Shown here: positions 1-64,000 of the stretch, piece by piece
How the letters are laid out: the number at the start of each line of letters is the position of its first letter
How positions within the stretch are numbered: the first letter of the stretch is position 1
Source of the DNA: Lacticaseibacillus casei DSM 20011 = JCM 1134 = ATCC 393
Lineage (GTDB): Bacteria; Bacillota; Bacilli; Lactobacillales; Lactobacillaceae
DNA: 64,000 nt
Assembly: GCF_000829055.1 (NCBI RefSeq)
Contig: NZ_AP012544.1
Location: forward strand, 1,488,001 to 1,552,000
Reading direction: 5' to 3'
Position numbers and translations under genes: made by a program
Notes under the pieces: generated by a model
The model's input: the letters and a program-made list of their open reading frames with translations, nothing else
Told to the model about the DNA's origin: nothing
The model's database searches: none

Positions 1-1158
1 TTTAGCAGTCACACCGTCATCAGCGATATTCATAATCAGTGTCGGCTTGCCAGTCGCCTCAACCACTTTACTGGCAACGATCCCGACAACGCCTTCGTGC
101 CAGCCTTTTTTCGCCAGCAGCAAAGTCTTGGCAGCCTGGTTTTCCGGGGTCTGTGCCATTGCCAGTGCTTCTGTAGCAATCTTGCTGACCAATCCTTGGC
201 GCTCCTGATTTAATTTACCAACCTGTTGCGCCAGATCAGCCGCAACATCTTCTTCAAAAGTCGTCAGCAAGGTGACGCCAGGATTCGCATCTCCCATGCG
301 GCCTAGTGCATTCAGTCGCGGACCAATCACAAAGCCGACTGTTGTTTCGTTAACAGTTTCCGGGGCAACGCCCGCCTCTTTTAAGATCGCGGCAATCCCC
401 ACCCGCGGCTGAGTTTGAATCATTTTCAAACCCAACTGTGCAATGACGCGATTCTCATCGGTTAGACTAACCAAATCCGCGATCGTCCCTAAGGCAGCCA
501 AATCGACGCTTTCAAGCGGCGGCTCGCCAAGCAGCGCAGTGGCCACTTTGAACGCCACACCGGCACCGGAAAGATCGCCAAACGGATAATGACCTTCAGG
601 ATGCCGCGGGTGCACGACCGCTACCGCATGCGGCAGGTTTGCGGGCAGTTCATGGTGATCCGTGACCACAACGTCCATCCCGGCTTCCTGAGCAGGATCA
701 ATCACAGATGCTCCAGCGACCCCGTTATCAACCGTGATCACCAGTTGCGTGCCGGTTTTTTGCAAATAGGCGTAGACTTCGGCATTCGGACCGTAACCGT
801 CAGCAAACCGATCCGGAATAAACACATCGGGTTCCGCGCCAAGGCTCTGCAATGTTTCATGCATAATGGCGCTGCTTGTCAGGCCATCAACGTCATAGTC
901 ACCGTAAATCGTGATTTTTTCATTATGTTCGATTGCTTTTAGGATTCGCGCAACTGCCTTATCCATGTCGTGCAACGCAAACGGATCGTGCAGCCGGCTG
1001 ATGTCTGGGTGTACGAACGCTTCGTAGTCAGATTTATCCTTAATACCGCGCTGCCATAACAAAGTCGCCAAAAAGGCCGGCACGCCTAATGTCTGACTCA
1101 ATTGTTGAACGGCTGCTGGATCGGGTTGTGCGGCGAGTTGCCACTGATACTGCGTCAT
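1..1158 (-). CDS. recJ: Single-stranded-DNA-specific exonuclease RecJ (5' part, runs off the left edge)
   Basis: RecJ is a 5'-3' single-strand DNA exonuclease of recombination and mismatch/base-excision repair. The 386 visible residues start at an ATG preceded by AAAGGA on the minus strand. They show the DHH-phosphoesterase motifs: GDYDVDG at about 86-92, DN at 144-145, and TDHHE at 166-170, followed by the GPRLNA-type segment of the DHH domain. The DHHA1 and later domains lie outside the window. An extended -10 promoter is seen just upstream (1186-1214). No frameshift was seen in the visible part. Assignment is very secure; only the C-terminus is missing. Confidence 0.96.
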   Translation of the reverse strand, partial: MTQYQWQLAAQPDPAAVQQLSQTLGVPAFLATLLWQRGIKDKSDYEAFVHPDISRLHDPFALHDMDKAVARILKAIEHNEKITIYGDYDVDGLTSSAIMHETLQSLGAEPDVFIPDRFADGYGPNAEVYAYLQKTGTQLVITVDNGVAGASVIDPAQEAGMDVVVTDHHELPANLPHAVAVVHPRHPEGHYPFGDLSGAGVAFKVATALLGEPPLESVDLAALGTIADLVSLTDENRVIAQLGLKMIQTQPRVGIAAILKEAGVAPETVNETTVGFVIGPRLNALGRMGDANPGVTLLTTFEEDVAADLAQQVGKLNQERQGLVSKIATEALAMAQTPENQAAKTLLLAKKGWHEGVVGIVASKVVEATGKPTLIMNIADDGVTAK

Positions 1159-1185
1159 ATTGTTTCGTTCCTTTCTAACCGATCC

Positions 1186-1214
1186 AGTATACCAGAGAAA
1201 CCGCCACGAATTAA
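1186..1214 (-). promoter_or_regulatory. Candidate recJ promoter
   Basis: Minus strand carries TATACT (1186-1191) preceded by TGG (extended -10), with a weak TTAATT 17 bases further upstream (1209-1214). It lies 28 bases before the recJ start codon. Inferred from consensus only. Confidence 0.5.
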
Positions 1215-1307
1215 CCGGTTGCCACAAGTTTTCCATTGCAGCACTGGCCTTCTTAACCTCCTCTATCGCTTCTTTACCAAACCCATCCGTTCGGGCAAGA
1301 GAAAGCG

Positions 1308-1316
1308 TGATATAAT
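1308..1316 (+). promoter_or_regulatory. Extended -10 promoter for the 1452 gene
   Basis: TGATATAAT is a perfect extended -10 (TGN plus TATAAT). No clear -35 is seen. Transcription would start near 1323, giving a leader of about 130 bases that contains two perfect inverted repeats before the coding region. Confidence 0.6.
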
Positions 1317-1360
1317 TGATTTGTTAGAAAGCCCTACTCCAGTCAGCGACTTTAACCGGG

Positions 1361-1431
1361 CAATCCGTAATTGACGGATTGTCTTTATTAGACAAAGCGT
1401 AACGGCTCAAAGCCTTTCGCAGACCGTTACG
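1361..1431 (+). promoter_or_regulatory. Two-hairpin leader before the 1452 gene
   Basis: First stem: CAATCCGT (1361-1368) pairs with ACGGATTG (1374-1381) over a 5-base loop. Second stem: CGTAACGG (1398-1405) pairs with CCGTTACG (1424-1431) over an 18-base loop and is followed by ATTTTT, then directly by the AAGGAGG ribosome site. The second hairpin looks like a weak terminator or attenuator. Function is inferred; no leader peptide or known riboswitch was recognised. Confidence 0.55.
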
Positions 1432-1451
1432 ATTTTTAAGGAGGAAGCACC

Positions 1452-1823
1452 ATGGCAAAATCTCAAGACCAGTTCAATGAAAAGGCCGGCAAGAAGATTA
1501 CAGTTTCTGACGAAGCAGTCGATAAGGCAGCTAAGCAAATTGAGAAAGTCGGTTATGTAACGGAAAAAGACGTTCCGGAAATGATCGACCGCGATTACAC
1601 CCGGGCATTGTCAAAGAAGGTTTCCGCAAAACTTCACAGCGACAACGACGATGATTACTTCTACGAGGAGCCTTTTGATTACGAAAACGGGCGAATCGCC
1701 AACATCATCTGGGATATGGATAAAATCAAGACACGTGAAGAAGCCACGAAGACCTTGGCAAATGAACTTGGTTTAACTGTACCGAAGATCGTCATGCGCA
1801 AAGTTGACGAACAGGTCTTCTAA
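1452..1823 (+). CDS. Conserved hypothetical protein, 123 aa
   Basis: Function not recognised. The ATG follows a strong AAGGAGG site, and codon use and the flanking terminator support a real gene. The protein is soluble, highly charged and without membrane segments. Residues 1-60 are Lys/Glu/Asp-rich; an acidic-aromatic patch (DNDDDYFYEEPFDYENG) lies at about residues 71-87. It is a single-gene transcription unit with its own extended -10 promoter, a structured leader and a terminator at 1841-1870. It lies divergent from recJ. Confidence 0.85.
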   Translation: MAKSQDQFNEKAGKKITVSDEAVDKAAKQIEKVGYVTEKDVPEMIDRDYTRALSKKVSAKLHSDNDDDYFYEEPFDYENGRIANIIWDMDKIKTREEATKTLANELGLTVPKIVMRKVDEQVF

Positions 1824-1840
1824 AACAGAATGTTGACAAA

Positions 1841-1870
1841 ATCGATGCCCGGCAAGGCATCGATTTTTTT
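1841..1870 (+). terminator. Intrinsic terminator of the 1452 gene
   Basis: Perfect 9-bp stem ATCGATGCC / GGCATCGAT with a 6-base loop followed by seven T. Confidence 0.9.
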
Positions 1871-2015
1871 CTTACTTTTAAATGATGCTTCTGTATCAAG
1901 AAGGACCTAATGGCGGGCATTGACTGATACTCATGTGTACGGCCTTTTAATGAGATAATTATGCACCATTTTGAGAATTGTGTGATAATAATGATAAAGA
2001 AAGGACGTGAAAGTC

Positions 2016-2492
2016 ATGGCTGATCAGCAAGTACTGGACGACTTTTTTGCTAAAGCCAAAGCTGCGTTGGATCTACCCGCCGCAACCTACGAAGATGCCT
2101 ATCAACTGGGCGGACCTGAGTTGGCTGACGAGCTGGCTGCTCTCGTGAAAACCGGCCAAAAGACCGCAACCACCAGCGGCTTTGAACTCTATACCATTGA
2201 GCAGGATCCACTACCGATTGCCGGTGTTTACAACATCATCTTGGATCGTCAGGATCGCCCTGTCGCCTTGACTTTCACAGACAATGTGTTTGTGACGCCG
2301 TTTACCAAAGTCGATGCCACGATTGCCAGACGTGAAGGTGAAGGTTCTCAATCGTTGGCAAGCTGGCGTGCAGCTCACAAAGCGTTTTTCCGACGCGAAT
2401 ATCAGGCAAACGGTATCCAGTTTGATCCCGCCTCATCAATGGTGGTTGTCGAAGAGTTTCACACGGTTTATCCGATTGTTCAAGCGAGGTGA
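2016..2492 (+). CDS. ASCH-domain protein, 158 aa
   Basis: The sequence resembles the ASCH (ASC-1 homology) family of small beta-barrel proteins thought to bind or process RNA or modified nucleosides. Visible family features are the LGGPELADELAALVKTGQKT segment near the N-terminus, where a lysine of the GxKxxT-like motif sits, and the central IILDRQDRPVALTF strands. A GTG at 2007 is only one base from the AAAGGA site, so the ATG at 2016 (10-base spacing) is the better start. The next gene is coupled: its ribosome site lies inside this gene's last codons. The precise substrate is unknown. Confidence 0.85.
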   Translation: MADQQVLDDFFAKAKAALDLPAATYEDAYQLGGPELADELAALVKTGQKTATTSGFELYTIEQDPLPIAGVYNIILDRQDRPVALTFTDNVFVTPFTKVDATIARREGEGSQSLASWRAAHKAFFRREYQANGIQFDPASSMVVVEEFHTVYPIVQAR

Positions 2493-2497
2493 CGAAC

Positions 2498-2728
2498 ATG
2501 AGTCTTAAAAATCGCACGGCATTAGCGGAAAAGAAAGTCACAGGGAAACTCGAGGACATCCCTCACCCGACTTTAGACGCGACTATCTACATCCTTGTTT
2601 TCGGCATTACGGCGCTCGGCGGCTTGGTTTCCTATGGCGCATACCAGTTCTTCAAACCGGAACGCAAGCTGGCACATAAGGCAAAACATATTGTGGATGA
2701 TCATCAGCGTAAGAATGAGGGCTATTAG
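2498..2728 (+). CDS. Small single-span membrane protein, 76 aa
   Basis: Unknown function. The ATG at 2498 lies behind GAGGTG, which overlaps the stop codon of the ASCH gene, so the two are probably translationally coupled. One hydrophobic segment at about residues 29-51 (ATIYILVFGITALGGLVSYG) is followed by a basic C-terminal tail, giving a likely cytoplasmic tail. A bidirectional terminator follows. Real gene by context and ribosome site, product unidentified. Confidence 0.8.
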   Translation: MSLKNRTALAEKKVTGKLEDIPHPTLDATIYILVFGITALGGLVSYGAYQFFKPERKLAHKAKHIVDDHQRKNEGY

Positions 2729-2746
2729 ACTGCACGAAAGTAGATT

Positions 2747-2788
2747 AAAACAACCAGACGCCACGGATCATCAGCGCCTGGTTGTTTC
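2747..2788. terminator. Bidirectional terminator between the 2498 gene and lepA
   Basis: AAAACAACCAG (2747-2757) pairs with CTGGTTGTTT (2778-2787), extended inward by CGC/GCG. Read on the minus strand it ends with TTGTTTTAATCT, read on the plus strand with GTTGTTTCGTT, so it can serve both converging genes. Confidence 0.8.
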
Positions 2789-2883
2789 GTTACTGTGAGT
2801 TATTGTCAGCTATCAAAAATGCAGAGCTGCCGTTTAGAGGAACAGTATCAGTAAACGTTACAGATTTAAATGACTACAAAACG

Positions 2884-4722
2884 CTATTTCCCGCGGCTTT
2901 CTTCATCGTTCATCTTAAGAATACTCATAAATGCTTCTTGAGGTACCTCCACGGAGCCCACCGCTTTCATTCTTTTCTTACCGGCCTTTTGTTTCTCTAG
3001 CAATTTGCGTTTCCGGGTAATGTCACCGCCGTAGCATTTAGCCAAAACGTTTTTACGATAAGCTTTGACGGTGCTGCGCGCGATAATCTTATTACCAATG
3101 GCTGCCTGAATCGGAATTTCAAACTGTTGCCGCGGAATGGTTGTTTTTAATCGAGCAACAATAGCCTTGCCGCGATCATAAGCAAAGTCTTTGTGAACGA
3201 TGGTGCTCAGAGCGTCAACCGGATCGCCGTTGAGCAGGATGTCCATTTTGACTAAGTCACTTTGACGGTAACCAATAATTTCGTAGTCCAGACTAGCGTA
3301 ACCTTTGGTGCTGCTCTTGAGGTCGTCAAAGAAGTCATAGATGATTTCGGATAACGGTAGTTCGTAGATCACATTAACCCGATACTTATCCAGATAATCC
3401 ATCGTAACAAATTCGCCGCGCTTACGCTGGGATAGTTCCATGACCGGTCCGACATAATCGTTTGGCACCATAATCGAAGCCTTCACGTAGGGCTCGCGGA
3501 TTTCTTTGATTTCACTGGCATCTGGCATGTCGGCTGGGTTATCGATTGTCTTTTCAGTTCCGTCTGTCAAAACCACTTGATAGTCAACGCTTGGCGCCGT
3601 CATGATTAAATCAAGGCCATAGTCGCGTTCCAGGCGCTCCTGGACGACATCCATGTGTAACAGCCCTAGGAACCCACAACGGAAGCCAAAACCAAGCGCC
3701 TGGGACGTTTCTGGTTCGAACTCTAGCGCCGCATCGTTGAGCTGTAATTTTTCCAATGCTTCGCGCAAATCATTAAACTTCGCATTATCGACTGGGAAAA
3801 GTCCGGAGTAAACCATTGGCGTGATTTTCCGGTAGCCTTTTAATGGTTCTTTTGCCGGCCGATCCGCTAGTGTGACAGTATCACCGACACGAGTATCCTG
3901 AATCGTCTTAATTGATGCAGTAATGTAGCCGACATCCCCTACCATCAAAAAGTCGCGCTTAACGGCTTTAGGCGACATAACCCCGACTTCTGTTACCTGA
4001 AACTGCTTGCCGTTGCTCATCAGCTGAATGGTGTCACCGACCTTGAACTGACCTTCCTTAACGCGGACATCAAGCACAACGCCACGATAATCATCGTAAA
4101 CCGAATCAAAAATTAAAGCTTGCAAGGGTGCGTTTATATCCCCAGATGGTGCAGGAATGTCTTTTACAATCCGTTCAAGAATTTCCGGAACACCGAGCCC
4201 GGTTTTGCCACTTGCCAAAATCGCATCGGAAGCATCAAGGCCGATCATTTCCTCGATTTCTTCTTTGACCACATCCGGCTGGGCGCTGGGCAGGTCGACT
4301 TTGTTGATGACAGGAATAATTTCCAGATCATCGTCAATCGCCAAATAAACATTGGCGAGCGTTTGGGCTTCCACCCCTTGAGTGGCATCGACAACTAACA
4401 GTGCCCCTTCACACGCCGCCAGACTGCGACTGACTTCATAACTAAAATCAACGTGTCCCGGCGTATCAATCAAGTGGAAAATATAGGTTTCGCCATTTTT
4501 GGCTTTATAGTGCAATTCGACCGCGTTGAGTTTAATCGTAATCCCGCGCTCCCGCTCAAGCGCCATATCATCAAGCACTTGCGCCTGCATGTCACGCTTG
4601 GCAATGGTGTCGGTTAATTCCAAAATGCGATCGGCAAGCGTCGATTTGCCATGATCAATATGGGCAATAATCGAAAAATTGCGGATATGCTTTTGTCGTT
4701 CCAGCATTTCTTCATGATTCAT
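2884..4722 (-). CDS. lepA: Elongation factor 4 (LepA), 612 aa
   Basis: LepA is a ribosome-bound GTPase that back-translocates or remodels stalled ribosomes. The N-terminal G domain shows AHIDHGKS at residues 20-27 (G1), DTPGHVDF (G3) and NKVDLP (G4). EF-G-like domains II, III and V follow, and the LepA-specific C-terminal domain ends with the basic [20 protein letters not shown] segment typical of the family. Length is normal. The gene lies downstream of dnaJ but separated by a terminator and a palindromic repeat; an extended -10 sits at the repeat edge (4763-4771). Confidence 0.98.
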
Positions 4723-4762
4723 CTTTAATAGTGCCTACTTTCTAAGCGAACGTTTGATTCTT

Positions 4763-4771
4763 ATTATAGCA
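4763..4771 (-). promoter_or_regulatory. Extended -10 promoter for lepA at the edge of a repeat copy
   Basis: Minus strand TGCTATAAT, a perfect extended -10. The region that would hold the -35 box lies inside the adjacent palindromic repeat and has no good match. Inferred from consensus. Confidence 0.55.
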
Positions 4772-4887
4772 GAGCGTGAGCTGGCGCGGTTAGAAACCGG
4801 AGTGTAAGTGGCCTTGGTCGCAATGGCCAAAATCGGGCCATTGCGACCAAGGTCCTTACACGTAGATTTCTGCGACTGTGAGCGCGT
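4772..4887. repeat. Dispersed palindromic element, copy A
   Basis: About 116 bp between dnaJ and lepA. The core stem, running from GTGTAAG into TTGGTCGCAATGGCC, is matched by GGCCATTGCGACCAA running out to CTTACAC, nearly perfectly over 26 bp. Flanking arms begin GAGCGTGAGC and end GAGCGCGTTTCC. Same element as the copies at 14404, 29086, 41715, 47112 and 58815. Confidence 0.9.
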
Positions 4888-4933
4888 TTCCGCAACCAGA
4901 CAAGTTAGATTGAAGTTGCCAGACAAGGATATC

Positions 4934-4980
4934 AAAAAATCGGTTCCAGCGACAAGTTGCCTCCAGAACCGATTTTTTTT
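4934..4980 (-). terminator. Terminator of dnaJ
   Basis: AAAATCGGTTC / GAACCGATTTT stem with a 19-base loop, flanked by T runs on both strands; it ends the hrcA-grpE-dnaK-dnaJ transcript. Confidence 0.85.
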
Positions 4981-5001
4981 GTGTCAATTAATTTTAGCGC
5001 T

Positions 5002-6174
5002 TTATTTCCCGCCTTTAAACGCTTCTTTAACACGGTCAAACAACGTGCCATTATGCGGCGTGACATCTTCACCGCTGGCAGCAGCAAATTGCATCAATGC
5101 TGCTCTTTGTTTCTCATTCAGATGCTTTGGCGTTTGAATTTCGACGGTAACAATTTCATCGCCGGTTCCGTTGCCGCGCAGTCTTGGCGCACCCTTACCG
5201 CGTAGTCTGAACTTAGTCTGGCTTTGGGTACCTGCCGGGATCTTCAACTCAACCGGTCCATGAACCGTATCGACTTTGATTTCGTCGCCCAATGCAGCCT
5301 GCGCAAAGCTTAATGGGATGGTCAGATAGATTTCTGCGCCGTCCCGTTGATACTTTTTGCTTGGTGCAACTCGGAAAACAATGTACAGATCACCGTAAGG
5401 CCCGCCGTTGGTCCCCGCTTCACCAGCTTGTTGCAGCCGCATTTGCTGACCGTCTTCAACGCCGGCTGGAACCTTGACATCAATAGTGTGACGTTCTTGT
5501 TCATGACCGCTGCCATGGCAAGTCGGGCACTTTTCTTTGATTTCTTTACCGGTACCGCCGCAGACGTCGCAAACCTGGCGTGTCATCATCGTGCCAAAGG
5601 CCGTATTTCGTTGTACCTGGATGTAACCGGTACCATGGCACTTATGGCACGTTACCGGGCTGGTACCCGGTTTAGCTCCACTACCATGACAGGTATGACA
5701 AACAGCTTCGCGATCGTAGGAGATCTTGGTATCTTTACCAAAAATCGCCTCTTCAAAAGTCAAGTCCATCCGGTATTGTAAATCGGCGCCTTGACGCGGT
5801 GCCGACGGATTCGCTTGGGCACCACCGCCAGCTCCGCCAAAGAATTGGCTGAAGATATCGTCAAAGCCACCGCCAAAACCACCTTGGCCACCGAAATCGC
5901 CAAAGCCGCCTGCCTGACCTGCGCCTGCGCCGGCGTTGCCGAATCCCTGCGGACCATCAGCAGAACCATACTGATCATAGGCCGCACGTTTCTGGGGATC
6001 AGACAGGACCTGATAGGCTTCATTTATCTCTTTAAACTTTTGCTCTGCACCTGGTGCGTGATTGAGATCGGGATGATATTTTTTCGATAGCTTGCGAAAA
6101 GCCTTACGAATGGTGTCATCATCGGCATCCCGGCTCACACCGAGCGTCTCATAATAATCTTTCTGATCCGCCAT
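5002..6174 (-). CDS. dnaJ: Chaperone protein DnaJ, 390 aa
   Basis: Type I J-protein that loads substrates onto DnaK and stimulates its ATPase. The J domain is at 1-70, with HPD at 34-36. A Gly/Phe-rich region follows (about 75-130). The zinc-finger domain has four CxxCxGxG repeats ([32 protein letters not shown]), followed by the C-terminal substrate-binding barrels. The start ATG has GAGGAGG upstream. It is the last gene of the HrcA-controlled operon, with an internal terminator hairpin separating it from dnaK, which may lower its expression. Confidence 0.98.
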
Positions 6175-6233
6175 GAGTTCCTCCTCGATTCAGATCGTGA
6201 CTGAAAATGCCAATTCAGCATAGCATAATTCAA

Positions 6234-6270
6234 ACAAAAAGCCAAAACCGCGCCGCGGCTTCGGCTTTTT
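6234..6270 (-). terminator. Terminator-like hairpin between dnaK and dnaJ
   Basis: Minus strand AAAAAGCCGAAGCCGCG pairs with CGCGGTTTTGGCTTTTT, followed by TTTTTG. It lies inside the operon, so it probably attenuates rather than stops transcription into dnaJ. Confidence 0.8.
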
Positions 6271-6287
6271 GCTGATGATCTGCGACC

Positions 6288-8156
6288 TTACTTCTTATCG
6301 TCGTCAGAAACATCCTTGTAATCGCCATTGATGGTATCATCGTCAGACTTCTTGCCGGTACCGCCTTGCGTTGCACCGGTTGCAGCACCACTCGCAGCGC
6401 CGCCTTGTGCCTGCTGATTCTTCTGGGCGTTTTCATAAAGCTTAACGGTCATGTCCTGAACCAGCTTGTTCAAGTCGTCCCGCTTTTGCTTCATGTCATC
6501 AAGGTTGTTTTCTTGTTGCGCTTTCTTCAAAGCTTCCTGAGCATCCTTGACTTTCTTGATATCTTCTTCAGGAACCTTGCCGTCAACGTCCTTGAGTGTC
6601 TTGTCGGTCTGGAAGAGTAACTGATCGACATCGTTCTTCAAGTCGACTTCTTCCTTACGCTTTTTGTCGGCTTCAGCGTTTTCTTCGGCTTCCTTCTTCA
6701 TGCGTTCGATTTCTTCATCGGACAAACCACTGGAACTCTTAATGGTGATGTTCTGTGACTTGCCGGTGCCGAGATCCTTGGCAGAAACTTGAACGATCCC
6801 GTTCTTATCGATATCAAACTTGACTTCGATTTGCGGAACCCCACGTGGTGCCGGCGGAATATCCGTCAATTCGAAGCGACCAAGCGTTTTGTCATCCGCT
6901 GCCATTGGCCGTTCACCTTGCAGAACGTGAATGTCAACGGCCGGCTGGTTATCAGCTGCAGTTGAGAAGACCTGACTCTTGGACGTCGGGATGGTTGTGT
7001 TACGATCGATCAACTTGGTGAAGACGCCACCCATGGTTTCAATACCCAAGGACAGCGGCGTAACATCCAACAGAACAACATCCTTAACATCACCGGAAAT
7101 GACACCACCTTGGATAGCGGCACCCAAAGCAACGGCTTCATCAGGGTTGATGCTGTGATCAGGGTCTTTGCCGGTCCATTCTTTAACGGCTTCCTGAACC
7201 GCCGGAATTCGTGTAGAACCACCGTTCAAGATAACCTTGTCGATGTCAGCGTTGGTTAGCTTAGCATCCTTCAACGCATTTTCAACCGGTTGCTTGGTCT
7301 TGGCAACCAAGTCAGCGGTCATTTCGTCAAACTGAGCACGCGTCAAAGTGCGTTCCAAGTGCAACGGTCCATTAGGGCCAGCAGAGATAAACGGTAGACT
7401 GATCTGGGTCTGGGTAACGCCAGACAGATCCTTCTTTGCCTTTTCAGCAGCATCCTTCAAGCGTTGCATCGCCATCTTGTCTTTGGACAGGTCAATGTTG
7501 TTGTCCTTTTTGAATTCGGAAACCAACCAGTCGATGATCTTGTTATCAAAGTCATCGCCGCCCAAATGGGTATCGCCATTGGTTGACAGAACTTCAAAGA
7601 CACCGTCACCTAATTGCAGAATGGAAACATCGAACGTCCCACCGCCAAGGTCATAAACCAGAATCTTTTCATCCTTGTCGCCTTTGTCCAGGCCATAAGC
7701 CAGTGCTGAGGCGGTTGGTTCGTTGATGATCCGCTGTACATTCAAACCGGCAATTTTACCGGCATCCTTGGTAGCTTGACGTTGGCTGTCATTGAAGTAA
7801 GCCGGCACGGTAATAACGGCATCCTTAACCGGTTCGCCCAGATAGTCTTCAGAAAATTTCTTGATGTATTGCAGAATCATCGCAGAAATTTCCTGAGGGG
7901 TGTATTCCTTGTCGCCAACCTTAACCTTGTAGTTGGCTTCGCCCATGTGGCGTTTAATCGAAACAATCGTATCCGGGTTGGTAATTGCCTGACGCTTGGC
8001 AACTTCACCGACTTGAATTTCACCATCTTTAAAAGCAACAACAGACGGTGTGGTCCGATTGCCTTCAGGATTTGTAATGATCTTTGGCTGATTGCCTTCC
8101 AAAACCGCAACAGCTGAGTTGGTGGTTCCTAAGTCAATACCAATAACTTTACTCAT
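6288..8156 (-). CDS. dnaK: Molecular chaperone DnaK (Hsp70), 622 aa
   Basis: ATP-dependent protein-folding chaperone. The N-terminal ATPase domain shows IDLGTTNS at residues 7-14 and the [12 protein letters not shown] phosphate-binding segment. The substrate-binding domain and helical lid follow. The C-terminal tail is Gly/Ala/Gln-rich and then acidic (about 585-622). Length is normal for Gram-positive DnaK. It is third in the hrcA operon, 30 bases after grpE, and is expected to be heat-induced through HrcA/CIRCE. Confidence 0.99.
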
Positions 8157-8186
8157 ATTGTTATACCTTCTTTATTTTCAGTTTAA

Positions 8187-8780
8187 TTATTTAGCAACAA
8201 CGACCATAGCAGGGCGTAAAACGCGATCTTTGAGATAATACCCTTTTTGCAGGACCTGAGCGACAGTATCAGCTGCGTGTTTGTCATCAGCCGCGACTGT
8301 TTGTACAGCCTGTTGGGTATTCGGGTCGAATTTTTCACCGGTGCCATCAATAGCAGTGATGCCGTTCTCCTTCAAAGCACGCTCCAAATGGTCATAAACC
8401 ATCTGGACACCTTTTTTCAGTGAAGCAGCACTATCATCTTTGGCCTCGGTTGCAAGCGCACGTTCAAGATTATCGACAACTGGCAAAATCGCCTTTGCTA
8501 ACTTCTGGCCGTCGTACTTCAGCATCTTCTGTTGCTCTTTTTCGAACCGATGATTCATGTTTTGAATCTCCGCGGCTGCTCGCAGATATTTATCTTCAAA
8601 TTCATCACGTTCTTTCTTCAACTGTTCACCTTCGTGTTGGCTGGTTTTCAGTTGATCATTGAGATCAGCGATGCTTTCTTTCAGAATTTCTTCTTTAAGC
8701 GAAGATCCTGACGTTTCAGCAGGTTGCTTTGCCTGTTTGGCGGTATCTGCCGCGGTTTGCTTTGCTTTTTTCTCTGCCAT
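8187..8780 (-). CDS. grpE: Nucleotide exchange factor GrpE, 197 aa
   Basis: GrpE releases ADP from DnaK. The first 30 residues are low-complexity (Lys/Ala/Gln/Thr). Residues about 35-95 form the long dimerising helix, with heptad-like EGEQLKKERDEFEDKYLRAAAE. The C-terminal beta domain ends GYYLKDRVLRPAMVVVAK, the family's most conserved stretch. It sits between hrcA and dnaK as usual. Confidence 0.98.
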   Translation of the reverse strand: MAEKKAKQTAADTAKQAKQPAETSGSSLKEEILKESIADLNDQLKTSQHEGEQLKKERDEFEDKYLRAAAEIQNMNHRFEKEQQKMLKYDGQKLAKAILPVVDNLERALATEAKDDSAASLKKGVQMVYDHLERALKENGITAIDGTGEKFDPNTQQAVQTVAADDKHAADTVAQVLQKGYYLKDRVLRPAMVVVAK

Positions 8781-8847
8781 GGTATCCTCCCTTTAAACCA
8801 TATTTGCCAGTCGTCATGAAGCAACGCTAGCAAATATTTTTTAATAT

Positions 8848-9894
8848 TCATTGATCAAAGTTGGCATAATAATCTGTCAACCGTTTTGCCAGCTCTTCAC
8901 GGAAAACATCCAGCAGTCCGATCATTTTCGAATAAGGCATCTGCGTCGGTCCTAGCAAGGCGATCATTCCAGTGCCGTGGTCACCAACATCGTAGCTAGC
9001 GGTGATTAAACTGAGGTTGGCCAAATCAATTGGCTTAAGCTCTGGCCCCAAACGTACTTGAACCGGCGTTTGACGAATCGGTCCGCCAAGCAGTTCCGTC
9101 AGATCACCGTGATCAGCGTCAATCAATGACACAATCTTTTTCAGTTCATGGATATCGGAATCGCCTAGGTAATCCATCAGATTCAACCGCCCGCCAACGT
9201 AAAAGCGCTCGGACGCAGCTGATTTCAAGACGTTGCCGAAGATATCCAAGAAGCCTTCAGGACTGGTCAGATACTGCATTAACATCGAAGGCACATCGGT
9301 TTTCAGCCGCTGTGCAACTTGAATTAATGGTAGTCCAACGAGTTGATCGTTGACAATTCGAATCGCCTTTTCGAGCTCATCGGATGAGATGTTTTGCGAT
9401 ACGGTAAAGACCTGGTTTTCAATGTTACCGTTATTCGTGACCAAAATCGCCATGACTTGGTGATTGCCTAATGGAACAAGGCGAAAACCTGTCAGCTTGA
9501 TATTGGTTACTTCAGGTCCCAGGCTAATGGCCGTGTAACTCGTCAGATTGGACAAAATTTGCGCACTTTGCGCGACAATCTCATCCATCTTATTGTATCG
9601 CTGGCTAAATGCCTGCTTGATAGTCGCCAGTTCTTGATGCGAAACACGCACCGGTTCAACAAGGTGATCGAGATAATAACGATAGCCTTGCGTTGACGGT
9701 ACGCGCCCGGAACTGCTGTGGGTCTTGGTGATCAAACCGGCATCTTCTAGCGACGCCATATCATTACGGATTGTGGCGGAACTGACATGAATGGGCAGCT
9801 CGCGCATCAATCGCTTTGAACCAACCGGCTCTCCGCTTTCAGTAAACAGGCGGATGATTTCTTTTAAGACGAGCACTTGCCGTTTCGTCAACAT
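8848..9894 (-). CDS. hrcA: Heat-inducible transcription repressor HrcA, 348 aa
   Basis: HrcA binds the CIRCE operator and represses the dnaK operon in the absence of heat stress. The N-terminal winged helix is visible ([16 protein letters not shown], then [13 protein letters not shown] at about 38-50). A GAF-like domain follows with the family motif ([20 protein letters not shown]) near the C-terminus. It is the first gene of its operon, with the CIRCE element at 9909-9935 immediately upstream, so it is autoregulated. Start ATG has AGGTGAG upstream. Confidence 0.98.
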
Positions 9895-9908
9895 TTTCTC
9901 ACCTCACC

Positions 9909-9935
9909 TTAGCACTCGTTTCGCACGAGTGCTAA
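9909..9935 (-). promoter_or_regulatory. CIRCE operator of the hrcA-grpE-dnaK-dnaJ operon
   Basis: A perfect match to the known inverted repeat TTAGCACTC-N9-GAGTGCTAA. It overlaps the transcription start region of the promoter at 9946-9974, so HrcA binding would block initiation and also mark the 5' end of the mRNA. Confidence 0.98.
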
Positions 9936-9945
9936 TACACTGAAT

Positions 9946-9974
9946 AATATACCAAGCACCGTTAGCAAAGTCAA
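9946..9974 (-). promoter_or_regulatory. Heat-shock operon promoter
   Basis: Minus strand TTGACT (9969-9974), 17-base spacer, TATATT (9946-9951). A strong vegetative promoter just upstream of CIRCE. Confidence 0.92.
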
Positions 9975-10038
9975 GGCGAGCTTGCTAAAATCTTCAGTGT
10001 TTTCGGTGTTTCTAGCCAGTGGCGGCCATTTTTTCAAG

Positions 10039-10066
10039 AAAAAAGAGCCGTTTAAATAAGCGGCTC
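10039..10066 (-). terminator. Terminator overlapping the 3' end of hemW
   Basis: GAGCCG (10045-10050) pairs with CGGCTC (10061-10066); on the minus strand a T6 run follows. The hairpin includes the hemW stop codon region. Confidence 0.82.
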
Positions 10067-11197
10067 GTCAAGCAAAAACTGTTGAAAGACTTCGTTGCCT
10101 AAAAACTTGCCCTTGTTAGTCAGCCGGATGAAGCCATCATCGCGCTGTAACAAGCCTTGGCTTTCCAACTCAGGTACGGTCTCGCCATAAACGGCATCAA
10201 CGGTCAGATGATAGCGCTGATAGAAGCGTTTTTCACTTACGCCGCGCATGGTTCGCAAGCCAAGGAACATTTCTTCTTCAATTTGTTCGGAAACCGGAAC
10301 CAAATGATGAGCCAAAACCGGTAAATGATCGGTGTGAAGCGGCGTTAGGTACTGTTTGATCGGGCCATAATTGTGATACCGATCGCGACCGAGATAACCA
10401 AACGCACCAGCTCCAAAGCCGAAGTACTTGTCATTTTGCCAGTAAAGCAGATTGTGTTGGCATTGATAACCATCTTTGGCAAAATTGCTGATTTCATATT
10501 GATGTCTGCCATGTGCTTCCATTAAATCAATGGCATCCTGGTACATATCGGCTTCGACATCCTGCGTTGGCGAGCGCAATTTGCCTTGGCGCATCAAATT
10601 ATAAAAAATGGTTTTCCGTTCAAGAATAAGTGAATACGTCGAATAATGCGGCAAATCTAAATCGAGGGCTTTTTGTAGACTATTTAAAAAGTCGTCCCGG
10701 TTTTGATCAGGTAATCGGAAAATCAAATCAATCGACAGATTATCAAACCCGACTTTTCTGGCATTGGCAATCGCGGCATACACATCTTTGGCGCGATGAA
10801 TCCGCCCGATCCGTTTGAGAACATCATCATTAAAAGACTGGACCCCGATCGAAAGCCGATTAACGCCATAGTCATGTAAAACCTGCAACTTATCGGTCGT
10901 CAGCAAATCATTGGGATTCGCCTCAAACGTGAATTCACCAGAATCGAAGTGTAAAATGTCGTGGATACCCTGGCAAAGTTTCGCCAACTGTTTAGGCGTC
11001 AGAGTTGTAGGTGTCCCGCCGCCGACATACACCGTTTCGATTTTCTCATCAGGGTGCTCAGCCATGACCATTCGCATTTCTTTAAGCAACATCGCAACAT
11101 AGTCATCAACCGGCTGTCCTTCAATGAAGACTTTATTGAAATCACAGTAGTAACAAATATGTTCGCAAAACGGAATATGAATATATGCGCCTGCCAT
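10052..11197 (-). CDS. hemW: Radical SAM haem chaperone HemW-like protein, 381 aa
   Basis: Member of the HemN/HemW radical SAM family. The iron-sulfur motif CxxxCxxC is at Cys11, Cys15 and Cys18. A GGGTP motif follows at about residue 60 and the C-terminal HemN domain is present. By family knowledge this oxygen-independent coproporphyrinogen-oxidase-like type acts as a haem chaperone rather than an oxidase. An upstream in-frame extension was rejected: the ATG at 11197 has GGAAGGG before it and begins MAGAYIHIPF, the family start. It lies one base after the ribF stop codon, so it is coupled to truB-ribF. Confidence 0.92.
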   Translation of the reverse strand: MAGAYIHIPFCEHICYYCDFNKVFIEGQPVDDYVAMLLKEMRMVMAEHPDEKIETVYVGGGTPTTLTPKQLAKLCQGIHDILHFDSGEFTFEANPNDLLTTDKLQVLHDYGVNRLSIGVQSFNDDVLKRIGRIHRAKDVYAAIANARKVGFDNLSIDLIFRLPDQNRDDFLNSLQKALDLDLPHYSTYSLILERKTIFYNLMRQGKLRSPTQDVEADMYQDAIDLMEAHGRHQYEISNFAKDGYQCQHNLLYWQNDKYFGFGAGAFGYLGRDRYHNYGPIKQYLTPLHTDHLPVLAHHLVPVSEQIEEEMFLGLRTMRGVSEKRFYQRYHLTVDAVYGETVPELESQGLLQRDDGFIRLTNKGKFLGNEVFQQFLLDEPLI

Positions 11198-11198
11198 T

Positions 11199-12143
11199 TT
11201 AACCCTTCCTCGCGAAATACTGACGGACTGCCGTTTCATCTTTCTTTAATTGGGTAATCAGGCCTTCTGCATTGGCAAATTTCACTTCACCGCGCAGATA
11301 GTGGTACCAACGAACCTGGACAGTTTTGCCATAGATCATGCGGCTAAAATCGAGCAGATTAATCTCAAGCGTCACATCGCGATCACTGCCAAAAGTGACA
11401 TTGCGGCCAATCGAAGCCATCCCCAGATACCAAGTACCATCCACGTTTACCGTCACGGCATAAATCCCGATGCCAGGAAGCCACTGCTGACCTAATGTTG
11501 CCAGATTAATGGTCGGAAAGCCAAGTTCTCGACCACGGGCTTCGCCATGCACCACTTTGCCAGTCGTTAAATAAGCGTACCCTAATAGCTCGTTTGCCGT
11601 ATCTATATCACCTTGATCCAACGCATCACGAATCCGGGTCGAACTGACTTTTGCACCATCTTCGGCCAACTTAGGTACGCTAACAACTTCAAACCTGCCA
11701 TGCGCGTAGTCGGGCAACAACGCCATATTGGCAATCGCGCGTTTACCGTAAGTATAGTCAAAACCGGCCACAACTGTATCGGCTTTCAGGCCCACCAAAT
11801 ACTGATCCACAAACGCTTGCGGCGATAAGGCAGCAAATTCTGGTGTAAAGTGAACAAAATACAACAAATCCACGCCTAATTGCCGCATTAAATCAATCTT
11901 TTCGTCACGCGTTGACAGATACTGAATCGTTGTTTTACTAACGCCGCGATAGACAACAGCCGGATGAATATCAAATGTCATCACGGCTAACGGCAATTTT
12001 TGGGCTAAAGCAATTTGCTTTCCTGCTTTAATCACGGCTTGATGACCGCGATGTACGCCATCAAAGAAACCCAGCGTTAAAACAATGGGCTGTGGCGGCG
12101 CCGCTGATGCTTGCAACGGCGGGTGAATATCAATGACTTCCAT
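11199..12143 (-). CDS. ribF: Bifunctional riboflavin kinase / FAD synthetase RibF, 314 aa
   Basis: RibF phosphorylates riboflavin to FMN and adenylates it to FAD. The N-terminal FAD-synthetase domain has GFFDGVHRGH at residues 25-34 and SSTRIRDAL near 160; the C-terminal kinase domain has GRELGFPTINL and the late EINLLDFSRMIYG segment. The ATG at 12143 has GAGAGA at 8 bases; an in-frame TTG three bases earlier is less likely. Its start lies 5 bases past the truB stop, indicating one transcript. Confidence 0.97.
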   Translation of the reverse strand: MEVIDIHPPLQASAAPPQPIVLTLGFFDGVHRGHQAVIKAGKQIALAQKLPLAVMTFDIHPAVVYRGVSKTTIQYLSTRDEKIDLMRQLGVDLLYFVHFTPEFAALSPQAFVDQYLVGLKADTVVAGFDYTYGKRAIANMALLPDYAHGRFEVVSVPKLAEDGAKVSSTRIRDALDQGDIDTANELLGYAYLTTGKVVHGEARGRELGFPTINLATLGQQWLPGIGIYAVTVNVDGTWYLGMASIGRNVTFGSDRDVTLEINLLDFSRMIYGKTVQVRWYHYLRGEVKFANAEGLITQLKKDETAVRQYFARKG

Positions 12144-12148
12144 CAAAA

Positions 12149-13057
12149 TTATCTCTCATTCTTCTCATTTGCTAAAAACATAATATCCGGGCGATACTGG
12201 TGTTTTTCGAACCGATAAATGGCTTTCAAAACGCCATCGTAATGTAGCCGAACCCGTGGTCCATCCAACTGAAGGGTCAAAAATCGGCCGTGTCGGACAT
12301 CGTCATACTGGTCGTCTGTCAAATCAACTTTCGGCAACTCAGCAAACGCAACATCAATCGGTTGGATCACTGACGCTAAGGTGCCGTCAGCAATATGTTG
12401 CCCCAAGGCTTCAAGACTGACCGCTTGGGCTAATGTAAAGCCGCCGCTTTTAATCCGCGTCAATTGGCTCATTACCGCAGCGACGCCTAGCGATTGGCCA
12501 ACATCAACTGCCAAGGTTCGGATATAGGTCCCCTTAGACACCGCAGCCTCAAAACGAAAACGTTGGATCCCTTGAGTTGCATTGAAAACCGGTTCACTGG
12601 TTCGCTCAAACCGTTTTACCGTTACCTGACGTTTTGGCCGTTCAACTGTCTCGCCGGCCCGGGCATATTCATACAGTCGCCTGCCGTTGACTTTGACTGC
12701 TGAAAACATTGGCGGTACTTGGGTAATCTCGCCTGTCCATTGCGTGAGCACCTGATCCAGTTCAAGCACCGCGACCGGCTCGACCAGCGGCGTTCGCTTC
12801 ACCACCTCACCATCAAGATCTTCAGTGGTCGTTGCAAAGCCAAGTGTGATTTCGCCGGTATAAATTTTGCCACTGGCCATTAATTGGGGCACAGCTTTGG
12901 TTGCCGCGCCAATCGCGAGCGGCAAAACACCGTCAACGTTTGGGTCAAGCGTGCCGGAATGACCGATTTTTTTAATGTGAAGAAGCTTGCGTGCATGATA
13001 AACGGCATCGGCACTGGTCATGCCGGTCGGTTTATACAGCGGAAGAATGCCGTTCAT
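12149..13057 (-). CDS. truB: tRNA pseudouridine-55 synthase TruB, 302 aa
   Basis: Makes the universal pseudouridine 55 in the T arm of tRNA. SGTLDPNVDGVLPLAIG contains the catalytic aspartate (D38). The family motifs VPPMFSAVKVNGRRLYEYAR and RCSKGTYIRTL-like VSKGTYIRTLAVD are both visible. Length is normal. The start ATG follows GAAAGGAG. It heads truB-ribF-hemW, 54 bases downstream of the terC-family gene. Confidence 0.98.
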   Translation of the reverse strand: MNGILPLYKPTGMTSADAVYHARKLLHIKKIGHSGTLDPNVDGVLPLAIGAATKAVPQLMASGKIYTGEITLGFATTTEDLDGEVVKRTPLVEPVAVLELDQVLTQWTGEITQVPPMFSAVKVNGRRLYEYARAGETVERPKRQVTVKRFERTSEPVFNATQGIQRFRFEAAVSKGTYIRTLAVDVGQSLGVAAVMSQLTRIKSGGFTLAQAVSLEALGQHIADGTLASVIQPIDVAFAELPKVDLTDDQYDDVRHGRFLTLQLDGPRVRLHYDGVLKAIYRFEKHQYRPDIMFLANEKNER

Positions 13058-13111
13058 GAATTCGGCTCCTTTCAGTTTTCGGAATTAAAAAACGTTAATT
13101 GTTGTATCTCA

Positions 13112-13861
13112 TCAAGCTTTGGGCTTGGTATACATGCTGCGATGGTGCTTGGCATGGACCGCATGGCGCCATCCCGCCCAAATGAAAATCAGCACGACCG
13201 AAATCGAAAAGAGCCAGTCCGGCGTTTTAACGTTGATCATAGGCAAACTCAATCCAAGCTTGATGGCAATGAGACCAACAAGGACATACGCCGCGGTTTC
13301 CAATTCAGGTACCCGGTCAATGAAGGTCGTGATCACTTGGGCAACGATCCGCATCGCCAAAATACCCAAGCAACCGCCGATTAAAACAATGACCGGATTA
13401 CTGGAGACGGCCAAAGCTGCCAAGATTGAATCCACCGAGAAAACAATATCGAGGCTTTCAATTTGAAAAACCGTACCCCATAAACCATGGGCACGTTTAG
13501 CCTTTTTGTCTGTACTACTTTTAGGATGACGAACCGCATAAAAATAGCTGGCACTCATCCATACCAGATACAAAGCGCCAAGTGCCTTAATCGGCCAAAA
13601 CTGTAATAAGTAAGTTCCCAGTCCGATGGCAATGAAGCGAAACAGATACGCCCCACCCATGCCATACATCAAGGCCTTTTTACGGTCCGACTCAGCCTTA
13701 AGCTGTTCGGTCTGGGCAGCGAGAACAACCGCATTATCAACGGAGAGCATACATTCTAAAAGGATTAAGCTAAAAATCGTGACTAAGCCACTGACCGAAA
13801 AAGCCAGCTGCCAGTTGTGGATAGAAAAGAATGGTCCGTATAAGGCCCCTAAAAACTTGAT
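13112..13861 (-). CDS. TerC-family integral membrane protein, about 249 aa, likely non-canonical start
   Basis: TerC-family proteins are multi-span membrane proteins linked to metal (manganese) efflux and tellurite resistance. Seven to eight hydrophobic segments are visible, with the family motif LECMLSVDNAVVLA in the first ones and DIVFSVDSILAALAVS in the middle. The open frame reaches 13984, but a TATAAT promoter (13890-13895) lies inside that extension. There is no ATG, GTG or TTG between it and membrane segment 1. An ATC at 13861, nine bases after AAGGGA, would give MKFLGALYGPFF. The gene is inserted between rbfA and truB; the start is my inference. Confidence 0.85.
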   Translation of the reverse strand: MKFLGALYGPFFSIHNWQLAFSVSGLVTIFSLILLECMLSVDNAVVLAAQTEQLKAESDRKKALMYGMGGAYLFRFIAIGLGTYLLQFWPIKALGALYLVWMSASYFYAVRHPKSSTDKKAKRAHGLWGTVFQIESLDIVFSVDSILAALAVSSNPVIVLIGGCLGILAMRIVAQVITTFIDRVPELETAAYVLVGLIAIKLGLSLPMINVKTPDWLFSISVVLIFIWAGWRHAVHAKHHRSMYTKPKA

Positions 13862-13889
13862 CGTGATTCTTCCCTTCTCAATGCTTATT

Positions 13890-13918
13890 ATTATACCGTT
13901 CAAGCCAGGAAAGCTAAA
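13890..13918 (-). promoter_or_regulatory. Promoter of the terC-family gene
   Basis: Minus strand TATAAT (13890-13895) with a poor TTTAGC 17 bases upstream (13913-13918). A start of transcription near 13883 leaves a leader of about 22 bases, too short for a manganese riboswitch. Confidence 0.6.
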
Positions 13919-13982
13919 GCGGCTATTGCGAGAAAAAGAAGACTGCTCGTTGCATGATGATGTTATTGAAAATTGGTGCACC

Positions 13983-14015
13983 AAAAAAGGATCCAGTCTT
14001 TGCGACTGAACCCTT
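13983..14015 (-). terminator. Terminator of rbfA
   Basis: Minus strand AAGGGTTCAGTC pairs with GACTGGATCCTT over a 5-base loop and is followed by TTTT. It ends the rimP-to-rbfA operon. Confidence 0.85.
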
Positions 14016-14030
14016 TCTGGTTGAACAACG

Positions 14031-14384
14031 CTATTCTAAATTCTTGCGCCGCACTTCGTTAATTAACTGATCAATACGGGCACCATACTGAACGGATTTG
14101 TCTTGAGCAAATTCGATTTCCGGCACCTTGAACAGCCGAATCCGCTGCCCGACTTCACGCCGAATCAGTCCACTGGCTTTATCCAAACCGGTTTGGGCTG
14201 CTTCGACTTTATCAGGTGCATCATCGAGAATACTGTAGAAAATGGTGGCATGTTGCAGATCACCGGTCAGTTTGACTCCGGTAATCGTCACGCCTTTGAC
14301 CCGCGGATCGTTAACATCCTTTAACAAGATATCATCAACTTCACGTTGGATCTGAGTCTCAACTCGACCGATACGATGCTTCAT
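14031..14384 (-). CDS. rbfA: 30S ribosome-binding factor RbfA, 117 aa
   Basis: RbfA assists late 30S maturation and 16S rRNA processing. MKHRIGRVETQIQREVDDIL starts the protein, followed by the KH-like fold with DPRVKGVTITGVKLTGDL and a VPEIEF-type strand near residue 92. The longer in-frame start at 14480 would translate the palindromic repeat and was rejected; ATG 14384 has AGGAGG 10 bases upstream. Last gene of the nusA-infB operon, separated from infB by repeat copy B. Confidence 0.97.
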   Translation of the reverse strand: MKHRIGRVETQIQREVDDILLKDVNDPRVKGVTITGVKLTGDLQHATIFYSILDDAPDKVEAAQTGLDKASGLIRREVGQRIRLFKVPEIEFAQDKSVQYGARIDQLINEVRRKNLE

Positions 14385-14403
14385 CTGCGAATTACCTCCT
14401 GTT

Positions 14404-14518
14404 GAGCGTGAGCCGGCGCGCTTAGAAGCCGAAGTGTAAGTGGCCTTGGGCGTGATGGCGCTCTTTGCCATTGCGACCAAGGTCCTTACACGCAGGCTTC
14501 TGCGCCGGCGAACGCGTT
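14404..14518. repeat. Dispersed palindromic element, copy B
   Basis: About 115 bp inside the infB-rbfA gap, with no terminator, so it should be transcribed as part of the operon mRNA. Arms GAGCGTGAGCCGGCGCG and CGCCGGCGAACGCGTT pair; the middle arm GAAGCC pairs with GGCTTC; the core stem is GTGTAAG to CTTACAC. One end abuts the rbfA ribosome site. Confidence 0.9.
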
Positions 14519-14587
14519 ATGGTGGAGCGTTCGTCAACTTTTCACAGCCAGCAAACGCCTTTCCCTTAAATGACTTCCGTACACTGT

Positions 14588-17371
14588 TTACTTAACCGGT
14601 ACTTCTTCCATTGTAAAGGCCTCGATCTGATCACCGACTTTAATATCATTATAATTCTCAATGGTCAGCCCGAGTTCAAAGCCTTGGCGAACCTGCTTGA
14701 CATCATCTTTAAACCGACGAAGTGAACCAAGTTTGCCTTCATACTTGACAATACCATCACGGATGAGGCGAACGCCGGCATCGCGGGTAATATACCCGGA
14801 GTCAACGTAACCACCGACAACCGTGCCGACTTTGGAAACCGGAATCGTTTCACGAACGGTGACCGTACCGATAACCTTCTCTTCATAAGTTGGCTCCAGC
14901 ATACCCTTCATCGCAGACTCGACTTCTTCGATTGCCTTGTAGATGACACTGTGCAAGCGAATATCAACATCATCTTGTTCCGCCTGCGCCTTAGCCATTG
15001 CTGTCGGCCGAACATTGAAGCCAATGATGATGGCATTACTTGCTGCAGCCAGTGTCACATCACTTTCATTAATCGCACCAACTGCTTGGTGGATAATGTT
15101 GACCCGAACGCCTTTGACTTCAATCTTCTCAAGACTACCTGCCAAAGCTTCAACAGATCCTTGGACATCCGCCTTAATGATGACGTCAACTTCTTTGAGT
15201 TGACCCTCTTTCATTGTTTCAAACAGATTATCCAAAGTGACATGGGTCGTGTTCTTACGTTCTTCTTCTTGAGCCCGTTTTGCCCGTTCTTCACCGGCAG
15301 CCCGTGCAGTCCGTTCATCCGCAAAGACAACGAACTTATCAGCGGATTGAGGCACGTCGTTAAGCCCAGTAATTTCGACTGGCATGGATGGCAACGCATC
15401 CTTGACCCGGCGACCATGATCGTTGGTCATGGCACGTACACGGCCAAAGGTATTTCCGACAACAATCGGATCGCCGGTATGCAAGGTCCCTTGTTGAACC
15501 AAAACCGTTGCAACCGGTCCCTTACCTTTATCCAAACGTGCTTCGATGACCGTACCGACAGCTCGCTGATCAGGGTTAGCCTTCAATTCGAGCACATCCG
15601 CTTCCAGTAAGATCATTTCCAATAATTCGTCAATGTTCTTACCGAATTTAGCTGAGATTTTGACAAAAATCGTGTCGCCGCCCCAGTCTTCTGGAATCAG
15701 CCCATATTCGGTCAATTGCTCCATGACGTGTTCCGGATTAGCACCTGGTTTATCGATTTTGTTGACCGCCACAATGATCGGCGCCTTGGCAGCCTGGGCG
15801 TGATGAATCGCTTCAATCGTTTGCGGCATCACACCATCGTCAGCAGCAACCACAAGGACAACAATATCGGTAATATCGGCACCGCGCGCCCGCATGTTGG
15901 TGAAGGCCGCATGCCCCGGAGTATCAAGGAACGTAATCAACCGATCGCGTAATTTAACCTGATACGCGCCAATATGCTGCGTAATGCCACCGGCTTCGCC
16001 TTCAGTCACGTGCGTATGCCGTAACTTGTCCAGCAAGGTTGTTTTACCATGGTCAACGTGCCCCATGATCGTCACAACTGGCGGCCGTGGCTGCAAGTTG
16101 TCTTGGCTCTTGTTTTCTTCTTCGAACACTTTGTCCAAATCGGAAATGTCTTCATGAACCTTTTCCTTCGCGTCAATACCATAATCGGTAGCCAAAAGTT
16201 CGATGGTATCTTTGTCCAGACTCTGGTTCTGGTTGACCATCACGCCCAACATAAACAGTTTCTTGATTAATTCAGCTGGTTCACGATGAAGAATCTTGCC
16301 CAGTTCCTGAGCATTCATCCCAACTTCATAATTCAAGACTTCTGGTAACGGCCGCTCTTTGCGCTGTGGCATTTCCTTCTTCGGCTGGCTCTGCTGACGG
16401 CGCTTGTTCTTCTTGTTGCGCCGGTTGCTGTTGCGGTTAAACCCGTTGCGATTCCCAAAGCTGTTGCCGCGACCAAAGTTGTTATTCCCACCACCGCGCC
16501 GACTATTGCGGTTGTCCTGACTGCCGACCGTTGCTGGTTTGGCAGCTGGCGTAACGGCAGCCGGTTTTGTAAAGCGTTGATTGGTTTTTGCAGCTGGTTG
16601 TTCGGTGCGAGGACGCTGTTCTGTCCGTTGCGGCCGTTGTTCCGTCTGTGGCCGCTGTTTTGCACGAGTCGATTCAGAGCGTTCAGGACGTTTACTCGCT
16701 ACAGCCGGTTTAGCTTCTTGTTGACGCTTTGGCTGTTTCCGTTCGGATTCCGGCTTGACGAATTTCCCGCCATTTCCGGCGACCGGACGCGGATTACCGT
16801 TAGCTGCGGTCGGGCGGCCGGCACGTGGCATTGGGCCGGTCACACGCTGGTTGTCAAACCGGCGATTACGATCGCGCCGATTGCGATCATTCGGCCGATT
16901 GTTATTCGCAGAACGGTTGTTATTGTTGCTGCGATTGGTGTTCCGGTTTCCTGTCTTAGCAGCCGCTGCCGGTTGCTCGCCACCGCGGTTGTGATTCCCG
17001 GACTTATGCGCTGTCTGGGTGCCCCGTGGCCGCAAAATCGTTGACTTACTTAAAATGATTTTACCGTCAGCAGTTTTGTTGGACCGTGCCGGCTTATGCT
17101 CATGCCGGGTCGGTTTTTCTGCAGCTGCATGCTGATTATCTTTAGCACTTGTAGACGCTGCTGACTTGGTCGGTTTAGCAGCCGCGGATGTTGAAGGTGT
17201 TTTAGCTGCTGAAGACTTGCTCAACACCCCTTTGATTTTTGCTTCCTGATCTTGATCGATCGAGGACATGTGATTCTTGACTTCGATACCCAAGTTCTTG
17301 GCGATATCGATCACGTCTTTATTATCGACGTGCATTTCTTTGGCAAATTCATAAACGCGTTTTTTGCCCAT
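14588..17371 (-). CDS. infB: Translation initiation factor IF-2, 927 aa
   Basis: GTPase that brings initiator tRNA to the ribosome. The N-terminal IF2_N module (about 1-55) is followed by a very long low-complexity linker, about 60-345, rich in Asn, Arg, Gln, Ala and Pro. A second IF2_N-like module (about 350-400) precedes the G domain, which has [18 protein letters not shown] and NKIDKP. Domains II-IV complete it. The asparagine/arginine-rich linker is longer than in most relatives and is the part expected to vary. It is 20 bases downstream of ylxQ. Confidence 0.98.
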
Positions 17372-17391
17372 TTCTTCACGCTCCCTGCAAT

Positions 17392-17691
17392 TTAGGTGAG
17401 CAGCTCTTGCATCTTCTTGGCGAAGCCTGCATCTGCCACGGCAATGATTGAACGATCACTACCGATAGCCTGTGATAAGTCCATTTTGGAGAATACTGTC
17501 ACCAAAGGAACTTTATAGTAGCTGCTTTTATCGGAAAACTTCTTGCGGGTATTGGCACTTGCATCACTGGCGACAAACACCAGCTTTGCATCACCGGAAC
17601 GAATCACTCCTAACACCAGTTGGTCACCGGTGGTTAAGCGACTGGCGCGGCGGGCCAATCCCAATAAATTCAAAACGGCTTGTTTTTGCAT
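17392..17691 (-). CDS. ylxQ: L7Ae-family RNA-binding protein YlxQ, 99 aa
   Basis: Member of the L7Ae/L30e/Gadd45 kink-turn-binding family. Visible features: [27 protein letters not shown] near the start, then [17 protein letters not shown], typical of the family. It lies between ylxR and infB, 2 bases after the ylxR stop codon, as in most Firmicutes. The exact RNA target in this lineage is not known. Confidence 0.93.
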
Positions 17692-17693
17692 GG

Positions 17694-17987
17694 TTACTTG
17701 CCGAATAGTTCCTGACGCGCCTTTTGGTGATCGACATAAGCAAAAAGATCATCATAAAAGGTCGGGTCAATGGTGATACCGAAGGCTGCGTCAATCAGTT
17801 TCTTTCCCTTGGCCTGTTTCACAGCATCAGGATTCAACGCTACATATGCGCCCCGTCCTGCTGCTTTGCCAGTCGGATCGATTGCAACAACATTTTCCTT
17901 GTTCTTAACGATGCGAACAAGTTCTTTTTTGGGCATCATCGTATTGCTTAGCAAGTCCTTGCGCATTGGAATCTTACGCTTTTTCAT
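17694..17987 (-). CDS. ylxR: YlxR-family RNA-binding protein (RnpM), 97 aa
   Basis: Short basic protein of the DUF448/YlxR family, reported in related bacteria to modulate RNase P. The family signature is visible as MRKDLLSNTMMPKKELVRIV at 8-27 and GRGAYVALN near residue 47. It starts 11 bases after the nusA stop and is followed at once by ylxQ. Note the signature cysteine of many relatives (CVxC-type) is not present here. Confidence 0.92.
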   Translation of the reverse strand: MKKRKIPMRKDLLSNTMMPKKELVRIVKNKENVVAIDPTGKAAGRGAYVALNPDAVKQAKGKKLIDAAFGITIDPTFYDDLFAYVDHQKARQELFGK

Positions 17988-17998
17988 GGCTCGCCTCC

Positions 17999-19210
17999 TT
18001 ATGCCTGTGACTGGTCATCAGCGTTTGGGGTGACCGGTGTTGCCTCGGATGTGTCATCCGATTGTTCGGCTTCGGTTGGTTCATCGCTAGCTGCCTCGGT
18101 GTTGTCGACCTGATCATCTGACGCCTCTGCTGCTTCAGCTTCCGCCTCTGACAACTCATCGTCATCCACGAATTCAACTTCGGATTCTGGCTTAATATCG
18201 ATCTTATAACCAGTCAACTTTGCGGCAAGCCGCGCATTTTGACCTTTTTTACCGATGGCCAGTGACAGCTGATAATCAGGAACGATCACGGTTGCCGAAC
18301 GGTCATTATCTTCATCGTTGAACTGAACCGCGATGACCTGGGCCGGATTCAAGGCATTGGCGATGTAATCGGCAGGATCTTCTTCCCATTGAACAACATC
18401 CATATTTTCGCCTGACAACTCATTGACTACCGCCTGCACCCGAGCACCGCGCGGGCCAACCGTTGTGCCGACAGCATCGACAGCATCATTAGTCGCCCGA
18501 ACCGCAATCTTCGTCCGATCGCCAGGTTCACGCGCAATGTTGACAATTTCAACCGTACCGTCGAAAATCTCCGGAACTTCTTGCTCAAACAAGCGTTTAA
18601 CCAAGCCCGGATGCGTTCGACTAACGAAGACTTGCGGGCCTTTGCTGGTATTTTCGACCTTGGTCACATAAACCTTGATGCGATCGTGTGCCTCATACTT
18701 CTCGTTTGGCATCTGATCTTGGCGGCCTAAAACGGCTTCGATCTTACCTAAGTTAACGTAGATGAACCGATTATCGCGCCGCTCGACGACCCCTTGTAAA
18801 ATTTCATCTTCATACTGAGAATACTCATCATAGACAATACTGCGTTCGGCTTCCCGCACACGCTGCATAATCACCTGCTTGGCAGTTTGGGCAGCGATTC
18901 GTCCGAAGTCCTTCGGGGTGACTTCGAATTTGATTTTGTCGCCGATTTCGTAAGCCTTATTGATTGCCAAAGCTTCCTTGAGGCTTACTTCCAGTCGCGA
19001 ATCAAAAACTTCATCAGTTACCTCTTTGACAGCATAGACATGGATGTCGCCTTGTTTAGGATCAAATTCCACATCGACATTTTGCGCCTGATTGTAATTA
19101 CGCTTATACGCGGAAACCAGTGCGGCTTCCAAAGCTTCGATCACAACCTCTTTCTTAACGCCTTTTTCTTGCTCTAAGGCGTCAAGTGCTTGGATCATTT
19201 CCTTTGACAT
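17999..19210 (-). CDS. nusA: Transcription termination/antitermination factor NusA, 403 aa
   Basis: Binds RNA polymerase and modulates pausing and termination. The N-terminal polymerase-binding domain is at about 1-125, followed by S1 (about 130-200, ILQGVVERRDNRFIYVNLG) and two KH domains, with GPRGARVQAVVNEL and AIGKKGQNARLAAKLTG. A C-terminal acidic tail of about 50 residues replaces the Gram-negative repeats. It is the second gene of the rimP operon, whose leader holds a terminator-like hairpin; NusA autoregulation is possible. Confidence 0.98.
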   Translation of the reverse strand: MSKEMIQALDALEQEKGVKKEVVIEALEAALVSAYKRNYNQAQNVDVEFDPKQGDIHVYAVKEVTDEVFDSRLEVSLKEALAINKAYEIGDKIKFEVTPKDFGRIAAQTAKQVIMQRVREAERSIVYDEYSQYEDEILQGVVERRDNRFIYVNLGKIEAVLGRQDQMPNEKYEAHDRIKVYVTKVENTSKGPQVFVSRTHPGLVKRLFEQEVPEIFDGTVEIVNIAREPGDRTKIAVRATNDAVDAVGTTVGPRGARVQAVVNELSGENMDVVQWEEDPADYIANALNPAQVIAVQFNDEDNDRSATVIVPDYQLSLAIGKKGQNARLAAKLTGYKIDIKPESEVEFVDDDELSEAEAEAAEASDDQVDNTEAASDEPTEAEQSDDTSEATPVTPNADDQSQA

Positions 19211-19226
19211 GCTTTTCTTACCTCCA

Positions 19227-19706
19227 CTAGAATTCGATCGCCAACCGTGCAGAAGCGATCAATTTTCGGTCGATGACCTGATCGAATTTGCGGCTTTTAT
19301 CTTTAACCGTTAATGTCAACTGGTCAGGTTTCAGATCTTTCAAAGTACCTTCGAAGATTTTCTTACCGTCCAGCTTCTTGAATAGCGAGACATGAATGTA
19401 GTCGCCGACTGCCTGCTCATAATCCATCTCACGTTTCAACGGTCGCTCGGCACCGGGACTGGACACTTCAAGGAAGTATTGTTGCGGAATCGGATCCGGG
19501 TCCATACTGTCCAGTTTCTCGGACAAAGCTTCGCTGACCAACACACATTCATCCAGTGTGATGCCACCTGGCTTGTCGATATACACCCGCAAGTACCAGC
19601 CGCCGCCTTCCTTCACAAATTCGACATCCGTGAGGTAAAAATGATGGTCGTCCAAAATCGGTTTGACCAAAGCGGTCACGGTTTCAACAACCGATTGCGT
19701 ACTCAA
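19227..19706 (-). CDS. rimP: Ribosome maturation factor RimP, 159 aa
   Basis: RimP assists 30S assembly. The N-terminal domain has [26 protein letters not shown] features ([17 protein letters not shown]), and [11 protein letters not shown] marks the family. The start is TTG at 19706, seven bases after AAGGAGG. The upstream GTG at 19730 was rejected because the ribosome-binding site itself would be coding. First gene of the nusA-infB operon. Confidence 0.96.
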
Positions 19707-19782
19707 GCCACCGCCTCCTTTATTGTTCACTCAAGACTTTTGATTCTAACGGTTGCCAGACAAACATCATGACGTTCGCCAA

Positions 19783-19812
19783 TAAAAAGAGTGAGCATCG
19801 CTGCTCACTCAC
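19783..19812 (-). terminator. Terminator-like hairpin in the rimP leader
   Basis: Minus strand GAGTGAGC pairs perfectly with GCTCACTC over a 6-base loop and is followed by TTTTTATT. It would stop polC read-through, but also lies about 50 bases downstream of a separate promoter (19839-19867), so it could attenuate the rimP-nusA-infB operon or create a small RNA. Confidence 0.85.
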
Positions 19813-19838
19813 CGCCAGAACCTTACTTTACTATTGCT

Positions 19839-19867
19839 ACAATACCATAGATAGCCGCCACTTGCAA
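19839..19867 (-). promoter_or_regulatory. Promoter upstream of the rimP operon
   Basis: Minus strand TTGCAA (19862-19867), 17-base spacer ending TGG, TATTGT (19839-19844). It starts transcription before, not after, the terminator hairpin. Confidence 0.7.
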
Positions 19868-19882
19868 ACAGGCAGTCCGTTG

Positions 19883-19903
19883 TGGTAGTAAGCGTCACTA
19901 CCA
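19883..19903. promoter_or_regulatory. Perfect inverted repeat, possible operator
   Basis: TGGTAGT-N7-ACTACCA lies 15 bases upstream of the -35 box of the rimP promoter. Seven-bp half-sites with a 7-base spacer suit a dimeric regulator. No known consensus was recognised. Confidence 0.45.
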
Positions 19904-19958
19904 ACTTCACATGATTTTGCTACTTTTAGGTTATGCCACCATCATATTGCCTGACAAT

Positions 19959-22900
19959 TTAAAATAATCCGTCAAAAAGCGAGAGTTGGTTCTCGTCTGG
20001 TAAATCGTCTAGCACATGGTTGGTAGTCATGTAATCAATCAGTGTCTTGGAGACTTTACCACGATTGGCAAGATCTTCTTTAGACAGGAACGGTTTCTCT
20101 TCGCGGGCAGCAACAATCTGTTTCGCAACGTTATCGCCCAACCCCGGAACCGCACGGAACGGCGCCAGAATCGTGTGATCATCTTGAATCAGAAAATCAT
20201 GCGAATCAGACTTAGTGACATCAATCATTTTAATCTTGAAGCCGCGTTCCAGACATTCGTTGGCAATCTCCAGCACGGTCAGGAGTTGCTTCTCTTTCGT
20301 CGAAGCATCCATCCCTTTGTCAGTGATTTCCTTCATGGCGGCCTTAACCGCTTCTTTGCCGTGGCTCATCGCGGCCAGGTCAAAGTCTTCCGCACGCACG
20401 GAGAAGTAAGCCGTGTAGTACACCAGCGGATAATGAACCTTGAACCAGGCAATTCGTAACGCCATCAAAATATAAGCCGTAGCATGGGCCTTCGGGAACA
20501 TATACTTGATCTTCAAGCAGGAATCGATGTACCAGTCCGGCACATTTTCATTTTCCCGCATGGTTTTTTGCCAATCATCCGGAATCCCGCGCCCTTTACG
20601 TACGTGTTCCATAATCTTAAAAGCCATCGAGTCATCCATGCCCCAATGAATCAAGTCCATCATGATGTTGTCACGACAGCCGATGACTTCTTTTAACGTG
20701 ACAATGCCCTGCTTGATCAATTCCTCGGCATTACCTAACCACACGTCGGTACCATGTGAAAGACCGGAGATTTGAAGTAATTCGCTGAAGGTTGTCGGTT
20801 TGGTTTCTTCGAGCATGCCGCGGACAAACCGAGTACCGAATTCAGGAATGCCCAGTGTGCCCATTTTCGAGTTGATCTGTTCAGGGGTAACCCCGAGACT
20901 TTCAGTGCCAGAGAAAAGCGCCATCACACCAGGGTCATCAGTCGGAATTGACTTCGGCTCAACTCCGGATAAATCTTGCAACATGCGGATCATGGTCGGA
21001 TCATCATGGCCCAGCACATCCATTTTCAAAATGTTGTCATGAATCGAATGGAAATCAAAGTGGGTCGTCATCCAGGCGGCGTTTTGATCGTCAGCCGGAT
21101 ACTGGATCGGGGTAAAGTCGTAAATATCCATATCAGCCGGGACGATTAGAATGCCGGCAGGATGTTGCCCGGTTGTCCGTTTAACCCCCGTATCGCCTTG
21201 TGCCAGCCGATCGATTTCGGCTCCGCGCAGTTGCTGGCCAGTGTCACGTTCATAAGCTTTGACATAACCATAAGCCGTTTTGTCAGCAACCGTACCGATT
21301 GTTCCGGCCCGGAAACTGTGATCCTCACCAAACATGACCTTGATATAGTTATGGGCGATCGGTTGATAATCACCGGAAAAGTTCAAATCAATATCCGGCA
21401 CCTTATCGCCGTGGAACCCGAGGAAGGTTTCGAAAGGAATGTCGTGACCGTCTTTGTGCAGCTCAGCGCCACACTTCGGGCAGACCTTATCAGGTAAGTC
21501 AAAACCGGACCCGACTTCGCCATGCGTAAAGAATTCACTGTATTGACACTTAGGGCAGCGATAATGCGGCGGCAGCGGATTGACCTCAGTGATGCCCGCC
21601 ATCGTCGCCGCCAGACTAGAACCAACCGATCCTCGCGAACCAACCAAGTATCCGTCCTTGTTCGACTTTAAAACCAGTCGTTGGGCAATGTTGTAGATGA
21701 CCGAGAATCCGTTACCAATGATACTTTTTAACTCTTTGTCCAGCCGATGTTCGACGATTTCCGGCAAAGGATCACCATACAATTCATGAGCGGTGGTCAT
21801 GACATCATGCTTGAGTTTATCTTCCACACCAGGCACATCAGGCGTATAGAGTTTGGTTTTGACTGGCGAAATGTCATCGTCAATCCAGTCCGCAATCAGA
21901 TTGGAGTTGGTCACAACCAACTCTTTGGCCTTTTCAGCACCTAGCCAGTCAAAATCATCCAGCATTTCCCGAGTTGAGCGAAAATGCACATCAGGCAGAC
22001 TGTGACGATTCAACGGGTTGGCACCGCCTTGGCTATGAATCAGAATTTTGCGATAAATGGCATCGTGTTCATCAAGGTAATGAGCATCCCCGGTGACCAC
22101 CACAGGCTTCTCCATGTCTTCGCCGATTTTGATGATTTTTTGCAAAATATCCTTTAGATGCGATTCGCCTTTGATCAAATCTGCTTCCAACAAGGGCTGA
22201 TAGACCGGTAATGGTTGGATTTCAAGATAATCATAGAAAGCAGCCTTTTCCCGGGCCTCGGCTTCCCCTTTTTGCATCATTGCCGTGAAAACTTCACCAT
22301 TGGAGCAGGCCGATCCGACAAGCAAACCTTCACGCAATTTTTGCAACTGACTGCGTGGCACCCGTGGTACGCGGTAGAAATATTTAACATTGGAAAGTGA
22401 AACCAGCTTGAACAGATTCTTCAATCCCGCCTGCGTCTTAGCCAAAACCACGGCATGACTCGGTCGGGCAGCCTTGTAAGCATCGCCCGCTCCAACCCGA
22501 TCATTCAGCTGATTAAGCTTGGTCATGCCATAAAGCTTGGCTGCTTCCTTTTCCAACGCGTAAAGCAAATAACCGGTTGCCTCGGCGTCGGCGTTGGCGC
22601 GATGGTGGTGTCCCAGACTGACCTTATATAGCTTAGCCAACGTATCGAGCTTATGATTCTTGCGTTCCGGATGCAGCATGCGCGACAATTCCAGCGTATC
22701 AATAACAGGATTCTCGATGTCCGGTAGTCCGTGGCGTTCATACCCGTTATCCAGGAAGCCCACGTCAAACGTCACATTGTGGCCAACCATAATGGCCCCG
22801 TCACAAAATTGCTGGAAAAGTTTGAAGACTTCTTCTTCCGACTTCGAGCCATGAACCATGTCATCTGTGATATGCGTCAGATTAATCGTCAATTCCGACA

Positions 22901-24293
22901 ATGGAAAACCGGGATCGATCATTTCTTCAAATTGATCAATCACTTGGCCATCTTTCATCTTAACTGCGGCCAATTCAATGACCTTGTCATAGACCGCTGA
23001 TAATCCGGTTGTTTCAACGTCAAAGACGACATATTCGGAATCGGCAAGGTCGCGGGGTTCGTTTGCACGATAAGCGACAGGTGTGCCATCGTCAACTAGG
23101 TTAATTTCAACGCCGTATAGCATTTTTAATCCGGCTTTATCTGCCGCTGTGTGTGCTTCTGGGTACGCCTGCAAGCCGGCGTGATCTGTCACAGCAATGG
23201 CTTTATGACCCCATTCTTTTGCGCGGTTAACAAAATCGGTGATCGAATTCGTTGCATCCATTTGACTCATGTTAGTATGCAAATGGAGTTCCACCCGTTT
23301 TTCACCGTCCACGTCATCAGTCGGATCGGGGTGTGAAACAGTTTGAATATCCTGGGCATTAATCGTCAATTCACGGGAATAATTGTCTTCTTGAACACTG
23401 CCCCGTACGCGCAGCCACTGGCCCTTCTGAATTCGGGCAAACATCGCCTCATCATCAGCGCCATTACTAAACTTCTTGGCGATGAAGCTTGAACTATAAT
23501 CCGTGATCTTAAAGATTAATAATTGCCGTTTGGAACGTAACTCACGCACTTCCACATCAAAAACATAGCCTTCAACGGTAACCGACCGCTCCTCTTGTGT
23601 GATGGTCACCATCTGCTGTGGCGGGTCACTCATTTTTAGCTGACGACCCATTTGAACTGGGCCATCAGTGCTTTCTTGTTTCTGCTTGGCGGCTTGGCGT
23701 TTAACCACTTCGGCCGCGGCCTGCGCCATTTTGGCCGTTTGGGCGGCTTTTTGGGCTTCGAAGGCGGCCACTGACTGAGCAGCCTGCTCTTCATCAACGT
23801 CTGCCTGCATCCGCAAGCCGGTGAATCCGACTTGCTGATAGGTTTCCTCAAGCTTGCTTAAGCCTTGATGAATCAAGTATTGGCGAACCTGTTCGTTTTC
23901 CGCGGTGATCACCGCACGACCATTGACCAAGGTCGGAACCTGCTTTTCACACAACTCCCGCACGATCCCGGTACCGATTTCCGCATTTTGCACGACAAAT
24001 CGCCAATATTGAGCCAGCAATTCATCGGTTAAAACCGGATGAGCCACCGCAATGGTCAAGTTAGTTTTGGCAATTTGTTTAAACGCAAGCGGCAGTTGCG
24101 TCGCCAGTGGATTAAAAATCTGAAACGGCAGAATCGCAGGGAATCCCAGCGTAAAGTCATACCGTTGCGATTGCTCGTGGATGGTCACGCCTTGGACCAC
24201 ACCTTCTGCCAGCGCCGGATCATTTTTGACATCCGCTGGCAAATCAAGTTGATCCAGTAATTTTTCAAACATCTCATGTTGGGATAAAGCCAA
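19959..24293 (-). CDS. polC: DNA polymerase III PolC-type, 1444 aa
   Basis: Gram-positive replicative polymerase with built-in proofreading. In order: N-terminal domain and OB fold (about 230-330), PHP domain start ([13 protein letters not shown]), inserted DEDDh exonuclease ([11 protein letters not shown], then [13 protein letters not shown] and [10 protein letters not shown]), rest of PHP, zinc site CPKCxYSEFF...CPKCG, and palm residues ([12 protein letters not shown], then [12 protein letters not shown]). The likely start is TTG at 24293, eight bases after GAGGGG; a GTG at 24302 lies too close. Length is usual. It lies downstream of proS. Confidence 0.98.
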
Positions 24294-24326
24294 ATTGTGC
24301 ACCCCTCTTAGATGGCAGAAACTGGG

Positions 24327-24410
24327 ACAACCCGCCGCGTGGTGATCAATGCCATGTCGAAATTGCTTTCGACATGGCGATCATCGGATTGGCGATTTTG
24401 CCCCAGCATC
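24327..24410. repeat. Long intergenic palindrome between proS and polC
   Basis: A perfect 12-bp stem GCCATGTCGAAA / TTTCGACATGGC with a 4-base loop is extended by TGATC/GATCA across a 3-base bulge, then by imperfect outer arms ending CTGGGACAA and TTGCCCCAG. No T run follows on either strand, so it is not a usual terminator. It is unrelated to the GAGCGTGAG element. Confidence 0.65.
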
Positions 24411-24421
24411 ATCGTAATCAA

Positions 24422-27417
<2,996 letters not shown>

Positions 27418-27433
27418 ATGTGCTCCTTAAAGG

Positions 27434-28222
27434 TTAGACAATGCCAAAGAGATGCAACATTGGCAATACCAGCAGTAGACTGTCGAATCGATCCAAGATG
27501 CCGCCGTGTCCCGGCAAAATTTTCCCGGAATCCTTAACGCCATAAAACCGTTTCAACGCGGATTCAATCAAATCCCCGATTTGCCCGATAACGGATAAAC
27601 ACAGCGCAATGCCCATCATCGGCCAGAATGTATAGTATTGCGGTAAAAACATTAAGTAAATAGCAGCGGTAATCAACGCCAGAACAATGCCGCCGATGCT
27701 GCCTTCAATCGTTTTGTTGGGGCTAATCGCCGGCCATAGTTTGTGACGGCCCAACTTACGGCCAATCATATAAGCACCGGTATCGGTGAGCCAGACAATC
27801 AGCAGCGCAAACATCAACGTATCCAACCCCGCATCATTCCGCACGCTGATCAGATAATGAAAACCGGTTCCAATGTAAAAGAACGAGAGCACCGAGACGC
27901 CGATATCGTCGAAGGTTGTCCGATTTTTGGTCGTGACCGTTAAGAATAGCAACAAGGCAACCGCAACATAAATCAAATCGATACGGCCCAAAAAGGCAGG
28001 CAGCCAGCGGAAAAAGCTATTTGGCAAAACCACGACCAAGACACCAAGCGCCGCAATCAGGAAATCCGGCGAAAGAATAATCCGCTTCCGCATAATATAG
28101 ACTTCTGACAAAGCAATCAATGCCAAGACCGCCCCGGCTGTATCGATCCAACCGCCGCCCAGGATTAAAATCGGAATAAAAATCGCTAAGGCAACGACCG
28201 CCGTTATGACCCGTTGTTTCAT
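27434..28222 (-). CDS. cdsA: Phosphatidate cytidylyltransferase CdsA, 262 aa
   Basis: Makes CDP-diacylglycerol from phosphatidic acid and CTP, the branch point of phospholipid synthesis. Seven to eight membrane segments are visible; the family signature is near the C-terminus: KDSGKILPGHGGILDRFDSL. SPNKTIEGSIGG is the other conserved stretch. It lies 35 bases after uppS and directly before rseP. Confidence 0.97.
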   Translation of the reverse strand: MKQRVITAVVALAIFIPILILGGGWIDTAGAVLALIALSEVYIMRKRIILSPDFLIAALGVLVVVLPNSFFRWLPAFLGRIDLIYVAVALLLFLTVTTKNRTTFDDIGVSVLSFFYIGTGFHYLISVRNDAGLDTLMFALLIVWLTDTGAYMIGRKLGRHKLWPAISPNKTIEGSIGGIVLALITAAIYLMFLPQYYTFWPMMGIALCLSVIGQIGDLIESALKRFYGVKDSGKILPGHGGILDRFDSLLLVLPMLHLFGIV

Positions 28223-28257
28223 GATAATAAATCCTCCATCACCATTTCATTAATTGA

Positions 28258-29010
28258 TTATTTTTTTAAACCGCCAAAGCGACGATCGCGCGCTTGATAG
28301 GCTGCGATCGCCGACTCAAGGGCAGCCGGTGAGAAGTCCGGCCAATAATCATCCACAAAAACCAGTTCACTGTAAGCAATCTGCCACAGTAAAAAGTTAG
28401 AAATCCGCAACTCGCCACTGGTCCGAATCAGCAGGTCCGGATCAGCCAACGGGCCCAGAAATCCTGTCATCAAAGCAGACGAAAAATGGGAATCATCAAT
28501 TTCCTCTGGCTTGAGTGCACCTTCTTGAACCTGCTTAGCCAACTTTTGAGCGGCGTGAACCAATTCATCACGACCGCCATAGTTTAAAGCAAAGTTGAGG
28601 ATCATCCCGGTATTATTAGCCGTATCAGCCATTGCCTTTTCACTCGCTTGCCGTGTCGGCTCAGGCAAGTCGGTCAACTCACCCATAACTTCAACTTTAA
28701 CATTTTCCTTGATTAAATCAGGCATGAAGTCATTAAAAAAGTCCACTGGCAAGCGCATTAAGTAATTGACCTCAGAACCTGGCCGCTTCCAATTTTCGGT
28801 TGAAAAAGCATACAAAGTCAAAACCTTAACGCCAAGGCGACTCGCTGCTTTGGTAATGGTTTTAACATTTTGCATGCCCTGCTTATGCCCGGCAACTCGC
28901 GGCAAAAACCGCCGCTTCGCCCAGCGGCCATTACCATCCATGATAATCGCAATATGCGCAGGAATACGTGAAAGATCAAGCTTTACTTTAGAACCCTTGG
29001 CTGTGGCCAA
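28258..29010 (-). CDS. uppS: Isoprenyl transferase UppS (undecaprenyl diphosphate synthase), 250 aa
   Basis: Makes undecaprenyl diphosphate, the lipid carrier of cell-wall synthesis. AIIMDGNGRWA at 21-31 includes catalytic Asp25, FSTENWKRP follows, and RTSGELRISNFLLWQ and the late Glu/Asp of ELVFVDDYWPDF complete the cis-prenyltransferase motifs. It heads the uppS-cdsA-rseP-proS-polC transcript, downstream of palindromic repeat copies. Confidence 0.97.
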   Translation of the reverse strand: MATAKGSKVKLDLSRIPAHIAIIMDGNGRWAKRRFLPRVAGHKQGMQNVKTITKAASRLGVKVLTLYAFSTENWKRPGSEVNYLMRLPVDFFNDFMPDLIKENVKVEVMGELTDLPEPTRQASEKAMADTANNTGMILNFALNYGGRDELVHAAQKLAKQVQEGALKPEEIDDSHFSSALMTGFLGPLADPDLLIRTSGELRISNFLLWQIAYSELVFVDDYWPDFSPAALESAIAAYQARDRRFGGLKK

Positions 29011-29065
29011 ACTGGCGCCTCCTCACAACGTCCATGGTACCCTCAAGCACCAAATGTCTTAAACG

Positions 29066-29074
29066 ATTGTAGCA
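29066..29074 (-). promoter_or_regulatory. Extended -10 promoter for uppS
   Basis: Minus strand TGCTACAAT lies 12 bases from the end of repeat copy C, mirroring the TGCTATAAT next to copy A at lepA. No convincing -35. Confidence 0.5.
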
Positions 29075-29085
29075 GAAAAAAGACA

Positions 29086-29204
29086 AGAGCGCGAGCCAGC
29101 GCGGGTAGAAGCTGGAGTGTAAGTGGGCTTGACCGCGATGGCCGGGCTTTGGCCATCGCGGTCAAGGTCCTTACACGCAAGCTTCTGCGCTGGGGAGCGC
29201 GTTT
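29086..29204. repeat. Dispersed palindromic element, copy C
   Basis: About 119 bp. The core stem is CTTGACCGCGATGGCC / GGCCATCGCGGTCAAG, differing from copy A at three paired positions that stay complementary. Middle arm GAAGCT pairs with AGCTTC, outer arm CCAGCGC with GCGCTGG. Two partial tandem copies follow. Confidence 0.9.
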
Positions 29205-29261
29205 CCGTGCAGCATCGGTTAACAGTGCTTCAGTCAACACCGGCAGTTGAAAGTGAAAAAC

Positions 29262-29320
29262 CTTGTGCCATTGCGACCAAGGTCCTTACACGCAGATTTC
29301 TGGGCCAGTGAGCGCGTTTC
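29262..29320. repeat. Partial palindromic element, right half (copy C2)
   Basis: From CCTTGTGCCATTGCGACCAAG to GAGCGCGTTTCC only the right arm is present, then a shared tail (TTTCCATGCAGTATCGGCAAA). It is a tandem partial repeat of copy C. Confidence 0.8.
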
Positions 29321-29365
29321 CATGCAGTATCGGCAAATCTTCCTCGCATGTCAGACGCAAAAGCT

Positions 29366-29422
29366 TTGGCCATTTGAGCTAGAGGTCCTTACACGCAGAC
29401 TTCTGCGCCAGTGAGCGCGTTT
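29366..29422. repeat. Partial palindromic element, right half (copy C3)
   Basis: A second right-half copy, more diverged at the left (GGCCATTTGAGCTAGAGG), then CCTTACACGCAGACTTCTGCG, GAGCGCGTTTCC and the same tail as C2. With C and C2 it fills most of the 513-base gap between uppS and frr. Confidence 0.8.
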
Positions 29423-29469
29423 CCATGCAGCATCGGCAAATTCTCCTCACGTTGCACCACCAAAAAAAC

Positions 29470-29497
29470 AAAAACCCCAGATTTCCTCTGAGGTTTG
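29470..29497 (-). terminator. Terminator downstream of frr
   Basis: Minus strand AAACCTCAGA pairs with TCTGGGGTTT (one G-U pair region), followed by TTGTTTTTTT. Confidence 0.85.
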
Positions 29498-29523
29498 CCC
29501 ACAACCATTAAGCTTCAGTGATC

Positions 29524-30081
29524 TCAAACTTCGGTAATTTCTTTTTCCTTCGCTGCGGCAATATCATCAATGCGCTTGGTTGCTTCATCCGTAACTTTTT
29601 GCATGTCTTTTTCAAGCCGATGCAATTCGTCTTCGGTGATATCACCGTCTTTTTCCTGACGTTTCAGCTTGTCAAGTCCTTCACGCCGGATATTGCGCAC
29701 TGCAATTTTGGCATTTTCGGAAAATTTACCGACTTCTTTAGCAATTTCCTTCCGGCGCTCGCCTGTGAGTTGCGGAATCACCAGACGAATCACGTCGCCA
29801 TCATTAGCCGGATTAATGCCCAAATCACTAGCATTAATGGCCGTTTCAATGTTTTTCAGCGCAGATTTGTCATAAGGGCTAATTTGTAAGACCCGCGCTT
29901 CAGGAACAGTGATGGCTGCCATCTGGTTCAACGGCGTCGGTGCACCATAATATTCCACCGTAATCTGATTAAGTAAACTGGCGTTGGCGCGACCTGCGCG
30001 AATATTGCCTAGTTCGCGCTGCAATGATTCTTCGGTTTTGCCCATATTGGTTTTTGCGTGTTCGATAATTTGATTTGCCAT
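29524..30081 (-). CDS. frr: Ribosome recycling factor Frr, 185 aa
   Basis: Splits post-termination ribosomes with EF-G. Long helical arms are visible: residues 1-30 ([19 protein letters not shown]) and 105-185, with the small beta domain between ([24 protein letters not shown]). Length is standard. Its ATG overlaps the pyrH stop by one base (TAATG), so they are coupled. Confidence 0.98.
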
Positions 30082-30800
30082 TAGCTTCTCCCTTCGATTG
30101 TGGTGCCGATCTTTTGGCCTTCCACAACCCGTTTGATATTACCGGGCTCATTCAAGTTAAAGACAACTAAGTCGATGTCATTGTCCATTGACAACGTGCT
30201 GGCGGTTGAGTCCATGACTTTCAGATCCTTGTTGATGATATCCATGTGCGTGAGACTTTCGTACTTCACGGCGTGGGTATCTTTATTAGGATCAGCCGAG
30301 TATACGCCATCGACGTTGTTCTTCGCCATCAAAATGACATCAGCACCGATTTCTGCAGCACGTAACGCTGCCGTTGTGTCTGTACTGAAGTACGGGTTGC
30401 CGGTACCGCCAGCGAAGATCACCACTCGGCCCTTTTCTAAATGGCGAATGGCCTTGCGTCGAATGTAAGGTTCCGCAATCTGCCGCATCTCGATCGACGT
30501 TTGTACCCGAGTCGGGACACCTTGGCTTTCCAGATTATCCTGCAAGGCCAATGCATTCATGACGGTAGCTAACATGCCCATGTAATCGGCTTGCGCGCGT
30601 TCCATACCCATTTCGGCACCGGTTTCGCCGCGCCAGATATTGCCCCCGCCGCAAACAATGGCGATTTGCACACCCAGTTCATGCACCTGCTTGATTTGTT
30701 CAGCGATCGTCGCGATGACGGGCGGCTTAATCCCAAAACCAGCCTCTCCTGCCAGCGCTTCTCCGCTGATTTTTAAAACGATCCGATTATATTTGACCAT
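30081..30800 (-). CDS. pyrH: UMP kinase PyrH, 239 aa
   Basis: Phosphorylates UMP to [12 protein letters not shown] (nucleotide-binding loop) is at about 9-17, CGGGNIWRG follows, and [37 protein letters not shown] completes the amino-acid-kinase fold. The ATG at 30800 follows GGAGGG; an upstream in-frame start was rejected. It overlaps frr and lies after tsf. Confidence 0.98.
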
Positions 30801-30831
30801 GTATCTTATCCCTCCGTTGGTTGCTGGCACT

Positions 30832-30840
30832 ATTTTACCA
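30832..30840 (-). promoter_or_regulatory. Extended -10 promoter for pyrH-frr
   Basis: Minus strand TGGTAAAAT, 32 bases before the pyrH start, downstream of the tsf terminator. The -35 region is weak. Confidence 0.5.
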
Positions 30841-30982
30841 TAGTCGCAGCATTTCTGCGGCAAGAAGCTGCAGACAACTGCCCTGTTTTACCAGCTCTTC
30901 AACTGGATGGCTAAAAATTCATGACGCCCGCTGACATCCAACTTTCCTTTGTCCAAAACGTGGCGCCTTCATTTTGCCATAG

Positions 30983-31017
30983 AAAAGGGGCCCTGCCTCG
31001 TCGACAGTCCCCCTTTT
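30983..31017 (-). terminator. Terminator of tsf
   Basis: Minus strand AAAAGGGGGACTG pairs with CAGGGCCCCTTTT; stem-loop directly after the tsf stop, ending in TTTTCT. Confidence 0.85.
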
Positions 31018-31026
31018 GTTGGGCCA

Positions 31027-31908
31027 TTAACCCTTGATTTGGTCCATGACCTCATCAGCAAAGTTTTCTTGTTTCTTTTCAATACCTTCGCCGACTTCAT
31101 AACGAACGTAACCCTTGACGGTGCCACCCTTAGCAGCAACGTACTTGGCAACGGTTTGGTCCGGATCCTTAACAAATTCCTGATCAACCAATGAAATCTC
31201 GCTCAACCACTTGTTAACCCGGCCTTCAACGATACGAGGGACAATCTTTTCTGGCTTGCCTTCGTTCTTGGTTTCTTCGGTGAAAATATCTGTCTGATGC
31301 TTCAATTCATCAGCTGGGACCTTGCTGCGATCCAGATATTCAGGGTTGATAGCAGCAACATGCATCGCAACATCTTTTGCAGTATCGTCATCGGCACCAT
31401 CCAGAACCGTCAAGGCAGCAATTTGGCCACCGTTATGCAAGTAGGCACCAAAATGTTCATTGTCTGTTTTGGTAACGACTTGGAAACGCCGCAAACTGAT
31501 CTTTTCACCAATAACCGCGGTCAACGCGATGGCACCTTCATCGATTGTCTGGCCATCGCTCATCTTGGTTGCCTTGGCAGCGTCAAGATCAGCTGGCTTG
31601 TTAGCAGCAATCGCCGCTGCTACTTTGTTGACATAGTCTTTAAACTGATCATTCGAAGCCACAAAATCGGTTTCCGAGTTCACTTCGACAATTGCAGCAG
31701 TGTTGCCATCAACGGCGATTTCTGCCAAACCTTCAGCCGCAATGTTGCCGCTCTTCTTAGCCGCTTTTGCCAAACCTTTTTCGCGCAAGACATCAATCGC
31801 CTTGTCCATATCGCCGTCAGCTGCGACCAACGCCTTCTTGGCATCCATCATCCCAACCTGGGTGCGGTCACGTAATTCTTTAACTTGTGCAGCAGTAATT
31901 TGAGCCAT
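31027..31908 (-). CDS. tsf: Elongation factor Ts, 293 aa
   Basis: Nucleotide exchange factor for EF-Tu. The N-terminal UBA-like domain ([18 protein letters not shown]) at about 10-27, the ETDFVASND core motif at about 79-87, and the dimerisation subdomains are all visible. Normal length. It follows rpsB after an 84-base gap that contains a terminator-like hairpin. Confidence 0.98.
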
Positions 31909-31930
31909 GGATCTGATCCTCCTTGATTGT

Positions 31931-31980
31931 AAAAAAGCTGCCTGCAGATCTTGCAGTATGCGAAACCCTCAGACAGCTTA
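31931..31980 (-). terminator. Terminator-like hairpin between rpsB and tsf
   Basis: Minus strand AAGCTGTCTG pairs with CAGGCAGCTT, followed by TTTTACAATC. Positioned right after the rpsB stop codon, so it probably adjusts the rpsB:tsf ratio rather than stopping all transcription. Confidence 0.75.
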
Positions 31981-31992
31981 ATGTTTAATTAA

Positions 31993-32781
31993 TTAGTTAG
32001 CGCTCTTGTTGTCGCCTTCAACGGCTTCCACGATATCTTCCATGGAGTCAGCCTTCTTATCGGCAGCTGGCTGCTGGTCCTGGTCGTCGCCTTGGTCTTC
32101 ACCCTGGTTGCCTTCAATGATTGCATCAGCCATCTTGGAAGTAATCAGACGAACGGCACGAATCGCGTCATCGTTAGAAGGAATGATGACATCAATATCA
32201 TCAGGATCGGTGTTTGTATCAACCATCGCAACGATCGGAATGTTCAGCTTTTGTGCTTCCTGAACCGCAATCTTTTCCTTGCGTGGGTCAACAATGAACA
32301 GCACATCCGGAATCCGTGGCATGTCTTCGATGCCGCCAAGGAATTTTTCAAGCTTTTCTTGTTGCTTCTTCAGAAGTGAAACTTCTTTCTTAGGAAGGAC
32401 ATCAAAAGTGCCATCTGTAGCCATCTTCTTGATGTCTTTAAGCCGCTTGATCCGGGTTTGAATCGTGTTCCAGTTGGTCAGCGTACCACCGAGCCAACGG
32501 TGATTAACGTAGTATTGACCAGCGCGGGTTGCTTCTTCAGCAATGGCATCTTGAGCCTGCTTCTTTGTTCCGACAAACAAGAAAACGCCGCCGTTTTGGG
32601 CTTCTTCCTTAACGAAATTATAAGCATCGTCAATCATCTTAACGGTCTTTTGCAGATCGATGATGTAGATACCGTTTCTTTCCGTAAAGATATACGGCTT
32701 CATCTTAGGATTCCAACGACGGGTTTGATGCCCGAAATGTACACCAGCTTCAAGAAGCTGTTTCATGCTTAATACTGCCAT
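31993..32781 (-). CDS. rpsB: 30S ribosomal protein S2, 262 aa
   Basis: Core small-subunit protein. [27 protein letters not shown] at the N-terminus and [33 protein letters not shown] are diagnostic. The C-terminal tail of about 35 residues is acidic and Gln-rich ([17 protein letters not shown]), as in other lactobacilli. It has its own strong promoter and a 115-base leader. Confidence 0.98.
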
Positions 32782-32898
32782 CTGTTTGTTCCTCCATTAT
32801 GGTTTTATTCCTCTTGACAACGTCAGCTCGCAGGTGGACTTCAAAGGAAGCACCCCACTCACGATCAGTCAGTCAATGTGGTTTGTGCATACCGCACT
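32782..32898 (-). promoter_or_regulatory. rpsB leader, possible S2 autoregulatory region
   Basis: About 115 transcribed bases from the promoter at 32905-32933 to the start codon. Several short inverted repeats are seen (for example CTTC/GAAG with flanking G-C pairs at about 32835-32855), but no published leader was matched with confidence. Autoregulation by S2 is inferred from the length of the leader only. Confidence 0.35.
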
Positions 32899-32904
32899 CG
32901 ATAA

Positions 32905-32933
32905 AGTATACAGACTTTCCACGACTTTGACAA
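32905..32933 (-). promoter_or_regulatory. Promoter of rpsB
   Basis: Minus strand TTGTCA (32928-32933), 17-base spacer, TATACT (32905-32910). Confidence 0.9.
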
Positions 32934-32936
32934 GCC

Positions 32937-33203
32937 CTACCACTTGACATGATGTGCGGTTAAAAATTGCTCTTTTTTGTGACGACTTTGATGTTTAAAA
33001 TGCCATTCCGCCGACAGTGCTTCGTGCTTTTCGGGAAACGCTTCCTGGTACAACAACCGAACCGGTCGCCGCGATGCCGTATACTTCGCACCCTTACCGG
33101 CATTGTGCGTGGCTAATCGCGCTTCAACATCATCAGTAAAGCCGCCATAGAAGGTTCCATCGGCGCATAAGAGTACGTAAAAGTAATAATACTTACTCAC
33201 CAT
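32937..33203 (-). CDS. GIY-YIG nuclease-superfamily protein, 88 aa
   Basis: Small single-domain GIY-YIG protein (UPF0213/YhbQ type) of uncertain substrate. The motif is seen as FYVLLCADG and [25 protein letters not shown], with the conserved Arg of the family and the final Glu/Lys-rich segment. The ATG at 33203 has AGGAGG before it; an upstream in-frame start was rejected. It overlaps the trmN6 3' end by 11 bases, so it is coupled. Confidence 0.9.
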
Positions 33204-33936
33204 GCAAGAACCTCCTGACGACTGGCGTATAGCTGCCATCTGCCTCATGCACAATCAATGGCGGCATGATTCGCAAGCCATCCGGTCGTCCGGCTTTGAT
33301 GGCTGCAATCAAAACCATGTTTGCCTCTCGATCCTCGCGCGGATGAATGAATTGCAACTGCTTAGGCGCCAAACCGGCCGCGGTCAAGGTTGCTAACAAT
33401 TCCACCAAGCGTTCCGGGCGGTGAACAAAATAGGCTTTGCCTTGATACTTCAATAAATCGGCGCTGACTTTTGTCACAGTAGCGAAGTCAGTGGTTAATT
33501 CATGTCGCGCCAAAGCAAGATGATCATTCGGGTTGGTGATACTTTGGTCACTCACCTTAAAATAGGGAGGATTACACGTCACAACATCAACTGAATCCTT
33601 TGCGACCACCTGAGTTGTCTGTGCTAAATCACCCACGTGCACATCAACATTTGTTAAATAATTCAATTCAACACTGCGACGCGCCATATCTGCCAACCGC
33701 GGTTGTAATTCCACCATGGTCACCTGGCCATCTGTTTCGCGTGCCAAAAAAAGCCCGACCGCACCATTGCCAGCTGCTAAGTCCACTATTCGGCTGTGAC
33801 GCTTGACTTGGGCGAAATTGGCCAGTAAAACTGCATCTAATGAAAACGAGAATACAGCGGCACTTTGTATGATTTTAATGTTGCGACTGGCCAGCACGTC
33901 GACCCGTTCACCTGGCAATAATGACATCTCCAACAC
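33193..33936 (-). CDS. trmN6: tRNA1(Val) adenine-N6 methyltransferase family protein (TrmN6/YabB), 247 aa
   Basis: Rossmann-fold SAM methyltransferase. [15 protein letters not shown] at about 45-60 is motif I and TCNPPYFK the N6-adenine catalytic NPPY motif. Probably modifies A37 of tRNA-Val by family assignment, which is inferred. The start is GTG at 33936, six bases after GGAGG. Divergent from plsC, with the GIY-YIG gene overlapping downstream. Confidence 0.92.
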
Positions 33937-33963
33937 CTTTTTCCTCCGAAAGCTGGTTTACAA

Positions 33964-33972
33964 TGGTATAAT
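33964..33972 (+). promoter_or_regulatory. Extended -10 promoter of plsC
   Basis: TGGTATAAT, perfect -10 with TG extension. No strong -35. Confidence 0.6.
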
Positions 33973-34009
33973 TTACCACAAAAGTTTAACCATGAAGGAA
34001 GAATAAGCC

Positions 34010-34660
34010 ATGTTTTATAGTTTTCTACGTTATGTCGTAGCCGGTTTACTCTGGCTCATTAATGGACACGTAAAGACTCAGGATAAGCAACAATTGCCTG
34101 ACGGGCCATTTGTCCTGGTTGCGCCTCACCGCTCCTGGCTCGACCCGGTTTTCCTCGCACTTGCCTCTTGGCCGCACCATTTTTCATTTATGGCAAAAAG
34201 CGAATTGTTTAAAAATCCCCTGTTGCGCTGGTTACTTGTTAAAGTTGGGGCTTTCCCGGTTGATCGTGCGCATCCCGGTCCCAGTGCCATCAAGGTTCCG
34301 GTCCGTGCTTTAAAGCAGGAAAATAAGGCGCTAATGATTTTCCCTACCGGCTCGCGTTACTCCGCGGATATGAAAGGCGGGGCGATTCTGATTGCCAAGT
34401 TGGCAAAAGCGCCGATTGTACCGGCTGTCTATCAAGGCCCGGGAACTTTTTGGTCATTGTTTAAACGTAAACCTGCAATTGTCCGTTTCGGATCACCGGT
34501 TGAGCCTCCAAAAGGTCGGCTGACTGACGAAGCGCTCGCAACCTTTAGCGATCAGTTGCAAGAAAAGTTTGCGGCGTTAGATCACGCGATCAATCCGGAT
34601 TATAAGTACATCCCTGATAAGAAGAAATATCTGGAAGAAAAAGAACATGGTGACGTTTGA
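34010..34660 (+). CDS. plsC: 1-acyl-sn-glycerol-3-phosphate acyltransferase PlsC, 216 aa
   Basis: Second acylation of glycerol-3-phosphate in phospholipid synthesis, membrane associated. HRSWLD at 40-45 is the HX4D catalytic motif, and FPTGSR at 111-116 takes the place of the usual FPEGTRS (motif III), with Thr for Glu. An N-terminal hydrophobic segment (about 4-20) would anchor it. Start ATG follows AAGGAAG. It ends at a terminator just after the stop. Confidence 0.92.
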   Translation: MFYSFLRYVVAGLLWLINGHVKTQDKQQLPDGPFVLVAPHRSWLDPVFLALASWPHHFSFMAKSELFKNPLLRWLLVKVGAFPVDRAHPGPSAIKVPVRALKQENKALMIFPTGSRYSADMKGGAILIAKLAKAPIVPAVYQGPGTFWSLFKRKPAIVRFGSPVEPPKGRLTDEALATFSDQLQEKFAALDHAINPDYKYIPDKKKYLEEKEHGDV

Positions 34661-34683
34661 GGTTCGCTTGTCGAACCTTTTTC
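34660..34683 (+). terminator. Terminator of plsC
   Basis: AGGTTCG pairs with CGAACCT over a 5-base loop and runs into TTTTTCG. The stem overlaps the stop codon. Confidence 0.85.
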
Positions 34684-34759
34684 GTTGGATGGGCTTGTGT
34701 TGAACCGTTTGATGTTATGTGCTTTTGGGTGTAGTACCCGGTGAACGTTCAGCCCCCTC

Positions 34760-34794
34760 AACGCGTTCGCCGATACAGGAGTTGGCTCACGCTC
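34760..34794. repeat. Deletion remnant of the palindromic element (copy D)
   Basis: AACGCGTTCGCCG and GGCTCACGCTC, the outer arms of the element, sit 11 bases apart; the core stem and middle arms are gone. The left part matches copy F base for base up to GGAGT. Confidence 0.75.
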
Positions 34795-34801
34795 ACTTCT
34801 T

Positions 34802-34823
34802 CATAACGCGCTCCCCGGCGCAG
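34802..34823. repeat. Left-arm fragment of the palindromic element (copy D2)
   Basis: ATAACGCGCTCCCCGGCGCA is identical to the left end of copy G (58815). It lies immediately before the ribosome site of the permease gene. Confidence 0.75.
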
Positions 34824-34845
34824 AATAGAAAGGACAAGTATCCTT

Positions 34846-36240
34846 ATGAATCTTTGGAAAAGAATGACCCGTAAGCCAGACTTGGCGGCCGCACTTAAAG
34901 CTGATGATTTACTGACACGAAGCTTAACGACGCGAGATTTGATTGCATTAGGCATTGGTGCCGTTATCGGTACTGGGATTTTTATTTTGCCTGGTACCGT
35001 TGCCGCTACAACGAGTGGCCCGGCAATCACGATAGCGTTCATTTTGGCGGCGGTTGTGTGTTCATTGGCTGCCATGTGTTATGCGGAATTTGCCTCGGCA
35101 CTGCCGGTGGCGGGTTCGGCTTATGCGTATGGCAATATTGTTTTCGGTCAGGTTTTTGGTTGGATCATTGGTTGGGCTTTGATTCTTGAATACATGTTGG
35201 CGGTTGCCGCGGTTTCGACTAGTTTTTCTGCCTACTTTGCCAGTTTGCTGACCGGTTTTCATATCCATCTGCCCGCAGCGATTGCCGGACCGTTCTCACC
35301 TAGCCACGGTACTTATGTCAATCTGATTGCCGTTCTTGTCGTTTTGTTAATCGGCATTATGCTTTCGCGTGGCATGCAGTCTTCGATGGCGATCAATCGA
35401 CTCATGGTTTTAGTTAAATTGCTTATCATTCTTATTTTTGTGATCGTCGGTTTCTTTTACGTTCAGCCGGCGAATTGGCATCCTTACCTGCCATTTGGTG
35501 CCAAAGGCGTTCTCGCCGGGGCCGCCATGGTTTTCTTTGCCTACCTTGGCTTTGATGCGGTGTCGGCCTCAGCTCCTGAAGTAAAGCAGCCTCAACGCAC
35601 CTTGCCTCGGGGAATTATCGGTACCTTGATCATCGCCACGATCTTATATGTTTTAGTCGCCATTGTCTTGACAGGGATGGTGCCATTTACCAAACTGGAC
35701 GTAGCTGATCCGGTTGCGTTTGCGCTCGGTGCGGTTCGTTTACGCGGTCTTGGCGGTTTCATTTCGGTGGGTGCACTGGCAGGTATGTTCACCATGATGG
35801 TCACGATGATTTACAGCTCATCCCGATTGATTTATGCTATTGGCCGTGATGGCTTGCTTCCCCGTTGGTTCGGTCATATTAGCGGACATCTACCGGAAAA
35901 TGCCCTCTGGACAGTGGTTGCGATTATCGCGATCATGGGCGGGCTGGTGCCGCTAAACCAGCTGGTCAACCTTGTTAACATCGGCACGCTGATTGCATTC
36001 GCGTTTGTGTCCATCGGCATCATCCCGTTACGGCGACATAAAGCCATCACTAACGACGGCTTTCACGTCCCTGGTTACCCAGTGACGCCAATCGTGTCGT
36101 TTCTCTTTTGCCTGTTGCTCATGACCCAATTAAGTGTTGAAACCTGGCTTATGAGTCTCGCGTGGTTTGCGTTTGGCTTGGTCATTTATTTCAGCTATGG
36201 CATCAGACACGGGCACGTTTCCGAAGCAAAAATCAGGTAA
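34846..36240 (+). CDS. Amino-acid permease, APC superfamily (cationic amino-acid transporter type), 464 aa
   Basis: About 12 membrane segments. The first has the APC helix-1 motif GIGAVIGTGIFILPG at about 44-58, and the EVKQPQRTLPRGI motif in the loop after helix 6 is present. The N-terminus is basic (RMTRKPDLAAALKADD) as in cationic amino-acid transporter-like members (YfnA/YhdG type). The substrate is not visible in the sequence. AAAGGAC is upstream of the ATG. The DUF1003 gene follows 38 bases later. Confidence 0.9.
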   Translation: MNLWKRMTRKPDLAAALKADDLLTRSLTTRDLIALGIGAVIGTGIFILPGTVAATTSGPAITIAFILAAVVCSLAAMCYAEFASALPVAGSAYAYGNIVFGQVFGWIIGWALILEYMLAVAAVSTSFSAYFASLLTGFHIHLPAAIAGPFSPSHGTYVNLIAVLVVLLIGIMLSRGMQSSMAINRLMVLVKLLIILIFVIVGFFYVQPANWHPYLPFGAKGVLAGAAMVFFAYLGFDAVSASAPEVKQPQRTLPRGIIGTLIIATILYVLVAIVLTGMVPFTKLDVADPVAFALGAVRLRGLGGFISVGALAGMFTMMVTMIYSSSRLIYAIGRDGLLPRWFGHISGHLPENALWTVVAIIAIMGGLVPLNQLVNLVNIGTLIAFAFVSIGIIPLRRHKAITNDGFHVPGYPVTPIVSFLFCLLLMTQLSVETWLMSLAWFAFGLVIYFSYGIRHGHVSEAKIR

Positions 36241-36278
36241 CAATCAACATCATATTTACTTAAGAGAGGAAAATAATA

Positions 36279-37061
36279 TTGGTCAATAAACAAACAGCAA
36301 CCTGCCTTGTTGATGGTCAAGTATATGCCATCAGTGATGGGCTTTTCTTAAGTGATCTGGAAACTAAACTTGTCAATATCATCAAAAATGATTATCCCAA
36401 GGCCACTAAGAACAGTTTTATCTGCAATTCGCATTTATTAAATTATCGGCTTGAACGGATGCGACGCCAACAACGCCAAGATGAGCGGGCACATGAAAAG
36501 ATCAACCGCAAAATGTCGCAAGCGTTGGTCAAGGATGATTTTCAACTGACCGATGTTTACGACAACATGGAAGCAACGAACACATTCGGCGAACGAATTG
36601 CTGACGCGGTTGCCAAGTATACCGGCTCATGGCCGTTTATCATCATCTTCTCCGGCTTCATGGTGGTTTGGATGATTCTCAACACTGTGGGCATCTTTGG
36701 CCATAAGTTTGATCCGTTCCCGTTCATTTTATTAAACCTCTTTTTGAGTATGGTAGCAGCATTACAGGCACCGCTCATTATGATGAGTCAGAACCGGGCG
36801 GCTGAGTATGATCGACTCGAAGCCAAGAATGACTATCATGTTAATCTTAAGTCGGAAGAAGAGATTCGCTTACTTCATTCCAAACTGGACCACATTATTG
36901 CCGATGACAACCCGAATTTATTTGAAAGTCAGCGCCTGACAGTTGAGGTTATGGGCGAAATGGTCAACCAGTTGACGGAAACCCGCCAACAGCTTGAACT
37001 ACTTAAAGCCAGTCAGGATGAAACCGACAAGGCCGTGCACGAGGAAAAATCGAAAAAATAA
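36279..37061 (+). CDS. DUF1003 membrane protein, 260 aa
   Basis: Unknown function. TTG start eight bases after GAGAGGA. Residues about 1-80 form a soluble N-terminal part with two cysteines. Residues about 105-165 carry the DUF1003 membrane domain: GERIADAVAKYTGSWPFII, a second helix and PFPFILLNLFLSMVAALQAPLIMMSQNR, with the conserved ANDYHVNLKSEEEI-type segment after it. The C-terminal 70 residues are likely coiled coil. Probably in one transcript with the permease. Confidence 0.88.
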   Translation: MVNKQTATCLVDGQVYAISDGLFLSDLETKLVNIIKNDYPKATKNSFICNSHLLNYRLERMRRQQRQDERAHEKINRKMSQALVKDDFQLTDVYDNMEATNTFGERIADAVAKYTGSWPFIIIFSGFMVVWMILNTVGIFGHKFDPFPFILLNLFLSMVAALQAPLIMMSQNRAAEYDRLEAKNDYHVNLKSEEEIRLLHSKLDHIIADDNPNLFESQRLTVEVMGEMVNQLTETRQQLELLKASQDETDKAVHEEKSKK

Positions 37062-37121
37062 AACATCCCTATTTGGCGTGGCATGTGATGCCCACTCACC
37101 AAGCAGCGGATGTTCTTTTTT
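37062..37121. terminator. Terminator between converging DUF1003 and ABC exporter genes
   Basis: AACATCC pairs with GGATGTT with a large inner hairpin (GTGGCAT / ATGCCCAC), followed by TCTTTTTT on the plus strand. It can act for the plus-strand gene; on the minus strand an A-rich flank also gives T. Confidence 0.7.
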
Positions 37122-37143
37122 ACACCAAATTTTCGGATAACCA

Positions 37144-38952
37144 TCATTTGTCAGTGGATTCAGCGCCACTGTCACCGACTTGCAGATGATACATTTCATA
37201 ATAGCGACCATGTTTAGCCAATAAGGATTCATGCGTCCCACGTTCGACAATTCGCCCGGCATTCAGTACCAAAATAAGGTTGGCATCCTGAATAGTCGAA
37301 AGACGATGGGCAATGGCGATCGTCGTCCGTCCCTGTCGAATACGCCGCAAGCCCTCCTGAATCACTGACTCGGTTTCTGTGTCGATATTGGCAGTTGCCT
37401 CATCCAAGACGAGAATCTTGGGATTCGTCACAACCGTGCGGGCGAATGAAATGAGCTGCCGTTCGCCGCTGGAAAACTCGCTCCCGCCTTCAATAACCTT
37501 GGCATGATAACGATCCGGTAATTTGTTGATGAAGCGATCCGCCTGAACGAATTCTGCCGCTTGCTGAACCTGCTGATCCGTAATCTGATCATTGAACAAG
37601 CGAATATTGCTACTGATATCCCCATAAAACATGAAGGAATCCTGCAGCACCAAACCAAGCTTCTTCCGCAATTCTTCCATCGGGTAATCACGAATGTCGA
37701 CATCATCAATCAAAATCTGCCCTTTGCCAAACTCGTAAAAGCGCATCATGACATTGATAATCGAACTTTTACCTGATCCGGTATGCCCGACTAATGCCAC
37801 CGTCTCACCGGGGTTGGCGACAAAACTGATATCATGCAGAATATCGTGCTTACCATCATAAGCAAAACTAACGTGACGGAATTCGATTTTCCCTTGCTGA
37901 ATCACCGCATGGGCATTAGGGTGCTGTGCAGGCGCGTATTCTTTGCTGTCCAAAATCCGGAAAATTCGGCTGCCGGCAACCACCCCGTCTTGTAGAAACG
38001 AGAGACTATCCATCATGTTCACCATCGGATTGAAGAAATTGGCAGTATACGTGGTGAATGCGTATACCAAACCTGCTTCGACGTAACTATGCATGGAAAT
38101 CAGCCCGAACGTCCACAAAACCGCAATCAATGCGAATGAATATAACAAGTTGATCACAGACGACAGCAGCAAGGAGTTCACTCGAATCATGGCCTTACGA
38201 GCATCCAGGTATTCCTGATTAGTTGCCTCAAACTCACGGCTGATCCGATTCTCCTGCCGAAATTGCTGAATAATGCTGATGCCTTCAATCGACTCATTTA
38301 GCTGGGTATTCAACTCGGAAAGCTTTTCGCGCATGTGCCGATAAACTTTGGAACTATACGTGCTGTAATACCAGACGACCACTAGCAAAATAGGTAAGAA
38401 CGCCGCCACCAACAGGGCAATTTTAGGATTAGCCGCAAACATGACAGCAAAGCTACTGATGACCGAGAACAAGCCGACAATGACCGCTAAAATAACGTTC
38501 CAGAAATCAGAAAAGGTCATGGTATCATTCGTGACCCGCGAGACAATCGAGCCAGCCGGTGTCTGATCAAAATACCGCATGCCAAGTGTGTGCAGTTTGG
38601 CAAACAACTGCCGCCGTGCATCTTCAAGTCCGCGTTCAGCGCCCATGTTGAATAAAAAGGTCTGGAAGAACTGAAAGACGGCTTTGACCAAGGTGGCGAA
38701 TGCATATAAGACCGCAAACAATAGGAGAATTTTGACGGTCGCACTTTGATTCGCCAAATACCGATCCATAAAAATCTGCAGGATCTTTGGCAGTAAGACG
38801 TTCATACCTGCCAATAACGCCGCAGCAACTATCGCACCGATGAATTGACGTTTGTACGGTCGGGTAAAGCCCATGAGTCGACGCATAATCTTAATCTGTT
38901 GCCGCACCGGGATACTTTTAGACCATGCACTTTCGTAACCTTTACTTGCCAC
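37144..38952 (-). CDS. ABC exporter subunit (half-transporter), LmrD/BmrD type, 602 aa
   Basis: Six membrane segments plus a nucleotide-binding domain. Walker A GHTGSGKSS, signature FSSGERQLISFAR, Walker B ILVLDEATANID with a normal catalytic Glu, and switch His in AHRLSTI. A GTG at 38952 has GGAGGAAGG eight bases upstream; the longer frame reaching 39090 would run through the partner's 3' end and was rejected. It overlaps the partner by 11 bases, typical of a heterodimeric drug-type exporter. Substrate unknown. Confidence 0.93.
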   Translation of the reverse strand: MASKGYESAWSKSIPVRQQIKIMRRLMGFTRPYKRQFIGAIVAAALLAGMNVLLPKILQIFMDRYLANQSATVKILLLFAVLYAFATLVKAVFQFFQTFLFNMGAERGLEDARRQLFAKLHTLGMRYFDQTPAGSIVSRVTNDTMTFSDFWNVILAVIVGLFSVISSFAVMFAANPKIALLVAAFLPILLVVVWYYSTYSSKVYRHMREKLSELNTQLNESIEGISIIQQFRQENRISREFEATNQEYLDARKAMIRVNSLLLSSVINLLYSFALIAVLWTFGLISMHSYVEAGLVYAFTTYTANFFNPMVNMMDSLSFLQDGVVAGSRIFRILDSKEYAPAQHPNAHAVIQQGKIEFRHVSFAYDGKHDILHDISFVANPGETVALVGHTGSGKSSIINVMMRFYEFGKGQILIDDVDIRDYPMEELRKKLGLVLQDSFMFYGDISSNIRLFNDQITDQQVQQAAEFVQADRFINKLPDRYHAKVIEGGSEFSSGERQLISFARTVVTNPKILVLDEATANIDTETESVIQEGLRRIRQGRTTIAIAHRLSTIQDANLILVLNAGRIVERGTHESLLAKHGRYYEMYHLQVGDSGAESTDK

Positions 38953-40699
38953 GTACGTCACCTTCCTCCGCTGCTTCCATTTCCTGCTTTGCCCACATTT
39001 CGGCATACCAACCATGTTTGGCCAACAATTGGGCATGTGTACCACGCTCAATGACTTGGCCGTTTTCCAAAACAATAATTTCATCGGCATGCATCACTGA
39101 GCTCAAGCGATGAGCCGCAATGATCGTTGTTTTATGCGCGCGATCACGTTTCATGTTGGTCAGAATTTCTTCTTCGGTTTTCGCATCCACTGCTGACAAG
39201 GCATCATCCAGGATCAACAATTCAGGCGCATTGATGACCGCTCGAGCGATGGCCAAGCGTTGTTTCTGTCCGCCAGATAAGCTGACGCCTTTTTCGCCAA
39301 CCAAGGTTTCATAGCCTGATGTAAATTTTTTGATATCATCATGCACCGCACTTTCCTTGGCGGCATTTTCTACGTCTTGCTGGCCCTTTTCAAAGGCGGA
39401 AAAACGAATGTTGTCGGCTACTGTGGTTGAAAACAAAAAATTGTCTTGCGGCACATATCCGATCGAATCAAGCAGCGCATCGAGCGAATAATCTTTGATA
39501 TTATGGCCGCCAAACTCAATGAACCCATCGTAATTATCGAATTCACGCAACAGAAGTTTGAAAATCGTACTCTTGCCGGCGCCGACCTTCCCGACAATCC
39601 CGAGCGTGTTGCCTTCCAACAAGGTAAAATGAACCCGACTCAAGGCCACTTGCTGATCATTGGGGTAACTAAACTTGTTGATCTGATACCGGATATTACC
39701 ATGCGCCGGCGTGGTAATCGCGTCTTTGGCTTCGAGAATCGTCGAACGTTCCTGAAGCAGTTCGTTGACCCGATCATAGCTGGCATTCCCACGTTCAAGA
39801 ATGTTAAACAGGCGGCCAATTGCAAACATAGGCCAGACTAACGCCGAAACATAGGTCACAAATGAAACTAACTGGCCAATTGAAATTTGCCCGTGCACTA
39901 CTTGCCAGCCGCCGTAAATGATCGTAATGACATAAGTAAGCCCCATAATCAGACTAGTCGTCGGATCAAACAATGCATCAATAAAATTAACCCGGCGATT
40001 AATTTGCACGGTTCGATCGACAATCCGGTTAAAGTCGGCGGTATCCTCTGCTTCCTGGCCAAATGTCTTGATCACTTTGATGCCGCTGACACTTTCCTGC
40101 GTTTTATCATTCAACCGCGAAAATGCCGCCTGCGACTCGGAAAACGCCGCATGCAGTCTGGTGCCTAACTTACGCGCCATCACGGCCAGCAGAGGCATCG
40201 GCAAAATCGCCACAATCGTCAGACGCCAATCAACGACCAAAATCATCGCGATAATGGTCGTGCCTCCGGTAATGAACGAATCAAATAAGGTCAAAATTCC
40301 GGCACCAGCCACGTTTTGCACCGCGTTTAAATCATTGGTAGCATGTGCCATCAAATCCCCGGTGCGATGTTTTTGATAAAAAGTCGCGTCCATTTTCATA
40401 AAATGCCAAAATAAACGGGTCCGCAACGTGCGCTCCAACTTTACGGCCCCGCCCCAGATTGCATTCCGCCACCCATAACGGAAGAGATATTGCGCAATCC
40501 CGGAGAACAGCAGCAGCCCCAGCATAAGGGCAAGATAATCGCCTGTCAGCCGTGATTTACTCATTGCATCAACCAGATCACCGATGACCTTTGGCGGAAT
40601 TAAATTAACCAACGCGACTAATAGTAAAAAAGTCACACCTAACAGATAACGCCGCCACTCCTGTTTGAAATACCACCCTAATTTTCTAAAAATTCCCAC
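38942..40699 (-). CDS. ABC exporter subunit (half-transporter), LmrC/BmrC type, 585 aa
   Basis: Partner of the gene at 37144. Six membrane segments and a nucleotide-binding domain with Walker A GKVGAGKST, signature LSGGQKQRLAIAR and Walker B LLILDDALSAVD, where Asp stands in place of the catalytic Glu. The family's heterodimeric exporters have one such degenerate site, so this and the partner form one canonical and one weak ATP site. The GTG at 40699 has AAGGAG seven bases upstream; an ATG two codons earlier is too close. Confidence 0.93.
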   Translation of the reverse strand: MGIFRKLGWYFKQEWRRYLLGVTFLLLVALVNLIPPKVIGDLVDAMSKSRLTGDYLALMLGLLLFSGIAQYLFRYGWRNAIWGGAVKLERTLRTRLFWHFMKMDATFYQKHRTGDLMAHATNDLNAVQNVAGAGILTLFDSFITGGTTIIAMILVVDWRLTIVAILPMPLLAVMARKLGTRLHAAFSESQAAFSRLNDKTQESVSGIKVIKTFGQEAEDTADFNRIVDRTVQINRRVNFIDALFDPTTSLIMGLTYVITIIYGGWQVVHGQISIGQLVSFVTYVSALVWPMFAIGRLFNILERGNASYDRVNELLQERSTILEAKDAITTPAHGNIRYQINKFSYPNDQQVALSRVHFTLLEGNTLGIVGKVGAGKSTIFKLLLREFDNYDGFIEFGGHNIKDYSLDALLDSIGYVPQDNFLFSTTVADNIRFSAFEKGQQDVENAAKESAVHDDIKKFTSGYETLVGEKGVSLSGGQKQRLAIARAVINAPELLILDDALSAVDAKTEEEILTNMKRDRAHKTTIIAAHRLSSVMHADEIIVLENGQVIERGTHAQLLAKHGWYAEMWAKQEMEAAEEGDVRGK

Positions 40700-40720
40700 A
40701 ACCATGCTCCTTAAATTGCC

Positions 40721-40823
40721 AGCCTGATTCGCGCGTTCAGAAACAGGCTTTTTGCTTTATGAAATAAATGACTTATGTTTTCTCATAAGCGCCGTTAGTT
40801 ATGAATATTCTCTCATGATAGCA
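40721..40823 (-). promoter_or_regulatory. Promoter and structured leader of the ABC exporter pair
   Basis: Minus strand TGCTATCAT (extended -10, 40815-40823). The leader then carries CTTATG / CATAAG (40772-40789) and AGCCTG / CAGGCT (40721-40749), both perfect 6-bp stems, before the ribosome site. A nine-codon open frame (start at the first stem) lies between them; its ribosome site is weak. It resembles leader-based control of bmrCD, but that is inference. Confidence 0.45.
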
Positions 40824-40842
40824 CAAACATCGTTAGGACGCG

Positions 40843-40880
40843 AAAACGCGATGACAGAAAAGATCTCTGTCACCGCGTTT
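40843..40880 (-). terminator. Terminator of yneF
   Basis: Minus strand AAACGCGGTGACAGA pairs with TCTGTCATCGCGTTT over a short loop, followed by TCGCG. The T run is short, so it may be weak or bidirectional. Confidence 0.7.
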
Positions 40881-40889
40881 CCTTAGCAA

Positions 40890-41111
40890 TTACTTAGCAT
40901 TACGTTGGGCTTGTTTCATTTGCGCCATCATTTGGTTCAGTTTCTTAGCAGATGGCTTTTGCCCCATTTGCATCATCATGGTGCGCAGCATGTCTTCGTT
41001 CACAGGCGGATTATCTTGAAAATACTTTTTCATATATGCCCGTGCGCCGAAGAATCCGCCTGCCAAGCCGACCAGTAACGCAATGATCCCCACAAGTATT
41101 GTGATTAGCAA
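40890..41111 (-). CDS. yneF: YneF-family small membrane protein (UPF0154), 73 aa
   Basis: One hydrophobic segment at about residues 3-25 ([25 protein letters not shown]) and a Met/Gln/Lys-rich cytoplasmic tail with [21 protein letters not shown], the family signature. TTG at 41111 has AAGGAGG seven bases upstream; the longer ATG start would place the ribosome site in the coding region. Function unknown. Confidence 0.9.
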
Positions 41112-41171
41112 TGTGCGGCCTCCTTCAAGTTTCATTTCTCATTGTACTAAAGCGCTTTGTTGTTGAAAAGA

Positions 41172-41417
41172 CTAATCTTTTCGCCAACCATGTTCGCGTT
41201 GAATTTTTTGGACTTTCTTGCTGGTAATTTCATGTCCTTTTTTATCAAAAACCTGCGTGTGCTCGATTTGATCGCGTAAACCGGCACGAAAATCTTTTAA
41301 ATAAGCTTCACGTAGCTGTTGACGTTCGATTTTTTCCTCAGGTGTCAACCCTACGCTACGATCTTTCTTGGCTAATTCATTGATCCGATCCAGTCGTTCT
41401 TGTGGTTGTTGTGCCAT
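41172..41417 (-). CDS. ynzC: YnzC-family protein (DUF896/UPF0291), 81 aa
   Basis: Small basic helical protein. INELAKKDRSVGLTPEEKIERQQLREAYLKDFRA at residues about 12-45 is the family core. Its B. subtilis relative is SOS-induced beside lexA; no lexA gene or clear LexA box is seen here. Two adjacent ATGs (41420, 41417); the second fits AGGGGG spacing. It follows the 58-residue ORF by 31 bases. Confidence 0.88.
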   Translation of the reverse strand: MAQQPQERLDRINELAKKDRSVGLTPEEKIERQQLREAYLKDFRAGLRDQIEHTQVFDKKGHEITSKKVQKIQREHGWRKD

Positions 41418-41448
41418 CATGTTGCCCCCTAAGTTTTACTAGCATCAC

Positions 41449-41625
41449 TTAATTTAGTTGAACCGCGTGGTAGTGATAATTTGCGGCTTCATGATCAGGA
41501 TACGGCGCATTTTGTAACATCGCAACATATTCTGCGGCACGGCGCCGAGAAGAGAAGGCTTTGAGCAACTCGATAGGTGCCAAGCGGTCCGCGTAGTAGA
41601 CAACATAAATCAACTGATCGTTCAT
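41449..41625 (-). CDS. Small hypothetical protein, 58 aa
   Basis: A short ORF that falls below a 60-residue cut-off. The ATG at 41625 follows GAGGTGAAGG. The protein has hydrophobic and charged residues mixed, with VVYYADRLAPIELLKAFSSR at about 8-27 and a His/Tyr-rich end (HYHAVQLN). It overlaps no other gene, has normal codon use, and lies 31 bases upstream of ynzC on the same strand, so the two probably form one transcript. Function unknown. Confidence 0.72.
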   Translation of the reverse strand: MNDQLIYVVYYADRLAPIELLKAFSSRRRAAEYVAMLQNAPYPDHEAANYHYHAVQLN

Positions 41626-41714
41626 GAGCCTTCACCTCGAGTCTGTCGTGGCGCGGTGATCGAGTGTTTTTTCTCTGGTGTGGCGAAGTTGGGCTAGAAA
41701 TTTCGATGAGTCTC

Positions 41715-41834
41715 ATAACGCGTTCACCGGCGCAGAAGTCTGCGTGTAAGGACCTTGGTCGCAATGGCCAAAGCCCGGCCATTACGCCCAAGGCCACTTA
41801 CACTCCGACTTCTAAACGCGCCGGTTCACGCTCA
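41715..41834. repeat. Dispersed palindromic element, copy E
   Basis: About 120 bp, opposite orientation to A-C. Read on the minus strand it begins GAGCGTGAACCGGCGCG right after the rplS terminator. Middle arm GAAGTC pairs with GACTTC; outer ACCGGCGC pairs with GCGCCGGT. Flanks an AACGCGTTATGAG end. Confidence 0.9.
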
Positions 41835-41837
41835 AAA

Positions 41838-41861
41838 CAAAAAAAGACCGTTTCCGGCCTT
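41838..41861 (-). terminator. Terminator of rplS
   Basis: Minus strand GGCCG-GAAA-CGGTC followed by TTTTTTTG. Confidence 0.88.
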
Positions 41862-41869
41862 TTCCAAGA

Positions 41870-42217
41870 TTAACGACGCTTTTCGCGGATACGTGCTGCT
41901 TTGCCGCGGAGTGCGCGTAGGTAGTAGAGTTTTGCCCGACGAACTTGGCCGTGACGGGTGACTTCAATCTTTTCGACCCGCGGGGAGTGTAATGGGAATG
42001 TCCGTTCCACACCGACACCGTTTGAGATTTTACGAACAGTGTAGGTAGCGGAAATGCCAACACCGCGACGTTTGATTACAACGCCTTCAAAGAGCTGAAT
42101 ACGTTCGCGTTCGCCTTCGACAATCTTAGCGTGGACGCGGACGTTATCGCCTGCACGGAAGTCAGGAATATCGTCGCGTAACTGTTTCTTGGTAATTTCT
42201 TGAATCAATGGGTTCAT
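41870..42217 (-). CDS. rplS: 50S ribosomal protein L19, 115 aa
   Basis: [31 protein letters not shown] begins the protein, with [17 protein letters not shown] and RAKLYYLR later, all diagnostic. ATG 42217 has AAAGGAG upstream; the upstream in-frame ATG lies inside the leader. It has its own promoter and an L19-type leader, so it can be expressed apart from trmD. Confidence 0.98.
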
Positions 42218-42224
42218 TGGTCTT

Positions 42225-42292
42225 TCTCCTTTGCCGACATTCATAATCATCCCGAACAGCGGAATGCCGTTGATATGTGACGTATCACAATC
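42225..42292 (-). promoter_or_regulatory. L19-type autoregulatory leader of rplS
   Basis: Minus strand GGCATTC pairs with GAATGTC, closing a loop with CCGCTG, next to a GTGATACGTCAC hairpin at the start of the transcript. This matches the Firmicutes rplS leader as I recall it; repression by L19 is from that family knowledge. Confidence 0.72.
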
Positions 42293-42296
42293 AATA

Positions 42297-42325
42297 AGTT
42301 TAGCATGTCCGGTGATGCGTGTAAA
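42297..42325 (-). promoter_or_regulatory. Promoter of rplS
   Basis: Minus strand TTTACA (42320-42325), 17-base spacer ending TGC, TAAACT (42297-42302); extended -10. The start would fall at the first base of the L19-type leader. Confidence 0.88.
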
Positions 42326-42417
42326 GATAAAATTCTTTACAAGATTGTCCAGCCACTATGCACCGACACAACAATACAGATTCCGCCAAAAACGTCCTAT
42401 CATTTCGCGCTTTATTC

Positions 42418-43206
42418 TCAATCGGTATCCTCTGTGTTCTGTTCGAAAGCGTTCAATCGTCTTTCTGCTGCTTTTGTGGCCTCTTCTGTTTTAACCTCGC
42501 GTAACAGTTTTTTGGCGGCATCATCAAGTTCGACCCGCTCAAGCAAATCCGGTCGCCGCAGATAGGTTCGGCGCAGGCTTTCCTTTAACCGCCAACGGGC
42601 AATCAGCTGATGGTTGCCATTTTGGAGGACTTCAGGCACCTTCATACCGCGATATTCAGGCGGGCGGGTGTATTGCGGGTACTCGAGCAGGCCATTTTCA
42701 AAACTGTCGGTGTGGGCGCTTTCGTCATTACCCAAAACACCTGGCAAAAGCCGGACAATGGCATCAATCATGACCATTGCCGGCAGCTCGCCGCCGGTTA
42801 GGACATAGTCGCCAAGTGAATATTCATCGGTGACAAGTGTCCGAATCCGTTCATCATAACCTTCGTAATGCCCACAAATGAAGACCAGGTGGCTTTCTTG
42901 CGAGAGTTCCCGGGCGGCTTGCTGGTCGAACTTTTTGCCTGCCGGATCCATCAAAATAACCCGCTTAGGCCCCGGATGGCGTTGATTGACCCCATCCATG
43001 GCCTCAAACAGCGGTTCCGGCTTGAGCAACATGCCAGAACCGCCACCATAAGGCGTGTCATCTACGTGATGGTGTTTGTCATGGCTATAACTGCGATAAT
43101 CAACCACATCAAAGTTAAGCAGGTGGCGTTCAAGCGCCTTCCCGATCATGCTTTCGCGCAATGGCTCAAACATATTTGGAAACAAGCTTAAAACGTCAAT
43201 CTGCAT
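42418..43206 (-). CDS. trmD: tRNA (guanine-N1)-methyltransferase TrmD, 262 aa
   Basis: Makes m1G37 in tRNA. The SPOUT knot with SFLGxYxx-type segments is visible as [13 protein letters not shown] and [29 protein letters not shown]. The ATG at 43206 has GGAAGGG upstream and overlaps the rimM stop by 11 bases. Normal length. Confidence 0.98.
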
Positions 43207-43714
43207 CGTCAATCAACCCTTCCGGCACGATGACGTGCGCTTCCTTGCGTTCCAGATCAATCGACTGTACCACAGACTTTAAAAACGGCAACAAAATCTC
43301 ACTTTTACCGGCGCGGGGAATTACCCAGACATCATTAGGACCGGGGCTGAGAATCTCACTGACTTTGCCGAGTGTCTGACCATGCTCATCAATCACCGTC
43401 AAGCCGATAATATCTTTATAATAATAGCTACCGGCTTCAAGCGGCTGTAAGGCAGCATCCGTGACCTGCATTTTTTTCCCTTTGAACGGTAAAACCTGGT
43501 TAATATCCGTATAGCCTTTAAACGTCAGCATTGTGAGGCCTTTATGTTCGCGAACCGATTGAATCGTCAGCGCCGTTTTGGGCGAAGTCGCAACATAGAC
43601 CGTCTTCCCCACCTGAAACCGCTGCTCCGGAAAATCCGTCGTCACAAGCACACGGACTTCACCGCGGATGCCATGGGTATTCACAATCGTGCCAATATCA
43701 TAATACTCGGGCAT
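43196..43714 (-). CDS. rimM: Ribosome maturation factor RimM, 172 aa
   Basis: Assists 30S head assembly. The N-terminal domain starts with [20 protein letters not shown], and [17 protein letters not shown] lies in the C-terminal PRC-barrel. Overlaps trmD. ATG follows GGAGG. Downstream of khpA's terminator, so also transcribed partly separately. Confidence 0.97.
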
Positions 43715-43747
43715 ACATTTCCTCCTTATGTCTCCACCAGTCAGGTC

Positions 43748-43790
43748 AAAATAAAAAGACCGACGCGGTATGCGCCAGCCTTTTTATTTT
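43748..43790 (-). terminator. Terminator at the end of khpA
   Basis: Minus strand AAAAAGGCTGGCGC pairs with GCGTCGGTCTTTTT, followed by ATTTTG. It overlaps the last codons of khpA and likely separates rpsP-khpA from rimM-trmD-rplS. Confidence 0.82.
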
Positions 43791-44038
43791 GTATGCGGCG
43801 CATCCAAAATATTGAGCCGCACCCGCTTATCGTACGGGCTTTTAACACTGTATACAATGGTTCGGATTGCCTGGGCAACCCGGCCCTGTTTGCCGATCAC
43901 GCGGCCGACATCTTCAGGCGCAACAGCCAGATCAAAGGCCATATACTCGCCTGTTTCATGCGCCGTCACCTTTACGGCTTCTGGCTTGGTAACCAGCGGG
44001 GTAACAATGGCTTTGATCAAACTACCGATATCCACCAT
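43784..44038 (-). CDS. khpA: KH-domain RNA-binding protein KhpA (YlqC), 84 aa
   Basis: Small KH protein, partner of KhpB in RNA-based control of cell division in Gram-positives. VGRVIGKQGRVAQAIRTIV is the GxxG loop at about 43-61. Ends TK with the terminator overlapping. Lies between rpsP and rimM as in most Firmicutes. Confidence 0.94.
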   Translation of the reverse strand: MVDIGSLIKAIVTPLVTKPEAVKVTAHETGEYMAFDLAVAPEDVGRVIGKQGRVAQAIRTIVYSVKSPYDKRVRLNILDAPHTK

Positions 44039-44050
44039 TTAAGACCGCCT

Positions 44051-44326
44051 TTATTTCTTAGCAAAGCGCGCTTCGTGATACTTCTGCATGATGCCCTTGC
44101 TGCCAAGCAAGTTACGTACAGTATCTGAAGGTTGTGCGCCTTTTTGAAGCCAATTCAAAATATCTTCTTCATTTAACTTTAAATCGACTGGATTAGTCAA
44201 CGGGTTGTAATAGCCCACGGCTTCGATGAAACGACCGTCACGCGGCGAGCGTGAGTCTGCTACAACGATCCGGTAGAAAGGCTTACGCTTTGAACCCATC
44301 CGCTTTAAACGAATTTTAACTGCCAC
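44051..44326 (-). CDS. rpsP: 30S ribosomal protein S16, 91 aa
   Basis: [24 protein letters not shown] begins the protein (GTG start eight bases after AGGAGG), then [14 protein letters not shown]. The longer ATG frame starting 13 codons earlier was rejected. A strong promoter at 44361-44389 lies just upstream inside the ffh terminator. Confidence 0.97.
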
Positions 44327-44360
44327 TAAGTCCACCTCCTGCTCATTTATCAACCTTGAT

Positions 44361-44389
44361 AGCATAGCAAAAAAAAATTAAGCTGTAAA
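44361..44389 (-). promoter_or_regulatory. Promoter of rpsP, overlapping the ffh terminator
   Basis: Minus strand TTTACA (44384-44389), 17-base spacer GCTTAA-T9-GC, TATGCT (44361-44366) with TGC extension. The spacer is the terminator T run. Confidence 0.75.
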
Positions 44390-44405
44390 GCCTTTTTTCT
44401 TTACA
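44368..44405 (-). terminator. Terminator of ffh
   Basis: Minus strand TGTAAAG / CTTTACA stem with an 8-base loop, then GCTTAA and nine T. Confidence 0.7.
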
Positions 44406-44421
44406 CGGAAAATTGTTCGGC

Positions 44422-45858
44422 TTATGAATGGAATCGCTTGGCCTTTTTAAGCCGCTTCTTCTTGTTGCGTTTTTGCTTGCGGACCATGGAGTTCATCGCC
44501 ATTTTTCCTAGCTTACCGGAAACACCGCCACCCATGAGCCCGTCAAGACCCTTCATATTGCCTTTGCTCATCTGGTTCATCATTTGTTTACTTTGGTTGA
44601 ACTGCTTGATCATTCGATTGACTTCAACAACCGGCCGGCCGGAACCACCGGCAATCCGCCGCCGCCGACTCGGATTCAGCAAATCCGGATTTTCCCGTTC
44701 CTGCGGGGTCATCGAATAAACAATAGCCTTCATGTGGGCAATGTCCTTAGGATCCATTTTGACATTTGCCAGCGCCTTATTATTCGCCATCCCGGGAATC
44801 ATCTTCATGATGTCCTCAAGCGGCCCCATTTTGCTAATTTGATCCATCTGATCGAGGAAATCGTTAAAATCAAACGAATTCTCACGGATCTTCTCAGCGA
44901 CTTCCTGAGCTTGCTTTTCATCATAGTTCTTTTGGGCTTTGTCAATCAGCGTCAGCATGTCACCCATGCCAAGAATCCGATTGGCCATCCGGTCCGGATA
45001 AAAGACATCCAAGGCGTCCATCTTTTCGCCTTGCCCGATGAACTTGATCGGCTTGCCAGTGACCGCGCGAATTGACAGTGCTGCCCCGCCACGGGTATCA
45101 CCATCCAACTTCGTCAAAACAACTCCGGTAATATCCAGCTGTTCATTGAAGCCTTTGGCAACATCAACCGCCGCTTGACCGGTCATGGCATCCACGACCA
45201 GCAAAATGTCATTCGGATGCGCAAGTGCTTTGATGTTCTTAAGCTCGTTCATGAGCTTTTCATCAATTTGCAATCGGCCAGCCGTATCAATGAGCACGTA
45301 ATCGTTCTTGTTTTCTTTGGCGGTGGCCAAGCCTTGCCGCACAATTTCAGCCGGATCGGTATCGGTGCCCATCTCGAACACCGGCACATTTAGTTGCTTG
45401 CCGATGGTTTGCAGCTGATCAATCGCTGCCGGTCGATAAACGTCGGCCGCGATCAGCAAAGGCCGCGCCTTCTCGTTGTCCATCAAATACTTGGCCAGCT
45501 TGCCGACCGTTGTAGTTTTCCCGGCCCCTTGCAACCCAGCCATCATAATAACGGTTGGAATATGCGGCGCCTTGTTCAGCGGCACCGCGGCCTCGCCCAT
45601 GGTTTTGACTAACTCGCCGTTGACAATCTTAATGATTTGTTGGGCGGGGGTCAGGCTTTCGAGTACTTCTGTACCAACTGCTTTAGTGCGGACGTTTTTG
45701 ATGAACGTCTTAACCACATCAAAATTGACATCGGCTTCCAGCAACGCCAGCCGAATTTCCCGCATGGCCTCGCGAACGTCGCTTTCACTGACCTTGCCTT
45801 TACGCCGTAATCCGCTAAAGGCTTTCTGTAACCGTTCCGATAATCCTTCAAATGCCAT
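44422..45858 (-). CDS. ffh: Signal recognition particle protein Ffh, 478 aa
   Basis: GTPase that targets nascent membrane proteins to FtsY and SecYEG. The NG domain has GLQGAGKTT at 108-116, DTAGRLQ and TKLDGDTRGG; the C-terminal methionine-rich M domain binds SRP RNA (QSKQMMNQMSKGNMKGLDGL). Length is normal. It lies after ylxM in the same transcript; ftsY is 1.4 kb away in another operon. Confidence 0.98.
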   Translation of the reverse strand: MAFEGLSERLQKAFSGLRRKGKVSESDVREAMREIRLALLEADVNFDVVKTFIKNVRTKAVGTEVLESLTPAQQIIKIVNGELVKTMGEAAVPLNKAPHIPTVIMMAGLQGAGKTTTVGKLAKYLMDNEKARPLLIAADVYRPAAIDQLQTIGKQLNVPVFEMGTDTDPAEIVRQGLATAKENKNDYVLIDTAGRLQIDEKLMNELKNIKALAHPNDILLVVDAMTGQAAVDVAKGFNEQLDITGVVLTKLDGDTRGGAALSIRAVTGKPIKFIGQGEKMDALDVFYPDRMANRILGMGDMLTLIDKAQKNYDEKQAQEVAEKIRENSFDFNDFLDQMDQISKMGPLEDIMKMIPGMANNKALANVKMDPKDIAHMKAIVYSMTPQERENPDLLNPSRRRRIAGGSGRPVVEVNRMIKQFNQSKQMMNQMSKGNMKGLDGLMGGGVSGKLGKMAMNSMVRKQKRNKKKRLKKAKRFHS

Positions 45859-45870
45859 AGTATCCCCCTG

Positions 45871-46212
45871 CTATTTCGCGGTTTGATCCGCGACTCGTTC
45901 TAATAATGTGCTCAAAGCCTTGTCGTCCGGGTAATGGGCGCGGACATAGCCCACCAGCGCATCCACTGCCTCATTTTGCGCTTGGTAGTTGGCAAAAAGA
46001 TGCAGCTTCTTTTCATATTCTTCCAAGCTAGCTTCGGTTCGCCGAATATTGTCGTAAACCGCCTGGCGCGACACGTTAAATTCAGTCGCAATTTCACCCA
46101 GCGAATAATCATCACCGTAATACAAAGCCAAATACGCATGTTGTTTATCCGTTAATAACGGGCCATAAAACTCAAACAATGAGTTCATGCGATAATTTTT
46201 TTCGATTTCCAT
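45871..46212 (-). CDS. ylxM: YlxM-family DNA-binding protein (UPF0122), 113 aa
   Basis: Helix-turn-helix protein (sigma-like region 4) seen as [23 protein letters not shown] at about 40-62, with [24 protein letters not shown] before it. Usually coupled with ffh and thought to act in SRP expression or function. ATG at 46212 or 46215 both follow AAAGGA; I choose 46212 from the family N-terminus. Confidence 0.9.
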
Positions 46213-46283
46213 CATGTCATTCCTTTGATCCCATGATTGCCGGTACATCAGTTCTCCGGCCGCTTGAACATGGTCCTTGTATA

Positions 46284-46312
46284 AGGATACCGGTATCGTT
46301 GGAAATGGTCAA
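46284..46312 (-). promoter_or_regulatory. Candidate promoter of ylxM-ffh
   Basis: Minus strand TTGACC (46307-46312), 17-base spacer, TATCCT (46284-46289). Leader of about 65 bases. Confidence 0.65.
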
Positions 46313-46373
46313 TTGTCACCGGAAAATAGTCAGCGCATCTCACGGTCCAGCACGTTTATAAAAAACGGCAACC

Positions 46374-46402
46374 TAGACGAGCGTTCATTAAGTATTTAAA
46401 AT
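46374..46402 (+). promoter_or_regulatory. Promoter of the 46454 gene
   Basis: TAGACG (46374-46379), 17-base spacer, TAAAAT (46397-46402). Moderate match; a cre-like site overlaps its -10 end. Confidence 0.55.
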
Positions 46403-46415
46403 GTAATCGGTTACA
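46402..46415 (+). promoter_or_regulatory. cre-like operator (CcpA binding site)
   Basis: TGTAATCGGTTACA matches the degenerate cre consensus TGWNANCGNTNWCA at every position and is palindromic. It begins at the last base of the -10, so CcpA binding would repress the following small gene in glucose. Confidence 0.6.
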
Positions 46416-46453
46416 ACCGCCTTATCGTCATTTAGGAAAGGACAAGATTTCAC

Positions 46454-46645
46454 ATGCAAAAAACGGATCTAAAAATGACAGCAGCTGGTTTTAAAACTAC
46501 CGATGATTTAGTTGACGCTACCATCAATCTGCTTGATGAGAACGACTATCACTTTCTGGCGATCGCACTAGCGCAAGAGCTGGTGTATCATCGTAGCGAC
46601 CAAGATAAAGTGACGTTGATTAAAGAATATGTCCAACTTGTGTAG
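46454..46645 (+). CDS. Small hypothetical protein, 63 aa
   Basis: No recognised domain. MQKTDLKMTAAGFKTTDDLVDATINLL starts an acidic, helix-rich protein with a hydrophobic centre (HFLAIALAQELVYH) but no membrane segment. ATG lies ten bases after GGAAAGGAC. It has its own promoter and a cre-like site, suggesting carbon control. No terminator seen. Confidence 0.7.
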   Translation: MQKTDLKMTAAGFKTTDDLVDATINLLDENDYHFLAIALAQELVYHRSDQDKVTLIKEYVQLV

Positions 46646-46732
46646 ATATAGAGCTACATTCGCACATTGTCTGTTCTCTAACAGGACGGATCTACGAAAG
46701 CGGATTCACATTTCCAGTTTTGCCTCATTTCG

Positions 46733-46741
46733 TGGTACACT
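46733..46741 (+). promoter_or_regulatory. Extended -10 promoter of the 46770 gene
   Basis: TGGTACACT, -10 with TG extension; no clear -35. Confidence 0.5.
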
Positions 46742-46769
46742 GAACATGTGAAAAATTGGAGGGAAGAAT

Positions 46770-47084
46770 ATGGTCGCAACCTTTATTTACTGGGCCGTGT
46801 TTGCTGTCCTTGCTGCTTGGGGATTGTGGAGTTTGGTTTTCTCATGTGTTTACCTGAGCAACCATGAAAACGGCAATTTATGGTTCTTTGCTATTATCAA
46901 CACCATTTTCGGTCTTTTAGGCTGGTTATTTGCGTGGATCATGAGCAATACGGCATGGCAACAATACTGGTTTGCAAGTAAAGTCCAACCATCCGCTTGG
47001 TTCACCTACCTGCTAATCGGCTACCTTGTCTTGGTTATCTTACAAGTCATTTTTGGCCGGGAAAAGAAAGTCCAGACAGCCTAA
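46770..47084 (+). CDS. Small membrane protein, 104 aa
   Basis: Three hydrophobic segments (about 4-27, 37-60 and 78-96) with aromatic-rich loops; no family recognised. ATG follows TTGGAGGG. Ends REKKVQTA. Followed by repeat copy F and a bidirectional terminator shared with ftsY. Confidence 0.82.
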   Translation: MVATFIYWAVFAVLAAWGLWSLVFSCVYLSNHENGNLWFFAIINTIFGLLGWLFAWIMSNTAWQQYWFASKVQPSAWFTYLLIGYLVLVILQVIFGREKKVQTA

Positions 47085-47111
47085 ATCATCAACGCGCTGG
47101 ATTGACGCACC

Positions 47112-47229
47112 TTAACGCGTTCGCCGGAGCAGGAGTCTGCGTGTAAGGACCTCGGTCGCAATGGCAAAGTTCGCCATCACGCCCAAGGCCACTTACACTC
47201 CGACTCCTAAGCGCGCCGGCTCACGCTCA
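47112..47229. repeat. Dispersed palindromic element, copy F
   Basis: About 118 bp between the converging 46770 gene and ftsY. Read on the minus strand: GAGCGTGAGCCGGCGCG start, middle arm GGAGTC pairs with GACTCC, core stem GTGTAAG to CTTACAC, end AACGCGTTAAGG. It lies two bases from the ftsY terminator. Confidence 0.9.
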
Positions 47230-47230
47230 T

Positions 47231-47275
47231 ATAAAAAAGCGTTGCACTTGAACGAACAGGTGCAGCGCTTTTTTT
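47231..47275. terminator. Bidirectional terminator of ftsY and the 46770 gene
   Basis: AAAAAAGCGTTGCACTTG pairs with CAGGTGCAGCGCTTTTTT (two mismatches) and has T runs on both strands. Confidence 0.88.
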
Positions 47276-47297
47276 CAGTTCCTTTGATTGCCTTGAG

Positions 47298-48293
47298 TTA
47301 GGCTTTTACTTCAATCAAGCCCTTAAACAGGCCGGTCACGAACTTTGTTGGATCAAATGCCTGCAAGTCATCCATTTTTTCGCCCAGCCCCACTAACTTG
47401 ACCGGTACATGCAGCTCATTGCGGATTGCCAAGACAATGCCGCCTTTGCCAGAGCCGTCTAGCTTGGTTAACACAATGCCGGTAATTTGGGTCGTCTGGT
47501 TAAACTCTTTCGCCTGATTCAGCGCATTCTGGCCGGTCGTGGCATCCAGCACTAACAAGACTTCTTGTGGCGCATCCGGCAATTCGCGGACGATCACGCG
47601 TTTAATCTTGTTCAACTCATTCATCAGGTTGACTTTGTTTTGCAAGCGGCCAGCGGTGTCGACCAACACCACATCATAGCCTTTTTCTTTTGCCCGCTTA
47701 ACACCATCAAAAACAACGGCTGCGGGATCGCCGCCTTCTTTCGTGGCCACCACCGGCACATCAACGCGGCGGCCCCATTCTTGCAATTGCTGAATAGCGC
47801 CCGCTCGAAAGGTATCGGCTGCCACTAGCAAGACGCGCTTGCCTTCTTCTTTGAGCTGATGCGCTAGCTTGCCAACAGTGGTCGTCTTGCCGGCGCCATT
47901 AACACCCACAAACAGAAAGACAGTTGGCCCTTCTTCGGCAAAGTGGATCTGGTTATCTTCACCTTTACCGGCCTCACCATACATATCTACCAGCTTCTCA
48001 ACGATAACTCGCGAAACGGCCTTGGGATCCTTTGCATTTTTAAGCTTAACTTCTTCGCGCAATTCATCGCTCAACCGAACCGCTGTTTCAAAACCGACAT
48101 CTGATTCGATAAGCATCTCTTCAAGGTCATCGAAAAAGTCTTCATCCACCGTCCGAAAATTGGCAAATAACGCATTAAGCTTTTCGCCAAAACTACTGCG
48201 GCTTTTCTCAAGACCTTCGTCATATTTATTTTCTTCAGGCGTTTCCGGCTCTTCCCCGGTGAATGCCTTTTTAATCGCATCAAAAAGTCCCAT
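47298..48293 (-). CDS. ftsY: Signal recognition particle receptor FtsY, 331 aa
   Basis: Membrane-docking SRP receptor GTPase. GVNGAGKTTT at 130-139, DTAGRLQNKVNLM and TKLDGSGKGG mark the NG domain. The N-terminal acidic A region is short (about 1-45). Overlaps smc by one base (TAATG). Confidence 0.98.
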   Translation of the reverse strand: MGLFDAIKKAFTGEEPETPEENKYDEGLEKSRSSFGEKLNALFANFRTVDEDFFDDLEEMLIESDVGFETAVRLSDELREEVKLKNAKDPKAVSRVIVEKLVDMYGEAGKGEDNQIHFAEEGPTVFLFVGVNGAGKTTTVGKLAHQLKEEGKRVLLVAADTFRAGAIQQLQEWGRRVDVPVVATKEGGDPAAVVFDGVKRAKEKGYDVVLVDTAGRLQNKVNLMNELNKIKRVIVRELPDAPQEVLLVLDATTGQNALNQAKEFNQTTQITGIVLTKLDGSGKGGIVLAIRNELHVPVKLVGLGEKMDDLQAFDPTKFVTGLFKGLIEVKA

Positions 48294-51200
48294 TAACTTG
48301 TCGCCTCTTTCTGTGATTGATCCAGACTGACTGCCATAATCCGACTCACTCCGGATTCCTGCATGGTCACGCCGTACAAGACATTGGCCGCAACCATCGT
48401 GCCGTGACGGTGCGTGATCACGATAAATTGGGTCGCGCTGGCATAATGGCGTAAGAACTCGCCAAACCGGTTAACGTTGACATCATCCAGTGACGCCTCA
48501 ACTTCATCCAAAATCGAAAATGGTACCGGACGGACTTTTAGAATCGCGAAAAGCAACACAATCGCGGTTAACGCCCGTTCGCCACCTGACAGCAATGACA
48601 GTCGCGTCAGCTTCTTGCCAGGCGGTTGTGCGGAAATCTCGATCCCGGTTGCCAACAGATCATCTGGATCAGTCAAGCTGAGATGGGCATGCCCACCGCC
48701 AAACATTTGCGGGAAAATCGCTTCAAACGCACTATTCGTCTGGTCAAACATATTTTTGAATCGTGTTTTGACGGTTTCATCCAATTCGTGCATCGTCTCT
48801 TCAAGCTGCTGTTTAGCGGCCAAAAGATCGTCTTGCTGCTTGGTGAGAAATTCGTAACGCTGATTCACCTCTTTGAACTGTTCAATTGCATTCAGATTAA
48901 CCGGCCCTAGTTCATCGATCCCGCGTTTCAAGAGCTTTAACTTGCTCTTTAATTCGGGAATCGGCGCGTGATCCGGCGCCACGGCAGCTTTGGCCGCTTC
49001 GTAAGTGAGCTGATAATCCTCGGCTAACGTGTTCAGACGAGCATCCAGGCCCAACTTCACCCGGTTAAGGGCCACCGCCTGTTGTTCGGAGGTCGCCATC
49101 GCCTGATGCTGTTGTTCATAGGTCGTTGTAATTCTGGCAGAAATCTCGCTTAACTTGCCACGATTGGCCGCCTTGGTTTGAGTCACTTTGGTTTGCTCGG
49201 CCTTCAGCTGCTTCAGTTCCTCTTGTAACTTGGCAATCGTAGCTGTACGACTGGCTTTTTCAGCCGCCGTTTCCTTAGCCGTGGCCGTAATGTGCTCAAT
49301 GCGTTGCTGGAGTTCAGTAATTTGTTCATTTGCATCCCTGGCCTGCGTTTGCCATTGCTGATGCTGATCATGCAGCGTCTGCAAGTCATTGGTCACCACG
49401 GCCAGCTTCGTCTTCAACGCATTTTCGGCTGCTGCTTGCTTCGACCGGGAATCGGCCGCAGCGGCAGCGGCAGCTTTCAGTTGTTCAATTTCTGCCTGAG
49501 CCTCTTCGATGTCACGAGCAATTTTTTTGCCAGCTTGATGAAGCTCGGTCATTTTAGCACTCAAATCAGCCTGAGCCGTATTAGCCTGTTGTGCGGCAGC
49601 CAACTGTCGCCGCGCCTGCCGTAGCGTCTCTGCCTGCGCAGTGTGCTGACTGGTAATGGCCGTTAGATCGGCTGCTAACGCCTGAGACTGCGCCTGAGCG
49701 TCTTGCCATGCAGTTTGGGCGGTGTTCTCCTGCTTGGTCAGTTCGGTCAAGGCGGTTTGCTTCTTTTTGAGATCTTCGACTAATTCCTGCAGTTGGGTTT
49801 TAAGATGGCGGGCTTCCTGATTGCGTGCCAGCGGTGAAGCTTGCCGGCCTTGCTTGACCTGGCCGCCTGTCAGTGAGCCACCTGGATTCAAAATATCCCC
49901 AGCCGTCGTTACAATACGATAACGGTGATGAGTGGTGTTGGCAATGGTAATCGCGTGAGGCAGGGTGTCGACAATCAAGACACTGCCTAGCAGATTAGCC
50001 ATCACGGACTTTAGATCAGCCGGATATTGGGCAAGCTGCAGCCCTGTACCTAAAAAGCCGTCTGCGCCTTTGACAAGTTGCAAAACCGCACTTGGCAGCT
50101 CACGTGGCCGCATCACAGCAGCAGGTAGAAAAGTCGCCCGCCCAGCCCGCTGTTGCTTTAACAGGCTGATGGCGCGTTGGGCCGCTGCTTCGTCGCGGGT
50201 GACAATGGCCTGTAGATTGCTACCTAAGGCCAAATCAAACGCTTGCTGGTAAGCGGTCGGTACTTCCAACAATTCAGCCACCGCACCAATCACCCCTGGC
50301 AAGGTTGCTTTATGCTTCAGCACAACCCGAACGCCGTTATAAAAGCCCGCATAGTCTTCATTCAATTCAGATAGCGTCTCATACCGTGCGCGTGCGCGTT
50401 GATAAGTCGCCATTTCGTCTTGATAAGTTTGCTGCTGGGCACTGCGGTTTTGTTGCAGCTGATTCAACTTGGTTTTAGCTTCTTCAACGGCAGTTTGTTG
50501 CGTTTCTGCTTTGGCCTGTAACTTTTGCTGCTGGCTTAACAGCGTATTGACCTTGGCCTCCTGATCCTGCGCCTGCTTGCTCAGCTCATAGATGCGCCGA
50601 TCATGAGCCGCGTTTTGACTCGCCGCAAGTTGCTGGTCTTTTTGTAAGGCAGCCTGAGCATTTTTATTGTCCGCTTGGGTTTTCAACAGATCAATATAGT
50701 GATTCTGGACAGACTCCAACTGACGATTCAAAGCAGCCGGGTCTTGGCTGGCTTGCTTTTGTTGGGCCAGCTGTTCCTTGAGGTCTTGCTGTTTTTTCTG
50801 GGAGGCATCAAGCTGCTTGGTTAAGTCGGCCAGTCGCTGATTTGCCTCTGCTAGCGCCTGCTGAGCGTGGGTCAACCGATCTTTTAAATCAGCCAAGGCT
50901 GCCGCCGCGTTGGCCGAGCGTTCGCTAGAGAGGTTCGCTTCACCGCTTAGATTTTCCAGCTTCATCGAGCGACTCAAGACCTGGTCATTCAGCTGGTTCA
51001 GCCGTTCTTCATGCTGATGATCCACCGCACTCAACTGTTCGGACTGATTTTCCAGATCCTTAACCTTTGCCGTCAGCGCCGCAATGGTCGCCTTGGTCAC
51101 TTTGGCTTCACCTTGGGTCTTCTCCTGCTCCGCCGCTAGCTGTTCGATTTCCAGCGCCAAAAGTGTTTGGTGAATCTTCTTATAGTCAGCAGTTTGCTGC

Positions 51201-51847
51201 TGATAGTCCTTGGCCAGTGAGGCTTGCTCTCGCAGTGGTTCAACCTGATGCTTCAACTCGACAATAATGTCATTAATTCGCGCCAGATTATCGTCATTGC
51301 TGGCTAATTCGCGCTCAGCTTTGGTTTTCTGTTGCTTATATTTATAAACGCCAGCGGCTTCTTCGATGATGCCCCGGCGTTCTTCTGGTTTGCTATTAAA
51401 AATCGCTTCAACCCGGCCTTGCGAGATAAACGAAAAACTCTCACGCCCCAAGCCGGAATCCATGAACAGATCGACAATGTCCTTCAATCGAACATCTTGA
51501 TTATTGAGCAGAAATTCCGAGGTGCCATCGCGATACAATCGGCGCGTCACCGAAACTTCGGCTGGCTGATTTTTGAGATAACCATCGCTGTTGTCGAAGG
51601 TCATGGTAACCGCCGCACGATTCAAAGCAGGTCGGCTGTCCGTACCTGCAAAGATAACATCACCCATTCGCTCGCCGCGCAGGCTTTTGGCACTTTGCTC
51701 GCCTAATGCCCAGCGAATCGCCTCGGTGATGTTACTTTTTCCACTACCATTTGGCCCAACAATCCCAGTCAGACCGGATACAAAATCAATTTCGGTTTTA
51801 TCTGCAAATGATTTGAAGCCATTAATGATCAAACGCTTTAATTCCAT
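48293..51847 (-). CDS. smc: Chromosome segregation protein SMC, 1184 aa
   Basis: Condensin ATPase. GPNGSGKSN at 31-39 (Walker A), long coiled coils rich in Gln/Ala/Lys (about 170-500 and 660-1010), hinge centred near 515-640 (GVIGAVAELLEVPTAYQQAFDLALG), then signature SLLSGGERALTA and Walker B FSILDEVEASLDD at the C-terminus. Length is usual. Between rnc and ftsY as in other Firmicutes. Confidence 0.98.
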   Translation of the reverse strand: MELKRLIINGFKSFADKTEIDFVSGLTGIVGPNGSGKSNITEAIRWALGEQSAKSLRGERMGDVIFAGTDSRPALNRAAVTMTFDNSDGYLKNQPAEVSVTRRLYRDGTSEFLLNNQDVRLKDIVDLFMDSGLGRESFSFISQGRVEAIFNSKPEERRGIIEEAAGVYKYKQQKTKAERELASNDDNLARINDIIVELKHQVEPLREQASLAKDYQQQTADYKKIHQTLLALEIEQLAAEQEKTQGEAKVTKATIAALTAKVKDLENQSEQLSAVDHQHEERLNQLNDQVLSRSMKLENLSGEANLSSERSANAAAALADLKDRLTHAQQALAEANQRLADLTKQLDASQKKQQDLKEQLAQQKQASQDPAALNRQLESVQNHYIDLLKTQADNKNAQAALQKDQQLAASQNAAHDRRIYELSKQAQDQEAKVNTLLSQQQKLQAKAETQQTAVEEAKTKLNQLQQNRSAQQQTYQDEMATYQRARARYETLSELNEDYAGFYNGVRVVLKHKATLPGVIGAVAELLEVPTAYQQAFDLALGSNLQAIVTRDEAAAQRAISLLKQQRAGRATFLPAAVMRPRELPSAVLQLVKGADGFLGTGLQLAQYPADLKSVMANLLGSVLIVDTLPHAITIANTTHHRYRIVTTAGDILNPGGSLTGGQVKQGRQASPLARNQEARHLKTQLQELVEDLKKKQTALTELTKQENTAQTAWQDAQAQSQALAADLTAITSQHTAQAETLRQARRQLAAAQQANTAQADLSAKMTELHQAGKKIARDIEEAQAEIEQLKAAAAAAADSRSKQAAAENALKTKLAVVTNDLQTLHDQHQQWQTQARDANEQITELQQRIEHITATAKETAAEKASRTATIAKLQEELKQLKAEQTKVTQTKAANRGKLSEISARITTTYEQQHQAMATSEQQAVALNRVKLGLDARLNTLAEDYQLTYEAAKAAVAPDHAPIPELKSKLKLLKRGIDELGPVNLNAIEQFKEVNQRYEFLTKQQDDLLAAKQQLEETMHELDETVKTRFKNMFDQTNSAFEAIFPQMFGGGHAHLSLTDPDDLLATGIEISAQPPGKKLTRLSLLSGGERALTAIVLLFAILKVRPVPFSILDEVEASLDDVNVNRFGEFLRHYASATQFIVITHRHGTMVAANVLYGVTMQESGVSRIMAVSLDQSQKEATS

Positions 51848-51866
51848 GATGACCCCATTCTAGTTC

Positions 51867-52562
51867 TTACTTTTTCAAGCGGGCTAAAGCCGCCTTGGCT
51901 GCAGCTTGCTCAGCCGCTTTTTTATTCTTACCGAACCCGGTCCCTAATACTCGGCCTTCAACTTCAACATCAACGTGAAATTGCCGTTCATGGGCAGGAC
52001 CTTTTTCATCCAGGAGGTGATACACAATCGCCACATCACCATTTTGCTGCAGGGTTTCCTGTAATGCAGTCTTATGATCCTGGTTAGCCGAAAACTCACC
52101 GGCATCAATCTTAGGAAAAATGATCTGTTCGGCAAATTTGATATTGGCTTTACGGCCTTGATCCAAGTACAAGGCACCGTTAAATGCTTCAAACAAGTCT
52201 TCCAGCAACGTCAATCGCTTGCGGGCACCGGCTTTTTCTTCACCTTTTCCCAGCTTAATATAGCGATCAAAATGCGCCTCTTTTGAAAACGCCGAAAAGG
52301 CTGCAGTTTGAACCGCGGCAGCACGGATACGGGTCAGATCACCTTCCGGCTTATCCGGAAACTTACGATATAGATAGTCAGAAACGGTCAGTTCAAGCAC
52401 CGCGTCACCAAGAAATTCAAGTCGCTCGTTATCTTTTAACCCTAATTCTTTGTGTTCATTAACATACGAGGAATGCGTGAAGGCTTCATCCAATAGACTG
52501 AGATCGTGAAATTCAATCCCATAACGCTGACGCAATTCACTCACAAACTCTGAGGCAACCAT
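51867..52562 (-). CDS. rnc: Ribonuclease III, 231 aa
   Basis: Double-strand RNA endonuclease of rRNA maturation. [13 protein letters not shown] at 45-57 is the catalytic motif; the C-terminal dsRNA-binding domain covers about 160-229 and ends [17 protein letters not shown] promoter just upstream overlaps the oppA terminator. Confidence 0.98.
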
Positions 52563-52590
52563 GAAGAGCCCTCCTTTTTATCACCTTCTA

Positions 52591-52596
52591 ATTATA
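52591..52596 (-). promoter_or_regulatory. Candidate promoter of rnc-smc-ftsY
   Basis: Minus strand TATAAT, 29 bases before the rnc start; -35 weak and overlapping the T run of the neighbouring hairpin. Confidence 0.5.
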
Positions 52597-52608
52597 CAAG
52601 AGCGCACC

Positions 52609-52640
52609 AAAAAAGACACCTGCGATTGCAGATGCCTTTT
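52609..52640 (-). terminator. Terminator of oppA
   Basis: Minus strand AAAAGGCATCTGC pairs with GCAGGTGTCTTTT, followed by TT. Confidence 0.88.
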
Positions 52641-52653
52641 AGAGGTACTTTGA

Positions 52654-54444
52654 CTAGTTCTTCGCTGTGCTGGTGCTGGTAACAGCAATCTTAGCCCAGT
52701 TCAGGTTGTTAGCCGAAGCATAGTCAACGCTAGCATTCTTCACGCGCTTGTTAACCGGGAAGATTTGCTGACGATACAGTGTTGGGATAACAAAGGCTTC
52801 ATCTTGGGCGTATTCTTGCCATGCCCGGAAGGCCTTGTTCCGATAACTCTGATTCATTGCCTTTGAGCCATCAATGTCATTTAACAATTGCGTGTTCTTG
52901 TCCGAAACGAAACGCGTGTAGTTAAATGGTGCCTTTTGTGAGTAGAGATCCATTGGTGATGGGTCAGATGACAATTGCCATGCAGCTTGATAAACATCGA
53001 CGCTCTTATCATCCTTCTGAACCTTGTCATAGAAGGAATTGAATTCCATTGGACGACCGGTTGTTAACTTGACACGTAAGCCGATCTTCTTCCATTGCTG
53101 AACATAATCTTGAGCCAACGGTGTAGCCGTTGAACCACCGGCCATGGTAGCAAAGTTAATAGTCAACTTCTTACCATTCGGATCGGTCCGATAACCATCT
53201 TTGCCTTTCTTGTAGCCAGCCTTGTCAAGTAAGCTATTAGCTTTCTTGATATTAAGATCATAACCCTTGAGGTCAGCATGAGCTTTACCAAAGATAGGAG
53301 GAATCAACGTTGTTGCACGAGAACGGGTACCATTGTAGAACTTAGAAGCAACCTCATCATTGTTGAGCGCATAACCCATGGCCTGACGTAGGCTCTTGTT
53401 GGCCATCTTTGCCTTAGGATTATAAACATTTTCGCTCTTACTATCGTCCCATTTACCTAACTTAAAGCCGATGTAAGTATAAATCAGACCTTGACGACCT
53501 AAGTTTTGATAACCCTTAACACTCTTCCAATCGTTCCATGTATCAGTTGGCATTTCATAAACCAGATCGTACTTGTGATTTTTAAGCGCAGATGCACTGG
53601 AAGCAGAAGAAACATTCTCAAAGGTGATCTTGTCCAATTTAGGCTTGCCATTCCAATAATACTTGTTAGGCGTATATTGAACGCTTTGGCCTGCAACAAT
53701 CTTGCTCATCTTGTATGGGCCAAAGAAAAGCGGATGCTTACGAATCTTGTCGCTTGATTCCAGCTTATCGAAAGCCACGTCATGCAAGTAGTGATAAGGT
53801 GCGGCACTTTCTAGGAAGTAACCATTGCCGGATGTGTTGAACGAAGGTTTCATTTCCTTGAAATGAATAACCAGCGTGTCGCCATTGTCACCTTTAGGCA
53901 TGGTTAATCCAGAAATCGAATCGGCTTTACCTTCATGGTATTCGGTTAAGCCTTCAATATTCTGGAGAGATTCAGTATAACGTTGACTCTTGGTTGCTTT
54001 GTTCGCAATGATCTCGTATGCATAAACCAAATCACGTGCAACAACCGGTTGGCCATCCGACCACTTGACATTTGGCTTAATCGTTACAGTGACTGTTTTG
54101 GCATTATTGTCTTGCTTCAATGTGGCAGCACCTTTGTTGTTGAACTTAAAGGTGCTGTTGTAAGCAAAAAGACTTTCAGCCGCAGGATACATATAATCAT
54201 TATCATATGCATCCGTATAAAGCTCCTCGTTGAAAACCCCCTTAAATGGTGAGTCGTCAACGACACCGACATTAAGAGTACCACCCTTAATTGCCTTTTT
54301 GGTGTTGTTATAAGAGATCGGTAATTTCACAGCCTTATTAGATGTACTTGAGCTGGAGTTCGAACTCTTACTGCCACAGGCTACCAAGGTGATGGATAAA
54401 GCGGTAGCGAGCGTGATCATTCCGAGCACAGAACGCTTTTTCAT
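52654..54444 (-). CDS. oppA: Oligopeptide ABC transporter substrate-binding lipoprotein OppA, 596 aa
   Basis: Extracellular peptide-binding lipoprotein. Signal peptide with lipobox LVAC, so lipidated Cys23, and a Ser/Asn-rich linker. SBP_bac_5 domain (solute-binding family 5) with the typical DGQPVVARDLVYAYE segment and the tail of the family. Length is normal. It has its own promoter at 54509-54538 in addition to the opp operon promoter, as expected for the most abundant component. Confidence 0.96.
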   Translation of the reverse strand: MKKRSVLGMITLATALSITLVACGSKSSNSSSSTSNKAVKLPISYNNTKKAIKGGTLNVGVVDDSPFKGVFNEELYTDAYDNDYMYPAAESLFAYNSTFKFNNKGAATLKQDNNAKTVTVTIKPNVKWSDGQPVVARDLVYAYEIIANKATKSQRYTESLQNIEGLTEYHEGKADSISGLTMPKGDNGDTLVIHFKEMKPSFNTSGNGYFLESAAPYHYLHDVAFDKLESSDKIRKHPLFFGPYKMSKIVAGQSVQYTPNKYYWNGKPKLDKITFENVSSASSASALKNHKYDLVYEMPTDTWNDWKSVKGYQNLGRQGLIYTYIGFKLGKWDDSKSENVYNPKAKMANKSLRQAMGYALNNDEVASKFYNGTRSRATTLIPPIFGKAHADLKGYDLNIKKANSLLDKAGYKKGKDGYRTDPNGKKLTINFATMAGGSTATPLAQDYVQQWKKIGLRVKLTTGRPMEFNSFYDKVQKDDKSVDVYQAAWQLSSDPSPMDLYSQKAPFNYTRFVSDKNTQLLNDIDGSKAMNQSYRNKAFRAWQEYAQDEAFVIPTLYRQQIFPVNKRVKNASVDYASANNLNWAKIAVTSTSTAKN

Positions 54445-54508
54445 ACTTTTTCCCCCTTCCGCGCCGTCATCGCAATATGTAAGCGAGGCAACGCTTCATG
54501 TGAGTTAA

Positions 54509-54538
54509 ATGATAGCATAATTAGAGCGGAATGGCCAA
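54509..54538 (-). promoter_or_regulatory. Separate promoter of oppA
   Basis: Minus strand TTGGCC (54533-54538), 18-base spacer ending TGC, TATCAT (54509-54514), extended -10. Confidence 0.75.
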
Positions 54539-54569
54539 TGTTTCGCCACAAATTTTTCTTTTTTTCTTC

Positions 54570-54608
54570 AAAAATAAAGAGCCACCCAGTTTTGTCTGAG
54601 TGTCTCTT
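54570..54608 (-). terminator. Terminator between oppC and oppA
   Basis: Minus strand AAGAGACACTCAG pairs with CTGGGTGGCTCTT, followed by TATTTTT. Confidence 0.8.
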
Positions 54609-54636
54609 CATGAAATTTCAGAAAAAGTAAATCAAC

Positions 54637-55548
54637 TTAACCACGCCGCTGCCGTGAATCCGCCGCGCGCCGCAAAGCCTGGCCCACAAAGTTAATTGAT
54701 AGTGACAGTGTCAGCAAGACCAGCACTGCAGGGAACCAAACCCACCAACGATCAAAGATCAAATCAGGATTTGAAGCGTAACCGATTAAGGTCCCCAAAC
54801 TAGGTGTATCCATTGGTAGCCCAAAGCCCAAGAAAGAAAGTGCCGTCTCAATCCCAATAGAACTGGCAATCGTCAAGGTTAAGTCGGTTATAATCAATGA
54901 ACTTATATTTGGCAAAACACCGGTAAACATGATTTTGAAGTTCGATGTTCCTGATGTTTTTGAGGCCATGACGTATTCACTACGCGCTTCCGATAGCACT
55001 AACGAGCGCATTAGTCGAGTCGTGGTCATCCAGTAAAAAGCAGACATAATTAAAATGATGCTAATAACGTTATACTGCGGAACGATGGTGACTAACACAA
55101 TGATAACTAGCAACGACGGAATAATCATCCAAAAGTCAACTAGTCGCATGATCACAGAATCGATCCAACCACCGAAATATCCAGAAATTGTTCCAAGCAC
55201 GACGCCAACAAACTCGATGATTAAAGCAACGGAAATCCCGATAGTAATTGAGTTGCGGGCAGCAAAGAACAAATATTTGAACATATCCCGGCCACCTTCA
55301 TCGGTTCCGAGAATATACCCATTGACACCAGGTGCCGTATAACGATCCATGATACTAACCTGTGTTGCACCGCCAACGTTAAACAGCATTGAGCCAATAA
55401 ACGCAGCTAGAATAATGGCTACCGCTAAGAATAGTGAGACCACAGCAACCCTGTCTTTGCGGAATTCGTTCAGAATCACCTTGAAGTTAGAAGGTGATTG
55501 TCCAATTTTTGTGGTGTTAGCCGCCACTTCATTTGCATTGTTTTGCAT
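54637..55548 (-). CDS. oppC: Oligopeptide ABC transporter permease OppC, 303 aa
   Basis: One N-terminal and about five further membrane segments; EAA-loop region EYVMASKTSGTSNFKIMFTGVLPNI is diagnostic. The N-terminal cytoplasmic part (about 1-40) is longer than in OppB. Downstream of oppB after a 16-base gap. Confidence 0.96.
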   Translation of the reverse strand: MQNNANEVAANTTKIGQSPSNFKVILNEFRKDRVAVVSLFLAVAIILAAFIGSMLFNVGGATQVSIMDRYTAPGVNGYILGTDEGGRDMFKYLFFAARNSITIGISVALIIEFVGVVLGTISGYFGGWIDSVIMRLVDFWMIIPSLLVIIVLVTIVPQYNVISIILIMSAFYWMTTTRLMRSLVLSEARSEYVMASKTSGTSNFKIMFTGVLPNISSLIITDLTLTIASSIGIETALSFLGFGLPMDTPSLGTLIGYASNPDLIFDRWWVWFPAVLVLLTLSLSINFVGQALRRAADSRQRRG

Positions 55549-55564
55549 AAACTTTCCCCACCTT

Positions 55565-56527
55565 CTACTCGATCCGGATCCGCGGATCCACGATACTCAT
55601 GATGATATCTGACAGTAAGTTACCAAGCAACGTCAGGAAGCCGAACAAAAGCACCAGCGAGATAACCACCGGATAATCACGGCTGGTCATCGACGAAACA
55701 AAGAGTTGACCCATTCCAGGATAACTGAAGACTGTTTCCAAGATGACGGAGCCGCCCAGCAGGCTGGTAATTTGATTACCCATGAACGCTGCAATCGGCA
55801 ATAAGGAATTACGCAAAATATGTTTATCAAAAATAACGCGGGCCGGCACACCTTTAGAACGAGCGGTCCGAACAAAGTCCTGGTGAGTATTATCGATGAC
55901 CCCGGTACGCAGATACTGAATCGTACTTGGCGTCGTGATAATCCCCGCGACTAACGCCGGTAGAATCATGTGATAGATCCGATCCCAGACATAGCCCAGT
56001 GTTCCCGGATTATACGTTGACGACACACTCCCGCCGGTTGGGAACCATTGTAAGAAGAAGCCGAAGAAAATGAGCCCTAACAGATAGAAAACAAATGGTG
56101 GTACGGCCATCAAAATGAAGGATGCAACCGAAATTGCAGAATCTCGTTTACTGCCTTCATAACGGCCGGCAATCACACCGGCTGGAATGGCGATAACATA
56201 GAGAATCACCGTTGACATCAATGCCAGCCAGAATGTGTTCACAGCCCGTTCACCGATCAGACCAGTTACCGACCGTTTATAAACGAAGCTCTGACCCAAA
56301 TCACCATGGAACATGTTGCCAACCCATTTGACATATTGAATATACCACGGGTCATTCAAGCCATATTGTTGACGTAAGGCCGCCATCTGCGCTGCGCTTT
56401 GCCCTTGCTGAAAATTACCGGATAACGGATCCCCTGGCATCATTTTCGACAGGACGAAAACCAGCACACTCAGTAAAATCAATTGCGGGATCATGATTAA
56501 GATCCGGCGTAGAATTGTTTTCCACAT
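55565..56527 (-). CDS. oppB: Oligopeptide ABC transporter permease OppB, 320 aa
   Basis: Six membrane segments; EAA loop HQDFVRTARSKGVPARVIFDKHILRNSLLP is visible. Start ATG overlaps the oppF stop (TAATG type, same base 56527). Confidence 0.96.
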   Translation of the reverse strand: MWKTILRRILIMIPQLILLSVLVFVLSKMMPGDPLSGNFQQGQSAAQMAALRQQYGLNDPWYIQYVKWVGNMFHGDLGQSFVYKRSVTGLIGERAVNTFWLALMSTVILYVIAIPAGVIAGRYEGSKRDSAISVASFILMAVPPFVFYLLGLIFFGFFLQWFPTGGSVSSTYNPGTLGYVWDRIYHMILPALVAGIITTPSTIQYLRTGVIDNTHQDFVRTARSKGVPARVIFDKHILRNSLLPIAAFMGNQITSLLGGSVILETVFSYPGMGQLFVSSMTSRDYPVVISLVLLFGFLTLLGNLLSDIIMSIVDPRIRIE

Positions 56528-57480
56528 TAATCATGCACTCCCTTCATCGTTGAATCTGGCAGCGCAACGTAATGTGTATCGGAAATCTTCTGGAGATCCA
56601 AAACGCGGCCTTCCTTTGAATAATATTTAGATTCCTCTTCTTTAAAAATGCGTTCAACTTCACGCCGATGCTCTTTGTTCTTTTCCCGATCGTCAGGGTT
56701 AACATCAGGAATCGCGGATAAAAGCCGTTGCGTGTAAATATGTTGCGGATGGTTATAAATATCTTCGCGCGTTCCGATTTCAACGAAGCGGCCACGATGC
56801 ATGATCGCCATCTTTTTACACATGTGCTTCACAACGCCCAAGTCATGTGAAATAAACAAATAAGAAATGTTGTACTCTTCCTGAATGCGTTTCATAAAGT
56901 TCAGCACTTGCGCTTGAACGGACAAATCCAGTGCCGATACGGGTTCGTCGGCGATAATCAACTTAGGATTCGTCGCCATGGCCCGGGCAACCCCGATCCG
57001 CTGACGCTGGCCGCCGGAAAATTCATGCGGATACTTGTACAAAGCATCACTCGGCATCCCAACGATATCCAGTAATTCCTGAACACGATGACGCTCCTCG
57101 TCTTTGGTCAGGTTCTGAAAATTACGAATCGGCTCAGCAATGATATCTTCAATGCGCTTACGGGGATTCAGGCTGGATAGCGAATCCTGGAAAATCATCT
57201 GCACGTCCTTGTTGTACTGCATGTGCTTGCGAACGCTGCGCTTGGTGATGTCCTGACCTTTGTACATGATCGAACCGGACGTCACCGGCTCCAGTCCAAC
57301 AATCGCTTTGCCGGTTGTCGATTTGCCTGAACCGGACTCGCCAATCAGGCCATATGTTTCGCCTTGCTCAATGTCAAAATCGATCCCATCGACTGCCAGC
57401 ACGTGATCTGTCACCCGGTTAAAGAAGCCGGAACGAATGGGATAATGTATTTTTAGATTTCTAACTTCAATCATTGCCAT
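56527..57480 (-). CDS. oppF: Oligopeptide ABC transporter ATPase OppF, 317 aa
   Basis: Walker A GESGSGKST at 47-55, signature FSGGQRQRIGVARAM, Walker B LIIADEPVSALD, then the oligopeptide C-terminal extension (PQHIYTQRLLSAIPDVNP). Two bases after oppD. Confidence 0.97.
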   Translation of the reverse strand: MAMIEVRNLKIHYPIRSGFFNRVTDHVLAVDGIDFDIEQGETYGLIGESGSGKSTTGKAIVGLEPVTSGSIMYKGQDITKRSVRKHMQYNKDVQMIFQDSLSSLNPRKRIEDIIAEPIRNFQNLTKDEERHRVQELLDIVGMPSDALYKYPHEFSGGQRQRIGVARAMATNPKLIIADEPVSALDLSVQAQVLNFMKRIQEEYNISYLFISHDLGVVKHMCKKMAIMHRGRFVEIGTREDIYNHPQHIYTQRLLSAIPDVNPDDREKNKEHRREVERIFKEEESKYYSKEGRVLDLQKISDTHYVALPDSTMKGVHD

Positions 57481-57482
57481 AA

Positions 57483-58505
57483 TTACTCACCTTTTTCAGC
57501 CGCTCGGTCGTCATCCGGGAAATAGAAGTCTTTGTAGCACGTGCACTGAACAAAATGATCAGGTGCGACTTCATGCATGGTCGGATGCTCTTCGTGAGCA
57601 GATGCCGGAATCCATGGAATTCGGGGAGCAAATCGGCAGCCTTCCATCTGCATATTCTTCAATGACGGCACCACGCCTTGAATAACGTGTAACTCGTCAT
57701 CATCGGAGTCGGCTTGCGGCATCGACCGCAACAGACTGCGCGTATACGGGTGGGTCGGATGTTTGAAGACATCCATCACTGAGCCACTTTCAACAATCTG
57801 TCCCGCATACATCACCGCCACGCGATCAGCGGTTTCGGCCACAACGCCGAGGTCATGGGTAATTAAAATAATGCCGGAATGCATTTCCCGCTGAATGTCT
57901 TCCAACAAATCCAAAATTTGTGCCTGAATCGTGACATCCAAAGCGGTAGTTGGTTCGTCGGCAATGATAATCGGTGGTTTGCAGGCAATCGCAATCGCAA
58001 TGACAATCCGTTGCCGCATCCCGCCAGACAGTTCATGCGGATAAGAACGTGCCGTCCGTTCAGGATTAGGAATTCCAACTTGATTCAGCAGTTCCAGCAC
58101 CCTTTTATCACGTTCTTCTTTGTTCATCTTGGTATGGTAAACCAGCGTCTCTTCAATTTGCTCGCCAATCCGCATCAACGGATTCAACGCAGCTAACGGA
58201 TCCTGGAAAATCATGCCAATATCCTTACCACGAATCCGATCAAAGAGGGTTTCATTTAACCCGACCAGATTCAGGTTGTTATACAAGATATCACCGGTCA
58301 CTTTTGTATTACGCGGATCATGAAGCCCGATAATACTGGTTGCCAAAGTACTCTTGCCGGAGCCTGATTCACCTACAATCGCCAGAATCTCATCTTTTCG
58401 TAACGTGATGCTGACATCATCGACAGCATCATAAAAAGCATCTCCAAGTCTGAATCCGGTGTGCAGATGTTGCACATCTAGCAGCAAATCTTCAGGTTTA
58501 TCCAA
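57483..58505 (-). CDS. oppD: Oligopeptide ABC transporter ATPase OppD, 340 aa
   Basis: Walker A GESGSGKST at 45-53, signature LSGGMRQRIVIAIAI, Walker B IIIADEPTTALD, C-terminal oligopeptide-type extension with a Cys/Arg motif (MEGCRFAPRIP). The start is TTG at 58505, seven bases after GGAGG; an upstream ATG would put the ribosome site inside the gene. First gene of oppDFBCA. Confidence 0.96.
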   Translation of the reverse strand: MDKPEDLLLDVQHLHTGFRLGDAFYDAVDDVSITLRKDEILAIVGESGSGKSTLATSIIGLHDPRNTKVTGDILYNNLNLVGLNETLFDRIRGKDIGMIFQDPLAALNPLMRIGEQIEETLVYHTKMNKEERDKRVLELLNQVGIPNPERTARSYPHELSGGMRQRIVIAIAIACKPPIIIADEPTTALDVTIQAQILDLLEDIQREMHSGIILITHDLGVVAETADRVAVMYAGQIVESGSVMDVFKHPTHPYTRSLLRSMPQADSDDDELHVIQGVVPSLKNMQMEGCRFAPRIPWIPASAHEEHPTMHEVAPDHFVQCTCYKDFYFPDDDRAAEKGE

Positions 58506-58518
58506 ACGAACTCCTCCT

Positions 58519-58535
58519 TTGCGTCCTTGACGCAA
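58519..58535 (-). promoter_or_regulatory. Hairpin abutting the oppD ribosome site
   Basis: TTGCGTC-N3-GACGCAA is a perfect 7-bp stem two bases upstream of AGGAGG on the minus strand. It may affect oppD translation; function inferred. Confidence 0.45.
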
Positions 58536-58574
58536 GATTAAAACAAGATGAGATTTTCGAAATAATTGTCTCTA

Positions 58575-58603
58575 AGTATAAAGAAATTATAGTGGTTATG
58601 CAA
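58575..58603 (-). promoter_or_regulatory. Promoter of oppDFBCA
   Basis: Minus strand TTGCAT (58598-58603), 17-base spacer, TATACT (58575-58580). The region 58604-58814 upstream shows no convincing operator or gene; a weak AATTTTC-like match (near 58735) is not enough to call CodY. Confidence 0.85.
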
Positions 58604-58814
58604 GCCAAAAATGCGTCCCAACGCCATTGAAGCGCGAAATTTACGAATAAATCCATCAATGATTCGTGCACAAGGATGGCGAGCTTTAAAGAAAATCGAG
58701 CATCCTCAACATGATGCTGCAAGCAGATCATATCAGAAAATTCGGTTTGTTTGAAGAAAACGTCCTTTATAGTCTGCGTGCGGCTCGTAAAAACGAAAGT
58801 GAGTCGCGCTCACC

Positions 58815-58922
58815 ATAACGCGCTCCCCGGCGCAAGAGCCTGCATGTAAGGATCTTGGTCGCAATGCCATTACTCCAAAGACCACTTACACTCCGGCTCC
58901 TAACCGCGCCGGCTCGCGCTCA
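58815..58922. repeat. Dispersed palindromic element, copy G
   Basis: About 108 bp, shortened in the core loop. Read on the minus strand: GAGCGCGAGCCGGCGCGG, middle arm GGAGCC pairs with GGCTCT (one change), core arms with TGTAAG / CTTACA, end GAGCGCGTTATGG. It lies four bases from the acpP terminator and fills much of the 457-base gap before oppD. Confidence 0.88.
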
Positions 58923-58925
58923 CAA

Positions 58926-58952
58926 ATAAAAAAGCCGCCATCACTGGCAGCT
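58926..58952 (-). terminator. Terminator of acpP
   Basis: Minus strand AGCTGCC-N6-GGCGGCT followed by TTTTTATTTG. Confidence 0.85.
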
Positions 58953-58962
58953 CACGCATTCA

Positions 58963-59205
58963 CTATTTTTGATGTGCTTTGATGTAATCAACCGCATCTT
59001 GAACTGTTTGGATCTTTTCCGCATCGTCATCTGGAATTTCCGCGCCGAATGCATCTTCGAGTTCCAAAACAAATTCGACAATGTCAATCGAATCTGCATC
59101 AAGGTCTTGCTTGAAATTCAAGCTTGGACTGATTTTGTCAGGACTTAACTGAAAATGGTCCTGAATCAAGCCTGCGATCTTTTGATAAATTTCGTCTTTA
59201 CTCAT
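58963..59205 (-). CDS. acpP: Acyl carrier protein, 80 aa
   Basis: Carries acyl chains in lipid synthesis. Phosphopantetheine serine is Ser39 in DADSIDIVEFV, with Ile where Leu is usual. Acidic four-helix protein of normal size. ATG 59205 follows GGAGGAG; an upstream in-frame ATG was rejected. 30 bases downstream of plsX. Confidence 0.95.
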   Translation of the reverse strand: MSKDEIYQKIAGLIQDHFQLSPDKISPSLNFKQDLDADSIDIVEFVLELEDAFGAEIPDDDAEKIQTVQDAVDYIKAHQK

Positions 59206-59235
59206 GCCGCTCCTCCATTCATCTGCCAATTTAGT

Positions 59236-60285
59236 TTACTTGTTTCCAGCGTTGTTGTCTACGGCTTTATCAGTGGTTTTCGCTTCGGCAATTTCAGGGT
59301 GAGCGTCAAAATAATCCACCACTTTGGCTACCGTGCCATTTTTAACCATTTTGGCTGTCTGCAGCAAGGTGTAATAAACCGTATCCGCATCAGCCGCGCC
59401 GTGAGCTTTGACCAGCGGCGCTTTAAGCCCAAGCAAGACTGCACCGCCGTATGACGAAATGTCGAAGGTTTGCGCCATTGACTTGAGGTTGTTTTTCAAA
59501 AACAGACCACCTAATTTTCCAGAAACACCGCCATCATAAATGGCACCCTTTAACATGTGCATAACAGTGCGGACAGTGCCTTCAATTGCCTTCAACGTTG
59601 CGTTGCCGGTAAAGCCATCAGTGACGACCACATCGGCAGGTCCGTTGAGAATGTTGCTAGACTCGACGTTGCCCACAAAGTTGATTCCGGGAGCCGCAGC
59701 CAAAAGATCGTGTGCTTCCTGGTGCAGTTTGTCGCCTTTGTTTGCTTCTGTGCCGTTGTTTAAAAGACCCACGCGCGGATTGGCGACGCCGCGAACGTCT
59801 TTAGCGTAGTAGCTGCCCATGATCGCGTATTGCAACAAATGATACGGGCGATTTTCAGCATTGGCACCAACGTCCAACATCACAAAGCCTTTGCCGTCAA
59901 TAGTCGGCAACGTTGGCAACAAACCCGGCCGTTCAATGGCCTTGATCCGGCCGATAATGAATAAACCAGCTGCCAATAACGCCCCGGTGGATCCTAGTGA
60001 AACCATCGCGGCCGCGTCGCCTTGTTTAACTGCTTGCGCCGCCAACACCATCGAAGCTTGTTTCTTGCGCCGAATCGCCCGAACCGGTTCATCGTCACTG
60101 TTAATCTTCTCGGCCGTGTGCACGATCGTCAGCCGATCCTGATTATGAATCAAAGGTTTGATTTTCGCTTCATCCCCATAGAGGATAAATTCTAAATCCG
60201 CGTCATGGTCGCGTGCTTTTTCCGTTCCGGCAATCACAACTTCCGGAGCGTGGTCACCGCCCATTGCATCAATTGCAATTTTCAT
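59236..60285 (-). CDS. plsX: Phosphate acyltransferase PlsX, 349 aa
   Basis: Converts acyl-ACP to acyl phosphate, first step of phospholipid synthesis with Pls[21 protein letters not shown] starts the protein and [27 protein letters not shown] follows. Length is usual, with a short Asp/Asn-rich tail. Between recG and acpP. Confidence 0.97.
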
Positions 60286-60308
60286 AAAATCCTTCGTTCC
60301 TTTCGCAT

Positions 60309-62348
60309 TTAATCCAAACTGCCGTTCATCTGCCGACTAGCAGCCAGATAAGCGGCTAGCGGTTGATGCTCAGGTTCCAGCAAGTGCGGATCAGTTTTAA
60401 AAATCCGGGCCACAATCTGTTGGGCAGCTTCCATAGTTGGAAAATCCCCGACAGGATCGGCCACTTTAAATTCGGGCAGTCCTGACTGCTTATCTCCAAA
60501 AATATCACCCGAACCGCGCATTTCCAAATCTTTTTGGGCTAACAAGAAGCCGTCATTGGTTTTGGTCATGATTTGCATGCGCGCGATCCCTTGCTCATTT
60601 TTAGGGTCAGCAATCAACAAACACTGTGCTGCTTTGCTGCCACGACCCACGCGGCCACGGAGCTGGTGAAGTTGCGATAGGCCGAAGCGATCAGCATCGA
60701 AAATGGCCATCACCGTCGCATTGGGGACGTCCACCCCAACTTCAACGACCGTCGTCGACACCAGCACTGCAATGTCACCCTGACTAAACGCCCGCATGAT
60801 TCGATCTTTTTCATCTGGCTTCATTTTGCCGTGCAATAACGCAACCTGTCCAAGATTGCCAACTGCTTTTTGCATATCTGCAAAAAGCTGCTCGGCATTT
60901 TGCAAGTCGATCTTTTCCGATTCCGCAATCAGCGGGGTAATGGCAAACACCTGACTTCCTGCCTGCACCTGACTGCGAATCAGCCGATAAACCTGACCGA
61001 CTTGATTCTTGCGCAGCCAGGTAGTCGTGATAGGCTTGCGTCCGGCCGGCAATTCATCAATGGTGGAGACATCCATTTCACCGTATGCCGTAATCGCTAG
61101 CGTTCTAGGAATCGGCGTCGCGGTCATGGACAGTAAATCTGGCTTCTGCCCTTTTTCCTGAAGCACCTTGCGTTGATTAACGCCAAAACGATGCTGCTCA
61201 TCGATAACCACCAACCCCAAGGCTTTAAAATCGACACCTTTTTGAATCAGCGCATGGGTCCCGATGATCAAATTAAGTGTGCCCATTCGCAGGTCGGTCA
61301 GCAGTTCACGCCGCCTCTTCGCGGTTGTGGATCCCGTCAAGAGCCCCAGCTTAACCGGAAAATTGGCGAAAAGTTTTTGCAGCTTAGCAAAATGTTGCTC
61401 CGCCAGCACTTCTGTCGGCACCATCAAGGCAGCCTGATAGCCGGCTGTGACCGCCGCATACAAGACAATCGCTGCAACAATCGTTTTCCCGCTGCCCACG
61501 TCCCCTTGCAACAGGCGATTCATATGATTGGGCCGGCGCATGTCCGCACAGATCTCATTCACAACCCGCTTTTGCGCATTGGTCAATGAAAACGGCAGCG
61601 TCGCAATCAGTGCGCGCAACGCCTGATTGTCGTACGGAATAGCAAGGCCGTTGCTGCTGTTGGTATTAAGCTGTTTTAGGGCCTGTATTTGCAGTTGAAA
61701 CAGGAAAAACTCGCGAAAAACACCGGTTCGGCGCGCTGCCTTGGCTTCTTGCGGCGTGTTGGGAAAATGCATTCCGTGGACCAGCTGTTCATCCGTCATT
61801 AACCGATAATGCTCACGAATGCTGGCAGGGATCAGGTCACGGATATGCTGATGATCGCGCGCCCACGCCGCTTTAATCAGGTCGAGTAACGTACCCATCC
61901 GGATGTTTTTATTCACGGTATAAATCGCCGCCATGGACGGCTGATCCTGTGACTGCGTGGCCAGAATTTTCATCCCGGTCAGACTGCGGCGCTGAGCATC
62001 CCACTTGCCAAAAATTGCTGCTTCATCACCCATCTGAAAGCGATCTTTTAGCCAAGGCTGATTGAAGAAAGTGACCAGAATGACACTGCGTTCGACCTGC
62101 AACTTGACATTCACCCGGCTTCGATGCGGACCAAAACGGCTAATGACAGGATCGGCAACCACGACGCCTTTGATCGTCAGCTTTTCTTGATCGGCTGCTT
62201 CAGCAAGGTCTTTAACTTTAAGGTCATCATAGCGATATGGAAAATAAAACAGAACATCACCGACCGTATGAATGCCTAAACTGGCCAAGCCTTCTTCACG
62301 CTTAGGACCAACACCGGGTAAAACGCTAACCGGGTCCGTGAGCGCCAT
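60309..62348 (-). CDS. recG: ATP-dependent DNA helicase RecG, 679 aa
   Basis: Branch-migrating helicase that remodels stalled forks. N-terminal wedge/OB domain (about 45-160), Walker [13 protein letters not shown] box, helicase C motifs [14 protein letters not shown] and QLRGRVGRG. Three tandem ATGs; the third (62348) fits the GGGAGGG spacing best. fakA ends just upstream with its own terminator. Confidence 0.97.
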
Positions 62349-62409
62349 CATCATCCCTCCCTTCGCAATAAGATGGTAAACGACAAACTGTGCTTAGCCT
62401 TTCATGTCG

Positions 62410-62437
62410 CAAAAAAGTGCCCCGCATGCGGGACACC
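62410..62437 (-). terminator. Terminator of fakA
   Basis: Minus strand GTGTCCCGC-N2-GCGGGGCAC followed by TTTTTTGCG. Confidence 0.9.
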
Positions 62438-62457
62438 TTGGCAGTAAAGCAACTTGT

Positions 62458-64000
62458 TTACTCGACTGAGACAAGATAAGGATAAACCGGCTGATCGCCT
62501 TGGTGAATTTCAAATTCCAGATCCGGATGCGCTTTGCCGACCGCATCCGCAATTTTCTTCGCTTCGCCTTGATTAGCATCGGCGCCCACAATGATCGTGA
62601 CAATTTCGCTGTCGTCATTGATCATCTTGTTTACCATGGCAATCGCTGCTTGTTGGCGATCCTGATCAGTGACGCTAATCGTGCCGTCAATGATCCCCAT
62701 CCAATCGTGATTTTTGATAGCCAGTCCATTAATGGTGGTATCGCGAATTGCTTGCGTAATAGAACCGCTAATCACATTCGGTAGTTGTGCGGTCATTTCG
62801 CTTTGATTGGTAGCCAAATCGGCGTCTGGATTATACCCAAGCATAGCGGTCATGCCTTGATTGATGGTCTTACTTTTCACGACAGCTACTTCTACGTCAG
62901 TTGCGGCCTTAGCAGCAGCTTCTGCCGCCATGAAAATATTGCCGTTATTTGGTAAGACGATCACATGCTTAGCGTAAGCGGCCTTCACCGCATCCAAAAT
63001 GTCATTGGTGCTTGGATTCATGGTTTGCCCGCCATTTAGCACGTAAGTCACGCCCAGACTCTTGAATAACTCGCCGAGTCCCTCACCGGCAGCGATGGCA
63101 ACAACACCCATTTCCGCTAGTGGTTGGTCATTGGCATGAGCATCTAGAGAGCCTTCCCGTTCGATAATGCTTTCCTGTTGTAAGCGCATGTTATCGACTT
63201 TGATTTTCATAAGCTCACCGAACTGCTGGCCGTAACGAAAAACCGTACCAGGATGTTCCGTATGAACGTGAACTTTAACCACTTCTTCATCAGCAACCAC
63301 CAATGTCGAGTCACCAAGGGTATTCAAATAATTACGAAACGGTTCATAATCAAAGTGCTTGAAATGATCGCCGGTTTCGAGTTCAACCATCATTTCGGTA
63401 CAATAACCATAAACAATGTCGGCCGGATCCAGTTGGGTTTGGGCGCTCTGGTGGTGGACGGCATTAATCATTTCGGTCATTTCTTCATCCGTGACATCAT
63501 GAACATCCGAACTGACTTCGCCGGATAAGCCTTCACGAAATCCTTCATAGATGAAAACGAGTCCCTGACCGCCTGAATCAACCACACCGACTTCTTTCAA
63601 AACAGCCAGCAGATCCGGCGTCTTGGCTAATGTACGCTTAGCACCCTTAACAACGGCCGTCATCACGACCAAAGCGTCATCTGAGCCATTAGCGGCTTTT
63701 AGTCCGGCTTTAGCTGCTTCGCGGGCAACGGTCAGGATGGTGCCTTCAACCGGCTTCATTACCGCTTTATACGCCGTTTCGACGCCATGAGCAAACGCGT
63801 CAGCCAAGTCCTGAGCAGTCAGACTCTTTTTACCTTCTACGCTCTTGGCAAAGCCACGAAAAAGCTGGGAACTGATAACCCCCGAATTACCGCGGGCGCC
63901 CATCAGCAGGCCCTTACCTAAATGCTTGGCGAGATCGCCAACGCCAGCGTCGTTAGATTCCAACACTGCTTTGGCACCGGTTTGAAACGTCAGATTCATA
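62458..64000 (-). CDS. fakA: Fatty-acid kinase A (DAK2/DegV-linked YloV), 5' end off the window
   Basis: Phosphorylates fatty acids bound to FakB (DegV) partners, feeding exogenous acids to phospholipid synthesis. The visible 514 residues lack the first tens of residues (the MNLTF at the right edge is inside the DGDTGTNM-type nucleotide motif). GLLMGARGNSGVISSQLFRG is the DAK2 second motif; the middle and C-terminal FakA domain follow. plsX-acpP nearby fits a lipid-synthesis context. Confidence 0.93.
   Translation of the reverse strand, partial: MNLTFQTGAKAVLESNDAGVGDLAKHLGKGLLMGARGNSGVISSQLFRGFAKSVEGKKSLTAQDLADAFAHGVETAYKAVMKPVEGTILTVAREAAKAGLKAANGSDDALVVMTAVVKGAKRTLAKTPDLLAVLKEVGVVDSGGQGLVFIYEGFREGLSGEVSSDVHDVTDEEMTEMINAVHHQSAQTQLDPADIVYGYCTEMMVELETGDHFKHFDYEPFRNYLNTLGDSTLVVADEEVVKVHVHTEHPGTVFRYGQQFGELMKIKVDNMRLQQESIIEREGSLDAHANDQPLAEMGVVAIAAGEGLGELFKSLGVTYVLNGGQTMNPSTNDILDAVKAAYAKHVIVLPNNGNIFMAAEAAAKAATDVEVAVVKSKTINQGMTAMLGYNPDADLATNQSEMTAQLPNVISGSITQAIRDTTINGLAIKNHDWMGIIDGTISVTDQDRQQAAIAMVNKMINDDSEIVTIIVGADANQGEAKKIADAVGKAHPDLEFEIHQGDQPVYPYLVSVE

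Follow-up and report, generated by a model that had tools for sequence, protein, structure and literature searches.

A dispersed hairpin element of Lacticaseibacillus casei with a fold kept across Bacilli while its stem sequence changes

The chromosome of Lacticaseibacillus casei (genome G000) carries at least 150 copies of a hairpin element, about 117-125 nt long and dispersed between genes, and the fold of its forward strand is kept across members of the Bacilli while the paired letters change. On balance, we consider it probable that the element is a mobile hairpin of REP-like, non-autonomous kind, with a putative enzyme that would read the folded strand and move it.

Copies in the L. casei genome

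Within the 64-kb window (the whole stretch of DNA analysed), six copies lie at the positions given in an earlier note on this DNA and score 107-149 bits with covariance model R1 (Table 1). The 34 sequences used to build R1 included these six (L001 and L004 are two of them), and their bit scores thus serve only to locate them. The right-half units (29256-29461) and the decayed copies (34756-34840) are absent from that note; the decayed copies directly precede the start, at 34846, of a gene (ORF 34846-36240). The site of copy F is common to L. zeae and L. chiayiensis (orthologous sites). Five of the six copies had been described as lying beside a terminator, and this was borne out only in part: a T-run is present at the left end of three (41714, 47111 and 58814), and the copy at 14404 adjoins the Shine-Dalgarno sequence of an outward gene (14031-14384), its left end being 20 nt from the start of that gene.

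Table 1. Hairpin copies and related units in the window. R1 match coordinates include 4 nt of flank on each side.
Feature	Position	Strand	R1 score (bits)	R1 match	Basis
Copy A, hairpin element	4772-4887	+	132.1	4768-4891	sequence
End type of copy A: class II (left foot A; T after CGTT)		+			sequence
Copy B	14404-14517	+	137.8	14400-14521	context
Copy B's one-sided 4-nt bulge, GCTT (GNTT)	14420-14423	+			read from sequence
Copy C, first unit of the array	29087-29202	+	131.8	29083-29206	
Right-half unit (right arm and tail; left arm unpaired)	29256-29358	+			repeat family D1; sequence
Right-half unit no. 2	29359-29461	+			repeat family D1; sequence
Two decayed copies (right-end fragment; internally deleted copy)	34756-34840	-			repeats D8/D9; sequence
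Copy E; T-run abuts left end	41718-41833	-	149.1 (genome's best)	41714-41837	
Copy F; T-run abuts left end	47115-47228	-	135.5	47111-47232	
Sixth near-full copy, core shortened; T-run abuts left end	58818-58921	-	107.1	58814-58925	context

The genome search with R1 gave about 150 copies overall. Among the 150 matches listed, 149 exceed 100 nt and the weakest scores 26 bits; a few further copies lie beyond these, e.g., L153:1849-1972 and L148:2327-2451. The 150 rows of alignment A3, minus 10 duplicates, form the set of 140 copies on which the G.U, context and flank counts below are based. None of the 140 overlaps a gene called by our own simple gene caller by more than 40 bp, in agreement with the earlier description of copies only between genes, and at four copies the left end meets the end of a gene or runs 1-21 bp into it. 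The hairpin is ~117 nt long in this set, with the left foot (T/A)GAGCG in most copies.

Distribution across species

Covariance-model searches found the same architecture beyond the casei genome: other Lacticaseibacillus species carry it with largely different stem sequences, it is present in 22 of the 40 Lactobacillaceae genera sampled, and it occurs patchily in other Lactobacillales and Bacilli. Matches at E ≤1e-6 were obtained in 100 of 201 Lactobacillaceae genomes and in 15 of 250 Bacilli genomes, and the number of matches per genome ranges from 0 to at least 118 within one genus. Copies were found on 15 plasmid records, 14 of these near full length, and near-identical copies reside within one transferred gene cassette in several genera. 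At the level of syntenic sites, presence and absence differ between related species, some sites being without a copy in relatives, and many copies occupy sites common to sister species, in a sample chosen by the presence of copies. Such sharing with sister species would be equally expected of an old function that has been retained.

A DNA site used by the host, to which a protein of the nucleoid, of repair or of recombination binds and which recombination has spread and selection retained, would be in keeping with the class-wide architecture, the shared sites and the arrays. However, the patchiness seen in the above counts, both among genomes and within one genus, is unexpected for a house-keeping site, and we regard this explanation as improbable.

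Covariation and conserved irregularities

The arm differences quoted in the earlier note are present in the sequence, and covariation extends beyond the window. In 34 copies of the casei genome, 17 pairs have double changes (7.1 in shuffled data) and double-change cells number 59 (20.3 shuffled), values reached in 0 of 500 shuffles. In 37 copies from five genomes, aligned from sequence alone and without structure, 97.2% of 1184 pair cells are standard versus 72.7% upon shuffling, 27 of 32 pairs vary on both sides, and there are 301 cross-species double-change cells compared with 91.5 in shuffled data (0 of 500 shuffles); slid structures, used as a control on the same alignment, gave 33-49% paired cells.

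Two irregularities of the stem are conserved as well. In 52 of 53 copies from several genera, the one-sided bulge is 4 nt long with G as its first nucleotide, and a G.A mismatch is kept in 46 of the 53, as counted in an alignment fitted to R2 and representing 35 loci, with some copies from one array; in the unfitted alignment, the mismatch is found in 35 of 37 copies. In the earlier note, selection or a copying mechanism appeared to keep the fold. Maintenance of the fold is strongly supported, whereas pure copying of one arm from the other is disfavoured, because genera that differ in the paired letters have both the one-sided 4-nt bulge and the G.A mismatch in common. A neutral palindrome, its arms symmetrised by DNA template switching in replication without selection, would match the cores, which are near-perfect palindromes despite differing in sequence and length, and the better pairing of a copy's own arms than of other copies' arms in 89% of comparisons. 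Yet template switching should erase the one-sided bulge along with the G.A mismatch and those G.U pairs that are fixed; all of these persist, the first two across genera. It also yields no strand asymmetry, and we consider this explanation very improbable.

In the 140 casei copies, G.U and A.C occur at 509:84, and at 135:79 outside four founder columns, where A.C mismatches (79) are thus not rare. The corresponding counts, taken in columns with ≤15% of either, are 48:13 in 59 copies of genome G015 and 19:4 in 34 copies from three genomes of another genus. Given this excess of G.U over A.C on one strand, the forward single strand is the folded form. The excess is as compatible with RNA as with single-stranded DNA.

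Orthologous copies of casei and L. zeae or L. chiayiensis were compared using a database of 80 of 82 loci; 23 of 79 flank-anchored pairs were used, several of the 79 being cross-matches between arrays. Starting from Watson-Crick pairs, 77 changed pairs stay paired (50 double changes, 25 changes to G.U and 2 double changes to G.U), whereas pairing is lost in 44. Among the diverged orthologues, several resemble whole-unit replacements in arrays, and the comparison is therefore weak evidence either way.

Orientation and target sites

In the casei genome, an outward start codon is found at a distance of 10-30 nt from the left end in 37 of 138 cases (simulated 7.5, with a maximum of 19 in 5000), and from the right end in none (simulated 7.6). 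Likewise, a Shine-Dalgarno sequence is found beside the left versus the right end in 38 versus 1 of 140 copies in G000 and in 21 versus 1 of 75 in G019, and T-runs at the left and right ends number 43:4 in G000, 14:1 in G019 and 12:0 in G015. The T-run asymmetry is absent in the other genus (1:1), and so is the Shine-Dalgarno geometry in G015 (0 left and 3 right of 59) and in that genus (0:0 of 34). The sites in the casei group are oriented, with pyrimidine-rich forward-strand DNA just 5' of the element, in the form of T-runs and Shine-Dalgarno complements. The copies have no replication-strand bias (80 versus 70), assuming the origin at base 1 and the terminus at half.

These contexts bear on the possibility that the element is a structured RNA. 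Forward-strand transcripts would then serve as small RNAs, or their hairpin as a site for protein binding or RNase III within untranslated regions, and the spread would be secondary. Selection on RNA yields covariation, conserved internal loops and G.U tolerance, and many sites are common to several species. However, the Shine-Dalgarno-adjacent copies of the casei group (G000 and G019, counts as above) are antisense to the gene, and the leader therefore carries the opposite strand. In addition, 111 isolated G000 copies have no conserved promoter-like column in the region 15-70 nt 5' of their left ends (maximum 0.11 bit), and Rfam yielded no match at the gathering score and 0 matches in the window. 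We thus regard the RNA explanation as unlikely. At E ≤1, Rfam searches with 8 loci and with 3 loci returned below-gathering matches only, mostly microRNA hairpins such as mir-455.

Of the 140 copies, 113 are isolated, and 104 of these were searched for target-site duplications (k = 2-6, 36 offset pairs), the others being left out because their end motifs could not be located. No clear excess was obtained in these 104 copies, the largest being 4 observed versus 0.9 expected (4 bp) and 3 versus 0.5 (5 bp); short duplications may exist at some young sites. A MITE-type duplication hinted at by a 3-4 bp ATG/TATG repeat at L146:4430 was set aside in view of this result. The element is short, palindromic, intergenic and non-coding, as would be a MITE moved by the cut-and-paste DDE transposase of a resident IS, but the lack of a clear 2-6 bp duplication and the different behaviour of the left and right ends make this origin very unlikely.

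Search for a mobilising enzyme

Recombination on a folded single strand and insertion beside terminator hairpins are features of integron attC sites and of the targets of group IIC introns, with which the element may be compared. Reverse transcriptase (RVT_1) was matched in only 5 of 16 copy-rich genomes, G000 not being among them, and a group IIC intron or other retroelement was rejected as the partner. The Y1/RAYT transposase (PF01797) had no match in G000, G019, G016, G015, G013 or G026; it is present in 2 of the 16 copy-rich genomes and absent from 14. An IS110-type transposase exceeded the cut-off in just 3 of the 16, and an IS110/IS1111 satellite was likewise discarded; G000 holds 4 IS110 matches. 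Thus, none of RAYT/IS200, IS110 and reverse transcriptase is common to the 16 copy-rich genomes examined. The earlier note had entertained a REP- or MITE-like origin: the REP-like lifestyle (dispersed, intergenic, oriented, clustered) is supported, whereas a MITE origin (no clear duplication in 104 copies) and a strict REP origin (no Y1 in G000 and in 14 of 16) are not.

For the REP-like mobile hairpin that we favour, the forward strand would fold when single-stranded, as in replication, and a trans-acting enzyme would recognise the shape of the hairpin, namely its helix segments, GNTT bulge and G.A mismatch. This enzyme would copy or move the hairpin and join it next to an existing copy or 3' of a pyrimidine tract. 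Through selection for its recognition by the enzyme, the pairing and the mismatches would be preserved while the letters drift, and each species would therefore have its own stem sequence. Dispersal of the element is shown, whereas the enzyme and the single-stranded DNA step are inferred; against this reading, the searches above yielded no enzyme.

A broader proposal, which we advance tentatively, is that of a RAYT-independent REP-like family spanning the class Bacilli, in which the shape of an ancient hairpin, rather than its sequence, may serve as substrate for a yet undiscovered recombinase or polymerase that works on folded single-stranded DNA, with stem letters peculiar to each species and a constant architecture. 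The element unites species-specific repeats of Bacilli into one family defined by fold, whose bulge and mismatch suggest that an enzyme different from the known REP transposase reads the structure. The element also places strong hairpins directly before the ribosome-binding sites of dozens of casei-group genes and offers a natural test case for selection on fold versus mere palindrome correction.

Comparison with known repeats

A literature search, mostly without subscription papers, recovered no paper recognised as describing the hairpin element, and the accessible part of the ATCC 393 genome paper (PMC3792948) mentions no such element. The element resembles REP/BIME-RAYT systems in its dispersed intergenic palindromes, clusters, folded single strand and species-specific sequences on a shared architecture. 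However, it measures ~120 nt, whereas REPs measure roughly 20-40 nt according to the available portion of PMC2817692, which also places RAYTs with abundant REPs in gammaproteobacteria only. Instead of the GT(A/G)G head and short palindrome of REPs, it has the left foot (T/A)GAGCG, and its clusters run head-to-tail on one strand, whereas REP clusters contain inverted REPs.

Other families are compared here as described in the accessible parts of their sources. BOX, RUP and SPRITE of Streptococcus pneumoniae are intergenic and folded, like the casei element; BOX and RUP reach 125 and 110 copies in one genome and have terminal inverted repeats and target-site duplications (PMC3049150). BOX also resembles it in having variable numbers of inner units. 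The casei element, however, has no clear target-site duplication, and what is repeated in it is the entire hairpin or its right half; by the BOX description, the element is set apart from boxA-boxB(n)-boxC with its target-site duplication, the right-half units following the hairpin rather than lying inside it. The families Bhal-1, Efa-1 and Lac-1 (PMC2267715) are likewise repeated stem-loops in low-GC Firmicutes; Efa-1 consists of two adjacent hairpins and Lac-1 lies in coding regions, descriptions that distinguish both from the casei element, and Bhal-1 may be related to members of the hairpin family outside Lactobacillales. STAXI (PMC2864571) is a repeated structured motif also discussed as folded single-stranded DNA or RNA, but it is a pseudoknot for which its authors favour RNA; the casei element has no gathering-score match in Rfam.

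Arrays

In G000, neighbouring units of an array resemble each other more closely than random pairs do (0.807 versus 0.765, P 0.001; 149 copies, 24 pairs), as they do in the other genus (0.756 versus 0.679) but not in G015 (0.675 versus 0.717). Because neighbours exceed random-pair similarity in G000 and the other genus, some tandem duplication takes place in arrays. A smaller test (140 copies, 13 pairs) did not find the excess (P 0.19), its pair set being smaller because cmsearch omits units overlapping by 1-2 nt. The view that arrays arise by tandem duplication alone was rejected; the excess similarity is small, and the neighbour is the best genome-wide match in 4 of 24 cases in G000. Adjacent pairs lie on the same strand in 24 of 24 cases in G000, and in 8 of 8 and 10 of 10 cases in the two further sets compared.

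Copies, fold and covariation in the L. casei chromosome

Covariance model searching placed the hairpin at 150 or more positions on the 2.92-Mb chromosome of G000, the genome that holds the window (G000:C1:1488001-1552000); the weakest listed match scored 26 bits, 149 exceeded 100 nt, and a few further copies lie beyond the 150 listed. The six window copies named in the earlier note are real and belong to this chromosome-wide set of about 150. With copy A (window 4772..4887, forward strand) as sole query, blastn matched 100 places, many being the second match of a palindrome. Read as GAGCG...CGTT (forward strand), the hairpin spans about 117 nt. Above the foot pairs at its base, an internal loop holding a G.A mismatch leads into the first helix, and a GNTT bulge on one side separates this helix from the next. 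A further purine-rich loop and the GTGTAAG/CTTACAC helix follow, and a short loop caps the core, whose sequence and length vary.

Pairing is kept where copies differ, as the earlier note had claimed. In a sequence-only alignment of 34 G000 copies, standard pairs filled 97.2% of 1358 pair cells (93.9% shuffled), with double changes in 17 pairs and 59 cells (7.1 and 20.3 shuffled); none of 500 shuffles reached the values for pairing or double changes. In 89% of tests on 140 copies (30 random comparisons each), the left arm found a better partner in its own right arm than in that of another copy. Entire cores have been swapped for different sequence that is palindromic once more.

No Rfam match to the element reached its gathering score, and hits below it were at chance level, mainly to microRNA hairpins. 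A THF riboswitch (RF01831, 74.8 bits) lies near one copy, and the adjoining copy was matched by the mir-455 model below its gathering score.

Distribution across species, genera and orders

Within an 84,980-species collection, from which records of G000 or a very close genome may have been left out, the 21-mer GACCNAGGTCCTTACACGYAG was confined to L. zeae and L. chiayiensis (82 stretches). Genus-wide, covariance model matches at E ≤0.001 were found in 26 of 30 genomes, some with quite different stem letters. A broader model was built on A6, a MAFFT alignment made on sequence (37 copies, five genomes), in which pairing was 97.2% (72.7% shuffled), 27 of 32 pairs had double changes and covariation was 0.703 (0.235 shuffled). 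At E ≤1e-6 it matched at least 100 of 201 Lactobacillaceae genomes (at least 22 of 40 genera), at least 21 of 198 Lactobacillales genomes (6 of these Lactobacillaceae) and at least 15 of 250 Bacilli genomes (13 outside Lactobacillales); these are lower bounds, since filtering was stricter and no more than 14-17 matches were scored in each genome, and they include some single-copy genomes in which the element occurs solely in a regulator/P-type ATPase gene cassette. Sequences from further genera and families, as well as from three genomes in different orders, had the same architecture and tandem units. Across many genera (60 rows, 59 distinct), 95.7% of 1874 cells paired versus 62.8% shuffled, in an alignment fitted to the model and hence biased towards its fold. 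The search of genome and relatives with covariation statistics, which the earlier note had proposed, recovered the fold with covariation in both.

Conserved irregularities and the folded strand

After removal of 7 duplicates from the 60 rows, 53 copies from 35 loci remained, several of them from one array. The bulge was 4 nt long in 52 and began with G in 52, with nothing opposite, and the first mismatch of loop 1 was G.A in 46. In the unfitted alignment, this mismatch was G.A in 35 of 37 copies, and all 37 bulges began with G. Covariation between T-A and A-T marks the outermost foot pair, which was Watson-Crick in 102 of 104 cases (58.7 expected). Arm-to-arm copying as the upkeep of the palindrome is disfavoured, since such copying would erase the conserved bulge and G.A mismatch.

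Without strand preference, G.U and A.C are expected to be about equally frequent. The G.U:A.C ratio was 509:84 in 140 G000 copies, and 135:79 after exclusion of four columns with G.U as the founder state (binomial p 1.6e-4, the cells not being independent). Counting only columns with ≤15% of either, it was 48:13 in 59 copies of another Lacticaseibacillus genome (G015) and 19:4 in 34 copies from three genomes of another genus (G185/G140/G163). Because G.U exceeds A.C, it is the forward strand that folds, whether as DNA or as RNA.

Genomic context and orientation

Among the 138 G000 copies with both neighbouring genes called, a gene pointing away had its start codon 10-30 nt from the left end in 37 (simulated mean 7.5, maximum 19 in 5000), and at this distance from the right end in none (simulated 7.6). 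T-runs of ≥5 within 14 nt flanked 42 left and 3 right ends. A second script, requiring a Shine-Dalgarno sequence, start codon and open frame, gave left:right counts of 38:1 in 140 G000 copies, 21:1 in 75 copies of a further Lacticaseibacillus genome (G019), 0:3 in the 59 G015 copies and 0:0 in the 34 of G185/G140/G163; separately counted T-runs were 43:4, 14:1, 12:0 and 1:1, respectively. From these counts, the forward strand beside the left end is rich in pyrimidines in the casei group and carries T-runs in G015; neither applies to the third group.

Where copies adjoin Shine-Dalgarno sequences, they are antisense to the gene, which speaks against a forward-strand RNA acting in cis at these sites. 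Among 111 isolated G000 copies, the region 15-70 nt upstream of the left end held no conserved column resembling a promoter (maximum 0.11 bit); columns there reached 0.6 bit in sets that were smaller (16-32 copies). The right flanks in stretches L352-L410 show conservation within species over roughly 20 nt beyond the 3' end of the hairpin (for example, TTTCAATAAGCACGAGTAACG-like in G015); the left boundary is sharp.

Arrays, turnover and transfer

Neighbouring array units shared a strand in 24 of 24 cases in G000, and in 8 of 8 and 10 of 10 elsewhere. Neighbours resembled each other somewhat more than random pairs did in G000 (0.807 versus 0.765) and the other genus (0.756 versus 0.679), and less in G015 (0.675 versus 0.717). 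An array neighbour was the best genome-wide match in just 4 of 24 G000 cases; many arrays therefore did not arise by simple, recent tandem duplication. In some arrays, only the first unit has a left arm that pairs; the later ones retain the right arm, and the sequence in between varies.

Comparison of syntenic sites, also proposed earlier, found many sites shared between sister species, yet also whole-unit differences and sites lacking a copy.

Coordinates of selected copies and neighbouring features
Feature	Position	Remark
Copy	L146:4430	Absent in L. chiayiensis and G019
Copy	L162:4190	Absent in G019
Copy	L150:2201	Absent in L. zeae
Cassette copies	L290, L292, L293, L294, L295, L300, L302, L303, about 1501-1623	Between Penicillinase_R-family regulator and P-type ATPase
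Right-arm-only units	window 29203-29461	
Right-arm-only units	L145 6255-6500	
Right-arm-only units	L202	
Plasmid copy	L270 6001-6117	
Single strong copy	L241 (G025:C22:2276-2399)	Casei-type
THF riboswitch	L114 2271-2365 (G000:C1 about 2158131-2158225)	RF01831
IS110-type transposase genes	G000:C1 at 1481226, 2039903, 2924077, 80482	Three with identical scores, one partial

Of 72,556 plasmid records, 15 carried a casei-type copy (9 from Pediococcus, 6 from Lacticaseibacillus), with 14 covering ≥80% of the query; the 50,697 phage records yielded none. The plasmid hosts were Pediococcus acidilactici, P. inopinatus, L. paracasei and L. rhamnosus; each record had one place, without an annotated feature beneath, and contexts were examined for 4 of the 15. 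Near-identical copies in several genera are carried with a cassette of a regulator and an ATPase (Pfam families), which we take to be CopY/CopA-like; their left end adjoins the ATPase start codon. In one Lacticaseibacillus species, the L241 copy yields, on both strands, the genome's only matches (E ≤0.001) to R1, the model from 34 copies, which suggests recent transfer.

Mechanism and classification

The dispersal, orientation, strand and fold of the element are established by these comparisons. We infer that an enzyme acting in trans reads the folded forward strand and joins this strand either next to a copy already in place or on the 3' side of a pyrimidine tract. As common partners in 16 copy-rich genomes, we rejected the Y1 (RAYT family) transposase, present in only 2, IS110, over the cut-off in only 3, and reverse transcriptase, in only 5. 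Because none of the three enzymes is a common partner, we regard the element as REP-like in behaviour without assigning it to REP/RAYT, MITE or BOX. Of the REP- or MITE-like origin considered in the earlier note, the REP-like behaviour holds; the Y1 count speaks against REP/RAYT, and against MITE, no clear target-site duplication was seen at 104 isolated copies.

We recognised no description of the element in the literature searched or in Rfam. Single members may have been seen earlier as anonymous stem-loop families, such as Bhal-1 (PMC2267715). Within the literature searchable here, what appears to be new is a family spanning the class, the conservation of its bulge and the missing RAYT partner.
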